64,000 nucleotides of DNA from Nocardia nova SH22a (GTDB lineage Bacteria; Actinomycetota; Actinomycetes; Mycobacteriales; Mycobacteriaceae). Under the pieces are notes generated by a model, which was not told the origin of the DNA, searched no databases, and saw nothing but the letters and a program-made list of their open reading frames with translations. A program made the position numbers and the translations under genes. Below, one piece after another: positions 1-64,000 of the stretch (position 1 is the first letter of the stretch; each line of letters begins with the position of its first letter). The stretch spans positions 5,456,001 to 5,520,000 of the forward strand of contig NZ_CP006850.1 of assembly GCF_000523235.1 (NCBI RefSeq), in the 5' to 3' direction.

Positions 1-408
1 GGCCGTGGGCGGGCGGTCGTCGGGCGCGACCACGGCCATGGTCCGAGCCGCGTCGAGCCAGGCGGCATCGCCGATGCCGGTGAGTCGCGCGCGCTGCTGG
101 ATCATCGCCAGTACCGCGCCTTCGGGATTGTGGCCGAATCCGGTGGCGGTGTCGTCGGTGACGCTGGCAGGACCCCATCGCTGAGAGTAGGGCAGGCGGG
201 TGCCGTGCCACGGTTTCCAGGTCAGCCACGGCGTCATGGCGAGCGCGACCGGAATAGTGTCGCCGGGACGCGGCGGGTCGAGCGAGACCGTCCGGCTGCC
301 CGGATCATGCACGGCGCCAGCGGTATTCGCCGCACAGGCGGGCAGTACGAGGCAGGCGCACAGTGCGGTCGCCGCCCACACCGAGCGCAATCGGGGAACG
401 GGGATCAC
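1..408 (-). CDS. Secreted lipoprotein, C-terminus outside window
   Basis: The frame starts with GTG at 408 and stays open to the window edge, giving 136 visible residues. The N-terminus is a typical bacterial lipoprotein signal: basic residues (PRLRS), a hydrophobic stretch, then the lipobox LPAC with the lipidated Cys at about residue 25. The GTG shares its first base with the TAG stop of the ctaG frame (TAGTG), so translation is probably coupled to ctaG. No family was recognised in the visible part, which is rich in Trp/Pro (TPWLTWKPWHG). Location next to ctaG suggests a role at the cell surface in copper or cytochrome oxidase assembly, but that is inference only. Confidence 0.7.
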   Translation of the reverse strand, partial: MIPVPRLRSVWAATALCACLVLPACAANTAGAVHDPGSRTVSLDPPRPGDTIPVALAMTPWLTWKPWHGTRLPYSQRWGPASVTDDTATGFGHNPEGAVLAMIQQRARLTGIGDAAWLDAARTMAVVAPDDRPPTA

Positions 409-1488
409 TACTGGTCCTCTCGGCTGGGCGGGCGGTCGGCATGCGGAGTCACGCCGGTCGGTGTGCCGCCGGGATCGGCGGTGCGGGTGTAGCTCGTCGG
501 CCGCGCACCGCCGCGGGAACGCGGGGGTGGTCCGTTCATCTGGGCGAGGCGCGCGTTGTAGGCGTCGAGCGCGGCTTGCTCCCGGTCGATATCCGTCCCG
601 GCGGTGGCGGCGCCCAGGACGGCGCGGTCGCGGATGCCGTCGAGCCAGGGCCCGAGCCCGACATCACGGTCGGCGGTGCGAATCCATTGCCCCGCAACGG
701 CAATCATGATCAGCATCATGAGCCCGTCACCGCCGAGCCACATGATGATCCCGGCCAGGTTCTGGTCGGCCAGTGCGCTCGGGCCCCAGTCGCGGGAACC
801 GGCGTAGGCGGGGGCGAGCACGGTCGACGACATCATCAACGTGACGCCGACGAGGGTGTCGGGCCCGACGCAGACGGCGAGGACGACGAAGCGCAGCGCG
901 TAGGGCCATTCGGGGGCGACGGCGAGTTCGTCACCGGCGAGCGGAAGTAACAACAGATACCCGGTGACCAGGTACAGCACGAGTTCGCCGTCGTGAATCC
1001 ACATGTGCGTCGCCATCGCCTGCTGGAACCCGGTGAGATGGGTGAGCAGCAATACGCCGCTGTAGAGCGGAACGGTGAACCGCGCCGAGACCAGGATCCG
1101 GAAGACGCGGCTCGCGCGCATCCGGTCGACGGCCGCGGCGACACCCGCTCCCCCCGGCATCGTGCAGGAGCCGAATCGGCTGCGCCCACACCAGCAGTGC
1201 CGGGATCACCATGATCAGCAGCAGATGCACCACCATGTGGACCGAGAACAGCGCGTGCGAGTACGTCGCGAGCGCACTGTCGGCGACGGCGATCGCGAGG
1301 GCCAGCGCGGCCAGCCAGCAGACGGTGCGTAGCAACGGCCAACGCGATCCCCCGCGCACGGCCCGCCACAGCAGACCGAGATAGCCCACGGCAGCGGCCA
1401 CGACGAGCATGTCCACGACGGGCGACCACGTCCAGGTCCCGAAAACCGTCGCCGCGGTGGGCGCGGGAACGCCCTGCATGCCGGTCAC
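408..1488 (-). pseudogene. ctaG: CtaG-type cytochrome c oxidase assembly protein, frameshifted
   Basis: Two overlapping minus-strand frames each encode half of a caa3-type CtaG membrane protein. The N-terminal half (start 1488, MTGMQG) carries the first transmembrane helices and the HMVVHLLLIMVIPALLV segment; the C-terminal half carries THLTGFQQ, THMWIHDGELVLYLVTGY and more helices, ending in a Pro/Arg-rich tail. Matching sequence crosses from one frame to the other at a run of six C (six G on the coding strand) at 1150-1155. Removing one base restores a single protein of about 360 residues. CtaG is a membrane factor for Cu insertion into cytochrome oxidase. Either the gene is inactivated, the homopolymer is a sequencing error, or slippage occurs. 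Divergent from the ClC gene. Confidence 0.8.
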
Positions 1489-1563
1489 CGTCGAACTCCA
1501 AATACGAGCACACTACAATTGTTGCACTGTGCATGGTTCAGGTTTCGTTCGAGGGTGGTCGGC

Positions 1564-3396
1564 ATGGGTGTGAGACCCTCGGAGACGGCGAGCGCACGGT
1601 GGGGGTCACTGCCACTGCCGGGACGGACGCCGTGGCGGGAGTGGCTACGGGAAAGCCGCGGCGGTCTGGTGACGCTCGCCCTGGTGATCGGCGCCGGAGC
1701 GGGCGGTGGCGCGATCGTCTTTCGCTGGCTGATAACGACTTTCACCCGAATTCTGTCCGGATATGAGGATTATTCGGCCGCCGGGCACGTGCCGAATCCG
1801 CATGCGCCCTTCCTGGGGCCGTGGTTCGTCCTGCTGGCGCCGGTGGTGGCGGGGCTCGTCTACGGGCCCCTGGTGTATCGGTTCGCGCCCGAGGCGCGGG
1901 GCCACGGCGTGCCGGAGGTCATGTACGCCGTGGCCGCCCGGGGTGGGCGGATCCCGCCGCAGGTGACCGTCGTGAAGGCGCTCGCGTCGGCGTTGTGCAT
2001 CGGCGGCGGGGGTTCGGTGGGCCGGGAGGGACCGATCGTGCAGATCGGTTCGGCGTGGGGGTCGAGTATCGGGCGGCTGACCCGAATTCCGGAGCGGCGC
2101 TTGCGAATACTCGTCGCCTGCGGTGCGGCCGGAGGTATCGCGGCGACGTTCAACGCGCCCATCGCCGGTCCCTTCTTCGCGATGGAGCTGATCCTGCGCG
2201 ACTTCGCCGCCGAGTCGTTCGGCGCGGTGGTGTTGTCGAGCGTCACCGCGAGTGTGATCGGCCGGGCCGCCCTCGGCAACGCGCCGTTTCTCGATCTGCC
2301 CGTGTTCGGCCTGCGCTCGGGCTGGGAGTACGGCGCTTTCGCCCTGCTCGGCGTGACGGTCGGAGCGGTCGGTGTCGCCTTCACCCACGTGCTGTACCGC
2401 ATCGAGGACCTGTGCGACTGGGCGTGGCGGGGCCCGGAGTGGCTGCGGCCCGCGGTCGGTGGTCTGCTGCTGGGAGCCGTGTTGCTGGCGCTGCCGCAGA
2501 TGTACGGCGTCGGCTATCCCGTCCTGTCGAATGCGATCGGCGGGCACTACGTGCTCTGGATGCTGGTCGTCCTGATGGTCGGCAAGATGCTCGCGACGAG
2601 CCTCACCATCGGAATCGGCGGCTCGGGAGGGGTATTCGCGCCCTCGCTGTTCATCGGCGCGATGGGCGGCACCGCATTCGGCGTCGTCGTCCACCAGCTG
2701 TTCCCGGCCGCCACCGCGGCGCCGGGTATGTACGGACTCGTCGGCATGGGCGCGGCATTCGCGGGCGCGACGCGGGCGGCGATCACCGCGGTCGTCATCC
2801 TGTTCGAGCTGACCGGCGAGTACTCGATCATCCTGCCGCTCATGCTGGCCGTGGTCGTGGCCACCGGCATCTCCCGCGTGCTGTCGAAGGACACCATCTA
2901 CACCCTCAAACTGAGCCGCCGCGGCGTGGATCTCGATGCGGCACATGCCGGCCCGGCCGGACGCCTCGACCGCATCCGGGTCGCCGAGGTGATGCAGCCG
3001 TGCCCGGAACCGATCCCGGCCGACACCACCGTCGCCGACGCCAGCCGCGCCGTCTGGACCTCGGCGCACGCGATGGTGCCCATCGCCGGTCCGGACGGCC
3101 GATATCGTGGCTGCCTCACCGCCGCGGCCGTCGCCGAAACGCTGACCGATACCGAATCCGCCGACACCACCGTCGCCGACCTGGCCGTACTACCGCCCAC
3201 GGTCGCCGAAACCAGCACGCTGGCAACAGCTCTCGATGCCCTGACCGGAGAGTCCGGCACCGGGGTCCCGGTTGTGAACGGCACCGGTGACACGGTGATC
3301 GGCTGGCTCACCCACAGCGCCGTACTAGGCGCCGTCCACGGCGGCGCGATATCCGCGCCCGGAACGGATACCGGCAAGGCCGTATCGCGGCGCTGA
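1564..3396 (+). CDS. ClC-family chloride channel/antiporter with C-terminal CBS domains
   Basis: A 610-residue integral membrane protein. The ClC signature regions are visible: GHGVPEV (the GSGIP-type first selectivity motif), GGGSVGREGP (GxEGP, gating Glu present) and GGSGGVFAPSLFIGAMGG. About ten to twelve hydrophobic helices fill residues 30-450, and a cytoplasmic tail of two degenerate CBS repeats follows (VAEVMQPCPEPIPADTTVADASR and onward). ATG 1564 is chosen over an upstream in-frame ATG at 1519 because GAGGG lies 8-9 bases before it. It probably exchanges Cl- for protons or passes Cl- in the cytoplasmic membrane. It ends 11 bases before the convergent MarR gene. Confidence 0.93.
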   Translation: MGVRPSETASARWGSLPLPGRTPWREWLRESRGGLVTLALVIGAGAGGGAIVFRWLITTFTRILSGYEDYSAAGHVPNPHAPFLGPWFVLLAPVVAGLVYGPLVYRFAPEARGHGVPEVMYAVAARGGRIPPQVTVVKALASALCIGGGGSVGREGPIVQIGSAWGSSIGRLTRIPERRLRILVACGAAGGIAATFNAPIAGPFFAMELILRDFAAESFGAVVLSSVTASVIGRAALGNAPFLDLPVFGLRSGWEYGAFALLGVTVGAVGVAFTHVLYRIEDLCDWAWRGPEWLRPAVGGLLLGAVLLALPQMYGVGYPVLSNAIGGHYVLWMLVVLMVGKMLATSLTIGIGGSGGVFAPSLFIGAMGGTAFGVVVHQLFPAATAAPGMYGLVGMGAAFAGATRAAITAVVILFELTGEYSIILPLMLAVVVATGISRVLSKDTIYTLKLSRRGVDLDAAHAGPAGRLDRIRVAEVMQPCPEPIPADTTVADASRAVWTSAHAMVPIAGPDGRYRGCLTAAAVAETLTDTESADTTVADLAVLPPTVAETSTLATALDALTGESGTGVPVVNGTGDTVIGWLTHSAVLGAVHGGAISAPGTDTGKAVSRR

Positions 3397-3407
3397 CGGT
3401 GCGAACG

Positions 3408-3896
3408 CTAGATCTGATACCCGTCGATGTCCTCGCCGGGAGGCGGTTCACCACCGGCCGCGGTGAACGCGGTCAGCGCCCGAACCAGACCCGCCCGGTC
3501 GGCGACGGGCATCTTGGCGACCACGGCCGCGATCTCGTCACGCCGGTGAGCGGTCGCGGTGTCGACCACCTGCCGACCGCGATCGGTCAGCGCGACGATC
3601 TGTTCGCGACGCGAGTTCGGGTTGGTCCGCCGGTCCAGCAGACCGCCGGTGACCAGGCGATCCACCATGCGAGTGGCCGTGGAGGGCTGGACATTGAGCA
3701 ATCCCGCCAGTGTGGCGACATTCGAGGGACCACGGCTCGACAGAATGACCAGCGTGCGGAACTGCGGAATGGTGATCGCATCGTCGACCGCCGCGATCGA
3801 CCGCGCCGACATCGCCACGAGCAGACGAGACGCCGTGAGCAACGCGTCGGTCAGCTGATCGATATCCGCTGCCGCAGTGGTCCCGGTCTTCGCCAC
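3408..3896 (-). CDS. MarR-family transcriptional regulator
   Basis: A 162-residue MarR winged-helix protein. The core reads ITIPQFRTLVILSSRG, then the recognition region NVATLAGLLNVQPSTATRMVDRLVTGGLL, then the wing DRRTNPNSRREQIVALTDRGR. GTG 3896 is preferred to ATG 3917 because AGGGAGG (3908-3902) stands five bases before it. MarR proteins bind palindromic operators as dimers and usually respond to phenolic ligands. The nearest divergent gene is the alpha/beta hydrolase at 4074, 177 bases away, so control of that gene is plausible; I did not find a convincing palindrome in the gap. Confidence 0.9.
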   Translation of the reverse strand: MAKTGTTAAADIDQLTDALLTASRLLVAMSARSIAAVDDAITIPQFRTLVILSSRGPSNVATLAGLLNVQPSTATRMVDRLVTGGLLDRRTNPNSRREQIVALTDRGRQVVDTATAHRRDEIAAVVAKMPVADRAGLVRALTAFTAAGGEPPPGEDIDGYQI

Positions 3897-4073
3897 GATC
3901 ACCTCCCTGCACCGCATCCGTCCTACCGTCCGGCGACATGTACGCCGATCCTCGAATCATATGGTTCCACCCTCAGTGAGCGCGATTACCGGCGACCGCT
4001 TCCGCGAAGCTCATCGCCCGCATACCGATCGGTTTGCCGATGAGTTTCCGGGCCTGGAGGCGTCGGTACCGGT

Positions 4074-4940
4074 ATGACGACACACAAGCTCGAAATTCCC
4101 GGCGCAACGCTCACCTATGACGTCGCCGGGCCGCTCCCGGCCGTGGACGGGCGACCGCCGCTGCTCATGATCGGTCTTCCGATGGACGCGAGCGGGTTCA
4201 CCGCGCTCGCCTCGCATTTCACCGATCGCACGGTCGTCACCTACGACCCGCGCGGACTCGGGCGCAGTGTCCGCACCGACGGCCGCAACGACAATGTCCC
4301 CGCCGTCCACGCCGAGGATGTGCACGCCGTCATCGAGGCCCTCGGCGGTCCGGTCGAACTCTTCGCCAGCAGCGGTGGAGCCGTCGTGGCGCTCGCGCTC
4401 GTGACCGCTCACCCCGCGGACGTGACCACACTGGTGGCGCACGAACCGCCGCTGGTCACCGTGCTCCCCGATGCCGCGGCGGCCGAGCGCGCGTCGGCCG
4501 GGTATCGCGACGCCTATGCGGCGAAGGGGCTCGGCGCGGGAATGGCGGCCTTCATCGCGATGACGTCCTGGCAGGGCGAGTTCACCGACGACTATTTCGC
4601 CGCGCCCGCCGCGGATCCCGCGCTGTTCGGCCTGCCGACCGAGGACGACGGTTCCCGCGACGACCCGCTGCTGTCGGACCGTTCCCGGGCGGTCGTCGAC
4701 TACCGCCCCGACATCGCCGCTCTCACCGCGGCGCCGACCCGGATCGTCATCGGCTACGGCGAGGAGTCGACGGGCACGGTCACCGAACGGGCCTCGACCG
4801 AGATCGCCGACCGGCTCGGACACAAGCCGGTGGTGTTCCCCAGCCATCACGGCGGCTTCACCGGTCCGGAGTCCGGCTACCCGGGCAAACCGGAAGCTTT
4901 CGCCCGTACCCTGCGGACGGTCCTCGACGCGGCCGACTGA
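4074..4940 (+). CDS. Alpha/beta-fold hydrolase
   Basis: A 288-residue soluble alpha/beta hydrolase. Visible features are the LLMIGLPMDASGF segment where the oxyanion-hole HG motif normally sits (the His is missing), YDPRGLGRS after strand 4, and a nucleophile elbow FASSGGAVVAL in which the usual G-x-S-x-G is A-S-S-G-G. The candidate acid is in VIGYGEE and the candidate base in SHHGGFTGPE near residue 260. Such proteins are common in actinomycetes and their substrates vary. The gene is convergent with the amidohydrolase at 4979; an inverted repeat lies between them. A weak GGAGG is 13 bases before the ATG. Confidence 0.85.
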   Translation: MTTHKLEIPGATLTYDVAGPLPAVDGRPPLLMIGLPMDASGFTALASHFTDRTVVTYDPRGLGRSVRTDGRNDNVPAVHAEDVHAVIEALGGPVELFASSGGAVVALALVTAHPADVTTLVAHEPPLVTVLPDAAAAERASAGYRDAYAAKGLGAGMAAFIAMTSWQGEFTDDYFAAPAADPALFGLPTEDDGSRDDPLLSDRSRAVVDYRPDIAALTAAPTRIVIGYGEESTGTVTERASTEIADRLGHKPVVFPSHHGGFTGPESGYPGKPEAFARTLRTVLDAAD

Positions 4941-4943
4941 CCG

Positions 4944-4980
4944 GACGGGCGAACGCACCGAGGCGGCCATCCGGCCCGTC
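4944..4980. terminator. Candidate bidirectional terminator hairpin
   Basis: GACGGGC (4944-4950) pairs perfectly with GCCCGTC (4974-4980) across a 23-base loop, exactly in the gap between two convergent genes. There is no T-tract, as is usual in high-GC actinomycetes, so the assignment rests on position and stem only. Confidence 0.35.
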
Positions 4981-5971
4981 AAAGCCGCAGCAGTTCCTCC
5001 GTATTCCGGTGTGCGATCTTCTGCTTGTCCTCTTCGGACAGGTTCGCTTCGGCGAGAAACGCTGTCGCGCCGTCGTTTCCGATGAAGGGATAGTCCACCG
5101 AGTACAGGATCCGGTCGACGCCGACGGTTTCGACGCAGAACTGCAGTTGAGCCTGGCTGAACATCCCGCTCGGCGTGATGTAGCTGTTGTGGCGGACGTA
5201 GTCGCCGACGGTGCGGTCCAGCTTGGTCACCCTCGGATCCAGTGCCTCGTCGAGACGGTCGAGATAGAAGGGGATCATCTCGCCCCAGTGGCCGAGAATG
5301 ATCTGCAGTTCCGGATAGCGGTCGAAGACCCCGGACAGCACCATGTGCAGGAAGTGCACGGCGGTTTCCTGGTGCCAGCCCCAGGCGCTGGTCTGGAAGC
5401 GTGCGACGACCAGGGGATCCAGGCCGGAGTAGTTGGCTTCGGTGACCGCTACCGGCGGCACGCCGGGATGTAGGTAGATGGGGACGCCGAGGTCGGCGGC
5501 CTGTTTCAGGAGGGGGTCGAAGCGCGGTGCGTCGAGGAACAGGCCGTCCGTGCGACCCATGATCATGGTGCCGCGGAAACCCAGCTCCTCGACGCATCGG
5601 CGCAGTTCGCCGGGCGCCGCCTCGGGCACCGTGGTGGGTAACGCGGCAAATCCGGCGAAACGGCCGGGATGTTCGGAAATCGCCTGTGCCAGTGTGTTGT
5701 TGGCCTTGCGTACCAGCTCGACGGCCACCGGCCCGGGCAGCTGCTGGGTCGACAGGCAGGACAGGACCTGCATCGTGATGCCGTGACGATCCATATCGGC
5801 GATCCGGCCTGCACCCAGGTCGGTGAGGACCTCGGGCGTCGGTGAATACGGCAGGCCGCTGCCGGGATGGTAGCTGGCGGCGAAGCCGGGACTGAGCCGG
5901 TTCGACTCCGCCGCGCTGGCCGCCGCGATCTCCGGGACCAGGAAATGTTCTTCCAGCGCAATGATTTTCAC
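4979..5971 (-). CDS. Amidohydrolase-2 family (ACMSD/2,3-dihydroxybenzoate decarboxylase-like)
   Basis: A 330-residue TIM-barrel protein starting MKIIALEEHFLVPE, the hallmark N-terminus of the ACMSD/gamma-resorcylate/2,3-dihydroxybenzoate decarboxylase group. Metal-site candidates are the Glu and His of LEEHF, His in YLHPGVPP, His in ILGHWGEMIPFYLDRLDEA and Asp in ILYSVDYPF. Known relatives remove CO2 from hydroxylated aromatic or semialdehyde acids using a divalent metal. The ATG overlaps the stop of the upstream FAD hydroxylase by four bases (ATGA), so it is the third gene of a coupled trio. A nonoxidative decarboxylation next to the hydroxylase step is the likely job; the substrate is unknown. 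Confidence 0.88.
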   Translation of the reverse strand: MKIIALEEHFLVPEIAAASAAESNRLSPGFAASYHPGSGLPYSPTPEVLTDLGAGRIADMDRHGITMQVLSCLSTQQLPGPVAVELVRKANNTLAQAISEHPGRFAGFAALPTTVPEAAPGELRRCVEELGFRGTMIMGRTDGLFLDAPRFDPLLKQAADLGVPIYLHPGVPPVAVTEANYSGLDPLVVARFQTSAWGWHQETAVHFLHMVLSGVFDRYPELQIILGHWGEMIPFYLDRLDEALDPRVTKLDRTVGDYVRHNSYITPSGMFSQAQLQFCVETVGVDRILYSVDYPFIGNDGATAFLAEANLSEEDKQKIAHRNTEELLRL

Positions 5972-7638
5972 ATCGCCACCTTCGGCTCGTAGTTCGTGGA
6001 CGCGATCGTTGCGGGCGTGGGTCGTTCCCCGCGATCGCGGCCGGTGATGCGGCGCAGTAGATCCGCGGGGTCGGATGCGGCCGATCCGCGCCAGGCGACA
6101 TGCTGGTCCGGCCGGACCAGCACCATCGGCGCCTCGAACAGGCGCGCGGCCGTGTCGACATCCAGGGCCACGGTGGTCAGCGGGACACCCAGTGCCGCGG
6201 CGCTATCCACGATCGCGCGCCCGGCAGGGGTGTTCACCTCCCCCACCAGGCTGTACTCGGTTCCGAGCAGGTCGTACAGCGATCGGTCCGTGCTCAGCCA
6301 GGTATGCGGCAGCCGACCGCCGGGGGCCGCGCTGGGAACATAGTCCGCGTCGGCGACAGCGCCGACCGCATCCGGCTCGGTGACCACGATCGGTGATCCG
6401 GCACAGGAAACGCCCAGAACCAGTCCGAGACTGTGGAATTCGGCGGATTTGGTGCGCTGGGTCGCCTCGGCGACCGAGGCGACGGCCGCCGCGAACTCCT
6501 CGTCACTGCCGATCAGTCTCGGGTCGGCCAGCTCCGGGCCCAGTGTCGCCATGTTGCGGGTGGCCGCGTCGACGGTCCGTGCCGCGATGGGCCGACGTTC
6601 CGATTCATATGTGTCCAAGATGTTTTCGCCGCACCACCCGTTCAGGACACCGGCAAGTTTCCAGCCGAGATCGACCGCGTCGCCGATCCCGGTGTTGAAA
6701 CCGTGCCCGCCCCACGGCGGATTCTGGTGGGCGGCATCCCCGGCCAGGAAGATCCGGCCCCGGCGGTAGGTGTCGGCGAGGTTCATCCGCGCCCGCCACG
6801 GATCGGTGGCGAGGATGTCCACCGGCACCGTGGTGTCACCGATCAGATTGTGCACCAGTCGAATCGGATCGGCGGCGCCTTCTTCCGCGCCGACGCCCAT
6901 GACCACACACCACCACCGGTCGACCAGGTCGAGCCGGCCTACCAGTCCGGGCTGTTCGGGGTTGAGCACCCAGTAGTGCACGGCATCGCCGAACCGCATC
7001 CGTCCGGCGAGCTCCGGACAGCGGAACACGATGTTGAAGTTGGGTCGTTCGTCCGCACGGCCCCGCAATCGCGCGCCGATCGATTCGCGGACCATGCTGT
7101 GCGGGCCGTCGCAGCCGATGAGATAGTCGCCGGACAGGGTCTCGACCTCGCCGTCGCGGTCACGGATTCGCGCGCGCACGTGCTGTTCGTCCTGCTCCGC
7201 CGATACCACCGAGTATCCGGTGAGCAGTCGCACCTGCGGCAGTGTCTCGACCTTCTCCCGCATGATCAGCTCGACCAGCGGCTGCGGAATCTGCTGTCCG
7301 CCTTCGGCCACCAGCTCGTCGTGGATCAGATCGAGTCCGAGACAGTGGTCGAAACGGGTGACTTCCCGGCCGAGCAGGGTGCTGCAGAAAACGACCGCGT
7401 CCGACCAGCTCTGCGGCAGCGGCGCGCGGTCGCGCACCGCCTCGGCGATTCCCCATCGGCGGAAGTGTTCCATCGTTCGCGCCGAGGTGGTCTTGGCGCG
7501 CGGCCGCAGCCACGAGACCTCGTCGCGCGCCTCCACCACCACCGATCCGATGTCGTGCCGGGCGAGTTCGATCGCGGCCGCCAGCCCGACCGGACCACCA
7601 CCGACGATCAGGACCGGGGCGCCGGTATGCGCGGACAT
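5968..7638 (-). CDS. FAD-dependent aromatic hydroxylase (PheA/MhpA type)
   Basis: A 556-residue class A flavoprotein monooxygenase. It has the N-terminal FAD Rossmann motif VLIVGGGPVGLAAAIELAR, the DG motif LIGCDGPHSMVRESIG and the second FAD motif IFLAGDAAHQNPPWGGHGFNTGIGDAVDLGWKL, followed by a thioredoxin-like C-terminal region from about residue 420. These enzymes use NAD(P)H and O2 to add OH to a phenolic ring. The start at 7638 is fixed by a one-base overlap with the upstream hydrolase stop (TGATG). The same open frame continues upstream inside the hydrolase gene, but that part is antisense-like noise and not coding. Confidence 0.93.
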   Translation of the reverse strand: MSAHTGAPVLIVGGGPVGLAAAIELARHDIGSVVVEARDEVSWLRPRAKTTSARTMEHFRRWGIAEAVRDRAPLPQSWSDAVVFCSTLLGREVTRFDHCLGLDLIHDELVAEGGQQIPQPLVELIMREKVETLPQVRLLTGYSVVSAEQDEQHVRARIRDRDGEVETLSGDYLIGCDGPHSMVRESIGARLRGRADERPNFNIVFRCPELAGRMRFGDAVHYWVLNPEQPGLVGRLDLVDRWWCVVMGVGAEEGAADPIRLVHNLIGDTTVPVDILATDPWRARMNLADTYRRGRIFLAGDAAHQNPPWGGHGFNTGIGDAVDLGWKLAGVLNGWCGENILDTYESERRPIAARTVDAATRNMATLGPELADPRLIGSDEEFAAAVASVAEATQRTKSAEFHSLGLVLGVSCAGSPIVVTEPDAVGAVADADYVPSAAPGGRLPHTWLSTDRSLYDLLGTEYSLVGEVNTPAGRAIVDSAAALGVPLTTVALDVDTAARLFEAPMVLVRPDQHVAWRGSAASDPADLLRRITGRDRGERPTPATIASTNYEPKVAM

Positions 7639-8627
7639 CACGCGCGATCGGTCGTGGCGCCGGACAGCGAGCCGATCCATTCGGTGACGGTGCGGGCGAA
7701 CAGTTCCGGCGCGTGGCCGTGCATCGAATGCGGCATGTCCGGGAAGGAGCGGTAGTCGAAACTCTGCCCCGCTCCGGTGATCAGCTCGCGAGCCCGGCTC
7801 ACCTGCAGGTCGGACAATGCGCCCAGCTCCATTCCGGATTCGTCGTCGCGCTGGTGGAAATGGTGGGTGAGCAGGACCGGAACCTTGACGTTGGCCAGCA
7901 TGGTCGCCTGATCGCAACTGGCCGTGGCTGATCCGCTGACGAAGGCGCGGCCCCATTCGGGGTCGTACTCCTTCAGGTTCTGCGGCGGACCCGCGTCCGG
8001 ATCGGCCCCCTCGGGCCGCGGCATCATCACGGCGAGAGCGCGCAGTACCGGCGCGGGCAGTTCGCGCGGCGCGGCGTTCTGCAGGCCCTTCCAGTCCCCG
8101 ATCGACCATTGGTCGCCCAGCCATTTGTTCCACCACGCGAACGCCGGGCCGAGCCCCTGATTGATCGGCTGCCCGCAGGTGGTGCGCGCTTCGGAGGCGA
8201 ACAGCGGCGGATCCTCGAACACGGCGGCGCGGATCTGCCCGGGTTCGGCATAGGCGGCCAGCCACGCCGACAGCACACCGCCGGAGGACAGACCGCTCAC
8301 GTAGGTGGGCCGACCGATGACGAGGTCGATGAACCGGACCAGATCGTTGCCGAGGTTGTCGACGGTGTAGCGGCCCGGTGTCCAGGTCGAGCGGCCCTGA
8401 CCGCGCAGATCGACCGCGAAGACGTGAAAATCCTTCGCCAGCAACGGCATGACGTCCTCGTACCCCCACCACGATTCCGACTGACCGGGAATCAGCAGCA
8501 GTGCGGGTTTCGACGGATCGCCGGTCGTGCTGTAGTTCAGGCGTACCTCGCCGAGGTCGACGATATGTTCGTCGAAGGCGTGCGGGACGAAGGTCTCGGC
8601 CCGGTCTTCGGCTTCGAGATATCTCAT
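7638..8627 (-). CDS. Alpha/beta hydrolase, first gene of hydroxylase operon
   Basis: A 329-residue alpha/beta hydrolase with LLLIPGQSESWWGYED in the oxyanion region, VFAVDLRGQGRST after strand 4, nucleophile elbow YVSGLSSGGVLSAW and the C-terminal His in DMPHSMHGHAPE. ATG 8627 is chosen because AGGAG (8640-8636) sits eight bases upstream; an ATG further upstream has no support. The gene heads a three-gene transcription unit with the FAD hydroxylase and the amidohydrolase, so an ester, lactone or C-C bond in the same pathway is the likely target. It diverges from a GntR regulator across a 185-base region holding a perfect palindrome. Confidence 0.9.
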   Translation of the reverse strand: MRYLEAEDRAETFVPHAFDEHIVDLGEVRLNYSTTGDPSKPALLLIPGQSESWWGYEDVMPLLAKDFHVFAVDLRGQGRSTWTPGRYTVDNLGNDLVRFIDLVIGRPTYVSGLSSGGVLSAWLAAYAEPGQIRAAVFEDPPLFASEARTTCGQPINQGLGPAFAWWNKWLGDQWSIGDWKGLQNAAPRELPAPVLRALAVMMPRPEGADPDAGPPQNLKEYDPEWGRAFVSGSATASCDQATMLANVKVPVLLTHHFHQRDDESGMELGALSDLQVSRARELITGAGQSFDYRSFPDMPHSMHGHAPELFARTVTEWIGSLSGATTDRA

Positions 8628-8733
8628 GACATGTACTCCTGAACGATTGTCGTCAGCGGGCCACCCTCCCGTGATGCTCGGGACGGGCAATGGCCATATA
8701 CAAGGCCGAGGCATGGCCGCACCGGAGACGTAG

Positions 8734-8749
8734 TGTGGCGTGGACCACA
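8734..8749. promoter_or_regulatory. Inverted repeat TGTGG-N6-CCACA between divergent genes
   Basis: Two five-base arms separated by six bases lie in the divergent promoter region of the hydrolase operon and the GntR gene. This is a weaker operator candidate than the palindrome at 8765. Confidence 0.3.
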
Positions 8750-8764
8750 ACGCTATCAATTATA

Positions 8765-8774
8765 TGTTATAACA
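8765..8774. promoter_or_regulatory. Perfect palindrome TGTTATAACA, candidate GntR operator
   Basis: The ten-base palindrome stands in an AT-rich island (TCAATTATATGTTATAAC) that contrasts with the GC-rich surroundings. It is 39 bases before the GntR GTG at 8813 and 138 bases before the divergent hydrolase start. FCD-type GntR proteins bind short palindromes of this kind, so autoregulation and control of the divergent operon is the simple reading. The same AT-rich block could supply a -10 element. Confidence 0.5.
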
Positions 8775-8812
8775 GCAAGAGGTTTTCAGCTGTCGAGAGT
8801 GAGGCATCAACC

Positions 8813-9520
8813 GTGGCGCCGTCGAATCCGCCGCTCCGTCCCATCGCCTCCCGGTCGGTGACGGCCCAGGTGACCGACGAGCTGCGTCGCTCGATTCTGT
8901 CCGGCGCACTGGCACCCGGTCGGGAGATCTCCCTCCGCGAACTGGCCGGCATGCTCGAGGTCAGCTTCATTCCGGTGCGCGAAGCCCTCCGCAGCCTGGA
9001 AAGCGAAGGGCTGGTGGTGATCCGGCCCGGGCGCAGCGCCGTCATCGCCCCGCTGGACCTGGACGATCTGCGAGCCGTCTACCGGCTGCGGCGTCAGCTC
9101 GAACCGGAGATCGCCCGGCGCGCCTGCCCACTGCTGCCCGACGGCGAGCTGGACCGCCTCGAGGCGCTGGCGGTCGAATTCGGTGACGAACAGCAGGGCA
9201 TGGACGCCATCTACGAACGCCACCACACATTCCATCTCGCACTACTGGCGCCCGCGGCGACCACCTGGGATATTCGCGTGCTGACCACGCTCTGGCGCGC
9301 CGCCGAGCGATATGTGCGCATCGGCTTCGGCATCCTCGATCCCGATCCGCGCGAACACCATCGCCGCGAACGCGCCCACGAGGACCTGGTGGCGGCCTTC
9401 CGTACTCGCGATCCCGACGCGGCCGCCGCGGCGCTGACCGATCACCTCACCCGCAACGAGCAGACGGCGGTGCGCACCTTGACGGCATGGTCCGAACCCG
9501 AACGGCGAGTGATGCCGTAG
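8813..9520 (+). CDS. GntR/FCD-family transcriptional regulator
   Basis: A 235-residue regulator. The N-terminal winged helix shows SVTAQVTDELRRSILSGALAPGREISLRELAGMLEVSFIPVREALRSLESEGLV in pieces typical of FadR/VanR-type proteins. The C-terminal helical FCD domain (from about residue 85) has metal-site candidates in ERHHTFHLALL and the terminal DHLTRNEQ. GTG 8813 is preferred because GTGAGG precedes it and upstream in-frame residues look non-coding. It is divergent from the hydrolase/hydroxylase/amidohydrolase operon and most likely controls it in response to a carboxylate intermediate. Confidence 0.88.
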   Translation: MAPSNPPLRPIASRSVTAQVTDELRRSILSGALAPGREISLRELAGMLEVSFIPVREALRSLESEGLVVIRPGRSAVIAPLDLDDLRAVYRLRRQLEPEIARRACPLLPDGELDRLEALAVEFGDEQQGMDAIYERHHTFHLALLAPAATTWDIRVLTTLWRAAERYVRIGFGILDPDPREHHRRERAHEDLVAAFRTRDPDAAAAALTDHLTRNEQTAVRTLTAWSEPERRVMP

Positions 9521-9544
9521 CCGGGCTCGCGCCCGCGAGATGGC

Positions 9545-9572
9545 CACCGCCACGAACATCTCTGTGGCGGTG
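9545..9572. terminator. Terminator hairpin between convergent GntR and E2 genes
   Basis: CACCGCCAC (9545-9553) and GTGGCGGTG (9564-9572) form a perfect nine-base stem with a ten-base loop, midway in the 68-base gap between two convergent genes. On the plus strand ACCGTTTC follows, a short T-run. Likely bidirectional. Confidence 0.6.
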
Positions 9573-9588
9573 ACCGTTTCGATTGCCG

Positions 9589-10797
9589 TCAGACCAGCTC
9601 CTCGGCGGTGAATCCGCTGTCGAGCCTGCGGCGCACCGTGGCGAGATACCGTGCGGCGTCGGCGCCGTCGATGATCCGATGGTCGTAGGACAGCGACAAG
9701 TACACCATCGACCGGACGCCGAACGAGACCGCGCCCGTGCTGTCGTGTTGTGGCACAACGCGTTCGGCCACCGCGCCCATGCCGAGAACGGCCGATTGCG
9801 GCTGGTTGACGATCGGGGTGTCGAACAGCGCCCCGCGGCTGCCGGTATTGGTGATCGTGAAGGTGCCGCCCGACAGTGTGTCCGGGCCGATCCTCCCGGA
9901 ACGAACCAGCTCGGCATTCTCCGTGATCGCCTGCGCGAGAGCAGGAATGTTCAGCTTCTGCGCATCCCTGATGACCGGCACCATCAATCCTTTCGAACTG
10001 TCGACTGCCATCCCCAGGTGCACCGCCGCGTGATACGTCACTTCGGTGCAGTCGGCGTTCACGGCGGCGTTGATCACCGGATGCTCGGCCAGCGCTTCGA
10101 TCGCCGCCTTCGTGAAGAACGGCAGGAACGACAACTTCACGCCGGTACGCCCAAGGAAGTCGGCCTTGCTCTCGTCCCGCAGCCTGGCGATCCGGGTGAC
10201 ATCGGCCTCCACGACCGTGGTCAGCTGCGCGGAGGTCTGCAGCGACTCGAGCATCCGCCGCGCGATCGTCTGCCGAATGCGCGGCAGGCGTTCGACCCGG
10301 TCACCCGGCTGTGCCGACGGAATATGTGCTGTCACACCAGTTTCCGATGGTGTGGCCGACAACGACACCGCCGGTCCACCACCGATCGCGGGGTTGCTGC
10401 CGTCCGGTGTGGTAGCCGCACTCACCGCTACATCACGGACCGCAGCGCTCTCGCTGGACGATTCCGCCGCGGTCCCACTCTCGGTTGCGGAGATGTGCGG
10501 CGGCTCGGATGTGGCGTCGGTCGGCGATTCGGAAGCCGGGTCCGGGGTGCCGATGAGTGCCAACGCACCGCCGATGGGTACGACCTCGTCTTCGGCGGCG
10601 AGGATCTCGAGAAGAGTTCCGGCCGCCGGGGCGGGGATTTCGGAATCGACCTTGTCGGTGGCTACTTCGAGTAGGGGTTCGTCCGCGGTGACCTCCTCGC
10701 CGGGCCGTTTCAGCCAGCGGGTGACGGTGACCTCGGTGATGTTGTCGCCCAGCGGCGGCACGGTGACGGTGGTTCCGGTGATCTGTCGGGTGGGCAT
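9589..10797 (-). CDS. 2-oxoacid dehydrogenase E2 (dihydrolipoyl acyltransferase), short form
   Basis: A 402-residue E2. Residues 8-80 form one lipoyl domain with the lipoylated Lys49 in ATDKVDSEI. A linker rich in Ser, Thr, Ala and Pro follows (about 80-165). The catalytic acyltransferase domain follows, with RIRQTIARRMLESLQ and the active-site motif SYDHRIIDGADAARYL. I find no peripheral subunit-binding domain between linker and catalytic core, the module that normally tethers E1 or E3. It transfers the acyl group from E1 to CoA. It sits 21 bases after the E1 gene in the same operon; no E3 gene is present nearby, so the housekeeping lipoamide dehydrogenase must serve. Confidence 0.9.
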   Translation of the reverse strand: MPTRQITGTTVTVPPLGDNITEVTVTRWLKRPGEEVTADEPLLEVATDKVDSEIPAPAAGTLLEILAAEDEVVPIGGALALIGTPDPASESPTDATSEPPHISATESGTAAESSSESAAVRDVAVSAATTPDGSNPAIGGGPAVSLSATPSETGVTAHIPSAQPGDRVERLPRIRQTIARRMLESLQTSAQLTTVVEADVTRIARLRDESKADFLGRTGVKLSFLPFFTKAAIEALAEHPVINAAVNADCTEVTYHAAVHLGMAVDSSKGLMVPVIRDAQKLNIPALAQAITENAELVRSGRIGPDTLSGGTFTITNTGSRGALFDTPIVNQPQSAVLGMGAVAERVVPQHDSTGAVSFGVRSMVYLSLSYDHRIIDGADAARYLATVRRRLDSGFTAEELV

Positions 10798-10818
10798 GAA
10801 AATCGTTGTGTCCTCGGT

Positions 10819-13146
10819 TCAGTCGACGACGTCGAGCGCGGCGCGCACGATGCTGTCGGTGTCGATGCCGTGGTGGCGGTAGACGTCGTCGAGCGCGCCG
10901 GACTGACCGAATCCGGTCACGCCCAGGGATGCGCCGCGCACGCGGTTGATTCCCGCGAGGAAGCTCAGGGTGTGCGGATGTCCGTCGATCACCGTCACGA
11001 GGGGGCGGGCCCGTTCGGCGGGAAAGACCTGATCCAGAATCCAGGACGGCGCATCGGTCAGTCCCGCGCGCGCCTGCACCGCCTCGAACAGCCGTCCGGC
11101 GCTGGTCACGCAGACCACATCGGCCTCGATTTCGTTCTGCGCCAGGCGATCCGCGGCGGCTAGCACCTCGGTGACGGTCGCTCCCGTGCCGACCAGCGTC
11201 ACCGCCGGAGCGCTCGCCGTGCGCAGCCGGTACGCACCGGCGATCACCTGGCGGCGACGGCGTTCCCGCGCGGCCGGGTCGTCCGGCACCGCGGCGAGCG
11301 TCTGATCGACCGGACGGGTCGACAGCCGCAGATACGAGGAGCTGCCGCCGGGCCGCCCCAACCGCGAAAGCGATTCCAGCAGAGTCCATTCCACCTCGAT
11401 GGCGAAGGCCGGTTCGTAACTCACGCAGCCCGGCTGCTCCAGCCCGATCGACGGTGTCTTGATCGACTGATGCGCCCCGCCCTCGGCCGCCAGGCTCACC
11501 CCGGACGGCGTGCCGACCAGAATCGATTGCCCACCGGCGTAGATGCCGTAGGACCAGGGCTCGAGGGCGCGTTCGACGAAGGGGTCGTAGAGGACACCGA
11601 TCGGGAACAGCGGCTGTCCCCATCGGCTCCAGGTGGCGCCGAGTTCGCCGATCAGGCCGACCAGATTCGTCTCGGCGATGCCCAGTTCCATGTGCTGGCC
11701 GGTCGGTCGCTCCCGCCAGTGCATGATGGTCTCCGCGTCGTCGTCGAACCAGTCGCGCCGTTCGGTCGGCGACCACACCCCGACCTTGTTCAACCATCCG
11801 GCCAGATTGGTGCTCGAGGTGACATCGGGGCTCACCGTGATCACCCGCTGCGCGGCGTCCGGCGCCTGCCGGGTCAGATCCAGCAGCACCCGCCCCAGCG
11901 CGGCCTGCGTACTCGACCTGCCGGAGGGGGTGCGGCCGATATCGGTGGGCAGCGCGGGGCGCGGCGCCTCGGGGAGCCGGGTGCGATGCAGCCGGTCGGC
12001 GGTCGCCCGGCACAACCGGCCCGCGTCGGTCGCGGCGTCGAAGAGGCCCCAGGGGTGCTCGGCGTCGGTGCCGAGTTCGGCTGCCAGAGCGGCGAATTGG
12101 TCGTTGGTCAGCAGCGACGAGTGATTCTGCGGATGGCCCTCGGTGGGCAGGCCGTAGCCCTTGATCGTGTAGGCGATGATGACCGTGGGGCGGGTGTCGT
12201 CGATCTGCGCGTACGCCGCCCGCAGTGCGTCCAGATCGTGGCCGCCGAGGTTGCGGATCGCCCGGACGAGCGTTTCGTCGCCGAGTTCGGCGATCAGGCC
12301 GGTGATCGCCTGCGCCTGCGGTCCGTCCCCGGGCAGCCGAGTCCGAATCTCGTCCGCCCCGCAGCGCAGCAGGCGCTGATACTCCGGATTGGGCATGGCC
12401 AGAATCCGGGCCCGCAGCGCCTCACCGCCGGGACGCCGGAACAGTTCTTCGAGCAGCGTGCCGAACGTGACGGTGATGACCTGCCAACCGGCCGCGTCGA
12501 ACATCTTCGCCAACCGGCCCGCGGCGATGGTGGGCACCACCCGGTCCAGCGACTGCCGGTTCAGGTCGACGATCCACACGACCTCGCCGAGTTCGGCGAC
12601 CGCCGGATCCAGGATCGCCTCCCACACCGCGCCCTCGTCCAGTTCCGCGTCGCCGACCAGCGAATACTGCCGTCCCGCGCCGGTCGATCCGATCGCGGCG
12701 TCGACATAGCGGCGCGCGACCGCACCCCAGATCGGTGCGGTGGCGCCGATACCGACCGATCCGGTGGAGTAGTCCACCGGATCGGGATCCTTCGACCGGC
12801 TCGGATACGACTGCAGACCACCGAATTCCCGCAGCGTCGTCAGATACTTCTCGTCCAGCTCGCCCAGCAGATAGTTGATCGCGTGCAGCACCGGCGACGC
12901 GTGCGGTTTCACCGACACCCGGTCGCCGGGGCGGAGCTGTTCGAACCACAGCGAGGTCATGATCGACACCATCGAGGCACACGACGCCTGATGCCCGCCG
13001 ACCTTCAATCCGGTCGGATTCGGCCGAATCCGGTTGGCGTGGTGGATGATCGCGGTCGACAACCACAGCACACGACGCTGAATCTCGTCGAGCGGGTCGA
13101 CACGCGCATCCGGCGCGGACGGCGGAGCGGAGAGGGTTGCGGTCAT
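10819..13146 (-). CDS. AceE-like homodimeric 2-oxoacid dehydrogenase E1
   Basis: A 775-residue thiamine-diphosphate enzyme of the AceE/transketolase-like type with both halves in one chain. The cofactor motif is GDAELDEGAVWEAILDPA followed by VWIVDLNRQSLDRV, matching the AceE pattern of a GDxE motif followed by an N-x-Q-x-L-D segment. IIAYTIKGYGLPTEGHPQNHSSLL and the C-terminal pyrimidine domain GIAETNLVGLIGELG are also visible. It is about 110 residues shorter than enteric AceE. Paired with an E2 and a divergent Lrp regulator, it resembles MdeB-type 2-ketobutyrate dehydrogenase loci more than the housekeeping PDH, so a branched or short-chain 2-oxoacid from amino-acid breakdown is a reasonable guess. 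ATG 13146 has AGGAAG upstream. Confidence 0.9.
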   Translation of the reverse strand: MTATLSAPPSAPDARVDPLDEIQRRVLWLSTAIIHHANRIRPNPTGLKVGGHQASCASMVSIMTSLWFEQLRPGDRVSVKPHASPVLHAINYLLGELDEKYLTTLREFGGLQSYPSRSKDPDPVDYSTGSVGIGATAPIWGAVARRYVDAAIGSTGAGRQYSLVGDAELDEGAVWEAILDPAVAELGEVVWIVDLNRQSLDRVVPTIAAGRLAKMFDAAGWQVITVTFGTLLEELFRRPGGEALRARILAMPNPEYQRLLRCGADEIRTRLPGDGPQAQAITGLIAELGDETLVRAIRNLGGHDLDALRAAYAQIDDTRPTVIIAYTIKGYGLPTEGHPQNHSSLLTNDQFAALAAELGTDAEHPWGLFDAATDAGRLCRATADRLHRTRLPEAPRPALPTDIGRTPSGRSSTQAALGRVLLDLTRQAPDAAQRVITVSPDVTSSTNLAGWLNKVGVWSPTERRDWFDDDAETIMHWRERPTGQHMELGIAETNLVGLIGELGATWSRWGQPLFPIGVLYDPFVERALEPWSYGIYAGGQSILVGTPSGVSLAAEGGAHQSIKTPSIGLEQPGCVSYEPAFAIEVEWTLLESLSRLGRPGGSSSYLRLSTRPVDQTLAAVPDDPAARERRRRQVIAGAYRLRTASAPAVTLVGTGATVTEVLAAADRLAQNEIEADVVCVTSAGRLFEAVQARAGLTDAPSWILDQVFPAERARPLVTVIDGHPHTLSFLAGINRVRGASLGVTGFGQSGALDDVYRHHGIDTDSIVRAALDVVD

Positions 13147-13171
13147 GGCGGCTTCCTGGATCGATGCGAGA

Positions 13172-13188
13172 CGCTCGCGGTGCGAGCG
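13172..13188 (-). other. Tight hairpin in the E1 mRNA leader
   Basis: CGCTCGC (13172-13178) and GCGAGCG (13182-13188) form a perfect seven-base stem with a three-base loop, 26 bases before the E1 start codon on the minus strand. With the larger hairpin next to it this could control E1 translation or transcript stability. Confidence 0.45.
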
Positions 13189-13205
13189 AGAGGTTGTCGA
13201 AGAGA

Positions 13206-13244
13206 CCCGGCCCACCACGGGCGCGGTGGACCCGCGGGGCCGGG
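13206..13244 (-). other. Large GC hairpin in the E1 leader
   Basis: CCCGGCCC (13206-13213) pairs with GGGCCGGG (13237-13244). Inside the loop CCACC and GGTGG can pair again. The element lies about 60 bases upstream of the E1 ATG in the divergent region with the Lrp gene. It may be an attenuator-like structure or simply a barrier to antisense transcription; no T-run follows it. Confidence 0.4.
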
Positions 13245-13349
13245 CCGTCGGGCGATCGGATCGCGATCGACCGAAACAGTCATCTGTTGTGCAGAACTGT
13301 CAACGCAGTGCAGCATGGATGGAATATTCGAGCAACCATGCCCGGATGA

Positions 13350-13359
13350 ATTGATCAAT
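13350..13359. promoter_or_regulatory. Palindrome ATTGATCAAT, candidate Lrp operator
   Basis: A perfect ten-base AT-rich palindrome in the E1/Lrp divergent region, 43 bases before the Lrp ATG, with a further AT-rich patch GGAATATTCG at 13321-13330. Lrp/AsnC proteins prefer AT-rich palindromes, so this is a sensible autoregulatory and E1-E2 control site. Confidence 0.4.
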
Positions 13360-13402
13360 ATGCACGCGCACCGGGTGGTCGCGCTGCCGGAAGGTTGGCG
13401 AT

Positions 13403-13894
13403 ATGGCAAGCAGAGCAACGGCCGACTCGATCGACGCCCGGCTGCTGTCGGCGCTCAACGACGAGCCGCGCGCCGCGACCATCACCCTCGCCGACCGAAT
13501 CGGCGTGTCCCGCAATACCGTTCAGGCCAGGCTGAACCGATGGGACGAAGCGGGCACCCTGAAATCCTTCGAGCACCGCGTCGATCCGAGCGCTCTCGGG
13601 TATCCGCTGCAGGCGTTCGTCCTCACCAATGTCAAACAGCGCCGCCTCGCCGAGGTCGCCGAGGCGCTCGACCAGGTTCCCGAGGTCGTGGAGGTGCACG
13701 GGCTCAGCGGGATGGCCGATCTGCTGATCCAGGTGGTCGCCCGCGACGCCGACGATCTGTATCGGGTGGCCGGGCACATTCTCGGCATCAAAGGCGTCAA
13801 GCGCACGACGACCGCGCTGGTGATGCGCAGCCTGGTCGACTACCGGCTCACCCCGCTCATCGACCGGCTCACCGACGACACCTCCGCGGGCTGA
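13403..13894 (+). CDS. Lrp/AsnC-family transcriptional regulator
   Basis: A 163-residue feast/famine regulator. The N-terminal helix-turn-helix reads DARLLSALNDEPRAATITLADRIGVSRNTVQARLNRW and the C-terminal RAM domain (from about residue 70) has VVEVHGLSGMADLLIQVVARDADDLYRV. These proteins sense an amino acid or its oxoacid and switch nearby genes. GGAAGG stands eight bases before the ATG. The gene is divergent from the E1-E2 operon, the same arrangement as Lrp-type MdeR beside the methionine-catabolic mde genes of pseudomonads, which supports an amino-acid-derived 2-oxoacid as substrate of the complex. Confidence 0.92.
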   Translation: MASRATADSIDARLLSALNDEPRAATITLADRIGVSRNTVQARLNRWDEAGTLKSFEHRVDPSALGYPLQAFVLTNVKQRRLAEVAEALDQVPEVVEVHGLSGMADLLIQVVARDADDLYRVAGHILGIKGVKRTTTALVMRSLVDYRLTPLIDRLTDDTSAG

Positions 13895-14074
13895 TTCGCG
13901 CACGAGTTCCGATAGCGGACAATCGACGCCGCATTGCGGATATTTCTCGGTCGCGAGCGCTTTTACGATGACTCGCACAGTAAGTGATCCAGGTAACACC
14001 GGAGCATTCCGAATTTCTCCGGAATACCCCCGCGAAACGCTGTCGAGGCGCCTGGACGTCCGCAAAGGAAACAT

Positions 14075-14650
14075 ATGTCGAACAAGCCGAAATTCGCGCA
14101 CGTCGTATTCCAGACCGGCCAGCCGAACGTGGTGCGGGACTGGTATTGCGCGGTGCTCGACGGTCACGTCGTCTACCAGGACGAGGCGCTGTGCTTCATC
14201 ACCTTCGACGACGAGCACCACCGGGTCGCGCTGCTGACTCCCCCGACGCCGCTCGAACCCCGGAACCCGGCCGCGGCAGGCGCACACCACGTCGCCTACA
14301 CCTTCGACCATCTCGACGATCTGCTGGACCGCTATCAGGCATTGCGCGATCGCGGAATACATCCGGCCGTCTGCATCGCCCACGGCGTCACCACCTCGAT
14401 GTATTACCGGGACCCGGACGGCAATTTCGTGGAAATGCAGATCGACAATTTCGCCGAACCCGAACAAGCCACCGAATATATGCGGGGCCCGGAATACGCG
14501 GCCGATTCGGTCGGTCCGGCCTTCGATCCGGAGGCCATGCTCGCCGCCCGCCGTGACGGCGCCGATGTCGGCGAGCTCACCACCCGCAGTTGGTCGCTGC
14601 GCGCGAAACTGCCCAGCCCGATGCCGGTGCTGATCGGCGCGGCGAACTGA
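14075..14650 (+). CDS. VOC-superfamily (extradiol dioxygenase-like) protein
   Basis: A 191-residue single vicinal-oxygen-chelate module. Candidate metal ligands are His9 (FAHVVF), His71 or His72 (AHHVAYTF) and Glu120 (DPDGNFVEMQI), the classic H-H-E set of extradiol dioxygenases and glyoxalases. Two-module aromatic extradiol enzymes have around 290-300 residues, so this is a short, one-module form with an extra C-terminal tail of about 60 residues. It leads an apparent operon with a group D flavin monooxygenase and an AraC regulator, so hydroxylation followed by ring cleavage is possible. Start supported by CAAAGGAAACAT spacing. Confidence 0.82.
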   Translation: MSNKPKFAHVVFQTGQPNVVRDWYCAVLDGHVVYQDEALCFITFDDEHHRVALLTPPTPLEPRNPAAAGAHHVAYTFDHLDDLLDRYQALRDRGIHPAVCIAHGVTTSMYYRDPDGNFVEMQIDNFAEPEQATEYMRGPEYAADSVGPAFDPEAMLAARRDGADVGELTTRSWSLRAKLPSPMPVLIGAAN

Positions 14651-14720
14651 CGGCCGCACCGAGCCGATCCTCGAAAAGCACCGCACTCGTGCCTGTTTCC
14701 CATTCCCGGAAGGAACGACC

Positions 14721-15926
14721 ATGACCGCGACCATCACCGAATCGACCGAGCAGACCCCCACCCCGTCCGAACTCGTCGAGCGGGTCCGGGCACTGCAACC
14801 GCTGCTCGCGAGCAATGCCGCCCGAGGTGAGGCCGACCGCCGTGTGGTCGAGGAGTCGATCACCGCGCTGACCGAGGCGGGCGTCTTCAGAATCGCCCAG
14901 CCGCGCCGATACGGCGGCTACGAAACCTCGATGCGCACCATGCTCGACGTCTCGTCCGCCGTCGCCGAAGCGGACGGCGGCACCGCGTGGGTCGTCACCC
15001 TCTCCAATGTCTGCGCCTGGCTGACCGGCCTGTTCGGCGAACGAGCTCAGGACGACGTCTGGGCGCAGACGCCGGAGGCGAAGGTGTCCGGCGTGCTGTC
15101 GCCGACCGCGGAGGCGGTACGCACCGACGGCGGATTCCGGGTCACCGGCCGCTGGTACTACAACTCCGGTTCCTGGCATGCGAGCTGGGCCGTCCTCGGA
15201 CTCCCACTCACGGACGACCAGGGCGAAATCGTCGATCAGGGGCTCGCGCTGGTGCCCCGCGGCGATCTCGAGCTGGAGGAGACCTGGTTCGTCGCGGGAA
15301 TGAAATCCTCCGGATCGAACTGCCTGATCGCCACCGACATCTTCGTCCCCGACCACCGCATTCTCCGGGTTCCCGGCGCGATCGAGGGCGAGAACGCCAA
15401 CGAGCACATCGATGAAGTCCTGTACCGGTCGGCGTTCGTTCCGATGCTGTCGCTGGTGCTCGCCGGTCCGCAGCTCGGCATGGGCCGCAAGGCGCTCGAA
15501 CTGGTGACGGCGAAAGCGGCGACGAAACCGATCTCCTACACCTTCTACACCGCACAGTCGGATTCGGTGGCGTTCCAGATGCAGATCGCCGAGGCCGCCA
15601 TGCTCATCGACACCGCGCACCTGCACGCCTACCGCGCCGCCGACGATATCGATGCGGCGGCCGCGGCCGGTGTCTACCCGGACGTACTCGCCCGCACCCG
15701 CGTGCGCGCCGACACCGGCTGGGTACTCGACCACATCACCAAGGCGATCGACATCCTGCTCAGCGCGCACGGCGCCGGAAGTTTCGCGGAAGTCAATCCG
15801 CTGCAACGCATCTGGCGAGACTCCGCCGTCGCCGCCCGCCACGCCGTCACCCTTCCGGCGGTGAACTACGAGATCTACGGCAAGGCGCTGCTCGGGCGCG
15901 ACGACCAGATCACCCCGCTGATCTGA
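14721..15926 (+). CDS. Acyl-CoA-dehydrogenase-fold (group D, HsaA-like) flavin monooxygenase
   Basis: A 401-residue protein with the acyl-CoA dehydrogenase fold: N-terminal helices (LVERVRALQPLL), the middle beta domain with VTGRWYYNSGSWHASWAVLGLPL, and C-terminal helices. Lack of the ACAD catalytic Glu region and the motif MKSSGSNCLIATDIFVPDHR match HsaA/HpaH-type two-component hydroxylases that use reduced flavin from a partner reductase to hydroxylate phenols. No flavin reductase gene is adjacent, so it must borrow one. It is 70 bases downstream of the VOC gene and 59 bases upstream of the AraC gene. GGAAGG precedes the ATG. Confidence 0.88.
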   Translation: MTATITESTEQTPTPSELVERVRALQPLLASNAARGEADRRVVEESITALTEAGVFRIAQPRRYGGYETSMRTMLDVSSAVAEADGGTAWVVTLSNVCAWLTGLFGERAQDDVWAQTPEAKVSGVLSPTAEAVRTDGGFRVTGRWYYNSGSWHASWAVLGLPLTDDQGEIVDQGLALVPRGDLELEETWFVAGMKSSGSNCLIATDIFVPDHRILRVPGAIEGENANEHIDEVLYRSAFVPMLSLVLAGPQLGMGRKALELVTAKAATKPISYTFYTAQSDSVAFQMQIAEAAMLIDTAHLHAYRAADDIDAAAAAGVYPDVLARTRVRADTGWVLDHITKAIDILLSAHGAGSFAEVNPLQRIWRDSAVAARHAVTLPAVNYEIYGKALLGRDDQITPLI

Positions 15927-15985
15927 CCTGCGCCGGCACACCGATCGGTACGCTGAGGGCGAGTAGCGATCACCGAGGACCCGCC

Positions 15986-17011
15986 ATGCTCGAACTACCG
16001 TCCCTCGCCTTCTCCGGCGCGGCCGGCAACCTCCGGCACCGGAGTATCACCTGCGCGACCGATGACTTCGACGAATATCGCGCCAGCATCCTGCACGCCT
16101 ACTACCCCGCCCGGCTGGATCTCGTCGGGCCGCGCCGGCCGCTGTCGCAGGCCCGCATGTCGGCGGTGCAGCTCACCGATATGACCATCGGCATCGTCCG
16201 CTTCGGCGCCGAGGTCTGCATCGATCCGGGTGACGTGGGCGGCTACCACGTCGACATCCCCGTCCGGGGATCGCTGGCGACGAGCTGCGGCTCGCAGCAG
16301 CTCGTCGCCACACCCGGGCGCGCCGCGATCTACACCCCCGGCGAGCACACCTATCTGTCCTCCTGGGGCGCCGACACCACACAGGTCAGCATGAAGATCC
16401 ACCGCTCGACACTGGAACGGGAGCTGGGCAAGATCCTCGGCCGTCCCTTGGGCGACCGGGTCCGATTCGACATCGACTTCGACCTCACCACCTCCGCCGG
16501 GCGCCGCTGGCTGTCGACCCTGCAGATCCTGCTCGACACCCTCTCCGACCCGGACCCGGTACCCGACCCCGCGCTCGCGGCACAGGTCACCTGTCTGGAA
16601 CGGTCGCTGATCGTGGGATTGCTCGTGGGACAACGCCATTCGATGAGCGACACCCTGCGTTCCGATCCCGTCGGCACCCGCCACCCGGTCGCACTGCAGA
16701 AGGCACTGGACCTGATCGCCGCCACCCCCGGCGCCCAGTTCACCATCGCCGACCTCGCCGAGGCGGCCGGTATCGGCGCGCGGCAACTACAGAAACAATT
16801 CCACGAACGACTCGGCACGAGCCCGTCGGAATACCTCCGCAACGCGCGCCTGGACGGTGCACGCTCGGATCTGCGACGCCGGGAGTACGGCGCAACCGTC
16901 AGCGATATCGCATTCCGGTGGGGATTCAACCATCTCGGCCGCTTCGCCTACTACTACGAGCGAAAGTTCGGCGAAACCCCTTCGCGGACATTGGGTATCC
17001 GAGCGGGGTAA
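15986..17011 (+). CDS. AraC/XylS-family transcriptional activator
   Basis: A 341-residue regulator. The N-terminal ligand-binding region is of the AraC-binding-like (NphR/XylS-style) type, with GYHVDIPVRGSL and AAIYTPGEHTYLSSW. The C-terminal tandem helix-turn-helix is clear from about residue 245: FTIADLAEAAGIGARQLQKQFHERLGTSPSEYLRNARLDGARSDL, then TVSDIAFRWGFNHLGRFAYYYERKFGETPS. Relatives activate aromatic degradation genes. It follows the VOC/monooxygenase pair in the same direction and probably activates them in response to a phenolic inducer. GAGGA lies upstream of the ATG. Confidence 0.9.
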   Translation: MLELPSLAFSGAAGNLRHRSITCATDDFDEYRASILHAYYPARLDLVGPRRPLSQARMSAVQLTDMTIGIVRFGAEVCIDPGDVGGYHVDIPVRGSLATSCGSQQLVATPGRAAIYTPGEHTYLSSWGADTTQVSMKIHRSTLERELGKILGRPLGDRVRFDIDFDLTTSAGRRWLSTLQILLDTLSDPDPVPDPALAAQVTCLERSLIVGLLVGQRHSMSDTLRSDPVGTRHPVALQKALDLIAATPGAQFTIADLAEAAGIGARQLQKQFHERLGTSPSEYLRNARLDGARSDLRRREYGATVSDIAFRWGFNHLGRFAYYYERKFGETPSRTLGIRAG

Positions 17012-17216
17012 CGGACCTGATGTGAACGTCGCGATCGAAGCTCTTGCCCCACAGCGACATTCATTGCTTTCCCACCCCGAGTGGTGACACCGGCCCCGCG
17101 GCGTCGACCGCCGACTCCGCGCACCGGAGAAGCCGACCACAGCGGTTCCGCACCCAACCCGGAGGTCTCCTCATCGCTGCGTCGAGCGGCGAGACCATCA
17201 CTACGTCAAAAGCAAC

Positions 17217-17232
17217 ATGTAAGTCTTGACAT
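17217..17232. promoter_or_regulatory. PadR box ATGT-N8-ACAT (site C) before the P450 operon
   Basis: The sequence ATGTAAGTCTTGACAT fits ATGT-N8-ACAT. Its reverse complement ATGTCAAGACTTACAT differs from the site at 34934 by one base, and the match continues into the flanking GTTG. It overlaps the -35 hexamer TTGACA of the P450 promoter, so bound PadR would block RNA polymerase. Confidence 0.7.
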
Positions 17233-17255
17233 GACAGTGGTGACGGTCACATACT
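17226..17255 (+). promoter_or_regulatory. P450-operon promoter with spacer palindrome
   Basis: TTGACA (17226-17231) and CATACT (17250-17255) are separated by 18 bases. The spacer ends in GTGACGGTCAC (17240-17250), an almost perfect palindrome with a single central base, a possible second operator. The rest of the 298-base gap 17012-17309 shows no gene. The P450 ATG is 55 bases downstream. Confidence 0.55.
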
Positions 17256-17309
17256 TGTGCCCAACCAGCGGGATGCGTCCCGTCTCGAGGTTGAAAATGA
17301 GGAGCATGT

Positions 17310-18497
17310 ATGCCTAGATCCGCTGCGAGAGCCGAAACCGACATCGATCTCTTCGCCGCCGATTTCGTCGCCGACCCCTTCCCCGCCCTCGCCCGGCTAC
17401 GTGCGCGGTCGGCGGCCGTGTACTCGACCAAATGGGATTTCTACGTGCTGACCCGCTACGAGGATGTGCGGGCGGCGGCAGCGGATTGGGAGACCTTCAC
17501 CTCGGCCGAGGGTGTCGCCCTCACACCGGAGATCAACTACGCGATCGCGGGCTCGATCCTGTCCGTGGACCCGCCCGACCACACGGTCCTGCGCAGTGTG
17601 CTCGCGGACCAGCTCGCCCCGCGCGGGCTGGGCAAGATCCGGGCGCAGATCGCGGACTACGCGAGCAGGATCGTCGCCGAGCACGTCGCCCGGCGCGAAT
17701 TCGATGCCGTCGTGGACATCTCCCGGGTCTTTCCGATCAATGTCGTCGGAGATCTGGTCGGATTACCGATCGAGGGCCGCGAGAAGCTCCAGCCCGGCGC
17801 CGACGCGACATTCGCCGGTTTCGGCCCCTTCGGCGACTATCTCATCGCGCATATGGAACAGATGGCCGCTTATCACGAATGGCTGAACACGATGGGCGAT
17901 CGCTCGAAGCTCGAGCCGGGCGGCTGGGGCGAGGCCATCATGGACGCGGTCGATGCGGGCAAGATCTCCCAGCTGGCTGCCACCCGGCTGATCAACGGCT
18001 ACCTCACCGCCGGTATGGACACGACCGTCAACGCCATCTCGGCATTGCTCCGGCTCTTCGCCGAACGCCCCGAGATCTGGTCCGCGCTCAAACAGGACAG
18101 GAAGCTCGCCGCGCCGATCTTCGAGGAGATCCTGCGATTCCATTCGCCCGTCGTGGGCTTCTGGCGCGTCGCCAAACACGATGCCACCGTCGGCGACGTC
18201 ACGATCCCGCAGGGCTCGAAGGTCATGCTCCACTGGGCGGCGGCCAATCACGATCCGGCGAAGTACCCGAATCCCGAAGTGTTCCGGACCGATCGCAATC
18301 CGCTCGACCATGTCGCCTTCGGATACGGGCCGCACGCCTGCGCCGGGCAGGGCCTCGCCCGGATGGAAGCCGTGACCTTGCTCGAGGCTCTCGCCGAACA
18401 GATCGACACGATCGAACTCGCCGGTGATCCGGTGCCGAGCATGAACCCCATCGTCCGCGGGCTGGAGTCGGTTCCCGTCCGGGTGACCGCAGCCTGA
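17310..18497 (+). CDS. Cytochrome P450 (class I, ferredoxin-dependent)
   Basis: A 395-residue soluble bacterial P450. All hallmarks are present: I-helix AGMDTT (residues 234-239), ExxR as EILR (273-276) and the haem loop FGYGPHACAGQG with Cys344. A [3Fe-4S] ferredoxin gene follows 16 bases later and a glutathione-independent formaldehyde dehydrogenase lies further down the operon. A P450 that releases formaldehyde is usually an O- or N-demethylase, so demethylation of a methoxy-aromatic is my inference. Start supported by GAGGAG before ATG. Expression is probably under PadR control through the box at 17217. Confidence 0.95.
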   Translation: MPRSAARAETDIDLFAADFVADPFPALARLRARSAAVYSTKWDFYVLTRYEDVRAAAADWETFTSAEGVALTPEINYAIAGSILSVDPPDHTVLRSVLADQLAPRGLGKIRAQIADYASRIVAEHVARREFDAVVDISRVFPINVVGDLVGLPIEGREKLQPGADATFAGFGPFGDYLIAHMEQMAAYHEWLNTMGDRSKLEPGGWGEAIMDAVDAGKISQLAATRLINGYLTAGMDTTVNAISALLRLFAERPEIWSALKQDRKLAAPIFEEILRFHSPVVGFWRVAKHDATVGDVTIPQGSKVMLHWAAANHDPAKYPNPEVFRTDRNPLDHVAFGYGPHACAGQGLARMEAVTLLEALAEQIDTIELAGDPVPSMNPIVRGLESVPVRVTAA

Positions 18498-18513
18498 GAA
18501 AGGACCGCCCGCA

Positions 18514-18705
18514 ATGCATATCGACGTGAACCGCGAGGCCTGCGAAGGCCATGGACTCTGCGCGCAGACCGCGCCGGACGTCTACGAGATCGACGACGAA
18601 GGCTACGTCCGGCTGCAGGTCACCGAGATCATCTCGGAGCTCGAGGAGCCCGCCGCGGCCGGGGCCCGCGTCTGCCCGGTCGCGGCCCTCAAGGTCGCGG
18701 ACTGA
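18514..18705 (+). CDS. [3Fe-4S] ferredoxin, P450 redox partner
   Basis: A 63-residue ferredoxin with the actinomycete P450-partner pattern CxxHxxC...CP: CEGHGLC (Cys10, Cys16) and VCPVAALKV. The His in place of the second Cys marks a [3Fe-4S] cluster. It passes electrons one at a time to the P450 encoded immediately upstream. The matching flavoprotein reductase is probably the one at 22882-24021, in the convergent operon that shares the same PadR box. Confidence 0.93.
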   Translation: MHIDVNREACEGHGLCAQTAPDVYEIDDEGYVRLQVTEIISELEEPAAAGARVCPVAALKVAD

Positions 18706-18742
18706 ACATCGACAATTCCTTCGGAGCACCAGGAGCACTTGC

Positions 18743-19045
18743 ATGACGAATGCCGACGGCACATGGCACATCGTGGTCGCGACCCCGATCGGGCGGCAGG
18801 AGGTCACCCTCGATCTCGCGACGAACGGATCGTCCGCCGTCTCCGGAACCGCGACGACGAACGCCGAGACGGTTCCGGTGAAGAACGGGACCTTCGACGG
18901 CGACACCCTGAAGTTGTCCGTCGACCTGCGATCCCCTTTTCCGATGACGGTCAAGTACACACTGACCCCGCACGAGGACACGATCTCGGGCACGGCCAAA
19001 GCGGGCCCGTTTCCCGCATCGAAGGTGACCGGCAACCGAGGCTGA
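18743..19045 (+). CDS. Small beta-rich protein in P450 operon
   Basis: A 100-residue protein made almost wholly of predicted beta strands: GTWHIVVATPIGRQEVTLDL, VSGTATTNAETVPVKNG, DTISGTAKAGPFPASKVTG. The pattern resembles the small beta-sandwich or lipocalin-like add-on domain found at the end of some hydrolases, here as a free protein. AGGAG (18731-18735) gives a good start. There is no signal peptide, so it is cytoplasmic. Its place between ferredoxin and the DUF3068 gene suggests substrate binding or a structural role in the pathway; function unknown. Confidence 0.75.
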   Translation: MTNADGTWHIVVATPIGRQEVTLDLATNGSSAVSGTATTNAETVPVKNGTFDGDTLKLSVDLRSPFPMTVKYTLTPHEDTISGTAKAGPFPASKVTGNRG

Positions 19046-19175
19046 CCTCGGGCCGGCGATTCACCTACCGGCGCACCCGCGAAGGGGGCGGGTGCCCGCG
19101 CATTCCGTTCCGATCCTCCGGAGCGAACCCTTTCAGCAACAAGCGGCTTCGTGCTGCCTCTTCAAGGAGAAGAGA

Positions 19176-20180
19176 ATGTCCATCCGCAGATCATCCATCG
19201 TCTGCATCGCCCTGGGAGTTGTTCTCATCGTCGCCGCGATAATCGTCAGATTCGTTGTGGTGCCCAGTGTTTCGAAGCTGCCGACATCACTCGACATCAC
19301 CAATGTCTTCACGGGCACGGGCACCCTTCTCAACGCCGAGGCCGCCAAGGCCGGTGATATGCGCAACGCCGTCGCCACGGACCTTCCGGTCGAGATCATT
19401 CGACACGACTACGTGACGGATTCACACGGCGACACCGCGATCCTGCACGACGATCTCACTGTCAACGCCCCGCACGTGAGCCTGCCGAGCAACCACACCT
19501 ACGCGGTCGACAGGAAGACGATGGCGGAGTCGACCGATTCCGGAGCCGCACAAGTCGAACCCCACAAAGGGCTGATCGTGGGGCTGCCGATCGATCCGGA
19601 TCCGAACGGCGAATACAACTTGTACGACTTCGCGACACAGTCCGCTTATCCCATGCACAAGCAGGATTCGGCGACGCGTGCCGGTCGCGATGTTCTCGAC
19701 TACGCCGTGTCGGCGCAGGGCCCGCTGAAGGACAAGGCGGTGCTGGACGTCCTTCCCCCGGTCCTTCCCAAGGCGCAGGTCGCGCAGATGGCCGCGTTCC
19801 TGCCACCGGCATCCGGCACCGCGGTCACCGACGCTCTCGCGCCGCTTCCTGATCTGGTCCCGATCAGCTACACCGCCGACTCCGATATCCGATTGGCTAT
19901 CGACTCCGAACTCGGCACACCGCTCGACGGAAGCCTGAAAATACAGGTCATCGCCAATATCGGCAGTCCGGGACAGACCGTACCGCTGATGCCGATGATG
20001 GCGCTGGACACGAAGCTCGACAAGAAGTCGGCCGACACCGCAGCCGACACTGTGTCCTCGACAGCTACCAAGCTGAGCCTCGTCAAGATCTGGATCCCGT
20101 TGGCGCTCTTGATCCTCGGGCTGGTCGCCCTCGCCTGGGGCATCATCCGGCGCAAGCCTTCGACGCCCGCGCGACCGTAG
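19176..20180 (+). CDS. DUF3068 / porin PorA-family membrane protein
   Basis: A 334-residue envelope protein. An N-terminal transmembrane anchor (IVCIALGVVLIVAAIIVRFVVVPS, shown in part) is followed by a long extracytoplasmic beta-rich region and a C-terminal helix (IPLALLILGLVALAWGII) before a basic tail. This layout is that of DUF3068, annotated as the porin PorA family of mycolate actinomycetes. AGGAGA precedes the ATG. Its presence in a catabolic operon suggests a role in substrate entry across the mycolate outer layer; that is inference. Confidence 0.82.
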   Translation: MSIRRSSIVCIALGVVLIVAAIIVRFVVVPSVSKLPTSLDITNVFTGTGTLLNAEAAKAGDMRNAVATDLPVEIIRHDYVTDSHGDTAILHDDLTVNAPHVSLPSNHTYAVDRKTMAESTDSGAAQVEPHKGLIVGLPIDPDPNGEYNLYDFATQSAYPMHKQDSATRAGRDVLDYAVSAQGPLKDKAVLDVLPPVLPKAQVAQMAAFLPPASGTAVTDALAPLPDLVPISYTADSDIRLAIDSELGTPLDGSLKIQVIANIGSPGQTVPLMPMMALDTKLDKKSADTAADTVSSTATKLSLVKIWIPLALLILGLVALAWGIIRRKPSTPARP

Positions 20181-20271
20181 CGATCCGAGCTACCGGCAAT
20201 CACACCGCGCCCGCGATTCGCGCCCGATCCGGCCGAGTCTTCCTGTCCCGCAAACGAAAAGGAGCACACCG

Positions 20272-21495
20272 ATGCCCTCGAACAGAGCCGTCGCCTACCA
20301 GGGGCCCGGGATCGTCGAAGTGATCGACACGGATTTCCCCACGTTCGAACTGAAGGACGGTCCCGGCGTCAACCCGGCCAATGTCGGTCGCAAGCTCCCG
20401 CACGGCGTCATCGTGCGCACCGTCGCCACCAATATCTGTGGGTCCGATCAGCACATGGTCCGGGGCAGGACGACTGCCCCGGCCGGGCTGATCCTGGGAC
20501 ACGAGATCACCGGGGAGGTCATCGAAGTCGGCCCCGACGTCGAGTTCGTCAAGGTCGGCGATCTCGTGTCGGTGCCGTTCAATATCGCCTGCGGCAGGTG
20601 CGTCAACTGCAAGATCGGCCAGACGGGGATCTGCCTCAATGTCAATCCCGACCGTCCCGGCAGCGCTTACGGATACGTCGACATGGGCGGCTGGGTCGGC
20701 GGGCAGGCCGAGTACGTCGTCGTGCCCTACGCCGACTGGAATCTGCTGGTGTTCCCGGACAAGGACCGGGCGATGGAGAAGATCCTCGATCTGGCGCTGC
20801 TCTCCGATATCTTCCCGACCGGCTTCCACGGGGCCGTCACCGCCGGCGTCGGGGTCGGCTCGACCGTATATGTCGCCGGAGCCGGACCTGTCGGACTCGC
20901 GGCGGCGGTCAGCGCCCAATTGCTGGGCGCCGCGGTGGTCATCGTCGGCGACCTCAACGAACACAGACTCGCGCAGGCCCGGAGCTTCGGCGCCGAGACG
21001 ATCGATGTCGGCGCCGGTGCGATCGAGGACCAGCTCGAACAACTTCTCGGCGTCCGCGAGGTCGACGCGGCGATCGATGCCGTCGGCTTCGAGGCACGCG
21101 GCCACGGACACGGCGCACGAGCCGCGGAAGCCCCTGCGACCGTGCTGAATTCGCTCATGGACATCACCGCCGCCGGAGGCCGGATCGGAATCCCCGGGCT
21201 GTACGTCACCGGCGATCCCGGCGCCACCGACGAAGCCGCGAAGCACGGCGCGCTGTCGATCGGCTTCGGCACCGGGTGGGCCAAATCGCTGTCGTTCGCG
21301 ACCGGGCAGTGTCCGGTCATGCGCTATCACCGCCAGCTCGCTCGGGCGATCCTCCACGACCGGGTGCAGATCGCCAAGGCGGTCAATGCCACGCCGATCA
21401 GCCTGGACGACGCACCGCGCGGCTATGCCGAATTCGACGCGGGCGCCGCCACGAAGTACATCCTGGACCCGAACGGTTATCTCCGGTCGACCTGA
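20272..21495 (+). CDS. fdhA: Glutathione-independent formaldehyde dehydrogenase (zinc MDR)
   Basis: A 407-residue zinc-dependent medium-chain dehydrogenase. Catalytic zinc ligands are visible in NICGSDQHM (Cys56) and LILGHEITGEV; the structural zinc lobe is CGRCVNCKIGQTGIC. The NAD motif is VYVAGAGPVGLAAAV. The long insert with GYVDMGGWVGGQAEYVVVPYADWNLL and the FGTGWAKSLSFATGQCPVMRYHR region match Pseudomonas-type FdhA, which oxidises formaldehyde to formate without glutathione. In an operon with a P450 it most likely removes formaldehyde made by demethylation. AAAAGGAG precedes the ATG. Confidence 0.92.
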   Translation: MPSNRAVAYQGPGIVEVIDTDFPTFELKDGPGVNPANVGRKLPHGVIVRTVATNICGSDQHMVRGRTTAPAGLILGHEITGEVIEVGPDVEFVKVGDLVSVPFNIACGRCVNCKIGQTGICLNVNPDRPGSAYGYVDMGGWVGGQAEYVVVPYADWNLLVFPDKDRAMEKILDLALLSDIFPTGFHGAVTAGVGVGSTVYVAGAGPVGLAAAVSAQLLGAAVVIVGDLNEHRLAQARSFGAETIDVGAGAIEDQLEQLLGVREVDAAIDAVGFEARGHGHGARAAEAPATVLNSLMDITAAGGRIGIPGLYVTGDPGATDEAAKHGALSIGFGTGWAKSLSFATGQCPVMRYHRQLARAILHDRVQIAKAVNATPISLDDAPRGYAEFDAGAATKYILDPNGYLRST

Positions 21496-21603
21496 CGCGG
21501 CCCTTCAACAGCGCGAGTAACGCGGGCCGGTTCGTCGGCGACCGTTCTCATCTGTTGACCTCCTGTAGATTTCAGCAGCCGAATCGTCGATGGAGACGTT
21601 TTC

Positions 21604-22821
21604 GTGAATGCATGCGGCATATCGGAAAATGCGCGAATTCCGCTCTGGACAGAGGAATTCGCCGCGGATCCGCACCGGTTCTACGCGAGCATGCGTCGCG
21701 ATCACGGCTCGCTGGTGCCCGTGGAGCTGGCGCCGGGTGTTCCGGCGACGCTGGTCGTCGACTACCACGTCGCCCTCCGCATCCTGCACGATCCGGTCCA
21801 CTTCCCCGCCGATCCCAGCCTCTGGGAGGCAGGGGTCGCATCCGAGTGCCCGATCCTGCCCATGATGAGGGCGAGGCCCAATGCCATCCGGACCACCGGG
21901 GAAGTCCACACGCGATATCGGGCGGCGGTGTCGGATGCGCTCGGCCGCATCGATCACTACCGCCTGAGTGTGATCGTCGAAGACGCCGCGAAAGCCGCGA
22001 TCGATACCTTCCGCGCCGACGTATCCTGTGATGTGTTGTCGCAGTTCGCCTTTCCGGTCACGTTGGGCACCCTCAACGCGCTGCTGGGGTGCTCGCCCGA
22101 CATCAGCTCGCGCGCGGCGGCCGGAATAGCCGCGGTATTCGACATCGATGACGGCGCCACCGAGGGCAACCGGGTGCTCGAGGACGCCTTGTACGATCTC
22201 GTCGCGCTGAAGCGCTCGACCCCCTCCGACGATGTCACCAGCTGGCTCACCCAGCATCCGGCCGCGCTCAGCGACGAGGAAATCATGCACCAGTTGGTGC
22301 TTCTCTATGCCGCCGGAATGTCGCCGCCGCTCAACCTCATCGGCAACACGCTGTTGCTGATGCTGACCGATTCGCGATTCGGAGGCGGAGTGCTCGCGGG
22401 CAGTCTGGCGCTGCGAGACGCGCTCGACGAAGTGCTCTACGACGACCCGCCGCTGGCCAATTATTGCCTGACCTACCCGCCCCGGCCGGTGTTCATCGAA
22501 GGCGTCTGGCTGCCGGAGAACCAGCCGGTCATGATCAGCATGGCGGGCTGCAACACCGATCCACTGATCCGGACCGCCGACAGTGGATTGCCCGGCAACC
22601 GTGCTCACCTCGCGTTCGGCGCGGGCCCGCACGCTTGCCCCGCTCGGTCGATCGGCTACCTGATCGCCCAGATCGCCATAGATCTGCTGCTCGACGCGCT
22701 CCCGGATATGGAGCTGGCGGTCGCGGGCTCGCAGTTGCGCTGGCAGCCCGGCCCGTTTCATCGTGCGCTGTCCGCGCTGCCGGTCAACCTTCGGGGCAGC
22801 GGCCCGAACAGCACCCCGTAG
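21604..22821 (+). CDS. Cytochrome P450 lacking the ExxR motif (CYP157-like)
   Basis: A 405-residue P450-like protein. The haem loop FGAGPHACPARS with Cys345 is intact. The K-helix position that should read ExxR reads E276-V-L-Y279 (LDEVLYDDPPLANY), so the normally invariant Arg is missing. The I-helix reads AAGMSPP (236-242), without the acid-Thr pair used for O2 activation. Streptomyces CYP157 proteins also lack ExxR, and the N-terminal layout here is similar. Start GTG 21604 has GGAGA upstream. It may be a non-classical P450, a structural partner of the first P450, or have another haem role. Confidence 0.85.
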   Translation: MNACGISENARIPLWTEEFAADPHRFYASMRRDHGSLVPVELAPGVPATLVVDYHVALRILHDPVHFPADPSLWEAGVASECPILPMMRARPNAIRTTGEVHTRYRAAVSDALGRIDHYRLSVIVEDAAKAAIDTFRADVSCDVLSQFAFPVTLGTLNALLGCSPDISSRAAAGIAAVFDIDDGATEGNRVLEDALYDLVALKRSTPSDDVTSWLTQHPAALSDEEIMHQLVLLYAAGMSPPLNLIGNTLLLMLTDSRFGGGVLAGSLALRDALDEVLYDDPPLANYCLTYPPRPVFIEGVWLPENQPVMISMAGCNTDPLIRTADSGLPGNRAHLAFGAGPHACPARSIGYLIAQIAIDLLLDALPDMELAVAGSQLRWQPGPFHRALSALPVNLRGSGPNSTP

Positions 22822-22881
22822 GGCTCGGCGGATCGACCGCGCGCACTCGGCTCGGCGAGTCCCGTTCCGCCACTGGCGAAG

Positions 22882-24021
22882 TCAACGGTCGGTCCGGGCC
22901 ATGGCCTTCAGGCGGGCGGCCGGGACGCGGTAGTTGATCGCGACGACGGCGGTGGTCGTCTCGTTCTCGGTCCAGCGCAGCAGAACCTTTCCGCTGTCGA
23001 TGTCTCCGTCGATGATCTCGGGCACACCGATCAGCGGTGGCTGTCCGGCGATCTTGATGTCGAGACCGAATTGCTCGGTCCAGAAGTAGTGGTCGGGAAC
23101 GTAAGCCGGGGCGGCGGGGTTCAGCAAGGTCGTCGCGGCCGCTCGTCCCTGCACTACGGCATTGGTCCAGTGCGGGGTTCGCCGGAAGACTCCTGGAGCC
23201 GCCTGTCGGGCGACGACGTCGCCCGCGGCGACGATGCCCGGTGCGACTCGGCATCGGCCGTCGACGACGACGCCGTTGGCAACCGTCACCCCGGATCCGT
23301 GCAACCATTCCGTGTTCGGGAGGTCACCTACGGCGGATACGACGAGATCCGCCGACAGTGACCGTCCGTCGCTCAGGCGCACGCGGGAGACAGGTTCGCC
23401 CTCCAGTGCGACACCGCCCTCGGAAACAACGACGCGAATGCCCGCTTCCTCGGCGACTCGGCCGATATGGGCGGCGAGCCACGGGCCCAGCACTTGCCGG
23501 AGGGGCTCGGCCATGTCCACGACGGTGACGTCCAGGCCGTGACGGATGAGCGTGGAAGCCACCTCCATCCCGAGAAAACTGCCGCCGACGACGATCGCGG
23601 TGGCGGCCCGTGGCAGCCGCTCGGCGATGGCGGCCGCGTCCCGGAGAGTGCGAACGACCAGTTCTCCTTGCTGCCCGGGGCGTGCGAGTCGCCGCGCTCG
23701 GGCGCCGGTGGCGACGACCAGCCCGTCGTATCGGATCGTGGCCCCGTCGGCGAGCAGCACCTCCCGCGTCTCGGTGTGCAGACCGACGGCTCGACTGCCG
23801 AGCCGGACATCGACATCGCCGGGCAACGAGGGCAGGATGGCGCTCTCCGGTGTCTGTGTGCCCGCAAGTACGCCCTTCGACAACGGAACACGAGAGTAGG
23901 GGTCGGCGCTCTCCTCGCCGATGAGGGTCAGCGTTCCCGTCCATCCGGCGGTCCTGAGGGATGCGGCCGCGGTCACGCCCGCGATCGAGGCCCCGACGAC
24001 GACGATGCGATCGAGTGTCAC
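22882..24021 (-). CDS. FAD/NAD(P)-dependent ferredoxin reductase
   Basis: A 379-residue pyridine-nucleotide-disulfide-type reductase as used with P450 or Rieske systems. FAD motif VVVGASIAGVTAAASLR at the N-terminus, NAD motif IVVGGSFLGMEVASTL near residue 145, the second FAD motif GIVAAGDVV, and a C-terminal reductase domain starting near FWTEQFGLDIKI. It moves electrons from NAD(P)H to ferredoxin. GTG 24021 is chosen because it overlaps the stop of the preceding small gene by four bases (GTGA). It is the last gene of the minus-strand hydroxylase operon and convergent with the P450 operon it probably serves. Confidence 0.9.
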   Translation of the reverse strand: MTLDRIVVVGASIAGVTAAASLRTAGWTGTLTLIGEESADPYSRVPLSKGVLAGTQTPESAILPSLPGDVDVRLGSRAVGLHTETREVLLADGATIRYDGLVVATGARARRLARPGQQGELVVRTLRDAAAIAERLPRAATAIVVGGSFLGMEVASTLIRHGLDVTVVDMAEPLRQVLGPWLAAHIGRVAEEAGIRVVVSEGGVALEGEPVSRVRLSDGRSLSADLVVSAVGDLPNTEWLHGSGVTVANGVVVDGRCRVAPGIVAAGDVVARQAAPGVFRRTPHWTNAVVQGRAAATTLLNPAAPAYVPDHYFWTEQFGLDIKIAGQPPLIGVPEIIDGDIDSGKVLLRWTENETTTAVVAINYRVPAARLKAMARTDR

Positions 24022-24200
24022 GCCGCCACCGCCCGCCACGCCTCGGTTACCCCAGCCGCTGCTGCGCCTGTGAGGTCGGTGTGATTCTCTCCGGCCCAAG
24101 GCATTTCGCAGCGGCGCGGGCGACATTCGGCGGCGCGAACGGTATCGGTACAGCGCCCGGTCCGATCGCGGCACGCCGGGCGAATGGTTGCGGTGAGCAT
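24018..24200 (-). CDS. Cys-rich 60-residue protein, unknown
   Basis: A short gene between a FAD hydroxylase and the ferredoxin reductase. AAAGGAG (24213-24207) stands six bases before ATG 24200 and its TGA overlaps the reductase GTG by four bases, so translation signals are strong on both ends. The protein has four Cys in two pairs (CRDRTGRC and CRPRRC) in an Arg-rich N-terminal half, then MPWAGENHTDL and a helical tail GVTEAWRAVAA. The Cys spacing could hold a metal or cluster, but it does not fit the ferredoxin patterns I know. No family recognised. Confidence 0.6.
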   Translation of the reverse strand: MLTATIRPACRDRTGRCTDTVRAAECRPRRCEMPWAGENHTDLTGAAAAGVTEAWRAVAA

Positions 24201-24225
24201 GCGGACTCCTTTGCCTGCTCGGTGT

Positions 24226-25362
24226 CTAGGCTTCGGTGGCCAGTGCGGCGAAGGCGCGGCCCTGGACCTCGTGCTCCTCGGCGTATCGGTGCTCGAACTC
24301 GAGATCGACCATCGCCTGTGCGGCATCGACGACCAAGCGTGCCCGCTCCAGGCGCCGCTGCCAGAAGTGTGTGAGCGACTCTTCAAGGGTGGCGCCGATC
24401 TCGAGTTCCTCGGCCAGGACCACGGCATCCTCGACGGCGAGCGCGGCGCCGCTGACCATGTGCGGCGCGCAGGTGTGCGCCGCGTCTCCGATCAGAACGA
24501 CGCGACCGCGATGCCAGGGGCCGTCCACCAGCAACCCCAGGACCGCGCGGCGCACAATGCGTTCCGAGTCGACTATCCCGTCGCGGATCGCCGCCATCTC
24601 CCCTTCGAGTGGCGCCAGCAGCTCCCGCATTCCCGCCGCCAGGTCGGCGTCCGGACGCGGCGTCCGTTCGGGCGTGATCTGGGTCGTGAAGATGTACGCG
24701 TCGCGATCGGATATGGGGATGATGCCGGAGGAGTGCCGCGCCGCGTTGAAGGTCGTCAGCCGGTCGGCCCACACCGGGCGGGGCACCGTCGTGCGCCAGA
24801 CGGCTTGTCCGAGAAAGGCGGGGGTATCGGCGATTCCGATTGCCGCGCGCGTCGCCGAGTTCACTCCGTCGGCGGCGACGACGAGGTCGGCTCGCTTCCG
24901 TGTGCCGTCCGCGAGAACAGCGGTGACACTGTCGGCACTCTCCTCGATGCCCGTCACCTGCGCTCCCAGGTTCAGTGTCGCACCGGCGGTTTCGGCTGCT
25001 TCCCGGAGCGCGCGCGACAGGGCCGGTCGGCCGATGCCGACCATGATCGGCTCCCCCGGCCCGAGCAGCGAGGGCGGCAGCACCTCGTGCAGGAGGGTGC
25101 GGCGGACATCGCAGTTGTTGATTCCGTCGATTCCGAATCCCGCCTCCGCACACCGGCGTTCGAGCCCGATCGAACGCAGAGCGCGCAGCGCCGGGCCGGT
25201 GAGGCTCAATCCCCAGCCGACCGCGGGCCACTCGCGCTGCCGTTCCAGGACCTCGACGTCGTGTCCACGGCCGCGCAGGGCGACGGCCGCGGTCAGCCCG
25301 GCGATACCGCCGCCGATGATCAGAACGCGTCGTACCGGCAGGGGGCTTCTCCGCTCAGACAA
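24226..25362 (-). CDS. FAD-dependent monooxygenase (PHBH-fold), third hydroxylase of operon
   Basis: A roughly 378-residue class A flavin hydroxylase. FAD motif RVLIIGGGIAGLTAAVALR, DG motif LVVAADGVNSATRAAIG and second FAD motif VVLIGDAAHTCAPHMVSGAALAVEDAVVL are all present. The start is uncertain: TTG 25362, overlapping the upstream stop by eight bases, is the best placed, because no ATG or GTG lies just before the FAD motif. It shares the minus-strand operon with two other flavin hydroxylases and two extradiol dioxygenases, so it presumably acts on a ring or side chain of the same substrate. Confidence 0.85.
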   Translation of the reverse strand: MSERRSPLPVRRVLIIGGGIAGLTAAVALRGRGHDVEVLERQREWPAVGWGLSLTGPALRALRSIGLERRCAEAGFGIDGINNCDVRRTLLHEVLPPSLLGPGEPIMVGIGRPALSRALREAAETAGATLNLGAQVTGIEESADSVTAVLADGTRKRADLVVAADGVNSATRAAIGIADTPAFLGQAVWRTTVPRPVWADRLTTFNAARHSSGIIPISDRDAYIFTTQITPERTPRPDADLAAGMRELLAPLEGEMAAIRDGIVDSERIVRRAVLGLLVDGPWHRGRVVLIGDAAHTCAPHMVSGAALAVEDAVVLAEELEIGATLEESLTHFWQRRLERARLVVDAAQAMVDLEFEHRYAEEHEVQGRAFAALATEA

Positions 25363-26908
25363 CTCGGACTCGATCCACCTGGCCCAGGGCCGCCGCACGC
25401 GCATCGAGCAACGCCCGCGGACCGTCGGCTCCGTTCGCGACACCGAAGACATACCGATCCGGCCGGATGAGGACCGCGTCGACACCGAACGACCGGAACC
25501 ATTGCGCCAGCACGCAGTCCTCGTCGGTGATGTCCTGTCCGACAACGAGTATCGCGACATCGCTGGCGTCGGGAACCGAGTGCGGCGCTGCTACGACGAG
25601 CGCCCAGCCTTGTCCGAGAACTTCGTCCAGCCGGGTCCGCCGAATACCGGCCCGTGTCACCCGGGGCTGAGGAAACAACAGTCCGGTCGCCGGAGAGAGC
25701 GTGCCCTCGTGCAGCACACCGGCGGACAGCCCGGGGATCGTGTCGCGCCAGGTCTTCGGCGCCCGCGGGGCCGGATTCGCCATCAGCTCACGCATCCGGG
25801 CATCGCGCGCACGCGCCTCGGCGTCGTCGAGCACACAGATATAGCGCCCATTGGCGACGGACTGCTCGATGATCGCCCGCACGTGCGGCTCACGCTCCTG
25901 CTGGTAGCTGTCGAGGAGACCGTCCGAGACATCTTCTCGCAGCACTGCTTTCAGTTTCCAGGTCAGGTTGCGGACGTCGCGGATACCGTGGCACATCCCC
26001 TGCCCGTAGAAGGGCGGTGTCTGATGCGCCGCATCCCCCGCCAGCAGCACCCGGCCGTGCCGCCAGCGTTCGGCGACCAAGGCGTGGAACCGGTACACCG
26101 CGGCCCGCCCGATCTCGAGCTGCCCGTCGCCGAGCCACGGCGTGACCTCTCGGATGAGATCGAGAGCCGCGTCCGGTGTCCCGAGCGCCGCGCCGTCCTC
26201 ACCGGGGAGAATCATGAACTCCCAGCGGCGGTGGCCGCGCGGGCCGGGCACGTAGGTCGCGGGCCGACGCGGATCGCAGTACATGATCGAGTAGTCCGGT
26301 CCCAGCGTCTCGTCGTCGACGTCGCCGTCGATCACCACCCAGGGTTCGTCGAAACCGTAGTCGGTCAATTCGATTCCGAGCGCCTTGCGGATCGGACTGG
26401 CCGAACCGTCGGCGGCGATCACGTACCGGGCACGCTCCCGCCGCACGGACCCCGAACCGTCACGCAGTTCGACGACGACATGGTCGTCGAGCTCGTCCAC
26501 AGATTCACAGCTCCATCCGTACGCCGTGCGGACGCCGGCCGACTCGGCCGCTCGCTGCCGCAGCAGTGCATCGAGTTCGGGCTGGTAGAACATGTAATGC
26601 GGCATCCAGCCCAGATCACCCTCGGTGGCGACGACCCGGAAGTCGCGGATCGGCTCGCCGTCCGCCCCCAGGTGCAGCGCGCCCGAGGTGGCGCGCACGC
26701 GAGGCGTCAGTTCGTCTGCGAGCCCGGCGAATTGGAAGATCCGCATGATGTCGGCGTCGAAATGGATCGCGCGTGGCTTCGGATACACCTCGGTGGAACT
26801 GTCGACCAGTACGACGGAGAGCCCGAGCCGATCCGCGAGCAGGGCCGCGGTCGATCCGACGGGACCGGCGCCCACGACGATCACATCGGCGATTCCGCTG
26901 TCGCTCAT
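25355..26908 (-). CDS. FAD-dependent aromatic hydroxylase (MhpA-like)
   Basis: A 517-residue class A hydroxylase resembling 3-(3-hydroxyphenyl)propionate hydroxylase MhpA. N-terminal FAD motif VIVVGAGPVGSTAALLADRLG, DG motif YVIAADGSASPIRKALG, second FAD motif VLLAGDAAHQTPPFYGQGMCHGIRDVRNLTWKL, where QGMCxGxRD is characteristic of MhpA. A thioredoxin-like C-terminal region follows from about 400. It adds a hydroxyl ortho to an existing phenol, making a catechol for meta-cleavage. The ATG overlaps the upstream dioxygenase stop (ATGA), so the two steps are translationally coupled. Confidence 0.93.
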   Translation of the reverse strand: MSDSGIADVIVVGAGPVGSTAALLADRLGLSVVLVDSSTEVYPKPRAIHFDADIMRIFQFAGLADELTPRVRATSGALHLGADGEPIRDFRVVATEGDLGWMPHYMFYQPELDALLRQRAAESAGVRTAYGWSCESVDELDDHVVVELRDGSGSVRRERARYVIAADGSASPIRKALGIELTDYGFDEPWVVIDGDVDDETLGPDYSIMYCDPRRPATYVPGPRGHRRWEFMILPGEDGAALGTPDAALDLIREVTPWLGDGQLEIGRAAVYRFHALVAERWRHGRVLLAGDAAHQTPPFYGQGMCHGIRDVRNLTWKLKAVLREDVSDGLLDSYQQEREPHVRAIIEQSVANGRYICVLDDAEARARDARMRELMANPAPRAPKTWRDTIPGLSAGVLHEGTLSPATGLLFPQPRVTRAGIRRTRLDEVLGQGWALVVAAPHSVPDASDVAILVVGQDITDEDCVLAQWFRSFGVDAVLIRPDRYVFGVANGADGPRALLDARAAALGQVDRVRVV

Positions 26909-27783
26909 CGAACTTGCTCCGGCGCCGAGCCGGCGGGAATGGACAGGTCGCGAAAGCCGGTCGGCGGCATGGGTCCCCACAGCACGCCCGACTTCGCCGC
27001 GTCCGTCCACACTTCGGCCTCCCATTCCGCCTCGGATTCGATCTGCAGCATGTCGGAGGTGACTTCGAGGATCGAACCCGCGGGATCGAGGTGGTAGGTG
27101 AAGATGTTCTGTCCGAGTCCGTGACGGCCGGGGCCCCAGATGAAGTTCTGTGCGCGCTCGGCCAGCAGATCTCCCAGTTGCGCGAGACCACGGATGTCGG
27201 CGGTCTCGAAGGCGTAGTGATGCAGTCCGTCACGCCCGGAGAAGACGGCGACCGTGTGGTGGTTCGGGTTGCAGCGCAGCCAATGTCGCTCGTCGAGGAA
27301 GCTGTCGGACAACCGGAAGCCGAGCACGTCGATGAAGAAGTCGCGGAAGGCGCCCGGGTCCTCGGCCGAGAAGCTCAGATGATCGAGTGAACCGATCACC
27401 GGACCGGAGGGGCGTGGCGACTCGTTGCGCACCGGCGCGGCGCCGACACCCACTTCCACCGCGACGCCGTTCGGAGCGTGGACACGCAGCGCGTCGCCGT
27501 CCAGTTCGACGGCTGGAAGCGGATCGATTCCCTTGACCTGCAGACGGTTTCGGATCTCCGCGAGGTTGTCGGCGGTGGTGCGCAGGGCCATGAAGTCGAA
27601 CTCCGCGGCGTCGGCGGCCCGCAGGATCAGGCAGGGGTCCTGGCCGGGCAGTGCCAGTGCGACCTGTGTGGCATCTCGGGTCACGATGTCGAGGCCGAGG
27701 ACCTCGACCGCGTGCGCCGCGGAACGTTCGATATCCGGTACGCGCAGGCCCGCGCGGACGAGGTGGTGATTGAGGGGGTCCAA
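26905..27783 (-). CDS. Two-domain extradiol (meta-cleavage) dioxygenase
   Basis: A 292-residue type I extradiol dioxygenase with two VOC modules. The catalytic C-terminal module holds the Fe(II) ligands: His in GSLDHLSFSAED, His in GLHHYAFETAD and Glu in GSILEVTSDML. It opens a catechol ring next to the diol. Start: TTG 27783, 25 bases after the BKACE stop, has AGGAAG just upstream; an in-frame upstream codon would overlap BKACE. It is coupled with the MhpA-like hydroxylase, whose product is its probable substrate. A second extradiol enzyme is encoded three genes away, so two different catechols may be processed. Confidence 0.9.
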   Translation of the reverse strand: MDPLNHHLVRAGLRVPDIERSAAHAVEVLGLDIVTRDATQVALALPGQDPCLILRAADAAEFDFMALRTTADNLAEIRNRLQVKGIDPLPAVELDGDALRVHAPNGVAVEVGVGAAPVRNESPRPSGPVIGSLDHLSFSAEDPGAFRDFFIDVLGFRLSDSFLDERHWLRCNPNHHTVAVFSGRDGLHHYAFETADIRGLAQLGDLLAERAQNFIWGPGRHGLGQNIFTYHLDPAGSILEVTSDMLQIESEAEWEAEVWTDAAKSGVLWGPMPPTGFRDLSIPAGSAPEQVR

Positions 27784-27808
27784 GGGTCTTCCTTTCTGGA
27801 ACAGACGG

Positions 27809-28621
27809 CTATGCGCCGAGACCGAGCTGGGCGCGGGCGGCAGCGACATCGGCGATCGTCAGCTCGAGCCCGGTCGCGAGGCCCGCGGCCCGGCGAACCA
27901 ATTGGTCGTTGCTGTCGGCGAGTTCGCCGCGCCGCAGATGCAGCGTGTCTTCCATGCCCGCCCGGGCGTTGCCCCCGAGAGCGAGGGCGATCGCCGTGAG
28001 CCGCAGGTTGTGCCTGCCGATGGCGATGATCTGCCAGATCGCGTCCTCCGGCAGCCGCCGCACCACGGTCATGAGGTTCTCGGGCGTCGCGGCCATTCCG
28101 CCGCGCACACCCATCACGATGCTGAATTGCAGGTGGCCTTCGAGCAGTCCCTCGTCCCGGAAGCGCAGGCACTCGTCCAGGTGGCCGGTGTCGTAGATCT
28201 CCAACTCGGGCTTGATACCGAGATCGCGCATGCGGGCGGCGAGTCGGCGCACGTCGGCCGGTGGATTACGGAACTCGCCTCCCGCGAACGTCATCGAGCA
28301 CGGATTGAGCGTCGCCATCGCCGGTTTCAGCTCGACCAGGCGCGCGCGCTCCTCGAACGGCACCGACAATCCCACTCCGGTGGAGAGTTGAACGAGAATC
28401 GGGCATCGGTCGCCGATGAGCCCGACGGCGCGCTCGGCGATCCGAAGGTCAGCGGTCGGCCGCTGCTGTTCGTCCCTGAGGTGGATGTGCGCGACCGCGG
28501 CACCCGCAGCGTAGGCCGCCGCGACCGAATCGGCGATCTCCTCCGGCGTGGTCGGCAGGGCGGGATTGTCGCTCTTCGTGGCGATCGGGCCGGTGGGAGC
28601 GACCGTGAGGACGACGGACAT
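27809..28621 (-). CDS. BKACE-family (DUF849) beta-keto acid cleavage enzyme
   Basis: A 270-residue member of the 3-keto-5-aminohexanoate cleavage enzyme family. Signature parts are LTVAPTGP at the start, AHIHLRDE with the two zinc-binding His, and RAGMEDTL with the third ligand Glu. Family members split a beta-keto acid with acetyl-CoA into acetoacetate and a new CoA ester. It occurs between two extradiol dioxygenase genes, so it may process a beta-keto acid made downstream of ring cleavage, an unusual partner for meta-cleavage. ATG 28621 has GAGG six bases upstream; an alternative ATG at 28633 overlaps the previous stop as ATGA. Confidence 0.9.
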   Translation of the reverse strand: MSVVLTVAPTGPIATKSDNPALPTTPEEIADSVAAAYAAGAAVAHIHLRDEQQRPTADLRIAERAVGLIGDRCPILVQLSTGVGLSVPFEERARLVELKPAMATLNPCSMTFAGGEFRNPPADVRRLAARMRDLGIKPELEIYDTGHLDECLRFRDEGLLEGHLQFSIVMGVRGGMAATPENLMTVVRRLPEDAIWQIIAIGRHNLRLTAIALALGGNARAGMEDTLHLRRGELADSNDQLVRRAAGLATGLELTIADVAAARAQLGLGA

Positions 28622-28629
28622 GGCTCGCC

Positions 28630-29649
28630 TCATCCCTGCCCGTGGGTTCCGGCGGGATCCAGCAGAACCTGCTTGATTTCGTCCGAAATCCCTTCCTCGG
28701 TACCGGTTCCGCCCTCGGCGTACGGGAACGACTCCTGCATGGACTGCGGCATGACCGAGTTCCGGTAGATGTTCGCCGAACCGGTCGACGGCGTCCAGAC
28801 CCGCGGCTCCCAGTCGGGTACGTAGTTGCGGTATCCGCCCGAGTTCAGCTCGATCCGCAGCCCGCTCGGTTCGCGCACATAGAGGAAGTTCTGCTCGCCG
28901 ACGCCGTGGATCGAGGGGCCGTACTCGATGGGCGTGCCGTATTCCATGAGCACATCCGCGGCGATCAGCAGCTCCTCGTGGGTGTCGAGCCAGAAGGCGA
29001 CGTGGTTGACCCGTCCGGGGCGGTCGGAGGTGTCGATGACGATTCCGAGGTCGTGCGACTTCTCGTTGGTCGTGAGCACCGAGAAGATGGTGATCGGCGC
29101 CTCGTCGAGGTCGGTGTAGGCCATGATCCGGAAGCCGAGCACCTCGGCGTACCAGGTGGCCATGCCGCGCACGTCGCGCGAGGCCACGGTGACGTGGTCG
29201 AAGAACCGCGGCGCGCCGGCCTTGTCGCTGCGCCGTTCCGGTCGATCGACCCAGCTCGACGCCAGCTCGGCGGGGGCCCGGTACTGCTCGATGTCCCAGA
29301 CCAGACGGGTCCCGTGACCGTACGGGCCGACGAACTCGTAGGAACGACCGTGCCCCGGCCCGCCCCCGTTCCACGTCCCGGTGATCCCGGCGGCCTCCAC
29401 GCTGGCGACCGCCTCCTCGAGCGCCTCCGGAGAGTTCGTCCGCCACGCCATCCACGCCAGACCCGCCTCGTCGCCCGGGGTCACGATCAGGCTGTACCGG
29501 TGGTAGTCACCCCACGCTCGCAAGTAGACCTTGCCGTCCACTTCGTCGACGACGCGCAAGCCGAAGCGCTCGGTGTAGAACTTCACCGAGGCCGCGACGT
29601 CGGGGCTCGTGATTTCGAGGTGGGCGATCTGGGAAAGATATTCGGACAC
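28630..29649 (-). CDS. Catechol 2,3-dioxygenase-type extradiol dioxygenase
   Basis: A 339-residue two-module extradiol dioxygenase. Metal ligands in the C-terminal module are His in FFDHVTVASRD, His in GRVNHVAFWLDT and Glu in SGLRIELNSGGYRNY, the last motif being typical of catechol 2,3-dioxygenases. GTG 29649 is chosen because it gives the usual start SEYLSQIAHLEI and has AAAGG ten bases upstream; ATG 29667 is possible. It is longer than average by a C-terminal tail of about 40 residues. Second gene of the operon, after a salicylate-hydroxylase-like FAD enzyme that could supply its catechol. Confidence 0.92.
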   Translation of the reverse strand: MSEYLSQIAHLEITSPDVAASVKFYTERFGLRVVDEVDGKVYLRAWGDYHRYSLIVTPGDEAGLAWMAWRTNSPEALEEAVASVEAAGITGTWNGGGPGHGRSYEFVGPYGHGTRLVWDIEQYRAPAELASSWVDRPERRSDKAGAPRFFDHVTVASRDVRGMATWYAEVLGFRIMAYTDLDEAPITIFSVLTTNEKSHDLGIVIDTSDRPGRVNHVAFWLDTHEELLIAADVLMEYGTPIEYGPSIHGVGEQNFLYVREPSGLRIELNSGGYRNYVPDWEPRVWTPSTGSANIYRNSVMPQSMQESFPYAEGGTGTEEGISDEIKQVLLDPAGTHGQG

Positions 29650-29745
29650 GGGCGTTGGGCCTTTCATTGATGGAAATCGAGAGCTGCGTCGGCGTCTCGG
29701 GGTGTCGGTTCGGACGCGGAGGACGTGGGCGCACCGCCGGGCATG

Positions 29746-31044
29746 TCAGGTCATCTCCGGGTCGGTGGCGGTGCTCGGGATCCGCGCCCGGAACGCGTCT
29801 TCGGTGTGCTGGATGACATCGACCTGCTTCATGATTTCGCCCGGTGTCCCGTCGGCGGCCACCTTCTGCAGGAACGGAGTGTGGTCGAGGACGAACTCGC
29901 GCAGTGGATGCAGCACCCGTGGCGCGTGATGGAACATCTGGCTGAGGATGTAGGCCTGCTGCGACTGCCGGGCGGTGTGCTTTCTGCGCGGTTCTTCGAA
30001 GGCGGTCAGCGCCGCCTCGACGGCCCGTTGATCCTTCAGATCGACCCCGGCGAGCCGGCGTCCGAGGAAATAGGCATCCTCGATCGACATGCCCGCGCCG
30101 TAACCGGCGTAGGGCGAGGTGGGGTGAGCCGCGTCGCCGATGATGGTCGCTCGGCCTTTCGACCAGCGCGGCAAGGGCTTTCGGTCGCGCAGCACCCAGC
30201 GGTGCATATGGGCCGGGTCGGTGAGTGCGACGAGTTCGGGCATGGGCGAGGGGAAGTCCGCCGCCAGCCGTGTCGCGGTCGCGTGGTAGTCCTCGTCGAA
30301 AGGCTCGTCCGCCGAGTGCGCCTCGATCACCCACCATTCGAACCCGTCGCGCCCCAGGCTGCGGATCGAGGTCCAGCTCGCCTGCACCGTGCGCGACCAG
30401 CTGATCATGCAGACTCCGCGCGCCGCGTCGATCGGTTCGACGGTGTATCCGCCGAAGATGTGCAGATTGTGCTCGCGCGGCGGCGTTTCTCCCCACAGGG
30501 TCCGCCGGACCAACGAGTTGATCCCATCGGCGCCGACCAGGACGTCGAAGTCGCGGGCCGTTCCGTCCGACAGCTGCACGTGCACACCGTCGATGTCCTG
30601 TGTGAAAGCGACGACGCCGAGGTTGGCTTCGATGACCCCCTCGGGCAGCGCGGCACGCATGCGGCTGTAGAGATCCGGTCGCAACAGACCGATGAAGTCA
30701 CCGCCGTATTCGGCCTGCAGCTCGTCGGAGATGTGGATCACCGCTCGCCGCCGCCCCGACGACGAGCCGAAGATCGTCTGGCAGGGCGCGCCGAGATCGT
30801 CGATGTCGACACCGAGCAACCCGAGCGCCTTCACCGGCGGCGGCCAGAGGTTGATGATGTTGCCGCGCGGCTCGGCCGCCGGATACCTCTCCAGAATCGT
30901 CACGTCGTGCCCCGCCTGGCCCAGCGACAATGCCGCTGCCATGCCCGCGGGTCCGGCCCCGACGATCCCGACCCGGCCACGAGGGCCGGCTGCTCCGGTG
31001 ACCACTTCATCTCCTTCGCCAGCGGCGTCGGCGAGCCGTGCCAT
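29746..31044 (-). CDS. FAD-dependent monooxygenase (salicylate hydroxylase-like), operon leader
   Basis: A 432-residue PHBH-fold hydroxylase: VGIVGAGPAGMAAALSLGQAG with ERYP following, DVLVGADGINSLVRRTLWG, and ATIIGDAAHPTSPYAGYGAGMSIEDAYFLGRRL. About 20 extra residues precede the FAD motif. AGGAGG lies four bases before ATG 31044, among the strongest ribosome sites in the window. It is the first gene after the divergent PadR-box promoter, ahead of dioxygenase, BKACE, second dioxygenase, two hydroxylases, small Cys protein and ferredoxin reductase. It probably decarboxylates-hydroxylates or hydroxylates an aromatic acid. Confidence 0.92.
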   Translation of the reverse strand: MARLADAAGEGDEVVTGAAGPRGRVGIVGAGPAGMAAALSLGQAGHDVTILERYPAAEPRGNIINLWPPPVKALGLLGVDIDDLGAPCQTIFGSSSGRRRAVIHISDELQAEYGGDFIGLLRPDLYSRMRAALPEGVIEANLGVVAFTQDIDGVHVQLSDGTARDFDVLVGADGINSLVRRTLWGETPPREHNLHIFGGYTVEPIDAARGVCMISWSRTVQASWTSIRSLGRDGFEWWVIEAHSADEPFDEDYHATATRLAADFPSPMPELVALTDPAHMHRWVLRDRKPLPRWSKGRATIIGDAAHPTSPYAGYGAGMSIEDAYFLGRRLAGVDLKDQRAVEAALTAFEEPRRKHTARQSQQAYILSQMFHHAPRVLHPLREFVLDHTPFLQKVAADGTPGEIMKQVDVIQHTEDAFRARIPSTATDPEMT

Positions 31045-31110
31045 CAGACCTCCTCGTCCGGAGCGGGGCGAGATCCCCGCTGCGGACCAGTGTCCAAGGC
31101 CACACCCACT

Positions 31111-31126
31111 ATGTCAAGATTGACAT
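31111..31126. promoter_or_regulatory. PadR box ATGT-N8-ACAT (site A) in divergent promoter
   Basis: ATGTCAAGATTGACAT is a near-perfect palindrome (seven-base arms ATGTCAA/TTGACAT with a two-base centre) matching the PadR operator form. It contains TTGACA on both strands, giving a -35 element in each direction: on the minus strand 17 bases before GACACT, on the plus strand 17 bases before GCATGT. One bound dimer could therefore shut both the hydroxylase operon (minus) and the FAH-cupin operon (plus). Confidence 0.75.
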
Positions 31127-31178
31127 GTTGATATAAACAAGGGCATGTTGTCCCTGGCTCGATGAGAGGGAGGCCACC

Positions 31179-32090
31179 GTGAAACTTGCTTCGTTCCAGA
31201 TCGACGGCGCCGACGATGTCGGCATCGTCCGGCCCGATGGGGTGATTCCGCTCCGTTCGCTGGCGCCGGACGCGCCCACCACCATGCGCGAGGCCCTCGC
31301 CTGGATCCCGGTGCACGATCCGAATCCGCTCGACCCGGACGTGCACGCCCTGCCGTTCGATTCGGTGCGGCTGTTGCCCGTCGTCCCCGACCCGGCGGCG
31401 ATCTGGTGCGCCGCTCTGACCTACCTCAGTCACGTCAGGGAGGACCCCACCAGGCCGGTACCCGACTATCCCCTCTTCTTCCTCCGGGTCCCCGCCAGCC
31501 AGATCGGGCACGGCGAACCGATGCTCGTCCCGTCGGTATCCGCGGAACTCGACTACGAGGGAGAGCTGGCGGTGGTGATCGGCCGCCGCGGCCGGGATAT
31601 CCCGATGGCGACCGCTCTCGATCACGTCGGCGGCTACACCTGCTACAACGACGGTTCGGTGCGCGACTGGCAGCGCCACACCTCGCAGATCACCATGGGT
31701 AAGAACTTCGACGCGACCGGCGGTTTCGGCCCGTGGCTCGTCACCCCGGACGAATTCGGCGATCCGGCCCGCCACCGCATCACGACACGTCTCAACGGCG
31801 AGGTCGTGCAGGACGCGAGTGTGGCGGAACTGCTGTTCCCGATCGAATACCTCATCCACTACGTCTCCACCGTCTCGACGCTCGAGGTCGGCGACGTGAT
31901 CGTCACCGGCACATCCGGAGGCGTCGGTGTGCGCCGCAACCCGCCCCTGTTCATGCGGTCCGGAGACGTCGTCGAAGTCGAGATCGACGGCATCGGCGTG
32001 CTGCGCAATCCGGTCGCCCTCGCCGCGGCGCCGCAGACCGGCGGCTTCCATGCCTTCCACCCCGAAATCACCGAGACGAGGTCCTCATGA
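31179..32090 (+). CDS. Fumarylacetoacetate hydrolase family protein
   Basis: A 303-residue FAH-family enzyme. The metal-binding core shows DYEGELAVVIGRRG (Glu ligand), the conserved GYTCYNDGSVRDWQRHT, the GKNFDATGGFGPWLVTPDE stretch, then VGDVIVTGTSGGVG and MRSGDVVEVEIDGIG. Family members hydrolyse acylpyruvates or hydrate 2-oxopent-4-enoates, usual steps after meta-cleavage. GTG 31179 has GAGGGAGG upstream. It is divergent from the hydroxylase/dioxygenase operon across the shared PadR box, consistent with a step downstream of ring opening. Confidence 0.93.
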   Translation: MKLASFQIDGADDVGIVRPDGVIPLRSLAPDAPTTMREALAWIPVHDPNPLDPDVHALPFDSVRLLPVVPDPAAIWCAALTYLSHVREDPTRPVPDYPLFFLRVPASQIGHGEPMLVPSVSAELDYEGELAVVIGRRGRDIPMATALDHVGGYTCYNDGSVRDWQRHTSQITMGKNFDATGGFGPWLVTPDEFGDPARHRITTRLNGEVVQDASVAELLFPIEYLIHYVSTVSTLEVGDVIVTGTSGGVGVRRNPPLFMRSGDVVEVEIDGIGVLRNPVALAAAPQTGGFHAFHPEITETRSS

Positions 32091-32599
32091 CCAACGAACA
32101 GCGACGCATTGTCACCGGGCACGACTCCGCCGGGCGAGCGATCTTCGTCGCCGACGGCCCCACACCGAACGTGTGGGAGGCCCCCGACGGCGGTCCCGTC
32201 TTCGAACTCTGGCAACACGCTGGTGTCCCGGACAATTCGACGGAGTTCGCCGATCCGATCCTCGGGCAGGCGAGTTTCCCGCCGCCACGGCGCGGTTCGG
32301 TGTTCCGGATCGTCGACTTCGCCCCTCGCGCGTCCGGCGACCGTATTCACATGCACCGGACGCGCTCGCTCGACTACTGCTACATCATCGAGGGCAGTAT
32401 CGTCGCGGTGCTCGACGACGAGGAGCGCGTGCTGAAGGCCGGTGACGTTCTCGTACAACGCGGTACGAACCATGGCTGGCGCAACGAGTCGGGCGCTGTC
32501 TGCCGCGTGCTCTTCGTCTTGATCGACGCCGAGCCGCTGCCCGCCCCCGCGGAGGACGCCTCCCGCGAATCGGTGCCCGGCATCGACGGTGCTACGTAG
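32087..32599 (+). CDS. Cupin-domain protein
   Basis: A 170-residue protein with one cupin barrel in its second half: HMHRTRSLDYCYIIEGSI (first motif, metal-binding His and Glu region), DDEERVLKAGDVLVQRGTNHGWRNES (second motif). Such proteins act as small dioxygenases, isomerases or sensors of pathway intermediates. Its ATG overlaps the FAH stop (ATGA), so the pair is made together. The gene ends 61 bases before the PadR start. Enzymatic role in the pathway is likely but undefined. Confidence 0.87.
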   Translation: MTNEQRRIVTGHDSAGRAIFVADGPTPNVWEAPDGGPVFELWQHAGVPDNSTEFADPILGQASFPPPRRGSVFRIVDFAPRASGDRIHMHRTRSLDYCYIIEGSIVAVLDDEERVLKAGDVLVQRGTNHGWRNESGAVCRVLFVLIDAEPLPAPAEDASRESVPGIDGAT

Positions 32600-32609
32600 T
32601 TACTCGTTG

Positions 32610-32633
32610 TGACAGACCTGTCAATACATACAT
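32610..32633. promoter_or_regulatory. PadR box (site D) and palindrome upstream of padR
   Basis: TGACAG-AC-CTGTCA (32610-32623) is a perfect six-base-arm palindrome. Overlapping it, CTGTCAATACATACAT (32618-32633) fits ATGT-N8-ACAT with one mismatch and matches site A at 13 of 18 positions when the following GT is counted. It lies 28 bases before the PadR GTG, in a place to give autoregulation. Confidence 0.55.
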
Positions 32634-32660
32634 GTCTGTTTGCATGGTACGTTCGTTCGC

Positions 32661-33293
32661 GTGTCTCTCAAGTACGCGATTTTGGGCTATCTGAGCTCCG
32701 GACCGGGATCCGGGTACGACCTCGTTCAGCAGCTCGACGGCGGCCTGGGATGGTTCTGGGCTGCCTCGCACAGCCAGATCTATCCCGAGCTGCGCCGTCT
32801 CAAGACCGCGGGTCTGATCACGGACACCGCCACGACGGTGGGCGAGAAGTTGGAGAAGCGGGTCTACTCGCTGACCGACCAAGGGGCGCACGAGTTGCGG
32901 GAGTGGACCTGCACGGAGCCGGAGTATCGCCCCAACCGCGATCCGGAACGATTGCAGCTCATCTTCTCCGACAACAACGGCGCCGATGCGATCCGACGGC
33001 ACCTCAAAGCGCACCTCGACTACTTCACCAAACGCCGCGACCGACTGGTCCGGATGCGCGACCGAATTCTCTCCGGCCAGAACGCGCGCGTTCAGGAGCG
33101 CCTTGCCACGAAGAGCGAATCGGATCGCGCGATGACACTGTTGCTGCGCGATCTCGCCTACGGCGGCGATGTGCGCCGGGCCGAACTCGAAATCGCCTGG
33201 GCGTCAGAGGCACTCGCGCGAGTCGACGCCCTGGCACAGGGGGGCGACTCGGTGACACAAGAGCAACAGGGCGCGTCCTCCGGCCTCGATTAG
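32661..33293 (+). CDS. PadR-family transcriptional regulator
   Basis: A 210-residue PadR protein: N-terminal winged helix VSLKYAILGYLSSGPGSGYDLVQQL, SQIYPELRRLKTAGLI, KRVYSLTDQGAHELREW, then the C-terminal coiled domain from about residue 90 used for dimerisation. PadR repressors release DNA when a phenolic acid appears. GTG 32661 gives the canonical start; no clear ribosome site precedes it, so the transcript may be leaderless. Four ATGT-N8-ACAT boxes in this window lie in front of the P450, hydroxylase, FAH, hydrolase and padR genes, making this the likely master repressor of the block. Confidence 0.92.
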   Translation: MSLKYAILGYLSSGPGSGYDLVQQLDGGLGWFWAASHSQIYPELRRLKTAGLITDTATTVGEKLEKRVYSLTDQGAHELREWTCTEPEYRPNRDPERLQLIFSDNNGADAIRRHLKAHLDYFTKRRDRLVRMRDRILSGQNARVQERLATKSESDRAMTLLLRDLAYGGDVRRAELEIAWASEALARVDALAQGGDSVTQEQQGASSGLD

Positions 33294-33332
33294 CCGCATC
33301 CCGGTGGCGAGGCGTGCGGTGTTCGACGAACT

Positions 33333-33380
33333 CGGCGCGCCATCGCGGTCGATGGGTTCCACGACCACGATGGCGCGCCG
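33333..33380. terminator. Strong inverted repeat between convergent padR and hydrolase genes
   Basis: CGGCGCGCCATCG (33333-33345) and CGATGGCGCGCCG (33368-33380) form a perfect 13-base stem with a 22-base loop in the 94-base gap between two convergent genes, as expected for a bidirectional terminator. Confidence 0.65.
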
Positions 33381-33387
33381 GGCACCG

Positions 33388-34542
33388 TCACAGCCGATCC
33401 GCGACCCAGTCGGCGATGTAGTTGGCGGGCACCGACTCGTTGTCGGCGCCGGCATGCGATGAACCACCTTCGGCGGAGCTGAACAGTTTCCAGTGCCGAT
33501 CGGGACTGTTGATCGCCCTCTCGTACTCTGGCGTCGCCAGATCCATCGGTATCTGGCGATCGTCCTCGCCGTGGGTGACGAGGAACGGCACCGTGATCTC
33601 TTCGACGACTCCCTCGAGGCTCATCTTCGGCGCGAAATCCATGAACTCGTCGAGACTGTCCTTGCCGAACACCCACTGCACATGGTCCCAGTAGTGCGGG
33701 ACCGGATTCTCGCCCTCGCGCAGCAGACGGCGCTTCTGCAGCTCACCCCAGTTGTAGTTGGCGCCCCACACCGCGCACAGCTTGAAACGTTTCTCGAAGG
33801 CGGCCGCCCGCGGTGCGTAGTAGCCGCCCAGCGAGATACCGCTCATACCAATACGTTTCGGGTCGACGTCACTCCTGGTCTCGAGGTAGTCCACCGCGGC
33901 GCCCGCCCAGCGCTCGGAGTCGTGGATCGCGGGGAGATCTCGTTCGCGCAGCGAAGCACCGGTACCGGGCTGGTCGACGCACAGGGTGGCGATCCCGCGC
34001 CGGGCGAGCTCCGCGGGCAGCCCGAGCCGGTACAGCATCTCCTTCATCGAGTCGAGGCCGTTGCAGAACACCATGACCGGCCAGCCGCCGTCGGGTGCGT
34101 CACCGCCCGGCGTGCAGAAGATGGCCGGGAAAGACTTTCCCTCATAAGGGATTTCGACGTACTCAGCGGGCTCACCGTTGTGCTCGATCGCCAGCTTCGA
34201 TGCCGCGACGGACTTGCGGTAGGCCTCCTGGCGCGGTTCGTAGTCGCGCCGCTGCATACGCTCGGCGACGAGGTAGTAGACCGACGCGCGGTCGTAGAGT
34301 GCTCCCGCCGACAGCGGATGATGCTGCGCCACTTCCTGTTCGGCACGCACGACGAGCGTGTCCGCGAAGTTCACCCAGGACTGGAAGAGCTTCTCGGTAC
34401 CCGCATCGTCGCCGTTCTTGGCGATTTCGGTCAGCGGCGCGCTGATCTGATCGATCTCGCCGATCTGGCCGCCGCAATTCATCGCGATGCTGACCGACAG
34501 GCTCCAGACATAATTGGTCGGAAAGTAGCGATACATGCTCAC
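33388..34542 (-). CDS. Alpha/beta hydrolase with N-terminal helical cap (DHPON hydrolase-like)
   Basis: A 384-residue hydrolase of the FrsA/DUF1100 type, resembling 2,6-dihydroxypseudooxynicotine hydrolase. An N-terminal helical region (residues 1-130) precedes the core: VMVFCNGLDSMKEM, LCVDQPGTGAS, nucleophile elbow IGMSGISLGGYYAPR, acid in LVTHGEDDRQIP and His in GGSSHAGADN. Relatives cut C-C bonds next to ketones, or esters. The start could be GTG 34542 (overlapping the small upstream gene stop) or ATG 34536. Transcription runs from the PadR-box promoter at 34912-34949, so it belongs to the same regulon as the dioxygenases and could hydrolyse a meta-cleavage product. Confidence 0.88.
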   Translation of the reverse strand: MSMYRYFPTNYVWSLSVSIAMNCGGQIGEIDQISAPLTEIAKNGDDAGTEKLFQSWVNFADTLVVRAEQEVAQHHPLSAGALYDRASVYYLVAERMQRRDYEPRQEAYRKSVAASKLAIEHNGEPAEYVEIPYEGKSFPAIFCTPGGDAPDGGWPVMVFCNGLDSMKEMLYRLGLPAELARRGIATLCVDQPGTGASLRERDLPAIHDSERWAGAAVDYLETRSDVDPKRIGMSGISLGGYYAPRAAAFEKRFKLCAVWGANYNWGELQKRRLLREGENPVPHYWDHVQWVFGKDSLDEFMDFAPKMSLEGVVEEITVPFLVTHGEDDRQIPMDLATPEYERAINSPDRHWKLFSSAEGGSSHAGADNESVPANYIADWVADRL

Positions 34543-34709
34543 CGCCCCGCTCGGTCGGCGCTACCGTCGCCGACGACGCGATCGAACAGCCGAGGGTCTG
34601 CGACGACCGTCCGCCCCACCCCCCTCGCATCGGCTGTGGAAGAGCGGTGCGCCCCGGCGATGGTCCTGCCGTTCGCGATGTCGACAGCGTGCTTGTCGAA
34701 CAGTGCCAC
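34539..34709 (-). CDS. Possible 56-residue leader-encoded protein
   Basis: GTG 34709 follows AAGGAGG at seven bases spacing, the best ribosome site in this leader, and the frame ends with a TGA overlapping the hydrolase GTG (GTGA). The product starts VALFDKHAVDIANGRTIAG and then becomes Ala/Arg/Asp-rich without a recognisable domain. It may be a small pathway protein, a coupling ORF that feeds ribosomes to the hydrolase, or the remnant of a longer gene. Confidence 0.45.
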   Translation of the reverse strand: MALFDKHAVDIANGRTIAGAHRSSTADARGVGRTVVADPRLFDRVVGDGSADRAGR

Positions 34710-34911
34710 GAAAGTGCCTCCTTGCTGGCTCGGAGAAGTCCGTTGTAGGTGTGTGCCTCGACCGGGCGAGGCGCGTGACGAGCCGATCCGCAACGGTGGA
34801 TCCACGAGCCGAGGGCCGAACGGCACCCGGGCACACCGGCGGCCTTCAGCGATCGCCGCACCGGACATACTCCGGCCCATCGCGACGAGGGGAACTGTTC
34901 CCATCGCGAGT

Positions 34912-34949
34912 ACTATCCCCGACCACAGGAATTATGTCAAGATTTACAT
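34912..34949 (-). promoter_or_regulatory. PadR box (site B) and promoter of the hydrolase unit
   Basis: ATGTCAAGATTTACAT (34934-34949) fits ATGT-N8-ACAT and differs from site A by one base. On the minus strand it holds TTGACA (first base 34940), followed after 17 bases by GATAGT (34917-34912), a good sigma-70-type promoter firing into the small ORF and the hydrolase. The stretch 34710-34911 is an untranslated leader with no other gene seen. Confidence 0.7.
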
Positions 34950-34990
34950 GTTGATATGTACTTGTCGCGACCTTGCGCCGCAGGCAGCGA

Positions 34991-35959
34991 TCAATGCAGC
35001 GCTTTCTTCAGGGCGTCGATGGCCAGCGTGCGAGCGACGTTGGCCGCGTGGGTGTCTCGCAGACTGTCCAGGAGCAGGAAGTCGTGGACCATACCGGCGA
35101 CCCGGACGGCCGTCACATTTACACCCGCCTCACGCAGTTTGTTGGCGTACTGCTCACCCTCGTCGCGCAGCACGTCGGCCTCGTCGGTGATGACGAGAGT
35201 GGTGGGAAGCCCCTTCAAGTCGTCGAGGGACGCCCGCAGCGGCGAGGCGTATTTCTCCGCACGCTGGGCGGGGTCGCTGGTATAGGCGTCCCAGAACCAC
35301 TTCATGCCGTCGCGGGTGAGGTAGTAGCCCTCGGCGAATTGCAGGTAGGACGGCGTATCGAAGTCGGCGTTCGTCACCGGGTACAGCAGCACCTGGGCCT
35401 TGAGATCGATACCGCCGCGGTCGGCGTTCATCAAAGCGAATACCGCCGACATGCAACCGCCGACCGACTCGCCCGTGACGGCGATGCGGGTGGTGTCCAG
35501 ACCGTGCTCCGCGCCGTGTTCGAGCACCCACTGGCCGACCGCGTAGTTCTGTTCCACCTGGGTCGGATACTGCTTCTCCGGCGCGCGGTCGTAGACCGGG
35601 AAGACACCGGCCGCGCCCGCGCCCACCGCGAGTTCACGAAACAGGCGGTCGTGGGTCTTGTCATCGCCGAAGACCCAGCCCGCGCCGTGGATGTAGAACA
35701 CCACGGGCAGCGGCCCGGTGACCCCCTTGGGACGAATGATGCGGGTGCGGACCGTGCCCCACTGCCCGGCGTCCACATCGACCCATTCCTCGTCGACATC
35801 GGGACGCGCGACGCCCTCACCGCTCTGCAGATCGAGAAGGATCTTGCGGCCCTGCTCCGGCGGCACCTCGTAGATCCGCGGATGCGGATCGGTGGCCTCG
35901 GCCAGTTCCTTGGCCGCTGATTCGAGGTACGGAGTGATGGGGCGCGGAAGCTCGGGCAT
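34991..35959 (-). CDS. Alpha/beta hydrolase-3 (HSL-type) esterase
   Basis: A 322-residue hormone-sensitive-lipase-family esterase: oxyanion motif FYIHGAGWVFGD, nucleophile elbow IAVTGESVGGCMSAVFAL, acid in VITDEADVLRDEG and His in GMVHDFLLLDS. ATG 35959 has GGAGAG upstream; an earlier in-frame ATG lacks such support. It ends 41 bases before the PadR-box promoter at 34949 and so is upstream of, not under, that promoter. Substrate unknown; short-chain or aromatic esters are usual. Confidence 0.9.
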   Translation of the reverse strand: MPELPRPITPYLESAAKELAEATDPHPRIYEVPPEQGRKILLDLQSGEGVARPDVDEEWVDVDAGQWGTVRTRIIRPKGVTGPLPVVFYIHGAGWVFGDDKTHDRLFRELAVGAGAAGVFPVYDRAPEKQYPTQVEQNYAVGQWVLEHGAEHGLDTTRIAVTGESVGGCMSAVFALMNADRGGIDLKAQVLLYPVTNADFDTPSYLQFAEGYYLTRDGMKWFWDAYTSDPAQRAEKYASPLRASLDDLKGLPTTLVITDEADVLRDEGEQYANKLREAGVNVTAVRVAGMVHDFLLLDSLRDTHAANVARTLAIDALKKALH

Positions 35960-36144
35960 GTCTTCTCTCCAATTCTCGGGCCGACAGTAGCAACCTCCCG
36001 GAAGAGTCCGAGGAGATGCTCCACGCAAAGGTAGCTACCCAAAACCACCCTCAACCATGGTGCATCCGCTAATAGTTGGCAACGATTCGATAACCGGCCT
36101 CCGAGCTCTTCGGTGCCACCGGACGGCCAGGCCGGACCACCCGA

Positions 36145-36993
36145 TCAGCGGACGGATCGAGAACGATCGACCACCGCGCGAGCAGTCCCGCTCGTCGTCT
36201 CCCACCAGGTGACGATTCGATCGACGATCGGCGCGCTCGTGCGGACCCACCCGATGTGGTCGTTGCTCGCCCCGGCCGGAACGTCATCGTCGCGGTAATG
36301 CCACCGGGTCACGGCGGAGGCTTCGAAGATCCGCGTGGCGAAGCTGTCGATCGACCGGGCCGGGGCCATCGCATCGTGGTCGAGACCGATGACGAGAGAA
36401 GGTGTTCGGATGCGGGATTCCATCGGAAACGGCGGACGTCCGGTGACGACCATCCGCGCCCATTCCCGCATCATGGTCCGGGCGCCCGGCGCACCGAATG
36501 CGGGTTGGGGCAGGTAGCCGAAGAGCGCGGTGAGCAGGGGCACGATCACCGCTCCCATGACCAGCAGGTGCGGACCCGACAACGGATAGGTGCGGTGATA
36601 CGGCAGTGCCCCGCCGACGGTGACGAGACCGTCCACGGGCGATCGGGTGAGTTCGTGACCGGCCGCCAGCTGCCCGCCCAGACTGTGCCCCAGCAGGATG
36701 ATCGGGCGATCCGGATGGTCGGCTCGCGCGTTCGCGACTTCCGTTGCGATATCGTCGATTTCGTCGTCGTAGGCCCAATCCAGCCCTCGACTCGCCCGAG
36801 GCCGGCCGGTTTCGAATCCCCGACGCGTCATCGCCTTCGCCTCCCAGCCGCGGGCGGCGAACTCGGCGACCAACGGCCGGTAGTAGCCGGAGCCGATCGC
36901 CATCGCGGGCGCGATGAGCACCAGCGGCGACCGCCCGCCGGGACGGGAATTGCCCGCGTGGGACCGTCCCGAATCATCGAATCGTGATGCCAA
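36145..36993 (-). CDS. Alpha/beta hydrolase (serine aminopeptidase-like)
   Basis: A 282-residue hydrolase. Core motifs: LVLIAPAMAIGSGYYRPLVAEFAARG, nucleophile elbow IILLGHSLGGQLAAGHEL, acid in LVIGLDHDAMAP and a C-terminal His in NDHIGWVRTS. TTG 36993 follows GGAG at eight bases and lies two bases after the stop of the DDN-type reductase gene, so both are co-transcribed from the TetR-box promoter near 37.5 kb. The wide central cap (PLLTALFGYLPQPAF) suggests a hydrophobic substrate. Confidence 0.86.
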   Translation of the reverse strand: MASRFDDSGRSHAGNSRPGGRSPLVLIAPAMAIGSGYYRPLVAEFAARGWEAKAMTRRGFETGRPRASRGLDWAYDDEIDDIATEVANARADHPDRPIILLGHSLGGQLAAGHELTRSPVDGLVTVGGALPYHRTYPLSGPHLLVMGAVIVPLLTALFGYLPQPAFGAPGARTMMREWARMVVTGRPPFPMESRIRTPSLVIGLDHDAMAPARSIDSFATRIFEASAVTRWHYRDDDVPAGASNDHIGWVRTSAPIVDRIVTWWETTSGTARAVVDRSRSVR

Positions 36994-36995
36994 GA

Positions 36996-37436
36996 TCAGC
37001 TCTCCAGCTCACAGATGACCACGGGAATCTCCCGTGTGGTCCGGGTCTGGTAATTGGCATATCCCTTGTACGCCTTGGTGATCCGCGGCCACAGCTGCGC
37101 CCGCTCCTCCGGGTCGGCCGTGCGGGCGTGCATCTTGCGGCGGCGGCCGTCGATCACCAGTTCGGCATCCGGATGCGCCTCGAGATTGCGGTACCAGTCC
37201 GGGTGCCGGTCGTCACCGCCCTTCGACGCGACCAGCACCACGCGGTCCGAGTCGTGCACCGGTGCGGTGAGATAGCAGGACCGCGGCTGTCCGGACTTCC
37301 TTCCGACGGTATGCAATTCGACCACGGGCATGCCGAACGGCTTGGCCAGCAACCTGTTTCCACTGACCGTGAGAACCACCCGGTGCGCGAGGTTCATGAA
37401 TTTCGCCCCACCGTCTTTGAGCGTGTTCCTGTCCAC
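36996..37436 (-). CDS. DDN/DUF385-type (F420-dependent-like) nitroreductase family protein
   Basis: A 146-residue split-barrel protein: MPVVELHTVGRKSGQPRSCYL, VVLVASKGGDDRHPDWYRNLEAHPDAELVI and WPRITKAYKGYANYQTRTTREIPVVICEL are the DDN-family blocks that bind deazaflavin F420. Such enzymes reduce enones, quinones or nitro groups. GTG 37436 has AGGGG six bases upstream; the internal ATG at 37398 is less likely. Two copies of the TetR-type 17-bp motif (37504 and 37529) lie just upstream. Probably part of the cyclic-ketone cluster. Confidence 0.85.
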   Translation of the reverse strand: MDRNTLKDGGAKFMNLAHRVVLTVSGNRLLAKPFGMPVVELHTVGRKSGQPRSCYLTAPVHDSDRVVLVASKGGDDRHPDWYRNLEAHPDAELVIDGRRRKMHARTADPEERAQLWPRITKAYKGYANYQTRTTREIPVVICELES

Positions 37437-37503
37437 CGTATGCCCCTGTCCAGAATGTCCCACGGTCCACAACCGGACGGCCGGAGTGTGGCCGCCGCTG
37501 CGA

Positions 37504-37520
37504 GTTAACGGCGCATACAT
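37504..37520 (+). promoter_or_regulatory. 17-bp TetR-type box T1
   Basis: GTTAACGGCGCATACAT matches the consensus GTTNRCGCCGCWTACAT derived from seven copies in this window. It lies in the divergent region between the DDN-type reductase and the quinone oxidoreductase. Confidence 0.6.
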
Positions 37521-37528
37521 TATCAGAA

Positions 37529-37545
37529 GTGTGAGCGACGTCAAC
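37529..37545 (-). promoter_or_regulatory. 17-bp TetR-type box T2
   Basis: Read on the minus strand this is GTTGACGTCGCTCACAC, 13-14 matches to the consensus and opposite in orientation to T1, 25 bases away. Confidence 0.5.
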
Positions 37546-37590
37546 ATTGGATCGCGCTCATCATGGTTGCCCCACGGCGAACGGCGAGTA

Positions 37591-37607
37591 ATGTAAGCGG
37601 CGTACAC
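37591..37607 (-). promoter_or_regulatory. 17-bp TetR-type box T3
   Basis: Read on the minus strand this is GTGTACGCCGCTTACAT. It ends 26 bases before the quinone oxidoreductase ATG, within its promoter. Confidence 0.6.
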
Positions 37608-37633
37608 ATACACGTCGACCGAAAGGAACTTGC

Positions 37634-38626
37634 ATGTACGCGGTGACGCTGGACGGCTTCGGCGGTCCCGAGGTGATGAAGTGGGCCGAGGTCGACGATC
37701 TGCCCGCCCCCGGCCCGGGCGAGGTGGCCATCGACGTGGTGGCCGCGGGGGTGAATCGCGCCGACGTGATGCAGCGAAGCGGCTACTATCCGCCGCCGCC
37801 GGGCGCCAGCGAGATCCTGGGCCTGGAGGTTTCCGGCATCATCGCCGCGGTCGGCGCGGGCGTGACGGAATGGGCGCCCGGGGACGCGGTGTGCGCGCTG
37901 CTAGCAGGTGGCGGCTATGCCGAGCGGGTGAATGTCGCTGCCACGCAAGTACTTCCGGTGCCCGACGGCGTGAGTATCACCGCCGCGGCGGCACTACCAG
38001 AGACGGCGGCGACCGTCTGGTCGAACGTCGTGATGACCGGCGGACTGAGCGGTGGTCAGGTGCTGCTGATCCACGGCGGCGGCAGCGGCATCGGCACCCA
38101 TGCCATCCAGGTCGGGCGCGCACTCGGCGCCGACGTGGCGGTGACCGCCGGATCGCGGTCCAAACTGGAGCGCTGCCGGGAGCTGGGCGCGCAGACGTTG
38201 ATCAACTACCACGAACAGGACTTCGCCGCCGTCGTCAACAGCGAATATCCGGGCGCGAACGTGATTCTCGACATCATGGGCGGCAGCTATCTGGAGCGCA
38301 ATGTCGACTCGCTCGCCGAGAACGGGCACCTGACCATCATCGGACTCCAGGGCGGCGCGACCGCCGAGGTGAATCTCGGTGCGCTGCTGTTCAAACGCGG
38401 CTCCATCCACGTCACGAACCTGCGGCGCCGGCCGGAAACCGGCCCCGGCTCCAAGGGCGAGATCATCGGCGAACTCCGCGCGAAGCTGTGGCCCCGGATC
38501 GACGACGGCACCGTCGTGCCGGTCGTCTCCGCCGAAGTGCCCGTGACCGATGTCGCCGAGGCGCACGCACTGCTGGACTCCGGCGACACCGTCGGCAAAG
38601 TTCTGCTCACCATCCGCGAACCCTGA
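37634..38626 (+). CDS. NAD(P)H:quinone oxidoreductase (zeta-crystallin-like MDR)
   Basis: A 330-residue zinc-free medium-chain reductase: AAGVNRADVMQRSGYYPPPPG, ILGLEVSGIIAAVG, and the NADPH motif VLLIHGGGSGIGTHAIQVGRALGA. The PIG3/QOR group reduces quinones or enones with NADPH. AAAGGAA precedes the ATG. It is divergent from the DDN-type reductase across three copies of the 17-bp motif and convergent with the TetR gene. It may reduce an enone, or detoxify quinones formed in the pathway. Confidence 0.92.
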   Translation: MYAVTLDGFGGPEVMKWAEVDDLPAPGPGEVAIDVVAAGVNRADVMQRSGYYPPPPGASEILGLEVSGIIAAVGAGVTEWAPGDAVCALLAGGGYAERVNVAATQVLPVPDGVSITAAAALPETAATVWSNVVMTGGLSGGQVLLIHGGGSGIGTHAIQVGRALGADVAVTAGSRSKLERCRELGAQTLINYHEQDFAAVVNSEYPGANVILDIMGGSYLERNVDSLAENGHLTIIGLQGGATAEVNLGALLFKRGSIHVTNLRRRPETGPGSKGEIIGELRAKLWPRIDDGTVVPVVSAEVPVTDVAEAHALLDSGDTVGKVLLTIREP

Positions 38627-38684
38627 ACCCCGCCAGGGTATTTCGAGGCAGCCGATCCGGATCACCCCGACCGGACCGGTGCGC

Positions 38685-39269
38685 CTACCCGCGCCCGACC
38701 GCGCTGAGCACCGCGCCTACCGCCGAATCGACCCGCTCGGTCACGATCTCCGGCGAGGAGGCGTCCAGCTTGCCGTCGAGATGCAAGAAGGCCAGCCCGT
38801 GCACCAGCGCCCACACCGCGGTTGCGGTCGGCTCCGGATCGGCATCAGGAAAGGCTTGCCGCACAAGCGCTTTGACATACTCGTTGATCGCCTCCGCGGC
38901 CGCGACCCGCTCGGGACTGGTCGGATCGCACGGTTCGGCGAACATGATCCGGAACATTCCCGGACGCGTCAGGGCGAACCGGACGTAGGCGTTCGCGACG
39001 GCGGCCAGACCTTCGGGCGTGGACTGCGCGGGATGTGCCGCGGCCAGCTGTTCGGCCAGTTCCCGGTAGCCCACCGCCGCCACCGCGGACAGCAGCGCGT
39101 CGCGGTCGGCGAAGTGCCGGTAGGGCGCCGCGGTGGACACGCCCGCCCGCCGCGCCGCGGCCCGCAGTGACAGTTCGGCGGCCCCACCCTCCTCCAGCAG
39201 CTCCACCGCTGCGCGCACCAAGGCATTGGGCAGGTCACCGTGGTGATACGACGTGGTCGACGTTGCCAT
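38685..39269 (-). CDS. TetR-family transcriptional repressor
   Basis: A 194-residue TetR protein. The DNA-binding part reads DLPNALVRAAVELLEEGGAAELSLRAAARRAGVSTAAPYRHFADRDALLSAVA; the C-terminal helical domain (PEGLAAVANAYVRFALTRPGMFRIMF) is of the TetR_C WHG type. ATG 39269 has AGGA upstream. It is divergent from the OYE-BVMO-hydrolase operon with boxes T4 and T5 between, and similar boxes front the DDN, quinone reductase and ADC-like operons. It is the best candidate for the protein reading this 17-bp motif. Confidence 0.92.
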   Translation of the reverse strand: MATSTTSYHHGDLPNALVRAAVELLEEGGAAELSLRAAARRAGVSTAAPYRHFADRDALLSAVAAVGYRELAEQLAAAHPAQSTPEGLAAVANAYVRFALTRPGMFRIMFAEPCDPTSPERVAAAEAINEYVKALVRQAFPDADPEPTATAVWALVHGLAFLHLDGKLDASSPEIVTERVDSAVGAVLSAVGRG

Positions 39270-39289
39270 AGTTAACGATCCTAACAAGT

Positions 39290-39306
39290 GTTGACGCCGC
39301 TTACAT
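39290..39306 (+). promoter_or_regulatory. 17-bp TetR-type box T4
   Basis: GTTGACGCCGCTTACAT, a full match to the consensus GTTNRCGCCGCWTACAT, lies between the divergent TetR gene and the OYE operon. AACAAGTGTT overlaps its left side. Confidence 0.65.
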
Positions 39307-39317
39307 CTTCCTTTAAT

Positions 39318-39334
39318 GTTAGCGCCGCATACTC
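39318..39334 (+). promoter_or_regulatory. 17-bp TetR-type box T5
   Basis: GTTAGCGCCGCATACTC, 28 bases after T4 in the same orientation, the same paired arrangement seen before the ADC-like gene. Confidence 0.6.
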
Positions 39335-39377
39335 GATCGTGTGCGTGCAAATCATCCCTATCCGAAGGAGATCGCCA

Positions 39378-40670
39378 ATGCCCAGCGCTTCAGCACAGGA
39401 CGGGCTGTTCTCACCGGTTCGGCTCCGGTCCGGCGTGGTGTTACCGAACAGGATCGCGAAGGCGGCCATGGAGGAGGGGCTCGCCGGGAAGGGACAGTTG
39501 CCCGACGAGCGGTCGGTAGCCCTGTACCGGCGCTGGGGCGCCGGTGGCGCCGGGCTGCTGATCACCGGAAATGTGATGGTGCACGCGGAGGCGCTGACCG
39601 GTCCGGGCGGCATCGTCCTGGACGCCGACTCGCCCCTGGAGCCGTTCGCGGCGTGGGCGCGGGCCGGTAAGGCCGCCGGGGCGGCGATGTGGATGCAGAT
39701 CAGCCACCCGGGCCGTCAGGTTCAGGCCGATATGCCGGGCGTCGTCTGGGGTCCTTCCGATATCGCCGTCGACATCGGGCGCCATTCCAAACGATTCGGC
39801 AAGCCGGTGGCGATGACCGCCGACCAGATCCGGGAGACGATCGACCGGTTCACCACCACCGCGCAGCGCGCCGAGCTGGCCGGATTCGACGGCGTGGAAG
39901 TCCATGCCGCACACGGATATCTGCTCTCGCAGTTCCTGTCCCCGCTGGTGAACAACCGCACCGACGAATGGGGCGGTGCGCTCGAGAACCGCGCGCGGCT
40001 GCTGCTCGAGATCGTGCGGGAGATACGCTCCGCGGTGTCACCGGAATTCGCCGTGGCGGTGAAATTGAATTCCGCGGACTTCCAGCGCGGCGGCTTCGAC
40101 GCCGACGACGCGCACAAGGTGATCGGGATGCTGGCGGGTCTGGGCGTCGATCTGGTCGAGGTGTCCGGCGGCAGTTACGAGAGCCCGGCCATGAACGGCC
40201 GCCCGGCCGACGGGCGCACCGCCGCCCGCGAGGCGTACTTCCTGGAACTCGCCGAGGATCTGGCCAGGACCAGCCCGATTCCGCTGATGCTCACCGGCGG
40301 GATCTCGCGCGTCGACACCGCCGAACATGTGCTGTCGAAGAATGTCGCGGTGGTCGGCATGGCGACGGCGCTCGCGGTGACGCCCGATCTACCCACTCGG
40401 TGGCGCGAGGGCCTCGACGCGGCCGGAACGCTGAAACCGGTGAACTGGTCGGACAAATCCCTCGCCTCCGCCACCGAACTGGCCCAGGTCCGTTATCAGA
40501 TACGCAGGATGGCGGCGGGAAGGCAACCGGCCCTGGGTATCAGCCCCGCGGTGGCGCTGCTGGCCGATCAGCTCGTGCAGCGGCGCGCGTTGCGGCGTTA
40601 CTCCCGATGGCTGGCGTCCCGGCGGCGGGCTCGGACCACCACTCCGTCGGTCCCGGCCGCGACGCGCTGA
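39378..40670 (+). CDS. Old-yellow-enzyme family NADH:flavin oxidoreductase
   Basis: A 430-residue FMN TIM-barrel protein: SGVVLPNRIAKAAMEE, MWMQISHPGRQVQADMPG, GFDGVEVHAAHGYLLSQFLSPLVNNRTDEWGG (the OYE HAAHGYL motif, with substrate-binding His pair), VAVKLNSADFQRGGF. It reduces activated C=C bonds of enones. A C-terminal extension of about 70 residues (VRYQIRRMAAGRQPAL) is extra. GAAGGAG precedes ATG 39378. First gene of an operon with a Baeyer-Villiger monooxygenase and a hydrolase, so saturation of a cyclic enone before ring oxidation is likely. Confidence 0.92.
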   Translation: MPSASAQDGLFSPVRLRSGVVLPNRIAKAAMEEGLAGKGQLPDERSVALYRRWGAGGAGLLITGNVMVHAEALTGPGGIVLDADSPLEPFAAWARAGKAAGAAMWMQISHPGRQVQADMPGVVWGPSDIAVDIGRHSKRFGKPVAMTADQIRETIDRFTTTAQRAELAGFDGVEVHAAHGYLLSQFLSPLVNNRTDEWGGALENRARLLLEIVREIRSAVSPEFAVAVKLNSADFQRGGFDADDAHKVIGMLAGLGVDLVEVSGGSYESPAMNGRPADGRTAAREAYFLELAEDLARTSPIPLMLTGGISRVDTAEHVLSKNVAVVGMATALAVTPDLPTRWREGLDAAGTLKPVNWSDKSLASATELAQVRYQIRRMAAGRQPALGISPAVALLADQLVQRRALRRYSRWLASRRRARTTTPSVPAATR

Positions 40671-40713
40671 GCCCCGCTTCCATGAATCCCCCTTGTCGAC
40701 AGTCGAAGGAATC

Positions 40714-42207
40714 ATGCTCACCAGTACGACCACCCCACACCACCACATCGCGATCGTCGGCAGCGGTTTCGGCGGCATCGCCACCGCGGTGCGGTTGCGC
40801 CGCGCGGGATTCTCCGATTTCGTGATGCTCGAACGCGCCGACGAGGTGGGCGGGGTATGGCGCGACAACGACTACCCCGGCGCGGCCGTCGACGTGCAGA
40901 GCAATCTGTACTCGTATTCGTTCGCACCGAACCCGGACTGGCGCAACACCTTTGCCGAACAGCCGGAGCTGTTCGCATACCTCAGAGGTGTCGCCGATTC
41001 GCAGGGTCTGCGGGAGCATCTGGTGCTCGAATGCACGGTCGAGCGTCTGGCCTGGGATCCGGCCGCGCAGGTGTGGCGCATCGAAACCACCCTCGGCGCC
41101 CGCACCGCCACCCACGTGGTGCTGGCGACCGGCGCGCTCGCCGATCCGGTGATCCCCGCCATCCCCGGCCTGGACCGGTTCGGGGGCATGACCTTTCATT
41201 CCGCCCGCTGGAATCACGACTACGACCTGACCGGGAAGCGGGTCGCCGTCGTCGGCACCGGCCCCTCGGCCGTCCAGTTCGTTCCCGCCATCGCACCAGA
41301 GGTGACGCGGCTGACCGTCTTTCAGCGCACCCCGGCCTGGGTGGTCCCCCGCCACGACAGCGCGACCACCGCGCTGACCCGGGCCGGGTACCGCAGATTC
41401 CCGGCACTGCAACGACTCGAACGGCTGCGGGTGTATCTGCGCCGCGAATGGCAGGTCGTCGCGTTCCGTCATCCCGCGCTGATGGCCCTGCCCGAACGCA
41501 CCGCCCGGCGCCACCTCGAGGCACAGGTCGCCGACGAGCGCCTGCGCGAAAAGCTGTTGCCGGACTTCCGGCTGGGGTGCAAGCGCGTGCTGATCTCCGA
41601 TGACTATCTGCGCGCACTCGACCGGCCGAACGTCGGCCTGCACACCGACGGGATCGCGTCGGTCACCGAAACCGGCCTCGTCGACAACAACGGCACCGCC
41701 CACGACGTCGACGCGATCATCTTCGGCACCGGATTCCGGACCGCACACCTGCCGCTGACCGATCGGACCTTCGGCCCCGACGGTCGCGCCATGACCGACG
41801 TGTGGGACGGCAATCCGACCGCGTACCTGGGCACCTCCGTGTCCGGCTTTCCGAACATGTATCTCATCCACGGCCCGAATATCGGCCTCGGCCACACCTC
41901 GGTGATCCACATGTTCGAATCCCAGGCCAACTACATCGCCGGTGCCATCGGCTACGCCCGCGACCACGATCTGGCCGCCGTCGAACCGACCGCCGCCGCC
42001 CAGCGGGCATTCGCCAGAGATGTCGAGCGGCTCGGCGAGGGCACCGTGTGGACCGCCGGTGGATGCACGAGCTGGTACCTCGACGAGAACGGCCGCAACA
42101 CCAACATCTGGCCCGGTTCGACCTACGACTTCCGCCGCCGCACACTGCGATTCGATCCCACCCGCCATCTGTTCCACCGCCGCACCCCGTCGGCGGTGAC
42201 CGCGTGA
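40714..42207 (+). CDS. Baeyer-Villiger-type FAD monooxygenase
   Basis: A 497-residue class B flavoprotein. FAD motif IAIVGSGFGGIATAVRLRRAG; the Baeyer-Villiger fingerprint FGGMTFHSARWNH, with Asn where Pro/Asp is usual; NADPH motif VAVVGTGPSAVQF; and the NIGLGHTSVIHMFE region. It inserts oxygen next to a carbonyl to form an ester or lactone using NADPH and O2. ATG 40714 has GAAGGA three bases upstream; a TTG at 40693 is an alternative. Between OYE and hydrolase genes it fits the ketone-to-lactone step. Confidence 0.92.
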   Translation: MLTSTTTPHHHIAIVGSGFGGIATAVRLRRAGFSDFVMLERADEVGGVWRDNDYPGAAVDVQSNLYSYSFAPNPDWRNTFAEQPELFAYLRGVADSQGLREHLVLECTVERLAWDPAAQVWRIETTLGARTATHVVLATGALADPVIPAIPGLDRFGGMTFHSARWNHDYDLTGKRVAVVGTGPSAVQFVPAIAPEVTRLTVFQRTPAWVVPRHDSATTALTRAGYRRFPALQRLERLRVYLRREWQVVAFRHPALMALPERTARRHLEAQVADERLREKLLPDFRLGCKRVLISDDYLRALDRPNVGLHTDGIASVTETGLVDNNGTAHDVDAIIFGTGFRTAHLPLTDRTFGPDGRAMTDVWDGNPTAYLGTSVSGFPNMYLIHGPNIGLGHTSVIHMFESQANYIAGAIGYARDHDLAAVEPTAAAQRAFARDVERLGEGTVWTAGGCTSWYLDENGRNTNIWPGSTYDFRRRTLRFDPTRHLFHRRTPSAVTA

Positions 42208-42953
42208 GCGCCGGAGCGGTGGTCTCGGGACGGCCCGGCGCACCCGATGTCGTGCTGATCCACGGCCTCGCGAGTTCCCACGGGTCCTGGGACCGGGTCG
42301 TGCCGCTGCTCGAGAAGCGAGCGAATATCGTTGCGGTACATCTGGAATCGGCCGGATCCATCGAGGACGACGCCGACGATGTGGCGGCGCTCCTGCGCTC
42401 CCCCGCGCTGATCGCCGGTCACTCTCGCGGCGGACTGGTCGCGACGGCCCTCGCCGAGCGCCACCCCGACCTCGTCTCGGCACTGGTACTGCTGTGCCCA
42501 CCCTGGTCGCGGGCGAGCCGCAAGACCGCGCGCGGGCCGATCGAGCGCGCCCTCACCGTGCCGGGACTCGGAGATCTGTTGTGGGCCTCGGCTTCCGAGC
42601 GACGTCGACGCGACGCGCAACGCAGCGCCTTCGCTCCGGGCACCGAGATACCGGAGCAGTTCGTGACCGACGTGCGCGCCCGCGGCAGACGCAACTTCGC
42701 CGCCAGCACCCGCGCCATCGACGCCTACCTCGGCGCGGGCCACCTCGCCGGGCGGCTGGCGAATCTGCCACATCCGGTCGAACTGGCCTTCGGCGAACTC
42801 GACGGCCGAGTCGAAGCGCCCGGCGATCGGTTCGATGCGCTGCCGAACACGACCACGAGAGTCCTTCCCGGCATCGGCCACACCCCGCCGTGGGAGGCGC
42901 CGCGGGCAGTCGCGGACCTGATCATCGGATCGCTGGACGTGGCGAAACCGTAA
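42204..42953 (+). CDS. Alpha/beta hydrolase, probable lactone/ester hydrolase
   Basis: A 249-residue hydrolase: VVLIHGLASSHGSWDRVVPLL, nucleophile elbow LIAGHSRGGLVATALAE, acid in LAFGELDGRVEAP and His in LPGIGHTPPWEAP, a complete triad. GTG 42204 overlaps the monooxygenase stop by four bases (GTGA), so the two proteins are made in step. That coupling supports hydrolysis of the ester or lactone made by the Baeyer-Villiger enzyme. Confidence 0.9.
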   Translation: MSAGAVVSGRPGAPDVVLIHGLASSHGSWDRVVPLLEKRANIVAVHLESAGSIEDDADDVAALLRSPALIAGHSRGGLVATALAERHPDLVSALVLLCPPWSRASRKTARGPIERALTVPGLGDLLWASASERRRRDAQRSAFAPGTEIPEQFVTDVRARGRRNFAASTRAIDAYLGAGHLAGRLANLPHPVELAFGELDGRVEAPGDRFDALPNTTTRVLPGIGHTPPWEAPRAVADLIIGSLDVAKP

Positions 42954-42962
42954 TACATCGTT

Positions 42963-42979
42963 GTTGACGCTGTTTACAT
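42963..42979 (+). promoter_or_regulatory. 17-bp TetR-type box T7
   Basis: GTTGACGCTGTTTACAT, two differences from the consensus, starting ten bases after the hydrolase stop and upstream of the ADC-like gene. Confidence 0.55.
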
Positions 42980-42995
42980 ATTCGATTACCTTGAT

Positions 42996-43012
42996 GTTTG
43001 CACCGCATACAT
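42996..43012 (+). promoter_or_regulatory. 17-bp TetR-type box T8
   Basis: GTTTGCACCGCATACAT, 33 bases after T7 in the same orientation and 21 bases before the ATG of the ADC-like gene. It shows that the ADC-ALDH pair has its own promoter within the regulon. Confidence 0.6.
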
Positions 43013-43032
43013 TCGAGTCAGGAGCTGCACCG

Positions 43033-43950
43033 ATGGCACCCACCGGCCAGGACACCGTCGAGGTCACCCTCGGGGACCACACCCTCGCGGTCCCCCGAGG
43101 CGGCCTGTACGACAAGTATCGAATGAAGACCGACCTCGACGAGATCGCCCGGGATCCGCGGGTGAGCAGCGTCGACTTCTTCCGCGATACACCTAAGACC
43201 GAGGTCGATTCGCCGATCGGCAAGACGCTCACCCCGAACTTCTACTACCGCATCTCGACCGCGCGCCTGGTGATGCTCGCGCGCACCCGCAACATTCGCG
43301 CCCGGCTCCCCCAGGAGCTGACGCCGCTGGAGATCGCGCCGGGACTCGGCGTGGCCTCGATCATGTTCTTCCGGTACGAGGTGTGCGATATCGACTTCTA
43401 CACCGAAATCGGGGTCGGCGTCGCGGTGCGCCCGGCCCGGCACGGCGGCCCCGGCGTCATCGATCTGCTGGCGAGCCTCAGCGACGACCACCTGCACTCG
43501 TATGTGCTGTCACTGCCGGTGAGCAGTCAGATCGCCCAGGTCCGTGGCCATGACGGATACGGTTTCCCGAAATGGGTCGCCGATATGGATGTCGAGATCG
43601 GCACCGACCGGGCCACCGCGCGAGTGGCCGCAGACGACGGCCGAACCGATATCGCCTTCTCGGCGCCGACACCCGCCCAGACCGCCCATCGCACCGGTCG
43701 GCGCGTATCGACGCTGACCTCCTACACACGACCGAACGGCGCCTGGCACTCCACCAGGAGTGAGATCAACACGCTCACGGGCGGGAGCGCGCTGCTGCCG
43801 CGCGGCGTCGACCTCGAACTCGGGCACGGCCGGCTGTCCGACGATCTGCGTTCTCTCGCCCCCATCAGGACCATCCGGCTCGACGTCATGACCGAAGGTC
43901 AACTCGCCCTGCACATGCCGAACCCGATCTCGGTTCCCGGCCGGAGGTAG
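43033..43950 (+). CDS. Acetoacetate decarboxylase-family protein
   Basis: A 305-residue member of the ADC family (PF06314 type). The segment RGHDGYGFPKWVADMDVEI carries the Lys that in true acetoacetate decarboxylase forms the Schiff base (FPK motif). The Glu-rich ADC active site is only partly recognisable. Family members decarboxylate beta-keto acids or catalyse related aldol/dehydration reactions. AGGAG precedes the ATG and boxes T7/T8 are in its promoter. Followed after seven bases by an aldehyde dehydrogenase, so it may work on a product of the Baeyer-Villiger/hydrolase steps. Confidence 0.85.
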   Translation: MAPTGQDTVEVTLGDHTLAVPRGGLYDKYRMKTDLDEIARDPRVSSVDFFRDTPKTEVDSPIGKTLTPNFYYRISTARLVMLARTRNIRARLPQELTPLEIAPGLGVASIMFFRYEVCDIDFYTEIGVGVAVRPARHGGPGVIDLLASLSDDHLHSYVLSLPVSSQIAQVRGHDGYGFPKWVADMDVEIGTDRATARVAADDGRTDIAFSAPTPAQTAHRTGRRVSTLTSYTRPNGAWHSTRSEINTLTGGSALLPRGVDLELGHGRLSDDLRSLAPIRTIRLDVMTEGQLALHMPNPISVPGRR

Positions 43951-43957
43951 ACCTGCC

Positions 43958-45541
43958 ATGACCATCGCCCACCCCGCTCGCACCGTCGCCGCACCGGCGT
44001 CGGTGACCTCGAACCTCGTCGAGCGCCTCGCCGGTCGCGTGACGGCCGCCGACGGTTCCGCCCGGGTCACGAAGACCGCGCCCTATACCGGTGCGGCGCT
44101 GGCCGAGCTGCCGGTCTCGACTCCGGCAGACGTCGAAGCCGCCTTCGTCCGGGCGCGCGCCGCCCAGAAGCGCTGGGCGGCAACCTCGTTCGGCGAGCGC
44201 AAACGCATCGTGCTGCGTTTCCACGATCTACTGCTCGAGCGCCGCGACGAGGCCCTGGACCTGATGCAGGCCGAAAGCGGCAAGACCCGCCGCGACGCCT
44301 TCCTCGAGGTCACCGATATCGCCATCTGCTCCCGCTACTACGCTCGCAGCGCGGCCGGACTGCTGTCGCCCAAGCGTCGTCGCGGCGCGATCCCGTTGCT
44401 CACCCGCACCACCGAACTGCGGCACCCGAAGGGCGTCGTCGCTGTGATCTCACCGTGGAACTATCCACTGAGTATGGCTGCGGGAGACGCGATTCCGGCG
44501 CTGATGGCCGGTAACGCGGTCGTGCAGAAGCCCGACACCCAGACCGCGCTCACCGCGCTGTGGGCCATGGACCTGATGTACGAGGCCGGTCTCCCCGCGG
44601 ACGTGTGGCAGATGGCGGTGGGCCGCGGCGGTTCGATCGGCGACACCCTGATCGACAATGCCGACTATCTGATGTTCACCGGCTCCACCGCCAGCGGCCG
44701 CCACATCGCCCGCGACGCCGGGGAACGCCTCATCGGCGCCTCCCTCGAACTGGGCGGCAAGAACGCCATGCTCGTCCTCGACGACGCCGATATCGACCGC
44801 ACCGCCGACGGTGCCGTCAATGCCTGCTTCCCCTCCACCGGTCAGCTCTGCGTCTCGATCGAACGGCTCTATGTCGCCGAATCCATCCGCGACGAGTTCG
44901 TCGCCGCCTTCGTCGAACGCACCCGCGCACTCGAGCTCGGCGGCGCCTACGACTTCGGCCGCGACGTCGGCTGCCTGACCACGCCGTCCCAGCTCGAGAC
45001 CGTCACCGCGCATGTGGAGGACGCGGTGGCCAAGGGCGCGACGGTGCTCGCGGGCGGACGGGCGCGGCCCGATCTCGGGCCGTTGTTCTACGAGCCGACC
45101 ATCCTCACCGACGTCACCCCCGACATGGCGCTGTACGCGCACGAGACCTTCGGACCCGTCGTGTCGATCTACTCCTTCCACGACATCGACGAGGCCGTCG
45201 CGCGGGCCAACGCCACCCCGTACGGGCTCAATGCCAGCGTCTGGACTCGTGACGGCGCCCAGGGCCGCGCCGTGGCCGCCCGTCTGCACGCCGGAACGGT
45301 GAATGTGAACGACGCCTACGCCGCCGCGTGGGGAAGTATCGATTCGCCGATGGGCGGCATGGGCGACTCCGGGCTGGGCCGCCGCCACGGCGCCGAGGGC
45401 ATCCTCAAATACACCGAGGCGCAAACCGTTGCGCAGCAACGGATCCTGGGTTTCACTCCGCCCGCCGGAATCTCCTACGACACCTGGGCAACCGTCCTCG
45501 CCACCACGCTGAAGGTCATGAAGCGACTCGGCGTGCGTTGA
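43958..45541 (+). CDS. Aldehyde dehydrogenase (succinic-semialdehyde dehydrogenase GabD2-like)
   Basis: A 527-residue NAD(P)-dependent aldehyde dehydrogenase: VAVISPWNYPLSMAAGDAIPALMAGNAVVQKPD, LMFTGSTASGRHIA, general base in LELGGKNAMLVLDDAD, catalytic Cys in FPSTGQLCVSIERLYV. Sequence style and length resemble mycobacterial GabD2. GGAGG lies upstream and overlaps the ADC stop, so the two are one operon. It would oxidise the aldehyde or semialdehyde left after lactone opening and alcohol oxidation. Confidence 0.93.
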   Translation: MTIAHPARTVAAPASVTSNLVERLAGRVTAADGSARVTKTAPYTGAALAELPVSTPADVEAAFVRARAAQKRWAATSFGERKRIVLRFHDLLLERRDEALDLMQAESGKTRRDAFLEVTDIAICSRYYARSAAGLLSPKRRRGAIPLLTRTTELRHPKGVVAVISPWNYPLSMAAGDAIPALMAGNAVVQKPDTQTALTALWAMDLMYEAGLPADVWQMAVGRGGSIGDTLIDNADYLMFTGSTASGRHIARDAGERLIGASLELGGKNAMLVLDDADIDRTADGAVNACFPSTGQLCVSIERLYVAESIRDEFVAAFVERTRALELGGAYDFGRDVGCLTTPSQLETVTAHVEDAVAKGATVLAGGRARPDLGPLFYEPTILTDVTPDMALYAHETFGPVVSIYSFHDIDEAVARANATPYGLNASVWTRDGAQGRAVAARLHAGTVNVNDAYAAAWGSIDSPMGGMGDSGLGRRHGAEGILKYTEAQTVAQQRILGFTPPAGISYDTWATVLATTLKVMKRLGVR

Positions 45542-45700
45542 GCGGGTCCGATCCCTACGGTTAGCCGCGCAGTTGCGTTAGGGTGAACGGAGGGCGCGCA
45601 TCCCCGTCACCGTTCGACCGCGACAGCGCCGCCGCTATGACATCTGCGCGCGAAACACGCTGTCGCACAATCTTTCCCACACATCCAGGAGGTACGCGAA

Positions 45701-46405
45701 ATGCCGAAGGTCCTGTTCGTGATATCGGCCGCCGACCGCTGGACTCTGAGCGACGGCGAAATACACCCGTCCGGATACTGGGCCGAGGAGGTCGCGGTGC
45801 CGCATCGGCTCTTCTCCGAAGCGGGATGGGACATCACCATCGCCACTCCGGGCGGAAAGGCCCCGACACTCGATCAGCTCAGTCTCGGAATCGCCGGCGG
45901 GATGCCCTGGAAGCGCCGCGAGGTGAAGCAGTATCTCGACAGCATCGACAGCGCCCTCGCCCATCCGGTGGCGCTGGACACCGTCGTCCCGGACGACTAC
46001 GACGTCGTGTTCTACCCCGGCGGCCACGGCCCGATGGAGGATCTCGCCTACGACCCGGTCTCGGGGGCGCTGCTGACCGAACGGCTCGCCTCCGGCAAAC
46101 CACTCGCTCTCCTGTGCCACGCACCGGCCGCCATCCTGGCCGCGTCCACACCCGACGGCACCTCCCCCTTCGCCGGTTACCGGATGACCGGGCTGTCCAA
46201 CCGCGAGGAACTGTTGAACCGTTTCGCCAAAAAGGCGCCGTGGCTGCTCGAGGACAGACTGAAAGAGGCCGGTGTCGATTATTCCAAGGGGCGACTTCCG
46301 TTGCGCCCGTACGTAGTCGTGGATCGAAATCTGTATTCCGGCCAGAATCCCCAGTCCTCCGAGAAATTGGCGAAACGGTTGCTCGCCGACGCCGACTCCG
46401 CGTAA
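45701..46405 (+). CDS. DJ-1/PfpI (type 1 glutamine amidotransferase-like) protein
   Basis: A 234-residue class I glutaminase-like fold. The reactive Cys sits in the elbow LALLCHAPAAILA, and VVFYPGGHGPMEDLAYD precedes it. Related proteins act as glyoxalase III, deglycase or chaperone-like stress proteins. AGGAGG precedes the ATG. The 159-base gap before it shows no gene; it is probably transcribed alone and convergent with the PucR gene. Confidence 0.88.
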   Translation: MPKVLFVISAADRWTLSDGEIHPSGYWAEEVAVPHRLFSEAGWDITIATPGGKAPTLDQLSLGIAGGMPWKRREVKQYLDSIDSALAHPVALDTVVPDDYDVVFYPGGHGPMEDLAYDPVSGALLTERLASGKPLALLCHAPAAILAASTPDGTSPFAGYRMTGLSNREELLNRFAKKAPWLLEDRLKEAGVDYSKGRLPLRPYVVVDRNLYSGQNPQSSEKLAKRLLADADSA

Positions 46406-46446
46406 GCGACTCCGGGGCCGCCGATACGGCTCCCGCACGATCCGTT

Positions 46447-47688
46447 TCAGGACCGCGGCGGTTCACCGGGTTCGCCGCGCCAGTGCAGTACTTCCAGCGC
46501 GGCCGCCACCGCAATGACGTTGTCCGCCAAAGGTTTCGGCAGCATTTCGTCGGCGCGTGCCAGACGCCGGATGACCGTGTTGCGGTGGATGAACAGTCGC
46601 TGCGCGGTCCGCGAGGTGTTGCACAACTCCTGGATGTACACGCGAAGGATCGTCAGCGTCTCGAGGTCCGCGGTCAGTAGTTCGCCCAAGGTGTCGGTGA
46701 CGAACTCGTCGGCCGGTGCCGGATCGCGGGTCAGCAGCGCCACCACGGCGATATCGTCGTACCGCGCCACCTGTTGCGGCGAGGTCAGGCGCGCCAGCAT
46801 CTGCTGCGTGCTCGCCGCCTCGAGGTGACTGCGCCGGAATCCGTCGACACCCCGGCCCGGCCGCCCGATGGCGATCCGGATGGCGTCGTGATCCGACACC
46901 TCCGACGTCAGCAGCGCGGTGTCGACGGCGGCCGCGGTCGGCAGCCACACCCACAACGCGTTCGCACTGGCGATCACGGTCAACCTGCTCAGCGCGCCGG
47001 TGTGCCGGGTCAGCACCTCGGCGGCCGCGTCGAGCTGCCCTGCCGCCTTCGCCGACACATCCCAGACGATCGCGGCCGTGTGCGGGCCGGTCAGGCGGTA
47101 ACCGAGCTGCGATTCCGCGCGCGCGGTGGTGATCGCCGCACCCTCGAGCACCAGCGTCGCCGCGGCCAGCCGCTCCGCGTGCGTGCCCCGCGTCAGCGCG
47201 CGACGCTCGCTGTCCATCGCCGCGCCGACCGCGTCGGCGATCTCGTCGATGTAGCTGGTGATGGACTGCGCCGACAGGTCCAGCAATTCCGGCAGGTCTC
47301 CCGGTTCGGAAGCCAGGGCGAAACAGGTCTGCATCCACCGGCGCCACACCAGACTCTGCCCGGTCCGATAGGCGTTCAGCACCGATCGGTCCAGTCCGCG
47401 CCGGGCCATATCCCGCGCGCTCACCAGCAGTTCCGGCGGCACATCGGCACGCACCCGGCGACCGGGATGTTGCATATTGTGCACGGCCCACTGCCGCAAC
47501 ACCGCCACGTTCGCCCGCCGGACCGCCTCGGCCAGCGCGGGATCCTCGGCGATCGGGCGCAATTGCACGCCGGTCCATGCCTCGGAGCCCGGCCCGAACC
47601 AGGTCTCGCCCGTCTTGAAGGCCACCTCGGCGGCGCGCTGCCAGGTCTCGGCGACCCGATGCGACGGCCGGGGCCAGATGTGATCCAT
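46447..47688 (-). CDS. PucR-family (CdaR-like) transcriptional regulator
   Basis: A 413-residue regulator. The C-terminal helix-turn-helix is TLTILRVYIQELCNTSRTAQRLFIHRNTVIRRLARADEML, typical of PucR/CdaR activators; the central GGDEF-like region is degenerate, and the N-terminal part (residues 1-170) is all helical. ATG 47688 is chosen; GTG 47703 is possible and neither has a well-spaced ribosome site. It is divergent from the DUF3533 membrane protein 130 bases away and is likely to control it. Confidence 0.87.
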   Translation of the reverse strand: MDHIWPRPSHRVAETWQRAAEVAFKTGETWFGPGSEAWTGVQLRPIAEDPALAEAVRRANVAVLRQWAVHNMQHPGRRVRADVPPELLVSARDMARRGLDRSVLNAYRTGQSLVWRRWMQTCFALASEPGDLPELLDLSAQSITSYIDEIADAVGAAMDSERRALTRGTHAERLAAATLVLEGAAITTARAESQLGYRLTGPHTAAIVWDVSAKAAGQLDAAAEVLTRHTGALSRLTVIASANALWVWLPTAAAVDTALLTSEVSDHDAIRIAIGRPGRGVDGFRRSHLEAASTQQMLARLTSPQQVARYDDIAVVALLTRDPAPADEFVTDTLGELLTADLETLTILRVYIQELCNTSRTAQRLFIHRNTVIRRLARADEMLPKPLADNVIAVAAALEVLHWRGEPGEPPRS

Positions 47689-47818
47689 CCGAACACTATG
47701 CACCTCCGGAGCCGGTATTCGGTGGCGTTCTGACCTGGATTCCGACGCTCGCGCGGAGGATCGTCGGTTCAGCTACACGGCGACCCCCACCGACGAACCG
47801 TGACCAGGAGCAATTCCG

Positions 47819-49114
47819 ATGAACGACCTTGCCCCCAACCGCCCCGCGCCGCGCCCGATAGGTTTCCGATGGATCACCCCGGTGGTCGTGGTGACGGTGT
47901 TCGCCTCACTACTCGGGCTCATGTACCTGGCCTACGTCGCGAAACCCGACCAGAACCTGCACAACTTCCCGATCGCGGTCGTCAACAACGATGTCGGCGA
48001 CACCATCGGCGGACAGCGGGCCGACTACGGCAGCCAGGTCCTCGACGCCGTCACCACGCACACCCCGTCCGACCGCTTCGATCTGCGGGTCGTCGGCCTC
48101 AACGAAGCTCAGCGCCTGATGCAGGACGGAAAGGTCTACGGCGCCTTGATCATTCCGGCCGATTTCACCAAACGGCTGGGCAATCTCGGCGCCGGATCGG
48201 TCCTGCCGGGAGAGCTGCCGCGGCCGACGATCACCATGGAGACCAACCCGCGCCTGGGCCCGTTCAGCACCTCGGTGTCGACCAGATTCGCCAACCAGAC
48301 ACTCGAAGCCGTCAACAATGCGCTCGGTCCCCAACTCACCGAACGCGTACAACAGCAACTCGGCGCCACCCAGCTCAGCGCCTCGGCTCGGCTGACCCTC
48401 GGTGACCCCGTCCAGCCGGTCGTCGAGCCCTATCACGGCATGCCCGCCGGGTCCGGACAAGGCCTGACTGCCTTCTTCTTCGCGCTGACCATCCTGCTGG
48501 GCGGAATGACCGGAGCGATGACGGTGCACGCGCTCATCGACTCCCTGCTCGGCTTCGCCCCGACCGAGTTCGGCCCCTACTTCAGCCACGCCCCCGCCGC
48601 ACCGATCTCACGGCTGCGCACCCTGATGATCAAATGGGGCACCATGGCAGCGGCCGCGGCCCTGAGCTCCGGCGCCCTGATCGGGATCGCCACGGCACTG
48701 GGTGTGCACATGGATCAGCCACTCGGGTTGTTCCTCTACGGCACCTTCGCCATGACCGCGGTCGGCGTCACCGCGCTGACCATCATGGCCGCCGTGGGCT
48801 CGGCGGGCGTCCTGATCAACCTGATCCTGTTCGTCATCCTGGGCATGCCCTCCGCGGGCGGAACGATCCCGATCGAGGCCACACCGCGGTTCTTCGCCCG
48901 CCTGGCCGACTTCGAACCGATGCGCCAGGTCTATCTGGCGGTCCGCTCGCTGATGTTCTTCGACGGCAGCGCCGCGGCGGGTCTGGAACGAGGGGTCTGG
49001 ATGACCGTCGCCGGATCGGCCATCGGCATCGTGTCCGGTGTCGTGGTGACCGCCGTCTACGACAAGAGAGGACTCACCCGCACCTCACGTGTCCCCGTCC
49101 TGCAACCGGCATAA
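47819..49114 (+). CDS. DUF3533 / YhgE-Pip-like membrane protein
   Basis: A 431-residue membrane protein. One helix near the N-terminus (ITPVVVVTVFASLLGLMYLAYV) is followed by an extracytoplasmic region of about 180 residues (FPIAVVNNDVG, typical of the YhgE/ABC-2 permease class) and five to six helices at the C-terminus. Such proteins resemble ABC-2 exporter permeases of drugs or cell-wall compounds. AGGAG gives a good start. Divergent PucR regulator; no ATPase gene is adjacent. Confidence 0.85.
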   Translation: MNDLAPNRPAPRPIGFRWITPVVVVTVFASLLGLMYLAYVAKPDQNLHNFPIAVVNNDVGDTIGGQRADYGSQVLDAVTTHTPSDRFDLRVVGLNEAQRLMQDGKVYGALIIPADFTKRLGNLGAGSVLPGELPRPTITMETNPRLGPFSTSVSTRFANQTLEAVNNALGPQLTERVQQQLGATQLSASARLTLGDPVQPVVEPYHGMPAGSGQGLTAFFFALTILLGGMTGAMTVHALIDSLLGFAPTEFGPYFSHAPAAPISRLRTLMIKWGTMAAAAALSSGALIGIATALGVHMDQPLGLFLYGTFAMTAVGVTALTIMAAVGSAGVLINLILFVILGMPSAGGTIPIEATPRFFARLADFEPMRQVYLAVRSLMFFDGSAAAGLERGVWMTVAGSAIGIVSGVVVTAVYDKRGLTRTSRVPVLQPA

Positions 49115-49143
49115 CCGGACCCATGCGCCAACCCCCGAGTCGC

Positions 49144-49668
49144 TCAGTGTGGATGGCCGACCCCCTCGGGAACCACGAAGTCGATTGTCTTGCTGTCGAT
49201 CACGTGGTGGGTGGGGTCGGCCAGGCCGATCCACACCCTGTGTGGCCCGGCGGGCAGGCCCTGGATGATCAGCGGCTCGCCGCTGCCGTCGGCCCAGTGC
49301 CACGGCGCGTCGTCGACGGTGACGTGGATGTGGCCGACCCGCGGCGAAACGTCGAGCGCACCGCTCCCGTACACGGGAACGATGCGCAGATTCTCCGCGC
49401 GGTAACGGATCACCACCAGGCCCATGGCCAGCTGATCCGGCAGCGGTTGATCGACGGTGAGCGAGGCGGCGGGTTGTCCGGAGAGCGGAACGACCGGTGC
49501 GGGCGGCCAATTCGGTGCGCCGGACGCGGGTGCGGCGGACACGGGTGCGGCGGGCGTGGACGACCCTGATTGCGGACCGCTCGCGGAGCATGCCCCGAGT
49601 ACAACGGTCACGACGGCGATTGACGCGACAGCGCCGACGGCGCGTAACAACAGGCGGTGGCTGAACAT
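49144..49668 (-). CDS. Putative lipoprotein (DUF6130-like)
   Basis: A 174-residue secreted lipoprotein: basic and hydrophobic leader (MFSHRLLLRAVGAVASIAVVTVV), lipobox VVLGAC with the lipidated Cys at about residue 27, then an Ala/Ser/Pro-rich linker and a folded beta domain (PRVGHIHVTVDDAPWHWAD, GLPAGPHRVWIGLADPTHHVIDSKTIDFVVP). His-rich motifs HIH, HWAD and HH could bind metal. No firm family role. It is convergent with the DUF3533 gene. Confidence 0.75.
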   Translation of the reverse strand: MFSHRLLLRAVGAVASIAVVTVVLGACSASGPQSGSSTPAAPVSAAPASGAPNWPPAPVVPLSGQPAASLTVDQPLPDQLAMGLVVIRYRAENLRIVPVYGSGALDVSPRVGHIHVTVDDAPWHWADGSGEPLIIQGLPAGPHRVWIGLADPTHHVIDSKTIDFVVPEGVGHPH

Positions 49669-49861
49669 GGACAAAAGATAGGCTCGGGCCGCCCCTCTCC
49701 GGATCCGTCGAATGACTTCATCATCGACGTATCGGCACGACCGTCTCGGCCCAGCACCGGTCGGCAACCGGCATGATCGAACGGGCCCGGCACGTCCGCG
49801 AAGTGGCGGCGCGAACGGCATGAGCGCCAATTCGCGAACGCGGCCGAGTCCACCGGCACTG

Positions 49862-50719
49862 TCAGTCGGCGGCGGCCGCGACCAGTGCGGTCGTATTCCG
49901 TTTGGGCGCGGTCTTGTAGTGGGTCAGGTAGATCATCGTGGCGGTGAAGAACAGTCCGCCGAGCAGATTCCCCAGCACGGTGGGCAACTCGTTCCACAAC
50001 AGATAATCGCCCCAGGTGAAATCCGCGCCGAGCAACAGGCCGATGGGGAACAGGAACATATTCACCACCGAGTGTTCGAAGCCCATCGCGAAGAACAACA
50101 TGATCGGCAACCACATCACCACGATCTTGCCCAGGACATCCTTGGCCAGGAAAGCGCCGACGACACCGGTGGAAACCATCCAGTTGCACAGCATTCCGCG
50201 CACGAAGACCGTGATCCACCCGGCGACACCGTGATCGGCATAGCCGAGGGTGCGATCCGAACCGATATGCGCGAGCTTCTGACCGTAGGCGGCGAACTGG
50301 TTGCCGACATCGGTGATCGAGGTGTCGAAGCCGTAGGTCACATAGACCGCGATCAGCACCGCGACGGTGAGCGCGCCGGCGAAATTACCGAGAAAGACCA
50401 GACCCCAGTTCCGCAACACCCCGCCCACCGTGACACCCGGACGTTTCGCGAGATAGGCGAGTGGGCCGAGGACGAAAACCCCGGTGAGCAAGTCGTATCC
50501 GAGCAGATAGAGCAGGCAGAAACCGACCGGGAAGAGGATCGCCCCCACCAGCGCCTGCCCGGTGTCCACGGTCACCTTCACCGCGAAAGCGGCCCCCAGC
50601 GTCAGCATCGCACTCGCCATGTACGCACGGATGAGGGTGTCGCGCGTGGACATGAAGATCTTCGACTCACCCGCCTCGATGAGCGACTGTGCGAGTTCCG
50701 GTGGTTTCACATAGGTCAA
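49862..50719 (-). CDS. Formate/nitrite transporter (FNT) family channel
   Basis: A 285-residue protein with six or more hydrophobic helices and FNT-type segments (FPVGFCLLYLLGYDLLTGVF, NWGLVFLGNFAGALTVAVL, RGMLCNWMVSTGVVGAFLAKDVLGKIVVMWLPIMLFFAMGFEHSVVNM in parts, LGNLLGGLFF). It moves small anions such as formate or nitrite across the membrane. TTG 50719 is preferred because GAGGAGG stands exactly five bases upstream; GTG 50764 would add 15 residues. With FdhA and demethylation upstream in the window a formate role is tempting, but the gene is 29 kb away. Confidence 0.86.
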   Translation of the reverse strand: MTYVKPPELAQSLIEAGESKIFMSTRDTLIRAYMASAMLTLGAAFAVKVTVDTGQALVGAILFPVGFCLLYLLGYDLLTGVFVLGPLAYLAKRPGVTVGGVLRNWGLVFLGNFAGALTVAVLIAVYVTYGFDTSITDVGNQFAAYGQKLAHIGSDRTLGYADHGVAGWITVFVRGMLCNWMVSTGVVGAFLAKDVLGKIVVMWLPIMLFFAMGFEHSVVNMFLFPIGLLLGADFTWGDYLLWNELPTVLGNLLGGLFFTATMIYLTHYKTAPKRNTTALVAAAAD

Positions 50720-50836
50720 CTGCGCCTCCTCGGTAGTGCGATCACTGTCACGCGATCGGTCCACACGCTAGAGAGATGATGTTTCGTCGAAGGAGGCCGA
50801 CGGTAACGGTCTGCTCGCGCGGCGCGGATTCCCACG

Positions 50837-51166
50837 GTGAGGACCTCCAACAACACATCCGCCTTCGCCCGCGGCGGTCTCTACGGACCACTGTTCGCCG
50901 CCGGTGCTCTCGGCTTCCAGCGGCGCCGACCGGCCGGCGGCGGGCGCGGCTGGATGATGTGGCCCGCGCTCACGCTGAGCGCCGGCGCCTATCGCGCACC
51001 GCCCGCCGAGGAGCGCGCCACCACGATCATCATGGGCGAGTCGTATATCGTCGCCGCGTACATCGACGTGTACGCGCACGACCTCCCCGCGGCATACAGC
51101 AGCAACCGCAGCTACGAATCCTGGCAGCAGCTCTGGCCACGACTACGCCACCTCGACGTGAAGTGA
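50837..51166 (+). CDS. Hypothetical 109-residue protein
   Basis: GTG 50837 opens a 109-residue frame with strong G/C third-position bias, so it is coding in all likelihood. The N-terminal half is Gly/Ala/Arg-rich with a possible short hydrophobic segment (GLYGPLFAAGALGF); the second half has MGESYIVAAYIDVYAHDLPAAYSSNRSYESWQQLW. No domain recognised. It is convergent with the nitronate-monooxygenase-like gene and divergent from the FNT channel. Confidence 0.55.
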   Translation: MRTSNNTSAFARGGLYGPLFAAGALGFQRRRPAGGGRGWMMWPALTLSAGAYRAPPAEERATTIIMGESYIVAAYIDVYAHDLPAAYSSNRSYESWQQLWPRLRHLDVK

Positions 51167-51169
51167 CGT

Positions 51170-52150
51170 TCATCGACGACATCCACTGCCTCGGGTCGCC
51201 CGCGCCACACTCTCGTCGTACTCTGCGGCGATCCGGTCCAGGATGCTCCGGCAGGTGAGTTCGGCGGTCACGACCCCGACACCGTGCCCTGCCGAGTAGA
51301 TGTGCGTTTTGCTCTGTCCGACGGACCAGTCGTAGGGCCCGGGGACCTTCGCGGTCCATCGGGTTTCCGGAGTCAATCCGATCGCGGAGAGCGACACGCC
51401 GAGCACACTCGTCGGGATTCCGGTCACCGCGTCCGTATCCCACACGTCGTCGATCCCGGCGGCGTACAGCGCCGCACGGTGTCCGGCCGAACTGGAGCTT
51501 TCGACCGCCGCGAGGAACCTCGTACCGCTGTAGCCGAGGTCGGCGCCGATCGTCTCGATCGCGCCGAGATGGCTCCCGTGGCCGATCCCGCCGGCCACGA
51601 TCACGATCCCGTCGAAGAACTCGCGAACAGCCTGGACGAAGGCGAAAGGACTGAATCGGCCGGTCTGACCGCCGGCACCCGCGCAGAGCAGCACGAGTCC
51701 GTCGACCCCGAGTTTCGCGGCCCGGCGCGCATGACGCAGTGACACGACGTCCGAGAAGACCAGTCCCCCATAGTCGTGCACATCGTCGATCACGACCTCG
51801 GGCCGGCCGACGCTGGCGATGACGATGGGCGATCGGCGTCGCTTGATGATCTCGAAATCGGGTTCGAAACGGGAATTGCTGTCGTGCGTCAGCAGATTCA
51901 CCGCGTAGGGAGCGGGACTGCGGCCCTCGGCCGACGCCCGGTCCAACCGGGTCTCGATCGCCGTGATCCATTCGTCGAGCAGTTCCGGCGTACGGGCGTT
52001 GATGCTGGGAAAGGCGCCGATCGCACCTGCGCGACAGGCTTCGGCCACCAACTCGGCCGTCGACACCCGGAACATCGGGGCGACGATCAGCGGTACTCGC
52101 AGCCTGCTCCGCAGTGCCGCACGACTGTCCCTGTGCCCATGGTCGATCAT
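51170..52150 (-). CDS. Nitronate monooxygenase/FMN oxidoreductase-like TIM barrel
   Basis: A 326-residue FMN TIM-barrel of the NPD/2-nitropropane dioxygenase family: VPLIVAPMFRVSTAELVAEACRAGAIGAFPSINAR, PIVIASVGRPEVVI, LCAGAGGQTGRFSPFAFV and VAGGIGHGSHLGAIETIGADLGYSGTRFLA. It binds FMN and oxidises nitronates, or acts as an enoyl reductase-type enzyme. AGGAAAAG precedes ATG 52150. It is the last gene of the minus-strand operon, 25 bases after the acyl-CoA ligase, so a role as a C=C oxidoreductase of CoA thioesters is possible. Confidence 0.85.
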   Translation of the reverse strand: MIDHGHRDSRAALRSRLRVPLIVAPMFRVSTAELVAEACRAGAIGAFPSINARTPELLDEWITAIETRLDRASAEGRSPAPYAVNLLTHDSNSRFEPDFEIIKRRRSPIVIASVGRPEVVIDDVHDYGGLVFSDVVSLRHARRAAKLGVDGLVLLCAGAGGQTGRFSPFAFVQAVREFFDGIVIVAGGIGHGSHLGAIETIGADLGYSGTRFLAAVESSSSAGHRAALYAAGIDDVWDTDAVTGIPTSVLGVSLSAIGLTPETRWTAKVPGPYDWSVGQSKTHIYSAGHGVGVVTAELTCRSILDRIAAEYDESVARATRGSGCRR

Positions 52151-52175
52151 CGATCTTTTCCTGTCTCGTCGAGGT

Positions 52176-53729
52176 CTAGTTGATTTCCCTGTCCGTGCCT
52201 TGCCAATACGGCGAACGAAGCACGGTTTTGAGCACCTTCCCCACGGCCGAGAGCGGCAACGGCGTCGCCCGCACCTCATAGGATCGAGGGATCTTGTAGC
52301 CGGCGATCAGCCCCCGACAGTGCGATTGCAGTTCCTCCAGCCCGAGCCTCTCGCCGGGGCGGCAGACCACGACGGCGTGCACCCGCTCGCCCCACCGCTC
52401 GTCCGGCACACCGATGACGGCCACCTGCGACACCGCGGGGTGGGACGCGATCGCGTTCTCGACCTCGATCGAGTAGACGTTCTCGCCGCCGGAGATGACC
52501 ATGTCCTTGGCCCGGTCGCGCAGTTGGAGGTAGCCCGCCGAGTCCAGGAAGCCGACGTCCCCGGTGCGCACCCATCCTTTCGACAGCGTCTGCGCCGTCA
52601 GCTCGGGTTGGTTCCAGTAGCAGGCCATGGCGCTGCTCGTCCGGATCCAGACCTCACCCGCCGCTCCCCGGGCCTGCGGCCGGCCTTCCTCGTCGAAAAC
52701 GCCCACTTCGCACCCGTAATGGGCCTGACCGACGGAGTGGCGGCGTCCTTCCGGATCATCGGGCTCGACCCGCAGGTCGTGCAGCGATGTCCCACAGCCG
52801 GCCGTCTCCGTCTGGCCGAAGTTCTGGATGAGCCGCGCGCGGGGGAACGCCGCCCGTGTTCGGGCGAGCAGCGTGTCGGAGATGGGGGATCCGCCGTACT
52901 TCAGAAGCTCGATGCCGTCGAACGCGCTCCGGTCGAAGCCCGGGGCATCCAGGGTCATGCCGATCATCGTGGGGACGAGCGCGGTCATGTTGACGTCGTG
53001 CGAGCGGACGACATCGGCAAACCGCTCGGGTGTGAAGGAGGACATGAAGACATGGGTGCCGGCCATGCCGGTGACCGCGATCCCCTGCTCCAGGTCGCCG
53101 AGGTGGAACATGGGAGCGACATGCAGATAACGCGGCCGCTCCGGAATGCGCTCGTCGAGGGCGAGGTGCGCGGCACCCGTCCACAACGACGACTCCGTGT
53201 GCACGACGCCCTTCGGATGGCCGGTCGTTCCTCCGGTGTAGAAGATGCCCACCCGATTCTCACCCGACCGGTCGGCAGGGTCGACGGCCTCGGCCTGCTC
53301 CCGGAGCCCGGCGGCGGTCAGGACTCCGCTCCGAGCCGGTGAGCCTTCCAGACGCACGATCGTCAGAGCATCGCCGAGCCGGGCGGTGACGTCGTCCGCC
53401 ACGGCCGACTGCGCATCATCGACCAACAAGGTGCGAAGACCCGAGTCGGCGATGCTGTAGATGTGCTCGTCGACCGCCCAGCGGGTGTTCATCGGGACGA
53501 CGAGGGCCCGCAACCACCACACCGCGTAGAGAGCTTCGTAGTAGGCGTCGGAGTTCAGGCCCAGCACACCCACACGATCTCCCGGTTCGACGCCGAGTGA
53601 CCGGAGCCCGCCCGCGAGCCTCGCGATACGCGACGCGACCTCCTCCCACGTCCGCTGCCGGTCACCGTCGACGGTGGCAATCGATGTGGGCGACTGCTGA
53701 GCCGCCCGCCTGACCGATTCGATCAGCAT
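52176..53729 (-). CDS. Acyl-CoA synthetase / AMP-binding ligase
   Basis: A 517-residue ANL-superfamily ligase: AMP-binding motif IFYTGGTTGHPKGVVHTE, GWVRTGDVGFLDSAGYLQLRDRAKDMVISGGENVYSIEVENAI and the C-terminal catalytic Lys in LSAVGKVLKTVLR. It activates a carboxylic acid to acyl-AMP and then to the CoA ester. GGAGGAG gives a very good start. It would CoA-activate the acid released by the neighbouring esterases for the crotonase, SDR and thiolase genes. Confidence 0.94.
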   Translation of the reverse strand: MLIESVRRAAQQSPTSIATVDGDRQRTWEEVASRIARLAGGLRSLGVEPGDRVGVLGLNSDAYYEALYAVWWLRALVVPMNTRWAVDEHIYSIADSGLRTLLVDDAQSAVADDVTARLGDALTIVRLEGSPARSGVLTAAGLREQAEAVDPADRSGENRVGIFYTGGTTGHPKGVVHTESSLWTGAAHLALDERIPERPRYLHVAPMFHLGDLEQGIAVTGMAGTHVFMSSFTPERFADVVRSHDVNMTALVPTMIGMTLDAPGFDRSAFDGIELLKYGGSPISDTLLARTRAAFPRARLIQNFGQTETAGCGTSLHDLRVEPDDPEGRRHSVGQAHYGCEVGVFDEEGRPQARGAAGEVWIRTSSAMACYWNQPELTAQTLSKGWVRTGDVGFLDSAGYLQLRDRAKDMVISGGENVYSIEVENAIASHPAVSQVAVIGVPDERWGERVHAVVVCRPGERLGLEELQSHCRGLIAGYKIPRSYEVRATPLPLSAVGKVLKTVLRSPYWQGTDREIN

Positions 53730-53751
53730 GAGATCTCCTCCCGATTCGCGC

Positions 53752-55788
53752 TCACGGCGTCACGACGACGCGGCACCGGGCGATGTTCTCGACGCCGAGT
53801 CCCTTCCCGCGGGCGCCTTCGCTGTGACCGGCGGCTCGGAACGTCACGAAGTAGGTGCCGGGATGGTCGAAGGCATGGGTCGCCTCGGCCGTGACCTGCA
53901 CGGGTTCGCCGTCGGGGACGGTTTGCGCACTGCGATCACCCCGGCCCTCGAAGTCCCAGGAGGTCCAGATGATGCTTCCCGCCCCGGGTGGCTGAATCGC
54001 GCGGCCCGACAGTCGGACCGGCTCACCCACCCGCACGGTCGCACGATCCTCACCGTCGGCGGTCACCGTCACGACCGGCTGCGGGCCGCCGCGCCGGTCG
54101 GCGGCGCCCGGCAGGAAGACCTCGCCTTCGTCCGAGAGCTCGAAGGCGGTGCTCGCCAGCGGGGCCTCGCCGTGCTCGACCCACTTGATCAGTGAGCGGA
54201 GAGCTTCCTCGGTCAACCCGTCGTAGCGGCACAGCCGCGCATCCCATGTGCCCCCGTCCTTCTCGGGGGTGATCAGCGTCAGGAGCGACGGCTCCACATG
54301 GCTCATGTGCTCGCCCCACCACATCCGATACTGCGCGTCGATGCCATTGCCCAGGCTCCGCTCGACCTTGCGCCTCCACGCCAGCGCGGCGTTGGCCCAG
54401 ATCAGACCGTCGTACACGCAGTTGACGTGGATGACCTTGCCGTCGAAGGCACCGCTCTGCCCGCCCGGCGGCTCGCCGTTCTCGACCGCGGGTGCCGGGA
54501 TCTGGGGGTACATCGGCTCGCCGGCGACCACCCATTTCGACAGTCCCCGCCATTCGTCGGGGAACCGTCCGGAATCCGGCAGATCGAGCATGTGCATCCA
54601 CCGGTGGCACAGCGCGAGGAAGGCGGAGTTGTCGACCGATACCTCGTCGCCGGGTCGAACGCCGGACCACATCTCCCGATCGCTCTCCGGGCTCACACTG
54701 AGGAATTCGCCGTCCACCTCGGTGATCGGCAGCATCCGTCCTGCGGCCGCGCCGGACTTGATCGTGACGATCGCCCCGTACAGACGGGTGGTATCGGCGG
54801 GCACCCGATCGAGAGTCACTGCCGTACGCTCGGCGGACACTGCCCCCGCCGTGGCGAAGCGAGTGCCCATCGTCGTATTCGTCTCGTCGGCGCCGAGAAC
54901 CGATGTGATTCGTGCGTCGTATCTTTCGACGTGCGCGGCGAGCCGTTCCGGCGCATCGTGTCCGACGTAGCCTCGCTTGTACCAGAAGTCGTGGTAGTAC
55001 GGATCGCGCTGGGCATCGGTTGCGAGGCCCCACAGCCACGGCCTGATCGGCCACACCTGATTCACCGCACCGCCCGGAAGGCCGTGCCGCAGCGCGCATT
55101 CCAGGCCCTCGCCTTCTTCGATCGTCAAGAGGGAGAACGGATCGCCCGATCCCCCGGGAGCCAGCGCATCGGAGATCTCCTGAATCCGGTGCCGGCAGGT
55201 CAGCCAGAAGTAGGCCGCAGCCCAGAACGAACCGCGGTGTCCGCCGGAGGGAGCCAGGTGCGGGGCCGCACCGTCCCAGACGTCGGGCCGATACTCGATA
55301 CAGGACATCGTCCGAGCCCCGCCCCCGGATACTCCGAATACGTAGGAGTACTGCGGTCGTGCACCGAAGAGGATCTCGGCGAGATGCCAGGAGAAACGCG
55401 CTGACTCCGCGCTCGCTCCGAAGCTCTGCAGTTCGTCGGCGAAACCGGCATCGGGTCCCGGGAAGTGGCCCTGGTTCGACTCCACGAGATAGGCGTCGAC
55501 CTCGTCGAACGCGAAATCGAGCAGCCACGACGTCGCCTCGGAGGCTCCGATCAGGCTCTCGTGACCGCCGTGACCGCCTTCGAGATACTGAATCATCCGG
55601 CCCGGACGACCGGATTCCGGAAAATAGAATTGAAAACGCGTCTCGGAATCACGGAATCCGCCGTGGACCACGCGGACGGAACGTTCACCGTCCTGCCGAT
55701 CGTCCTTGTCCACGTAGGCCGTTCCCAGCCCCGCTTCCTTGATCGGGAAATCCGGATAGTCCCCCACCAAGCTAGTGATCGCCGACAT
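53752..55788 (-). CDS. Large alpha/beta-hydrolase-like protein with C-terminal PKD-like domain
   Basis: A 678-residue protein without an evident signal peptide. A lipase-like elbow VFGVSGGGARTMS lies near residue 170; His candidates are in HVEPSLL and HLAPSGG. The last 110 residues resemble a PKD-type beta domain (SIIWTSWDFEGRGD and EATHAFDHPGTYFVTFRA). The central Trp/His-rich part (YYHDFWYKRGYVGHD) was not recognised; tannase-like enzymes are the closest idea. ATG 55788 follows GAGGAAG and overlaps the carboxylesterase stop by 17 bases. It probably cleaves a bulky ester but this is tentative. Confidence 0.7.
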   Translation of the reverse strand: MSAITSLVGDYPDFPIKEAGLGTAYVDKDDRQDGERSVRVVHGGFRDSETRFQFYFPESGRPGRMIQYLEGGHGGHESLIGASEATSWLLDFAFDEVDAYLVESNQGHFPGPDAGFADELQSFGASAESARFSWHLAEILFGARPQYSYVFGVSGGGARTMSCIEYRPDVWDGAAPHLAPSGGHRGSFWAAAYFWLTCRHRIQEISDALAPGGSGDPFSLLTIEEGEGLECALRHGLPGGAVNQVWPIRPWLWGLATDAQRDPYYHDFWYKRGYVGHDAPERLAAHVERYDARITSVLGADETNTTMGTRFATAGAVSAERTAVTLDRVPADTTRLYGAIVTIKSGAAAGRMLPITEVDGEFLSVSPESDREMWSGVRPGDEVSVDNSAFLALCHRWMHMLDLPDSGRFPDEWRGLSKWVVAGEPMYPQIPAPAVENGEPPGGQSGAFDGKVIHVNCVYDGLIWANAALAWRRKVERSLGNGIDAQYRMWWGEHMSHVEPSLLTLITPEKDGGTWDARLCRYDGLTEEALRSLIKWVEHGEAPLASTAFELSDEGEVFLPGAADRRGGPQPVVTVTADGEDRATVRVGEPVRLSGRAIQPPGAGSIIWTSWDFEGRGDRSAQTVPDGEPVQVTAEATHAFDHPGTYFVTFRAAGHSEGARGKGLGVENIARCRVVVTP

Positions 55789-57361
55789 GAGCATCTTCCT
55801 CTTCCACGAGGGAGCCGAAGCCCGGGCGGGCGAGATCCGCGTTCGAATAGCGGTCCCACGCCCGGCGTTCCTCCTCGAGCGGCGCGTCGAGGACATGGAT
55901 CCGCTCGCCGAGCATCATGGTCCGGCGGGCGTCGCCGTACGCGGGCCACGAACCCAGCGCCGCGGTCGAGGGGTCGCCGGTCCGGGCGAAGGCGCCCCAG
56001 GCGTCCATCATGGCCTCGGAGAGCGCTCGGGCGGCCGGACCGGCGCCCCACGCGGCGGCGTGCTCGTCGTCGAGATCGTAAGTGCCGAACACGTATCCGA
56101 TCTCACTGCCGTGGGAGGCGCCGTGTCCGCCGTCGCCGGTCGGTCTGGTCCAAGTGAACATGTAGGAGTAGGTCGCCGGCTGATGCCGTCGATGCGCGTC
56201 GAGGAACCGGGTCGACGGGACCCGCACGCTGTCGGTGGCGATGGCGCCGGCCAGATCCGCCTCGGTGTCCCGCGCACTCCGTGCCCGGCGCGCCTCGCGG
56301 TAGACGGGGAGCAGTTCGACCGGGTCGACGCCCGGCGGCAGGAACCTTCTGGTCTTCACCAGCGGCGACTCCGGCCCGGCGTATCCGTCGATCACGAAGA
56401 GGTTCGTGATCTCGTCACGCGTGGTCCCGATGATCACCGGGACGTCGCGAGACGAGCCGTCGGCCACCTCCTCGACGATCTGACGCGGCAGCACCTGCCC
56501 GTCCACGACGTGACGCAGGAACCGGTCACCGCTGCCGGGGTCGGCGGTGGCGTTTCGCAACGCGTTCGGTGCGGCGGCGATCAGGTCGTCCGCCGACAGA
56601 CTCCGAAGCCCCTCCGCGTCCCGGGACGAGACGTCGACGTGGTCGATGAACTCCTGCGCCAACTCGTTCGCGTACTCGATCTCCAGTCCGGGATGTGCCA
56701 CACCACTTTGCGCAATCGCCTTGTGGAACAACCCCTTCGCGCTCGGCATCGCCATCAGCGCAGCGGCCGACCAGCCACCGGCCGACTCGCCGAAGACGGT
56801 CACATTGCCGGGATCGCCGCCGAAGGCCGCGATGTTGTCCCGCACCCATTTCAGCGCCGCCACCTGATCGAGCAGACCCTCGTTCCCGGTGGAGGGGATC
56901 GCACCGCCGGTGACCCGGTCGAGGTTCAGGAACCCGAACGGTCCCACCCGATAACTCGTCGTCACGACGACGACGTCACCGCGGCGGGCGAGGTGCCGGC
57001 CGTCGTACAGGGGATTCGACGCGGACCCGCTGTTGAATCCGCCCCCGTGGATCCAGAACAGCACCGGCCGGCGTTCGTCGTCGGTGTGCGGCGTCCAGAC
57101 GTTCAGGTACAGGCAATCCTCGTCCTGTGGACCGTCGACGGAGAACAAGGCGAACGGGCCGCCCGACATGGACAGTTGTGGACACGACGGACCGAACTCG
57201 TCGGCCGGAAGGACGCCCTCCCAAGGCTCCGGGGGCTCCGGCGGCGCCCACCGTCGCTCCCCGACGGGCGCAGCCGCGAACGGGATGCCCTTGAAGACGG
57301 CGACGCCGTCGGCTTCGGTTCCCTCGAGCACTCCGTATGTGGTCTCGACCCTGATGCTCAC
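55772..57361 (-). CDS. Type-B carboxylesterase
   Basis: A 529-residue carboxylesterase: VFKGIPFAAAPVGERRW, EDCLYLNVWTP, oxyanion FWIHGGGFNSGS, nucleophile elbow VTVFGESAGGWSAAALM with the catalytic Ser, RDNIAAFGGDPGNV before it and HGSEIGYVFGTYD with the His. The usual acid region is in TTRDEITNLF. Start overlaps the upstream stop (ATGA), so it is coupled with the Abhydrolase_10-type gene. One of five hydrolase genes in a row; a hydrophobic ester is the likely substrate. Confidence 0.92.
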   Translation of the reverse strand: MSIRVETTYGVLEGTEADGVAVFKGIPFAAAPVGERRWAPPEPPEPWEGVLPADEFGPSCPQLSMSGGPFALFSVDGPQDEDCLYLNVWTPHTDDERRPVLFWIHGGGFNSGSASNPLYDGRHLARRGDVVVVTTSYRVGPFGFLNLDRVTGGAIPSTGNEGLLDQVAALKWVRDNIAAFGGDPGNVTVFGESAGGWSAAALMAMPSAKGLFHKAIAQSGVAHPGLEIEYANELAQEFIDHVDVSSRDAEGLRSLSADDLIAAAPNALRNATADPGSGDRFLRHVVDGQVLPRQIVEEVADGSSRDVPVIIGTTRDEITNLFVIDGYAGPESPLVKTRRFLPPGVDPVELLPVYREARRARSARDTEADLAGAIATDSVRVPSTRFLDAHRRHQPATYSYMFTWTRPTGDGGHGASHGSEIGYVFGTYDLDDEHAAAWGAGPAARALSEAMMDAWGAFARTGDPSTAALGSWPAYGDARRTMMLGERIHVLDAPLEEERRAWDRYSNADLARPGFGSLVEEEDAHVGDH

Positions 57362-58737
57362 GCGACCACCTGCCCGGACAGTCGCCGGAAATCGTCGCGC
57401 GCCTCCGCAACGAGCGCGGGCACATCGCGTTCGAGCAGCACACCCGCGGCAACGGCCTCGCGAGCGGCCTCCTCGAACCGGGCCATATAGGTCTGCTCGT
57501 CGCCGTACATCGCCAGGATGCCGGCCGCCGACAGCGGATGACTGGATCCCGCAACGAAACTCAGCCAGTCGTCACCGAGCGGGATGGCGTCGTGCCGTGC
57601 CAGGGGGACTCGGACCTGCGGGAGCCGGATGCCGCCCTCGGCGATGCCGATCTGGTCGCGGACGATCGTCTCGTTGTCGAATTCGATGCGCGGCGCGATC
57701 GGTGGCAGTGTGCCGCTGTCCACCCAGGCGGCCATGTGGTGGTAGGCCGCGTCGTCCACCGGCGCGATCGGCACCCGGTTCATCCCCGGGGTGACGGCCA
57801 CACTGCTTCGGCGGCCGAGCTCGATGCTGCGCTTGATGCCCTGCTCCGCGACGTGTGAACTGCCGGTCACCTCCCACCAGCGGAACCTGTCGGTGTCCGG
57901 CTGGCGGACGTTGCGGCAGGCGAGGGCCTCGAGCTCGGAGTTGACGATCATCACCGGCACGTCGAGATCGTCGCGGATGAGGTTCTCCGCGCTGTTGGCC
58001 CCGGGTTTCGCATGTGTCGCGCCGCCCAGCGTGGCGATCTGGTCCCCGACCTCGAGCGGTGTGCCGGTTCCGAAGTACAGGCGCAGCACGAAGCCGTCGT
58101 AGACGTGCGCCAGCGGGTGCACGGCGTTGATGTAGGCGCCCAGACGTCCAGCGGACTGCGAACTTCCGTGCGCGATGAGGTTGCGGACCGGCAGGCCGCC
58201 CATCGGGTCGACCGAGCGATCGCGTTCGGGGCCGATGGCGCGTCCGGCCTGGCTGAAGATGTCGAAGGAGTAGTCGTCGCCCGGGACGGAGAGTGCCCCG
58301 TACCGCTCGGGGTCCCAATCGACCAGACCCGCGCGGGTCTCCGGCACACCGCGCACACCGCCCGGCTGAGCGCTGACACCGACTGCAGCGCAACCACTTT
58401 CGAGCATCTCGACAGTGAGCCCGTCGATGGTGTCGCTACCGGCGGAGACATTCGTCCAGCACACGAAGACCGTGCCGCTGAACTTCTCCGGATCGGCCGG
58501 GCGGTACACGACGATTCGGGTCTTGTACGGGGCGCTCCCGACCGGTTCTGCCTGCCAGTGCCCGTCTCGGCCGATCTCCGCGCCGGGCGCCGGAACGTAC
58601 CGTTCTGCCTCGCCTTCGAGGAAGTACTCCTCTTCGACGTAGTCGTATGCCGCGAGATCGACCGCTTGCCGGTAGTACGGGACACCGCGCCCGCCGGTGA
58701 CCGGTCCGGTGACCACAGGCCGTCGTGTATCAGCCAT
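57358..58737 (-). CDS. Abhydrolase_10-type hydrolase, copy A
   Basis: A 459-residue protein of the alpha/beta hydrolase-domain type (PF20091-like). Blocks: KTRIVVYRPADPEKFSGTVFVCWTNVSAG, YDFDIF-like SFDIFSQAGRAIGP, nucleophile region IAHGSSQSAGRLGAYINAVHPLA, and SSHVAEQG with a candidate His. AACAGGAGG precedes ATG 58737. It is a clear paralogue of the gene at 59617 (same blocks throughout, such as LVDWDPERYG and PLARHDA), separated from it by a broken HSL-type hydrolase. Esters are the usual substrates of the group; few members are characterised. Confidence 0.87.
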   Translation of the reverse strand: MADTRRPVVTGPVTGGRGVPYYRQAVDLAAYDYVEEEYFLEGEAERYVPAPGAEIGRDGHWQAEPVGSAPYKTRIVVYRPADPEKFSGTVFVCWTNVSAGSDTIDGLTVEMLESGCAAVGVSAQPGGVRGVPETRAGLVDWDPERYGALSVPGDDYSFDIFSQAGRAIGPERDRSVDPMGGLPVRNLIAHGSSQSAGRLGAYINAVHPLAHVYDGFVLRLYFGTGTPLEVGDQIATLGGATHAKPGANSAENLIRDDLDVPVMIVNSELEALACRNVRQPDTDRFRWWEVTGSSHVAEQGIKRSIELGRRSSVAVTPGMNRVPIAPVDDAAYHHMAAWVDSGTLPPIAPRIEFDNETIVRDQIGIAEGGIRLPQVRVPLARHDAIPLGDDWLSFVAGSSHPLSAAGILAMYGDEQTYMARFEEAAREAVAAGVLLERDVPALVAEARDDFRRLSGQVVA

Positions 58738-58740
58738 TGT

Positions 58741-59582
58741 TTCCTCCTGTTGCGTTCGTTTCCGGGTGGTCGGCCGAAGAGCTTCGCTCGTGGGTGCCGA
58801 GCATTGCCGGACCGAGCCCGGTCCTCGATGTAGGCGGGCGGAAGCCCGGAGTAATCCGCCGCTCGCGCGGGTGCGGCGTACGGCGACACGTCGGCAGTGC
58901 CGACGCGCTCGCCGAGCAGGGCCGCCCAGGCCCACCGATTCGCCGCCCGATCCCACCCGCCGGTGCCCTCGTTCTGCCGGGTCGACACGGTCGCGTCACG
59001 GTCGTCGAGCATCGGGCACATCAGCAACTGGCCGTGCAGCCGCAGCCCACCGCGATCCCTCGCCATCAACGCGACGCCCGCCGCCAGCCCTCCCCCGGCG
59101 CTCTGTCCGGCGACGATCAGCCGGTCGCGGTCGACACCGAGGTCTTCCGCGTGCTCGGCCGTCCACAGCAGTCCCGCGTAGCAATCCTCGATCGGCTGCG
59201 GGTCGGGGTGCTCGGGCGCGAGACGGTAGTCCAGCGTCACGACGACGGCGTCGTCGCGCTCCATCCAGTCGAAGAAATGGAACACCCCGCCCAGGCGGGT
59301 GCCGAAGATCATTCCGCCGCCGTGCAGGTGGTAGATCACCGGCCCGCCCGGGCGGCGGCGCGGGTATTCGAGTACCGAGAGTGTCAGGTGGCCGTCGGGG
59401 ATCTCGATGTCACGGGCGAGGACGCCCCGTTCGCGCAGGGATGCCTCGTAGTCCATGGTCGAGGTCGCGAGGCGCAGGGCATCGAGCGAATCTCGGCTCA
59501 GGACAGGGAAATTCGTGCGGAAGGTCTCGAACGGCTCCTCCAGCTCGGGGTCGAGCGGGAGGCGGGGTACCACTTCGGTCAT
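58741..59582 (-). pseudogene. HSL-type alpha/beta hydrolase truncated at its 3' end
   Basis: From ATG 59582 the frame encodes a normal HSL-family start: LEYPRRRPGGPVIYHLHGGGMIFGTRLGG (HGGG oxyanion), VVTLDYRLAPEHPDP and nucleophile elbow LIVAGQSAGGGLAAGVALM. The match stops at YSGLPPAYIE (near 58835). The following acid and His motifs (usually about 70-90 residues) are missing, the sequence is not homologous in any frame, and no stop occurs before the next gene start at 58737. An internal deletion that joined two genes explains this. The frame runs on out of register through copy A to about 57951 and cannot be a real fusion. Likely inactive. Confidence 0.75.
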
Positions 59583-59616
59583 CGGTACCGCTCCTGTGCT
59601 CGCATGTGGCCGCGCC

Positions 59617-61020
59617 TCATTCCGCACCGGCGGTCGCGGTCGTGAAGCGCCGGTAGTCGTCGCGCGCCTCCGCCACCAGTGCGGGCACGTCGCGTTCGAG
59701 CAGGACCCCGGCGGCGCAGGCATCGCGGGCGGCCTCCTCGAACCGGGCGAGGTACGCCTGCTCGTCGCCGTACATCAACGAGATGGCGAGCGGCGTGAAC
59801 GGCGTGCTCGAGCCACAGAGCCAGGTCACCAGGTCCGCGCCGAGCGGAACCGCGTCGTGTCTGGCCAGCGGAACCCGAACCTGCGGAAGCCGGATGCCGC
59901 CCTGCGCGATACCGAGACGATCGCGCCGCACGGCCGTGTCCACGAACTCGATCAGCGGCTGCGACGGCGGCGGCGGTCCGCCGTCGACCCACGTCACCAT
60001 GTGCCGGTACGCGGCCTCGAGCACCGGCAGGAACGGCACGCGGTTCATCCCGCCGGTCAGCAACATGCTGTTCGCGGTGCCGAGTTCCTTCTCCGTGCGC
60101 ACCATGCTGCGTCGCACGTACTGCTCGGAGACGTGGGTCGTACCGGCGATCTCCCAGCAGCGGAACAGATCGGTGTCGGGCTGGTGGGCCGGGCGGAGCA
60201 CCTCGGCCTCCAGTTCGGAGTCGACGATCATGACCGGCACGTCCAGGTCGTCCCGCAGCAGGTTGGCGGCGGCGTGGTCGTCTGGGCCCGGGATCGAGCC
60301 CGGCTCGTTCAGGGTCATGGCTTGCTCGCCGCCGACGATCGGCGGACCGAAGCCGAAGTACAACTCCAGGACGAAACCGTCGTAGGCCCGTGCCAGCGGA
60401 TGGACGGCGTTGATATAGGTCGCGACGCGCCCGGCCGACTGCGACTGCCCGTGCGCGATGAGCTTGCGGACCGGCAGCCCGCCCATCGGGTCCACCGAGC
60501 GGTCCCGGTCGGGGCCGATGGCACGCGCGGCCTGGGTGAAGATGTCGAAGGAGTAGTCGTCGCCGGGGTGCGACAGTGTGCCGTACCGCTCGGGGTCCCA
60601 GTCCACCAGGCCCCGGCGATCGTCGGGCGTGCCGTGGACACCGGACCGCTGCACCGTGACTCCGACTGCGGCACAACCACTTTCGAGCATCTCGACGGAC
60701 AGGCCGGTCATGTTGTCGATGGTGCCGGAGACGTTGTTCCAGCACACGAACACCGTGCCGTTGAACCGCTCGGGATCGGCCGGTCGGTACACCATGATCC
60801 TGGTCTTGAAGGGCGCGCTCTCCACCGGCTCGGCGCGCCAGCGCCCGTCCCAGCCGAACTCCGCGCCCTCGCACGGCGCGTACCGCACCGCGTCTCCTTC
60901 GAGGAAGAACTCCTCCTCGACGTAACCGTACGAATCCAGATCGGCCAGCGGCGGGAAGAAAACCCGTCCCTTCCCGCCCGTGATCGGGCCGCTCACCACC
61001 GTGGTGCGGACATTCGTCAT
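59617..61020 (-). CDS. Abhydrolase_10-type hydrolase, copy B
   Basis: A 467-residue paralogue of copy A with the same architecture: KTRIMVYRPADPERFNGTVFVCWNNVSGT, SFDIFTQAARAIGP, nucleophile region IAHGQSQSAGRVATYINAVHPLA, GTTHVSEQYV with a candidate His. ATG 61020 is preferred over an earlier in-frame codon. The two copies most likely arose by duplication, and kept conservation argues both are functional on related esters. Located 46 bases after the thiolase stop in the same operon. Confidence 0.87.
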   Translation of the reverse strand: MTNVRTTVVSGPITGGKGRVFFPPLADLDSYGYVEEEFFLEGDAVRYAPCEGAEFGWDGRWRAEPVESAPFKTRIMVYRPADPERFNGTVFVCWNNVSGTIDNMTGLSVEMLESGCAAVGVTVQRSGVHGTPDDRRGLVDWDPERYGTLSHPGDDYSFDIFTQAARAIGPDRDRSVDPMGGLPVRKLIAHGQSQSAGRVATYINAVHPLARAYDGFVLELYFGFGPPIVGGEQAMTLNEPGSIPGPDDHAAANLLRDDLDVPVMIVDSELEAEVLRPAHQPDTDLFRCWEIAGTTHVSEQYVRRSMVRTEKELGTANSMLLTGGMNRVPFLPVLEAAYRHMVTWVDGGPPPPSQPLIEFVDTAVRRDRLGIAQGGIRLPQVRVPLARHDAVPLGADLVTWLCGSSTPFTPLAISLMYGDEQAYLARFEEAARDACAAGVLLERDVPALVAEARDDYRRFTTATAGAE

Positions 61021-61066
61021 CGGATGCCACTTTCTGTCGTTGTGCACCGGACCGCCTCGGGCCGGT

Positions 61067-62242
61067 TCAGATCGTTTCGAGGACGCTGACGTAGTTCGCG
61101 ACCGCCAGGCCGCCCATGTTGTGAACCGCGGCGAGCCGCGGCGACGGCAGTTGCATATCTCCGGCGGTGCCCGTCAGCTGCTGCGCGGCGACCACGTGCT
61201 GGCTGACGCCGGTGGCGCCGACCGGGTGGCCCTTGGCCTTGAGTCCGCCCGACACATTCACCGGAAGTCGGCCGTGCGGATGGACCGTGCCGTCGGCGAG
61301 CAGTTCACCGCCGCGCCCGTCCTCGGCCAGACCGAGCACTTCGTACAGCCGCAGTTCGGCGATGGTGAAGCAGTCGTGCAGTTCGATGAAGGACAGGTCG
61401 TCACGCCGCACCTCCGCCATCGCGAGCGCGCGCTGCCAGGCCACCCGGCTGCCCGCGAACGCCAACGGGTCGCGCGCGGCGCCCGGCAGGAAATCGTTCG
61501 CCTGCGCGAAGCCCCGCAACCGCACCGCGGACGCCTTCCGCGCCCTGGTCGACAGCACGACCGCGGCCGCGCCGTCGGAGACCGGCGAACAGTCCGTCCG
61601 GCGCAAGGGCGAGGCGACCAGCGGATTCTTGTCGGACACCGTCCGGCAGAACTTCTCACCGAGGTCCTTGCGCAACTGCGCGTACGGGTTGCGAACACCG
61701 TTGCGGTGGTTCTTCGCGGCGATCGTGCCGAGCACGTCGCCGCAATCGCCGTAGCGTTTGCCGTAGTGCTGCGCGACGTCCGCGAACAACCCGGCGAAGC
61801 CGGTCGAGGACGGATGTCCGGCGCTGTCGTAGTCGGCGCCCAGCAGGCCCGCACCGATCTGTTCGGGCGAGGCGTGCGTCATCTTCTCCACGCCGACGAC
61901 CAGCACGGTCCGCGCGGTACCGGCGAGCAGGGCGTTGACGCCCTGATGCAGCGCGGCCGAACCGGACGCGCACGCGTTCTCGACGCGGGTGGCGGGGACC
62001 CCGAACAGGTCCGGTGACAGCTGCAATGCCAGCGAGGAGGTGAAGACCAGTGGCGTCAGGCCGGGATTGAACTGGCCGACGAAGATCGCGTCGATTTCCC
62101 CCGGCTCGACATTCGCACTGGTGATCGCCTCACGGGCGACGGATACGACGAGATCTTCGACGTCCTCGTCGAGCTTGCCGAATCGCGAGTGCCCCCAGCC
62201 GATCAGCAGGACGTCGGTGCCGAATTGTGTCGCGAGCGTCAT
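61067..62242 (-). CDS. SCPx-type thiolase (lipid-transfer family)
   Basis: A 391-residue thiolase-fold enzyme: VENACASGSAALHQG (nucleophilic Cys), ELHDCFTIAELRLYE (the SCPx HDCFT motif) and GGLKAKGHPVGATGVSQ (catalytic His). SCPx-type thiolases remove acetyl- or propionyl-CoA units in sterol and branched-chain side-chain oxidation. The ATG overlaps the SDR stop (ATGA). With acyl-CoA ligase, crotonase and SDR genes in one operon it fits beta-oxidation of an esterase-released acid. Confidence 0.92.
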   Translation of the reverse strand: MTLATQFGTDVLLIGWGHSRFGKLDEDVEDLVVSVAREAITSANVEPGEIDAIFVGQFNPGLTPLVFTSSLALQLSPDLFGVPATRVENACASGSAALHQGVNALLAGTARTVLVVGVEKMTHASPEQIGAGLLGADYDSAGHPSSTGFAGLFADVAQHYGKRYGDCGDVLGTIAAKNHRNGVRNPYAQLRKDLGEKFCRTVSDKNPLVASPLRRTDCSPVSDGAAAVVLSTRARKASAVRLRGFAQANDFLPGAARDPLAFAGSRVAWQRALAMAEVRRDDLSFIELHDCFTIAELRLYEVLGLAEDGRGGELLADGTVHPHGRLPVNVSGGLKAKGHPVGATGVSQHVVAAQQLTGTAGDMQLPSPRLAAVHNMGGLAVANYVSVLETI

Positions 62243-63048
62243 CGCTGTCCGCCTGTCGCCGGGACCGGGAGATCGGAGAGGAAGCCCGCGGTCAGCCCGC
62301 TGTCGACCGGAAGGATCGCGCCGGTGATGTTGGCGGAGTAGTCCGAGAGCAGGTAGGTGATGGCACGCGCCTGGTCGAGGGGACTCGTGAGGTGTCCGAG
62401 CGGAGTCCTCGGCAGGTACAGCTGTTCGGGCACGATGCCGGTCGCCGCGGTCGCCGACCGCATCATCGGCGTGTCCACGGGTCCGGGGCACACCACGTTG
62501 ACTCGGATGCCGCGCGGTCCCCAGTCGTAGGCGAGTGATTTGGCGAGCCCGACGATCGCGTGTTTGCTCGCGGCGTAGTTCGCCCGGCCGTCCTGTCCCC
62601 CGAACGAGTCGGTGGATCCGATCAGCACCATCGCGCCCTCGCCGCGGGGCAGCATGCGCCGCGCCGCGAGCCGCGCGGTCAGGAATGTCCCGGTGATGTT
62701 CACCGAAAGGACGTTCTCCCAGTCCTCCAGCGGCATCGACTCCGCGGGCGACGGCTTGGCCAGGCCCGCGCATGTCACCACCCCGTGGATGGGTCCGAGG
62801 GCGGACTCGGCCCCGCTCACCGCCGCATCCATCGACTCCTCGTCGCGGACGTCGGCGACGAAGCCGCACGCGGTCCCGCCGGTGGCCTCGATCGCCGCGA
62901 CCGTCGCCTTGCCCGCGTCCTCCTGCGACTCGACGACGGCGAGCACCGCACCGTGCCGCGCGAGTTCGAGCGCGGTCGCCTGGCCGATACCGCCACCGCC
63001 GCCCGTCACCAGGACGACGCGGCCTTCCAAACCGAGATCAACCGACAC
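62239..63048 (-). CDS. Short-chain dehydrogenase/reductase (SDR)
   Basis: A 269-residue classical SDR: NAD(P) motif VVLVTGGGGGIGQATALEL, VTCAGLAKP in place of NNAG, active-site Ser in VLIGSTDSFGG and YAASK. The terminal GAILPVDSGLTAG follows the family pattern. GTG 63048 has GAGGAG upstream. It oxidises or reduces a hydroxyl/keto group, in this context probably the 3-hydroxyacyl step between crotonase and thiolase. Confidence 0.93.
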   Translation of the reverse strand: MSVDLGLEGRVVLVTGGGGGIGQATALELARHGAVLAVVESQEDAGKATVAAIEATGGTACGFVADVRDEESMDAAVSGAESALGPIHGVVTCAGLAKPSPAESMPLEDWENVLSVNITGTFLTARLAARRMLPRGEGAMVLIGSTDSFGGQDGRANYAASKHAIVGLAKSLAYDWGPRGIRVNVVCPGPVDTPMMRSATAATGIVPEQLYLPRTPLGHLTSPLDQARAITYLLSDYSANITGAILPVDSGLTAGFLSDLPVPATGGQR

Positions 63049-63104
63049 GTTCTCTCCTCCACGTTGTCGTTCTGTGTGCAGGCACTGCACCTTGCTTTCG
63101 GGGC

Positions 63105-63935
63105 CTACGGCCGCGTGAAGTTCGGATCGATCAGGTCACCGAAGCGGACGCGGTTGTGGGTATGGGCGAGCTGATGCAGGGCGAACGATGTCTGCATCGC
63201 CTGAGGTCGGCCCTGGGCGTCCTGTGCGGCGTTGATCGACTCCTTGGTGAGTTTCAGCGCGAACAGCGGCATCCGGGCGATCCGCTCGGCGAGTTCGAGC
63301 GTCGCGGCCTCGAGCTCCGCACGCGGCACGACGTGATTGACCATGCCGAGCCGGTACGCGTTGTCGGCGGTGATCACCTCGGAGGTGAAGAGCATCTCCT
63401 TGGCCTGGCGAACGCCCATTTCCCAAGGGTGATGGAAGAATTCGACGCCGTTGACTCCCATAGCGAGGGTGTTGTCGATGAACTCCGCGTCGTCGGCGGC
63501 GACGATCAGATCGCAGGGCCAGGCCAGCATGAGCCCGCCCGCGATGACCTTGCCGTGGACGGCGGCGATCGTGGGTTTCGGGATGTTGCGCCAGCGCTCG
63601 GAGAAGCCGAGATAGATCTCCTTCTCTCGCGCCATGTGGCCCTCGGCGCCTTCGCAGCCGAATCCGCACCAGGTCCCGACCGTGTCGTGCTTCGCCATTG
63701 CCGCCGGATAGTCCTGTTCGCGCAGATCATGGCCCGCGGAGAAGTGCGGCCCCTCGGCGTTCAGGACTATGACGGAGACATCGTCGTCCTGCGCGCCACG
63801 GTCGAAGGCGGCATTCAGGTCGTACAGGAACGTCGTGTCCTGCGCGTTGCGGGTGTTCGGCTTCGCGAGTGTGATGCGGGCGACGCGGGGCGCGACGATC
63901 TCGTACCGGATGACGTCGGATTCCGTGGTGCTCAT
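63105..63935 (-). CDS. Enoyl-CoA hydratase/isomerase (crotonase) family protein
   Basis: A 276-residue crotonase: oxyanion parts GPHFSAGHDL and AAVHGKVIAGGLMLAWPCDLIVAADDAEF are typical, but the hydratase Glu segment is replaced by ANTLAMGVNGVEFFHHPWEMGVRQAKEMLFT (in parts), so the activity may be isomerase, hydrolase or another crotonase reaction. TGAGGAGG precedes ATG 63935. The start overlaps the previous gene stop (ATGA). Part of the beta-oxidation-like set with SDR and thiolase. Confidence 0.9.
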   Translation of the reverse strand: MSTTESDVIRYEIVAPRVARITLAKPNTRNAQDTTFLYDLNAAFDRGAQDDDVSVIVLNAEGPHFSAGHDLREQDYPAAMAKHDTVGTWCGFGCEGAEGHMAREKEIYLGFSERWRNIPKPTIAAVHGKVIAGGLMLAWPCDLIVAADDAEFIDNTLAMGVNGVEFFHHPWEMGVRQAKEMLFTSEVITADNAYRLGMVNHVVPRAELEAATLELAERIARMPLFALKLTKESINAAQDAQGRPQAMQTSFALHQLAHTHNRVRFGDLIDPNFTRP

Positions 63936-64000
63936 CGGTCCTCCTCAGGGGTGAAGGGCAATGTCGGGACGGCCGCGAGGAGCGCGTCGGCGCGGTCGCG
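63932..64000 (-). CDS. Partial upstream gene, C-terminal 22 residues
   Basis: Reading the minus strand from the window edge gives an open frame ending AVPTLPFTPEEDR and TGA, whose last bases overlap the crotonase ATG (ATGA). The overlap, coding bias and position show that the operon continues beyond the window. Too little is visible to name the family. Confidence 0.6.
   Translation of the reverse strand, partial: RDRADALLAAVPTLPFTPEEDR

Follow-up and report, generated by a model that had tools for sequence, protein, structure and literature searches.

Described PadR systems and related catabolic clusters

According to the accessible portions of the reports cited here, VanR of Corynebacterium glutamicum is a PadR-like repressor of vanABK that is inhibited in vitro by vanillate (PMC8358305). 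The PadR, LadR and LmrR operators of Firmicutes are ATGT-N8-ACAT inverted repeats (PMC4517056, PMC3506622). A single lmrCD operator accommodates two LmrR dimers (PMC5428041), and the promoter of cdPadR1 itself holds a pair of inverted-repeat boxes (PMC5050560). The ifc isoflavone and fde flavonoid clusters of Proteobacteria bring together a 2,6-dihydroxypseudooxynicotine hydrolase-like protein, a FAD monooxygenase and a VOC dioxygenase of the glyoxalase type; daidzein degradation was not affected when the gene for the first of these was disrupted, and IfcA homologues are reported, in the text available, only from Proteobacteria (PMC11069340). In the P450 demethylase PbdA, the substrate carboxylate is bound by Arg84, Ser87 and Ser237 (PMC11530827).

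We found a padR gene among aromatic catabolic genes in a 64-kb stretch of Nocardia nova SH22a DNA (the window; Table 1). Its product has the PadR family domain (PF03551, 57.2 bits against a cut-off of 27, in a slightly longer frame) and matches PF10400 (25.2, cut-off 22.4). Residues 1-191 match PDB chains 6lg2/5z7b (7e-30), which we take to be VanR. VanR, a local repressor of aromatic demethylation genes (PMC8358305), is probably the best solved relative of this PadR. The present locus differs from the VanR system in that its candidate demethylase is a P450 accompanied by FdhA and in that several promoters are covered. Furthermore, the double operators lie over the candidate -35 region, whereas a position downstream of the -10 is reported for that of VanR (PMC8358305). 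A scan of the cluster proteins found none of the Rieske VanA type. Operators A, B and D have the same inverted repeat as those of PadR, LadR and LmrR in Firmicutes, but here the boxes overlap head to tail in a 14-bp register (ATGT-N8-ACATGT-N8-ACAT), an arrangement without counterpart in the accessible text of that literature. The literature matches listed (titles and abstract openings, most subscription papers being outside the scope) include neither a PadR regulon of this kind nor 14-bp tandem PadR boxes.

Gene content of the catabolic block

The enzyme families encoded around padR support the assignment of the region as an aromatic catabolic block, as the first-pass annotation had proposed. 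Like the ifc and fde clusters, it combines a FAD monooxygenase, a VOC protein and a C-C hydrolase-like protein, a likeness of gene content; unlike them, it also contains a P450, a ferredoxin, FdhA, BKACE, FAH and PadR. The closest solved relative of the hydrolase is 2,6-dihydroxypseudooxynicotine hydrolase, a C-C hydrolase. The cupin-domain protein has matches of 38.6% in locus L039 and 42.0% in locus L006. No Rfam family was found in the window at gathering thresholds.

The first P450 is probably an aromatic O-demethylase. Its closest solved relatives are PbdA and other CYP199A p-methoxybenzoate demethylases (9g9q, 2fr7 and 4dnz), and both the haem Cys motif (FGYGPHACAG) and overall similarity agree with CYP199A. 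However, the PbdA-type Arg/Ser/Ser set that binds the carboxylate is absent. If 9g9q is PbdA with its numbering shifted by 18, as we assume, Arg84, Ser87 and Ser237 fall on Ala, Gly and Gly, at places where the three structures have WRPPS and RS stretches. The small ferredoxin is probably the electron donor of this P450. P450b keeps the haem Cys motif and has no ExxR at the expected place.

Table 1. Operators and genes of the putative PadR regulon, with the neighbouring AraC-family gene
Feature	Position	Strand	Evidence
AraC-family gene	15986..17011	same direction as P450 gene	AraC_binding_2, HTH_18
Operator A, double PadR box	17203..17232	-	exact box 17217-17232; second 17203-17218, one mismatch
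Cytochrome P450, CYP199-like	17310..18497	+	PF00067; best PDB match 9g9q 'CYP199', 3.9e-87
Small Fe-S ferredoxin	18514..18705	+	PF13459, PF13370
PorA family protein	19092..20180	+	PF11271, 170.6 bits
Glutathione-independent formaldehyde dehydrogenase FdhA	20272..21495	+	TIGR02819, 714 bits, cut-off 637
Second, divergent P450-like protein (P450b)	21604..22821	+	weak profile matches, below cut-offs
Probable ferredoxin reductase	22882..24174	-	Pyr_redox_2, 168.5 bits; Reductase_C, HcaD-like below cut-offs
FAD-dependent monooxygenase FMO1 (start not refined)	24226..25560	-	PF01494
FAD-dependent monooxygenase FMO2 (start not refined)	25355..27025	-	PF01494
VOC/glyoxalase-fold protein (start not refined)	26905..27849	-	PF00903
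Beta-keto acid cleavage enzyme (BKACE)	27809..28615	-	PF05853, 303.7 bits; start taken from matched portion of longer frame
Extradiol ring-cleavage dioxygenase, catechol 2,3-dioxygenase-like	28630..29667	-	TIGR03211, 239.5 bits, below cut-off 320.2; PDB 9wgj, 3lm4
FAD-dependent monooxygenase FMO3, first gene of minus-strand unit	29746..31044	-	PF01494; PDB 5eow
Operator B, double PadR box	31111..31140	+	pattern scans, promoter search; exact box 31111-31126, second from 31125, one mismatch
Fumarylacetoacetate hydrolase (FAH) family protein	31179..32090	+	PF01557, 224 bits
Cupin-domain protein	32087..32599	+	PF07883 in longer version of frame
Site C, single degenerate PadR box	32618..32633	+	43 bp before padR start; one mismatch (CTGT)
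padR, VanR-like PadR family regulator, 210 aa, GTG start	32661..33293	+	PF03551; PDB 6lg2/5z7b
Alpha/beta hydrolase	33388..34542	-	PDB 2jbw, 4.6e-20
Operator D, double PadR box	34934..34963	+	pattern scans, promoter search; exact box 34934-34949, second from 34948, one mismatch

Putative tandem operators over candidate -35 regions

Pattern scans of the window agree with the ATGT-N8-ACAT form and the positions given by the first-pass annotation: A, before the P450 gene, B, between the divergent FMO3 and FAH genes, and D, upstream of the hydrolase gene, match without mismatch, and C, before padR, with one. That annotation had missed the fact that A, B and D each consist of two overlapping boxes in a 14-bp register; on the minus strand, operator A reads ATGT-N8-ACATGT-N8-ACGT. 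The double-box pattern occurs three times in the window against 0.05 expected, a count reached in none of 100 shuffles. For the single box at up to one mismatch, the window has 22 matches against 8.4 expected.

Some details of the earlier description have to be amended. Site C in reverse complement was said to be one base from B, but the two differ at five of 16 positions; the pairs that are one base apart are B and D, and D and the reverse complement of A. The common GTTG flank is present in A (on the reverse strand), B and D (ACATGTTG), but not in C, which reads ACATGTCTG. TTGACA, claimed for three sites, is present at all four on one strand, and at C this is the strand facing away from padR.

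At the P450, FMO/FAH and hydrolase promoters, the boxes include TTGACA -35 hexamers. For the P450 gene, the candidate -35 (17226; TTGACA, 18-bp spacer, CATACT) is the plus-strand TTGACAT arm of operator A, and for the hydrolase gene (34940) it is the minus-strand TTGACAT arm of operator D. Operator B contains ATGTCAA-GA-TTGACAT, a perfect palindrome in which each arm supplies the candidate -35 hexamer of one of the two divergent promoters. Site C is single, not double, has four mismatches to ATGTCAANNTTGACAT, and is probably the autoregulatory box of padR; the promoter rule used gives no -35/-10 pair for padR.

Genome-wide restriction of the operator form

We scanned the 8.35-Mb genome for the 18-mer common to A, B and D. 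At zero to two mismatches it occurs only at these three operators, the zero-mismatch matches being circular because the pattern was derived from them. As no place beyond these three fits the 18-mer with two mismatches or fewer, the outcome that would have spoken against the earlier proposal, an equal frequency of such sites elsewhere in the genome, is not seen. At three mismatches four further places appear, one of which is site C in the padR promoter; the reversed 18-mer has four genome matches at up to three mismatches. A general pattern for tandem boxes, with up to two mismatches allowed, finds A, B and D, a pair of overlapping places in front of a second padR, and 1493397, and its reversed control finds nothing in the genome. 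ATGTMARNNTTGACAT without mismatch is likewise confined to A, B and D, and at up to two mismatches it has 41 genome matches against 13 for its control. Its one-mismatch match at 5568957 was rejected as a further target, as it lies inside a coding frame; the other one-mismatch places are 1914220 and 6746116. The genome holds 60 exact ATGT-N8-ACAT boxes (seven for the pattern read backwards), which predicts 0.13 in the 17.7-kb stretch from A to D; the probability of at least three there is about 3e-4, a figure that assumes uniform spread in a stretch chosen for having the boxes.

Boxes upstream of padR in other genomes

An exact ATGT-N8-ACAT box lies 57-83 bp upstream of padR in L005, L006, L037 and L078, which hold the four strongest non-self PadR matches among the loci compared as DNA (45-62% over 189-191 residues). 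Among weaker PadR matches, three of 29 have such a box. The box of L078 is one base from site B, and in L006 an additional GTTG-flanked box lies between divergent genes. In the sequences compared, the boxes before these four padR genes are not tandem. The PadR of L022, 47% identical over residues 1-102 only, has no exact upstream box, and L011 has two one-mismatch boxes 16 bp apart rather than 14.

In 148 congeners, exact tandem boxes occur at six loci, five of them just upstream of a padR gene and three of these five with triple boxes; the PadRs at the five loci form one similar group, 58-60% identical to that of L031. The reversed tandem control also gives six matches, in six of the 148 congeners, so the number of matches is not in itself an enrichment and only the position beside padR is telling.

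A probable PadR regulon for a putative demethylation pathway

The restriction of the 18-mer and the boxes upstream of the padR genes of relatives give good support, by inference, to the earlier proposal of a PadR regulon over this block. We consider it likely that a VanR-like, autoregulated PadR represses, through the tandem boxes, a pathway that O-demethylates and cleaves a methoxylated aromatic. A PadR dimer would repress padR itself and the predicted transcription units of this one pathway: P450-ferredoxin-porA-fdhA-P450b from A; FMO3-extradiol-BKACE-VOC-FMO2-FMO1-ferredoxin reductase leftward from B; FAH-cupin rightward from B, perhaps continuing into padR, 61 bp on; and the C-C hydrolase from D. 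Two dimers would presumably sit side by side on the overlapping boxes of A, B and D. The box arm TTGACAT is also the -35 hexamer, so occupancy would exclude RNA polymerase, and at B one palindrome would cover both divergent hexamers. PadR would be released by an effector, which is probably the substrate of the pathway or a compound formed early in it; that phenolic acids play this role is only a guess. The pathway would most likely O-demethylate a non-carboxylated methoxy-aromatic, with FdhA removing the formaldehyde, after which the ring would be hydroxylated and then opened. Judging from gene content, our best guess for the substrate is a methoxylated (iso)flavonoid-type compound.

Alternatively, PadR might govern only its own gene and the units at B, C and D, with the AraC-family protein governing the P450 unit 14 kb off and A being a remnant or secondary site. 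The AraC gene, which runs in the direction of the P450 gene, does end just upstream of operator A and about 300 bp short of that gene. However, A fits the 18-mer no less well than B and D, and these are the only three such places in 8.35 Mb; A is also double, with a perfect TTGACAT arm as the candidate P450 -35, and the probable ferredoxin reductase that the P450 would need sits in the unit read from B. This division of control is unlikely. We give still less credence to the idea that promoter duplication gave rise to the TTGACAT palindromes, which would then serve chiefly as strong -35 elements and resemble PadR boxes only incidentally. While the candidate -35 hexamers coincide with the TTGACAT arms, A and D, where one promoter is needed, keep both ATGT/ACAT ends and a second box at 14 bp, and the double form recurs before padR genes elsewhere. 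Nor do related catabolic stretches of congeners without a close PadR have such boxes: no exact box was found in 152 kb of sequence, made up of nine stretches from five congeners that have related enzymes but give no PadR match at E 1e-40. All this makes the duplication reading very improbable.

PadR-like activators are known, AphA among them, and 1yg2 ('gene activator AphA') is among the weaker structure matches of this PadR. An activator or dual regulator is nevertheless quite improbable here, although slightly less so than promoter duplication: a protein bound to boxes that overlap the candidate -35 region would be expected to block the polymerase, and the nearest solved relatives, 6lg2/5z7b, would belong to a repressor (PMC8358305).

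Repression from tandem boxes, our preferred reading, offers a testable regulon and an operator rule for VanR-like PadR proteins. The 30-bp array can be found by a simple pattern, predicts targets, and precedes PadR genes in other genomes. It also ties the regulator to an uncharacterised aromatic pathway whose P450 pocket is without the benzoate-binding residues, and the effector, once identified, may provide an inducible switch or biosensor. More tentatively, and with somewhat less than even confidence, we suggest that the PadRs of the genus use a distinct operator grammar of ATGT-N8-ACAT boxes that follow one another head to tail at 14-bp intervals, with shared ACATGT junctions, in double or triple arrays, an array being fused here to the -35 and driving a P450-led pathway for compounds of methoxylated (iso)flavonoid type. 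Such a grammar would imply side-by-side dimers and graded or cooperative repression.

Distribution of the PadR

Close relatives of this PadR are rare among the genomes searched. Only the window's own genome has one among 150 congeners (E 1e-40), and two of 394 genomes have one in the class (E 1e-45; its own and G207). The family of L006 yields one in 38 genomes, that of L006 itself, and the order of G207 two in 345 (E 1e-42; G207 and G763). Plasmid records with a PadR match number 45, all below 60% identity, the best-covering at 36%. A protein collection contains 169 relatives at E <=1e-30, with identities of up to 89% among the best 120 of the 169, and at least many of these closer relatives are metagenome proteins.

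A probable PadR regulon with a tandem operator

The first-pass annotation had predicted from ATGT-N8-ACAT boxes that a PadR regulator controls an aromatic catabolic block, and the sequence evidence supports this prediction. The boxes lie where they had been placed, exact at sites A, B and D and with one mismatch at C (see table). The genome (8,348,532 bases) contains 60 exact boxes versus 7 for the backwards pattern; 0.13 would be expected in 17.7 kb, and the probability of three or more is ~3e-4 under a uniform spread. Some details changed. The reverse complement of C, said to differ from B by one base, differs at five positions, and the supposedly shared GTTG flank is absent at C. All four sites contain TTGACA, but at C it lies on the strand that points away from padR.

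Candidate PadR boxes and neighboring features in window coordinates, with unit limits inferred from strand and spacing (FMO, FAD-dependent monooxygenase; BKACE, beta-keto acid cleavage enzyme; FAH, fumarylacetoacetate hydrolase family)
Feature	Position	Second box	Promoter (strand, spacer, -10)	Unit or product
Site A	17217	17203	+, 18 bp, CATACT	CYP199-like P450, ferredoxin, PorA family protein, FdhA (TIGR02819, 714 bits), P450-like protein
Site B, leftward	31111	31125	-, 17 bp, GACACT	FMO3, extradiol dioxygenase, BKACE, VOC protein, FMO2, FMO1, probable ferredoxin reductase
Site B, rightward	31111	31125	+, 18 bp, CATGTT	FAH protein, cupin; padR 61 bp beyond, same strand
Site C	32618			
padR	32661-33293 (+)			VanR-like PadR family regulator
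Site D	34934	34948	-, 17 bp, GATAGT	Hydrolase; closest solved structure 2,6-dihydroxypseudooxynicotine hydrolase (2jbw)
CYP199-like P450	17310-18497			
P450-like protein	21604-22821 (+)			
AraC-family regulator	15986-17011 (+)			
Acyl-CoA dehydrogenase	14721-15926			
121-aa frame	34539-34904 (-)			

The operator is richer than first described. The second boxes at A, B and D each have one mismatch and overlap the first by two bases, in a 14-bp register. At up to two mismatches, the tandem pattern ATGT-N8-ACATGT-N8-ACAT matches exactly A, B and D in the window (0.05 expected; none of 100 shuffles reaches three). In the whole genome it additionally matches 281517, 281531 and 1493397, and the reversed control has no match. 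Those at 281517 and 281531 overlap each other immediately before the start (281516) of another padR gene. The boxes of this stretch (L045, 281517-281560) are degenerate and keep the 14-bp register right up to the second padR start. Genome matches of the shared 18-mer TGTCAARAYTKACATGTT at 0-2 mismatches are confined to A, B and D; the zero-mismatch matches there follow from how the 18-mer was chosen, whereas the lack of matches elsewhere does not. Three mismatches yield four places: site C, a spot in front of the second padR, and two more. The reversed control gives four matches at up to three mismatches. Perfect matches to the palindrome ATGTMARNNTTGACAT are restricted to A, B and D; at up to two mismatches it has 41 matches (both strands counted) versus 13 for its control.

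At A, B and D the TTGACAT arm forms a perfect candidate -35, followed by a -10 that ranges from plausible to weak; by the same rule no pair was found at C. Sites A and D are one-sided, and their perfect arm is the one that faces the gene; both arms are perfect at B, which has genes on both sides. Since the predicted binding of PadR over the -35 at A, B and D would block polymerase, a repressor is the natural reading. Operator D is separated from the start of the hydrolase gene by ~390 bases (34543-34930), which may represent a long leader or an unknown gene; the coding signal of the 121-aa frame in this interval is weak, and Pfam gives no match for it.

Boxes near PadR relatives

In whole genomes the window PadR is rare: a search of 150 congeners at E 1e-40 found it nowhere but in its own genome. 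Many relatives are nevertheless known as metagenome proteins, up to 89% identical among the matches listed. Of the non-self matches with available DNA, the four strongest (45-62% over 189-191 residues) each have an exact box at a distance of 57-83 bp upstream of padR: ATGTCGATATGAACAT in a Marmoricola MAG (L005), ATGTCAATAGTGACAT in Streptomyces sp. SID13031 (L006), ATGTAAGGATTGACAT in L037 and ATGTGAAGATTGACAT, one base different from B, in L078. In the Streptomyces stretch a further box, at 15240, is located between two divergent genes; its reverse complement extends into GTTG. The same stretch encodes an FAD monooxygenase and a cupin protein resembling those of the window (37% and 42%, respectively). 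Of 29 weaker matches (L008-L036), three (L028, L031 and L035) show an exact box within the corresponding upstream stretch, always paired with a one-mismatch box at 14 bp. In L011 two one-mismatch boxes are spaced by 16 bp, and the upstream stretch of L022 (47% over residues 1-102 only) lacks an exact box. Nine stretches (152 kb) surrounding extradiol relatives (43-65% identity) of five congeners served as a negative control: none contains an exact box, and the one 3-mismatch match to ATGTCAANNTTGACAT is in L070. In four plasmid stretches that encode related enzymes, the one exact box (L038, 22348) precedes a GntR gene. Four congeners (L063-L070) have a related catabolic set (extradiol 64-65%, FMO3-like 55-57%) but lack this PadR.

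The exact tandem pattern occurs at six loci in six of the 148 congeners searched, with triple boxes at three. At five of these loci, including all triples, the near end of the array lies at most 90 bp from the start of a PadR gene, whereas no PadR matched at the sixth, L088. The reversed control also has single matches in six genomes, and the five PadRs belong to a single group of similar proteins (58-60% identity to L031); the evidence is thus the position of the arrays, not their count. About four PadR groups have the 14-bp arrangement: this group, the window PadR, the L028/L045 group and L035. A PadR regulon is of known type (VanR); no description of the tandem form of its operator was found among the papers listed from the accessible literature on PadR operators, aromatic/flavonoid catabolism and tandem operators. 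The triple arrays (L084, L085 and L086, 1501-1544) are perfect, in 14-bp register, before the congener PadR genes; by our own reading of the N-terminus, the divergent gene of L084 and that of L086 are short-chain dehydrogenase-like. The perfect tandem array of L088 (1501-1530) overlaps or precedes the start of a gene that we read as TetR-like by its N-terminus.

Predicted pathway

The combination of P450 and formaldehyde dehydrogenase points to O-demethylation. Aligned with 9g9q, which we take to be PbdA with numbering shifted by 18, the CYP199-like P450 has Ala, Gly and Gly opposite Arg84, Ser87 and Ser237. These PbdA residues bind the carboxylate, according to PMC11530827, so the P450 substrate is probably not a benzoate. 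An FAD monooxygenase, a VOC dioxygenase and a hydrolase of the 2,6-dihydroxypseudooxynicotine type occur together both in the window and in the isoflavone cluster ifc (PMC11069340); by analogy with this trio, we would guess a methoxylated (iso)flavonoid-type compound as the substrate. A similar set on a Deinococcus plasmid (extradiol 62%, hydrolase 54%, P450 33% over 172 residues) lies beside a MarR gene, indicating that related enzymes pair with other regulators.

The P450-like protein has the haem Cys motif FGAGPHACPA, no ExxR in the expected place and no Pfam match, and is possibly a non-classical or degenerate P450. The AraC-family regulator, whose gene adjoins the acyl-CoA dehydrogenase gene and lies immediately before operator A, may take part in regulating the P450 unit.
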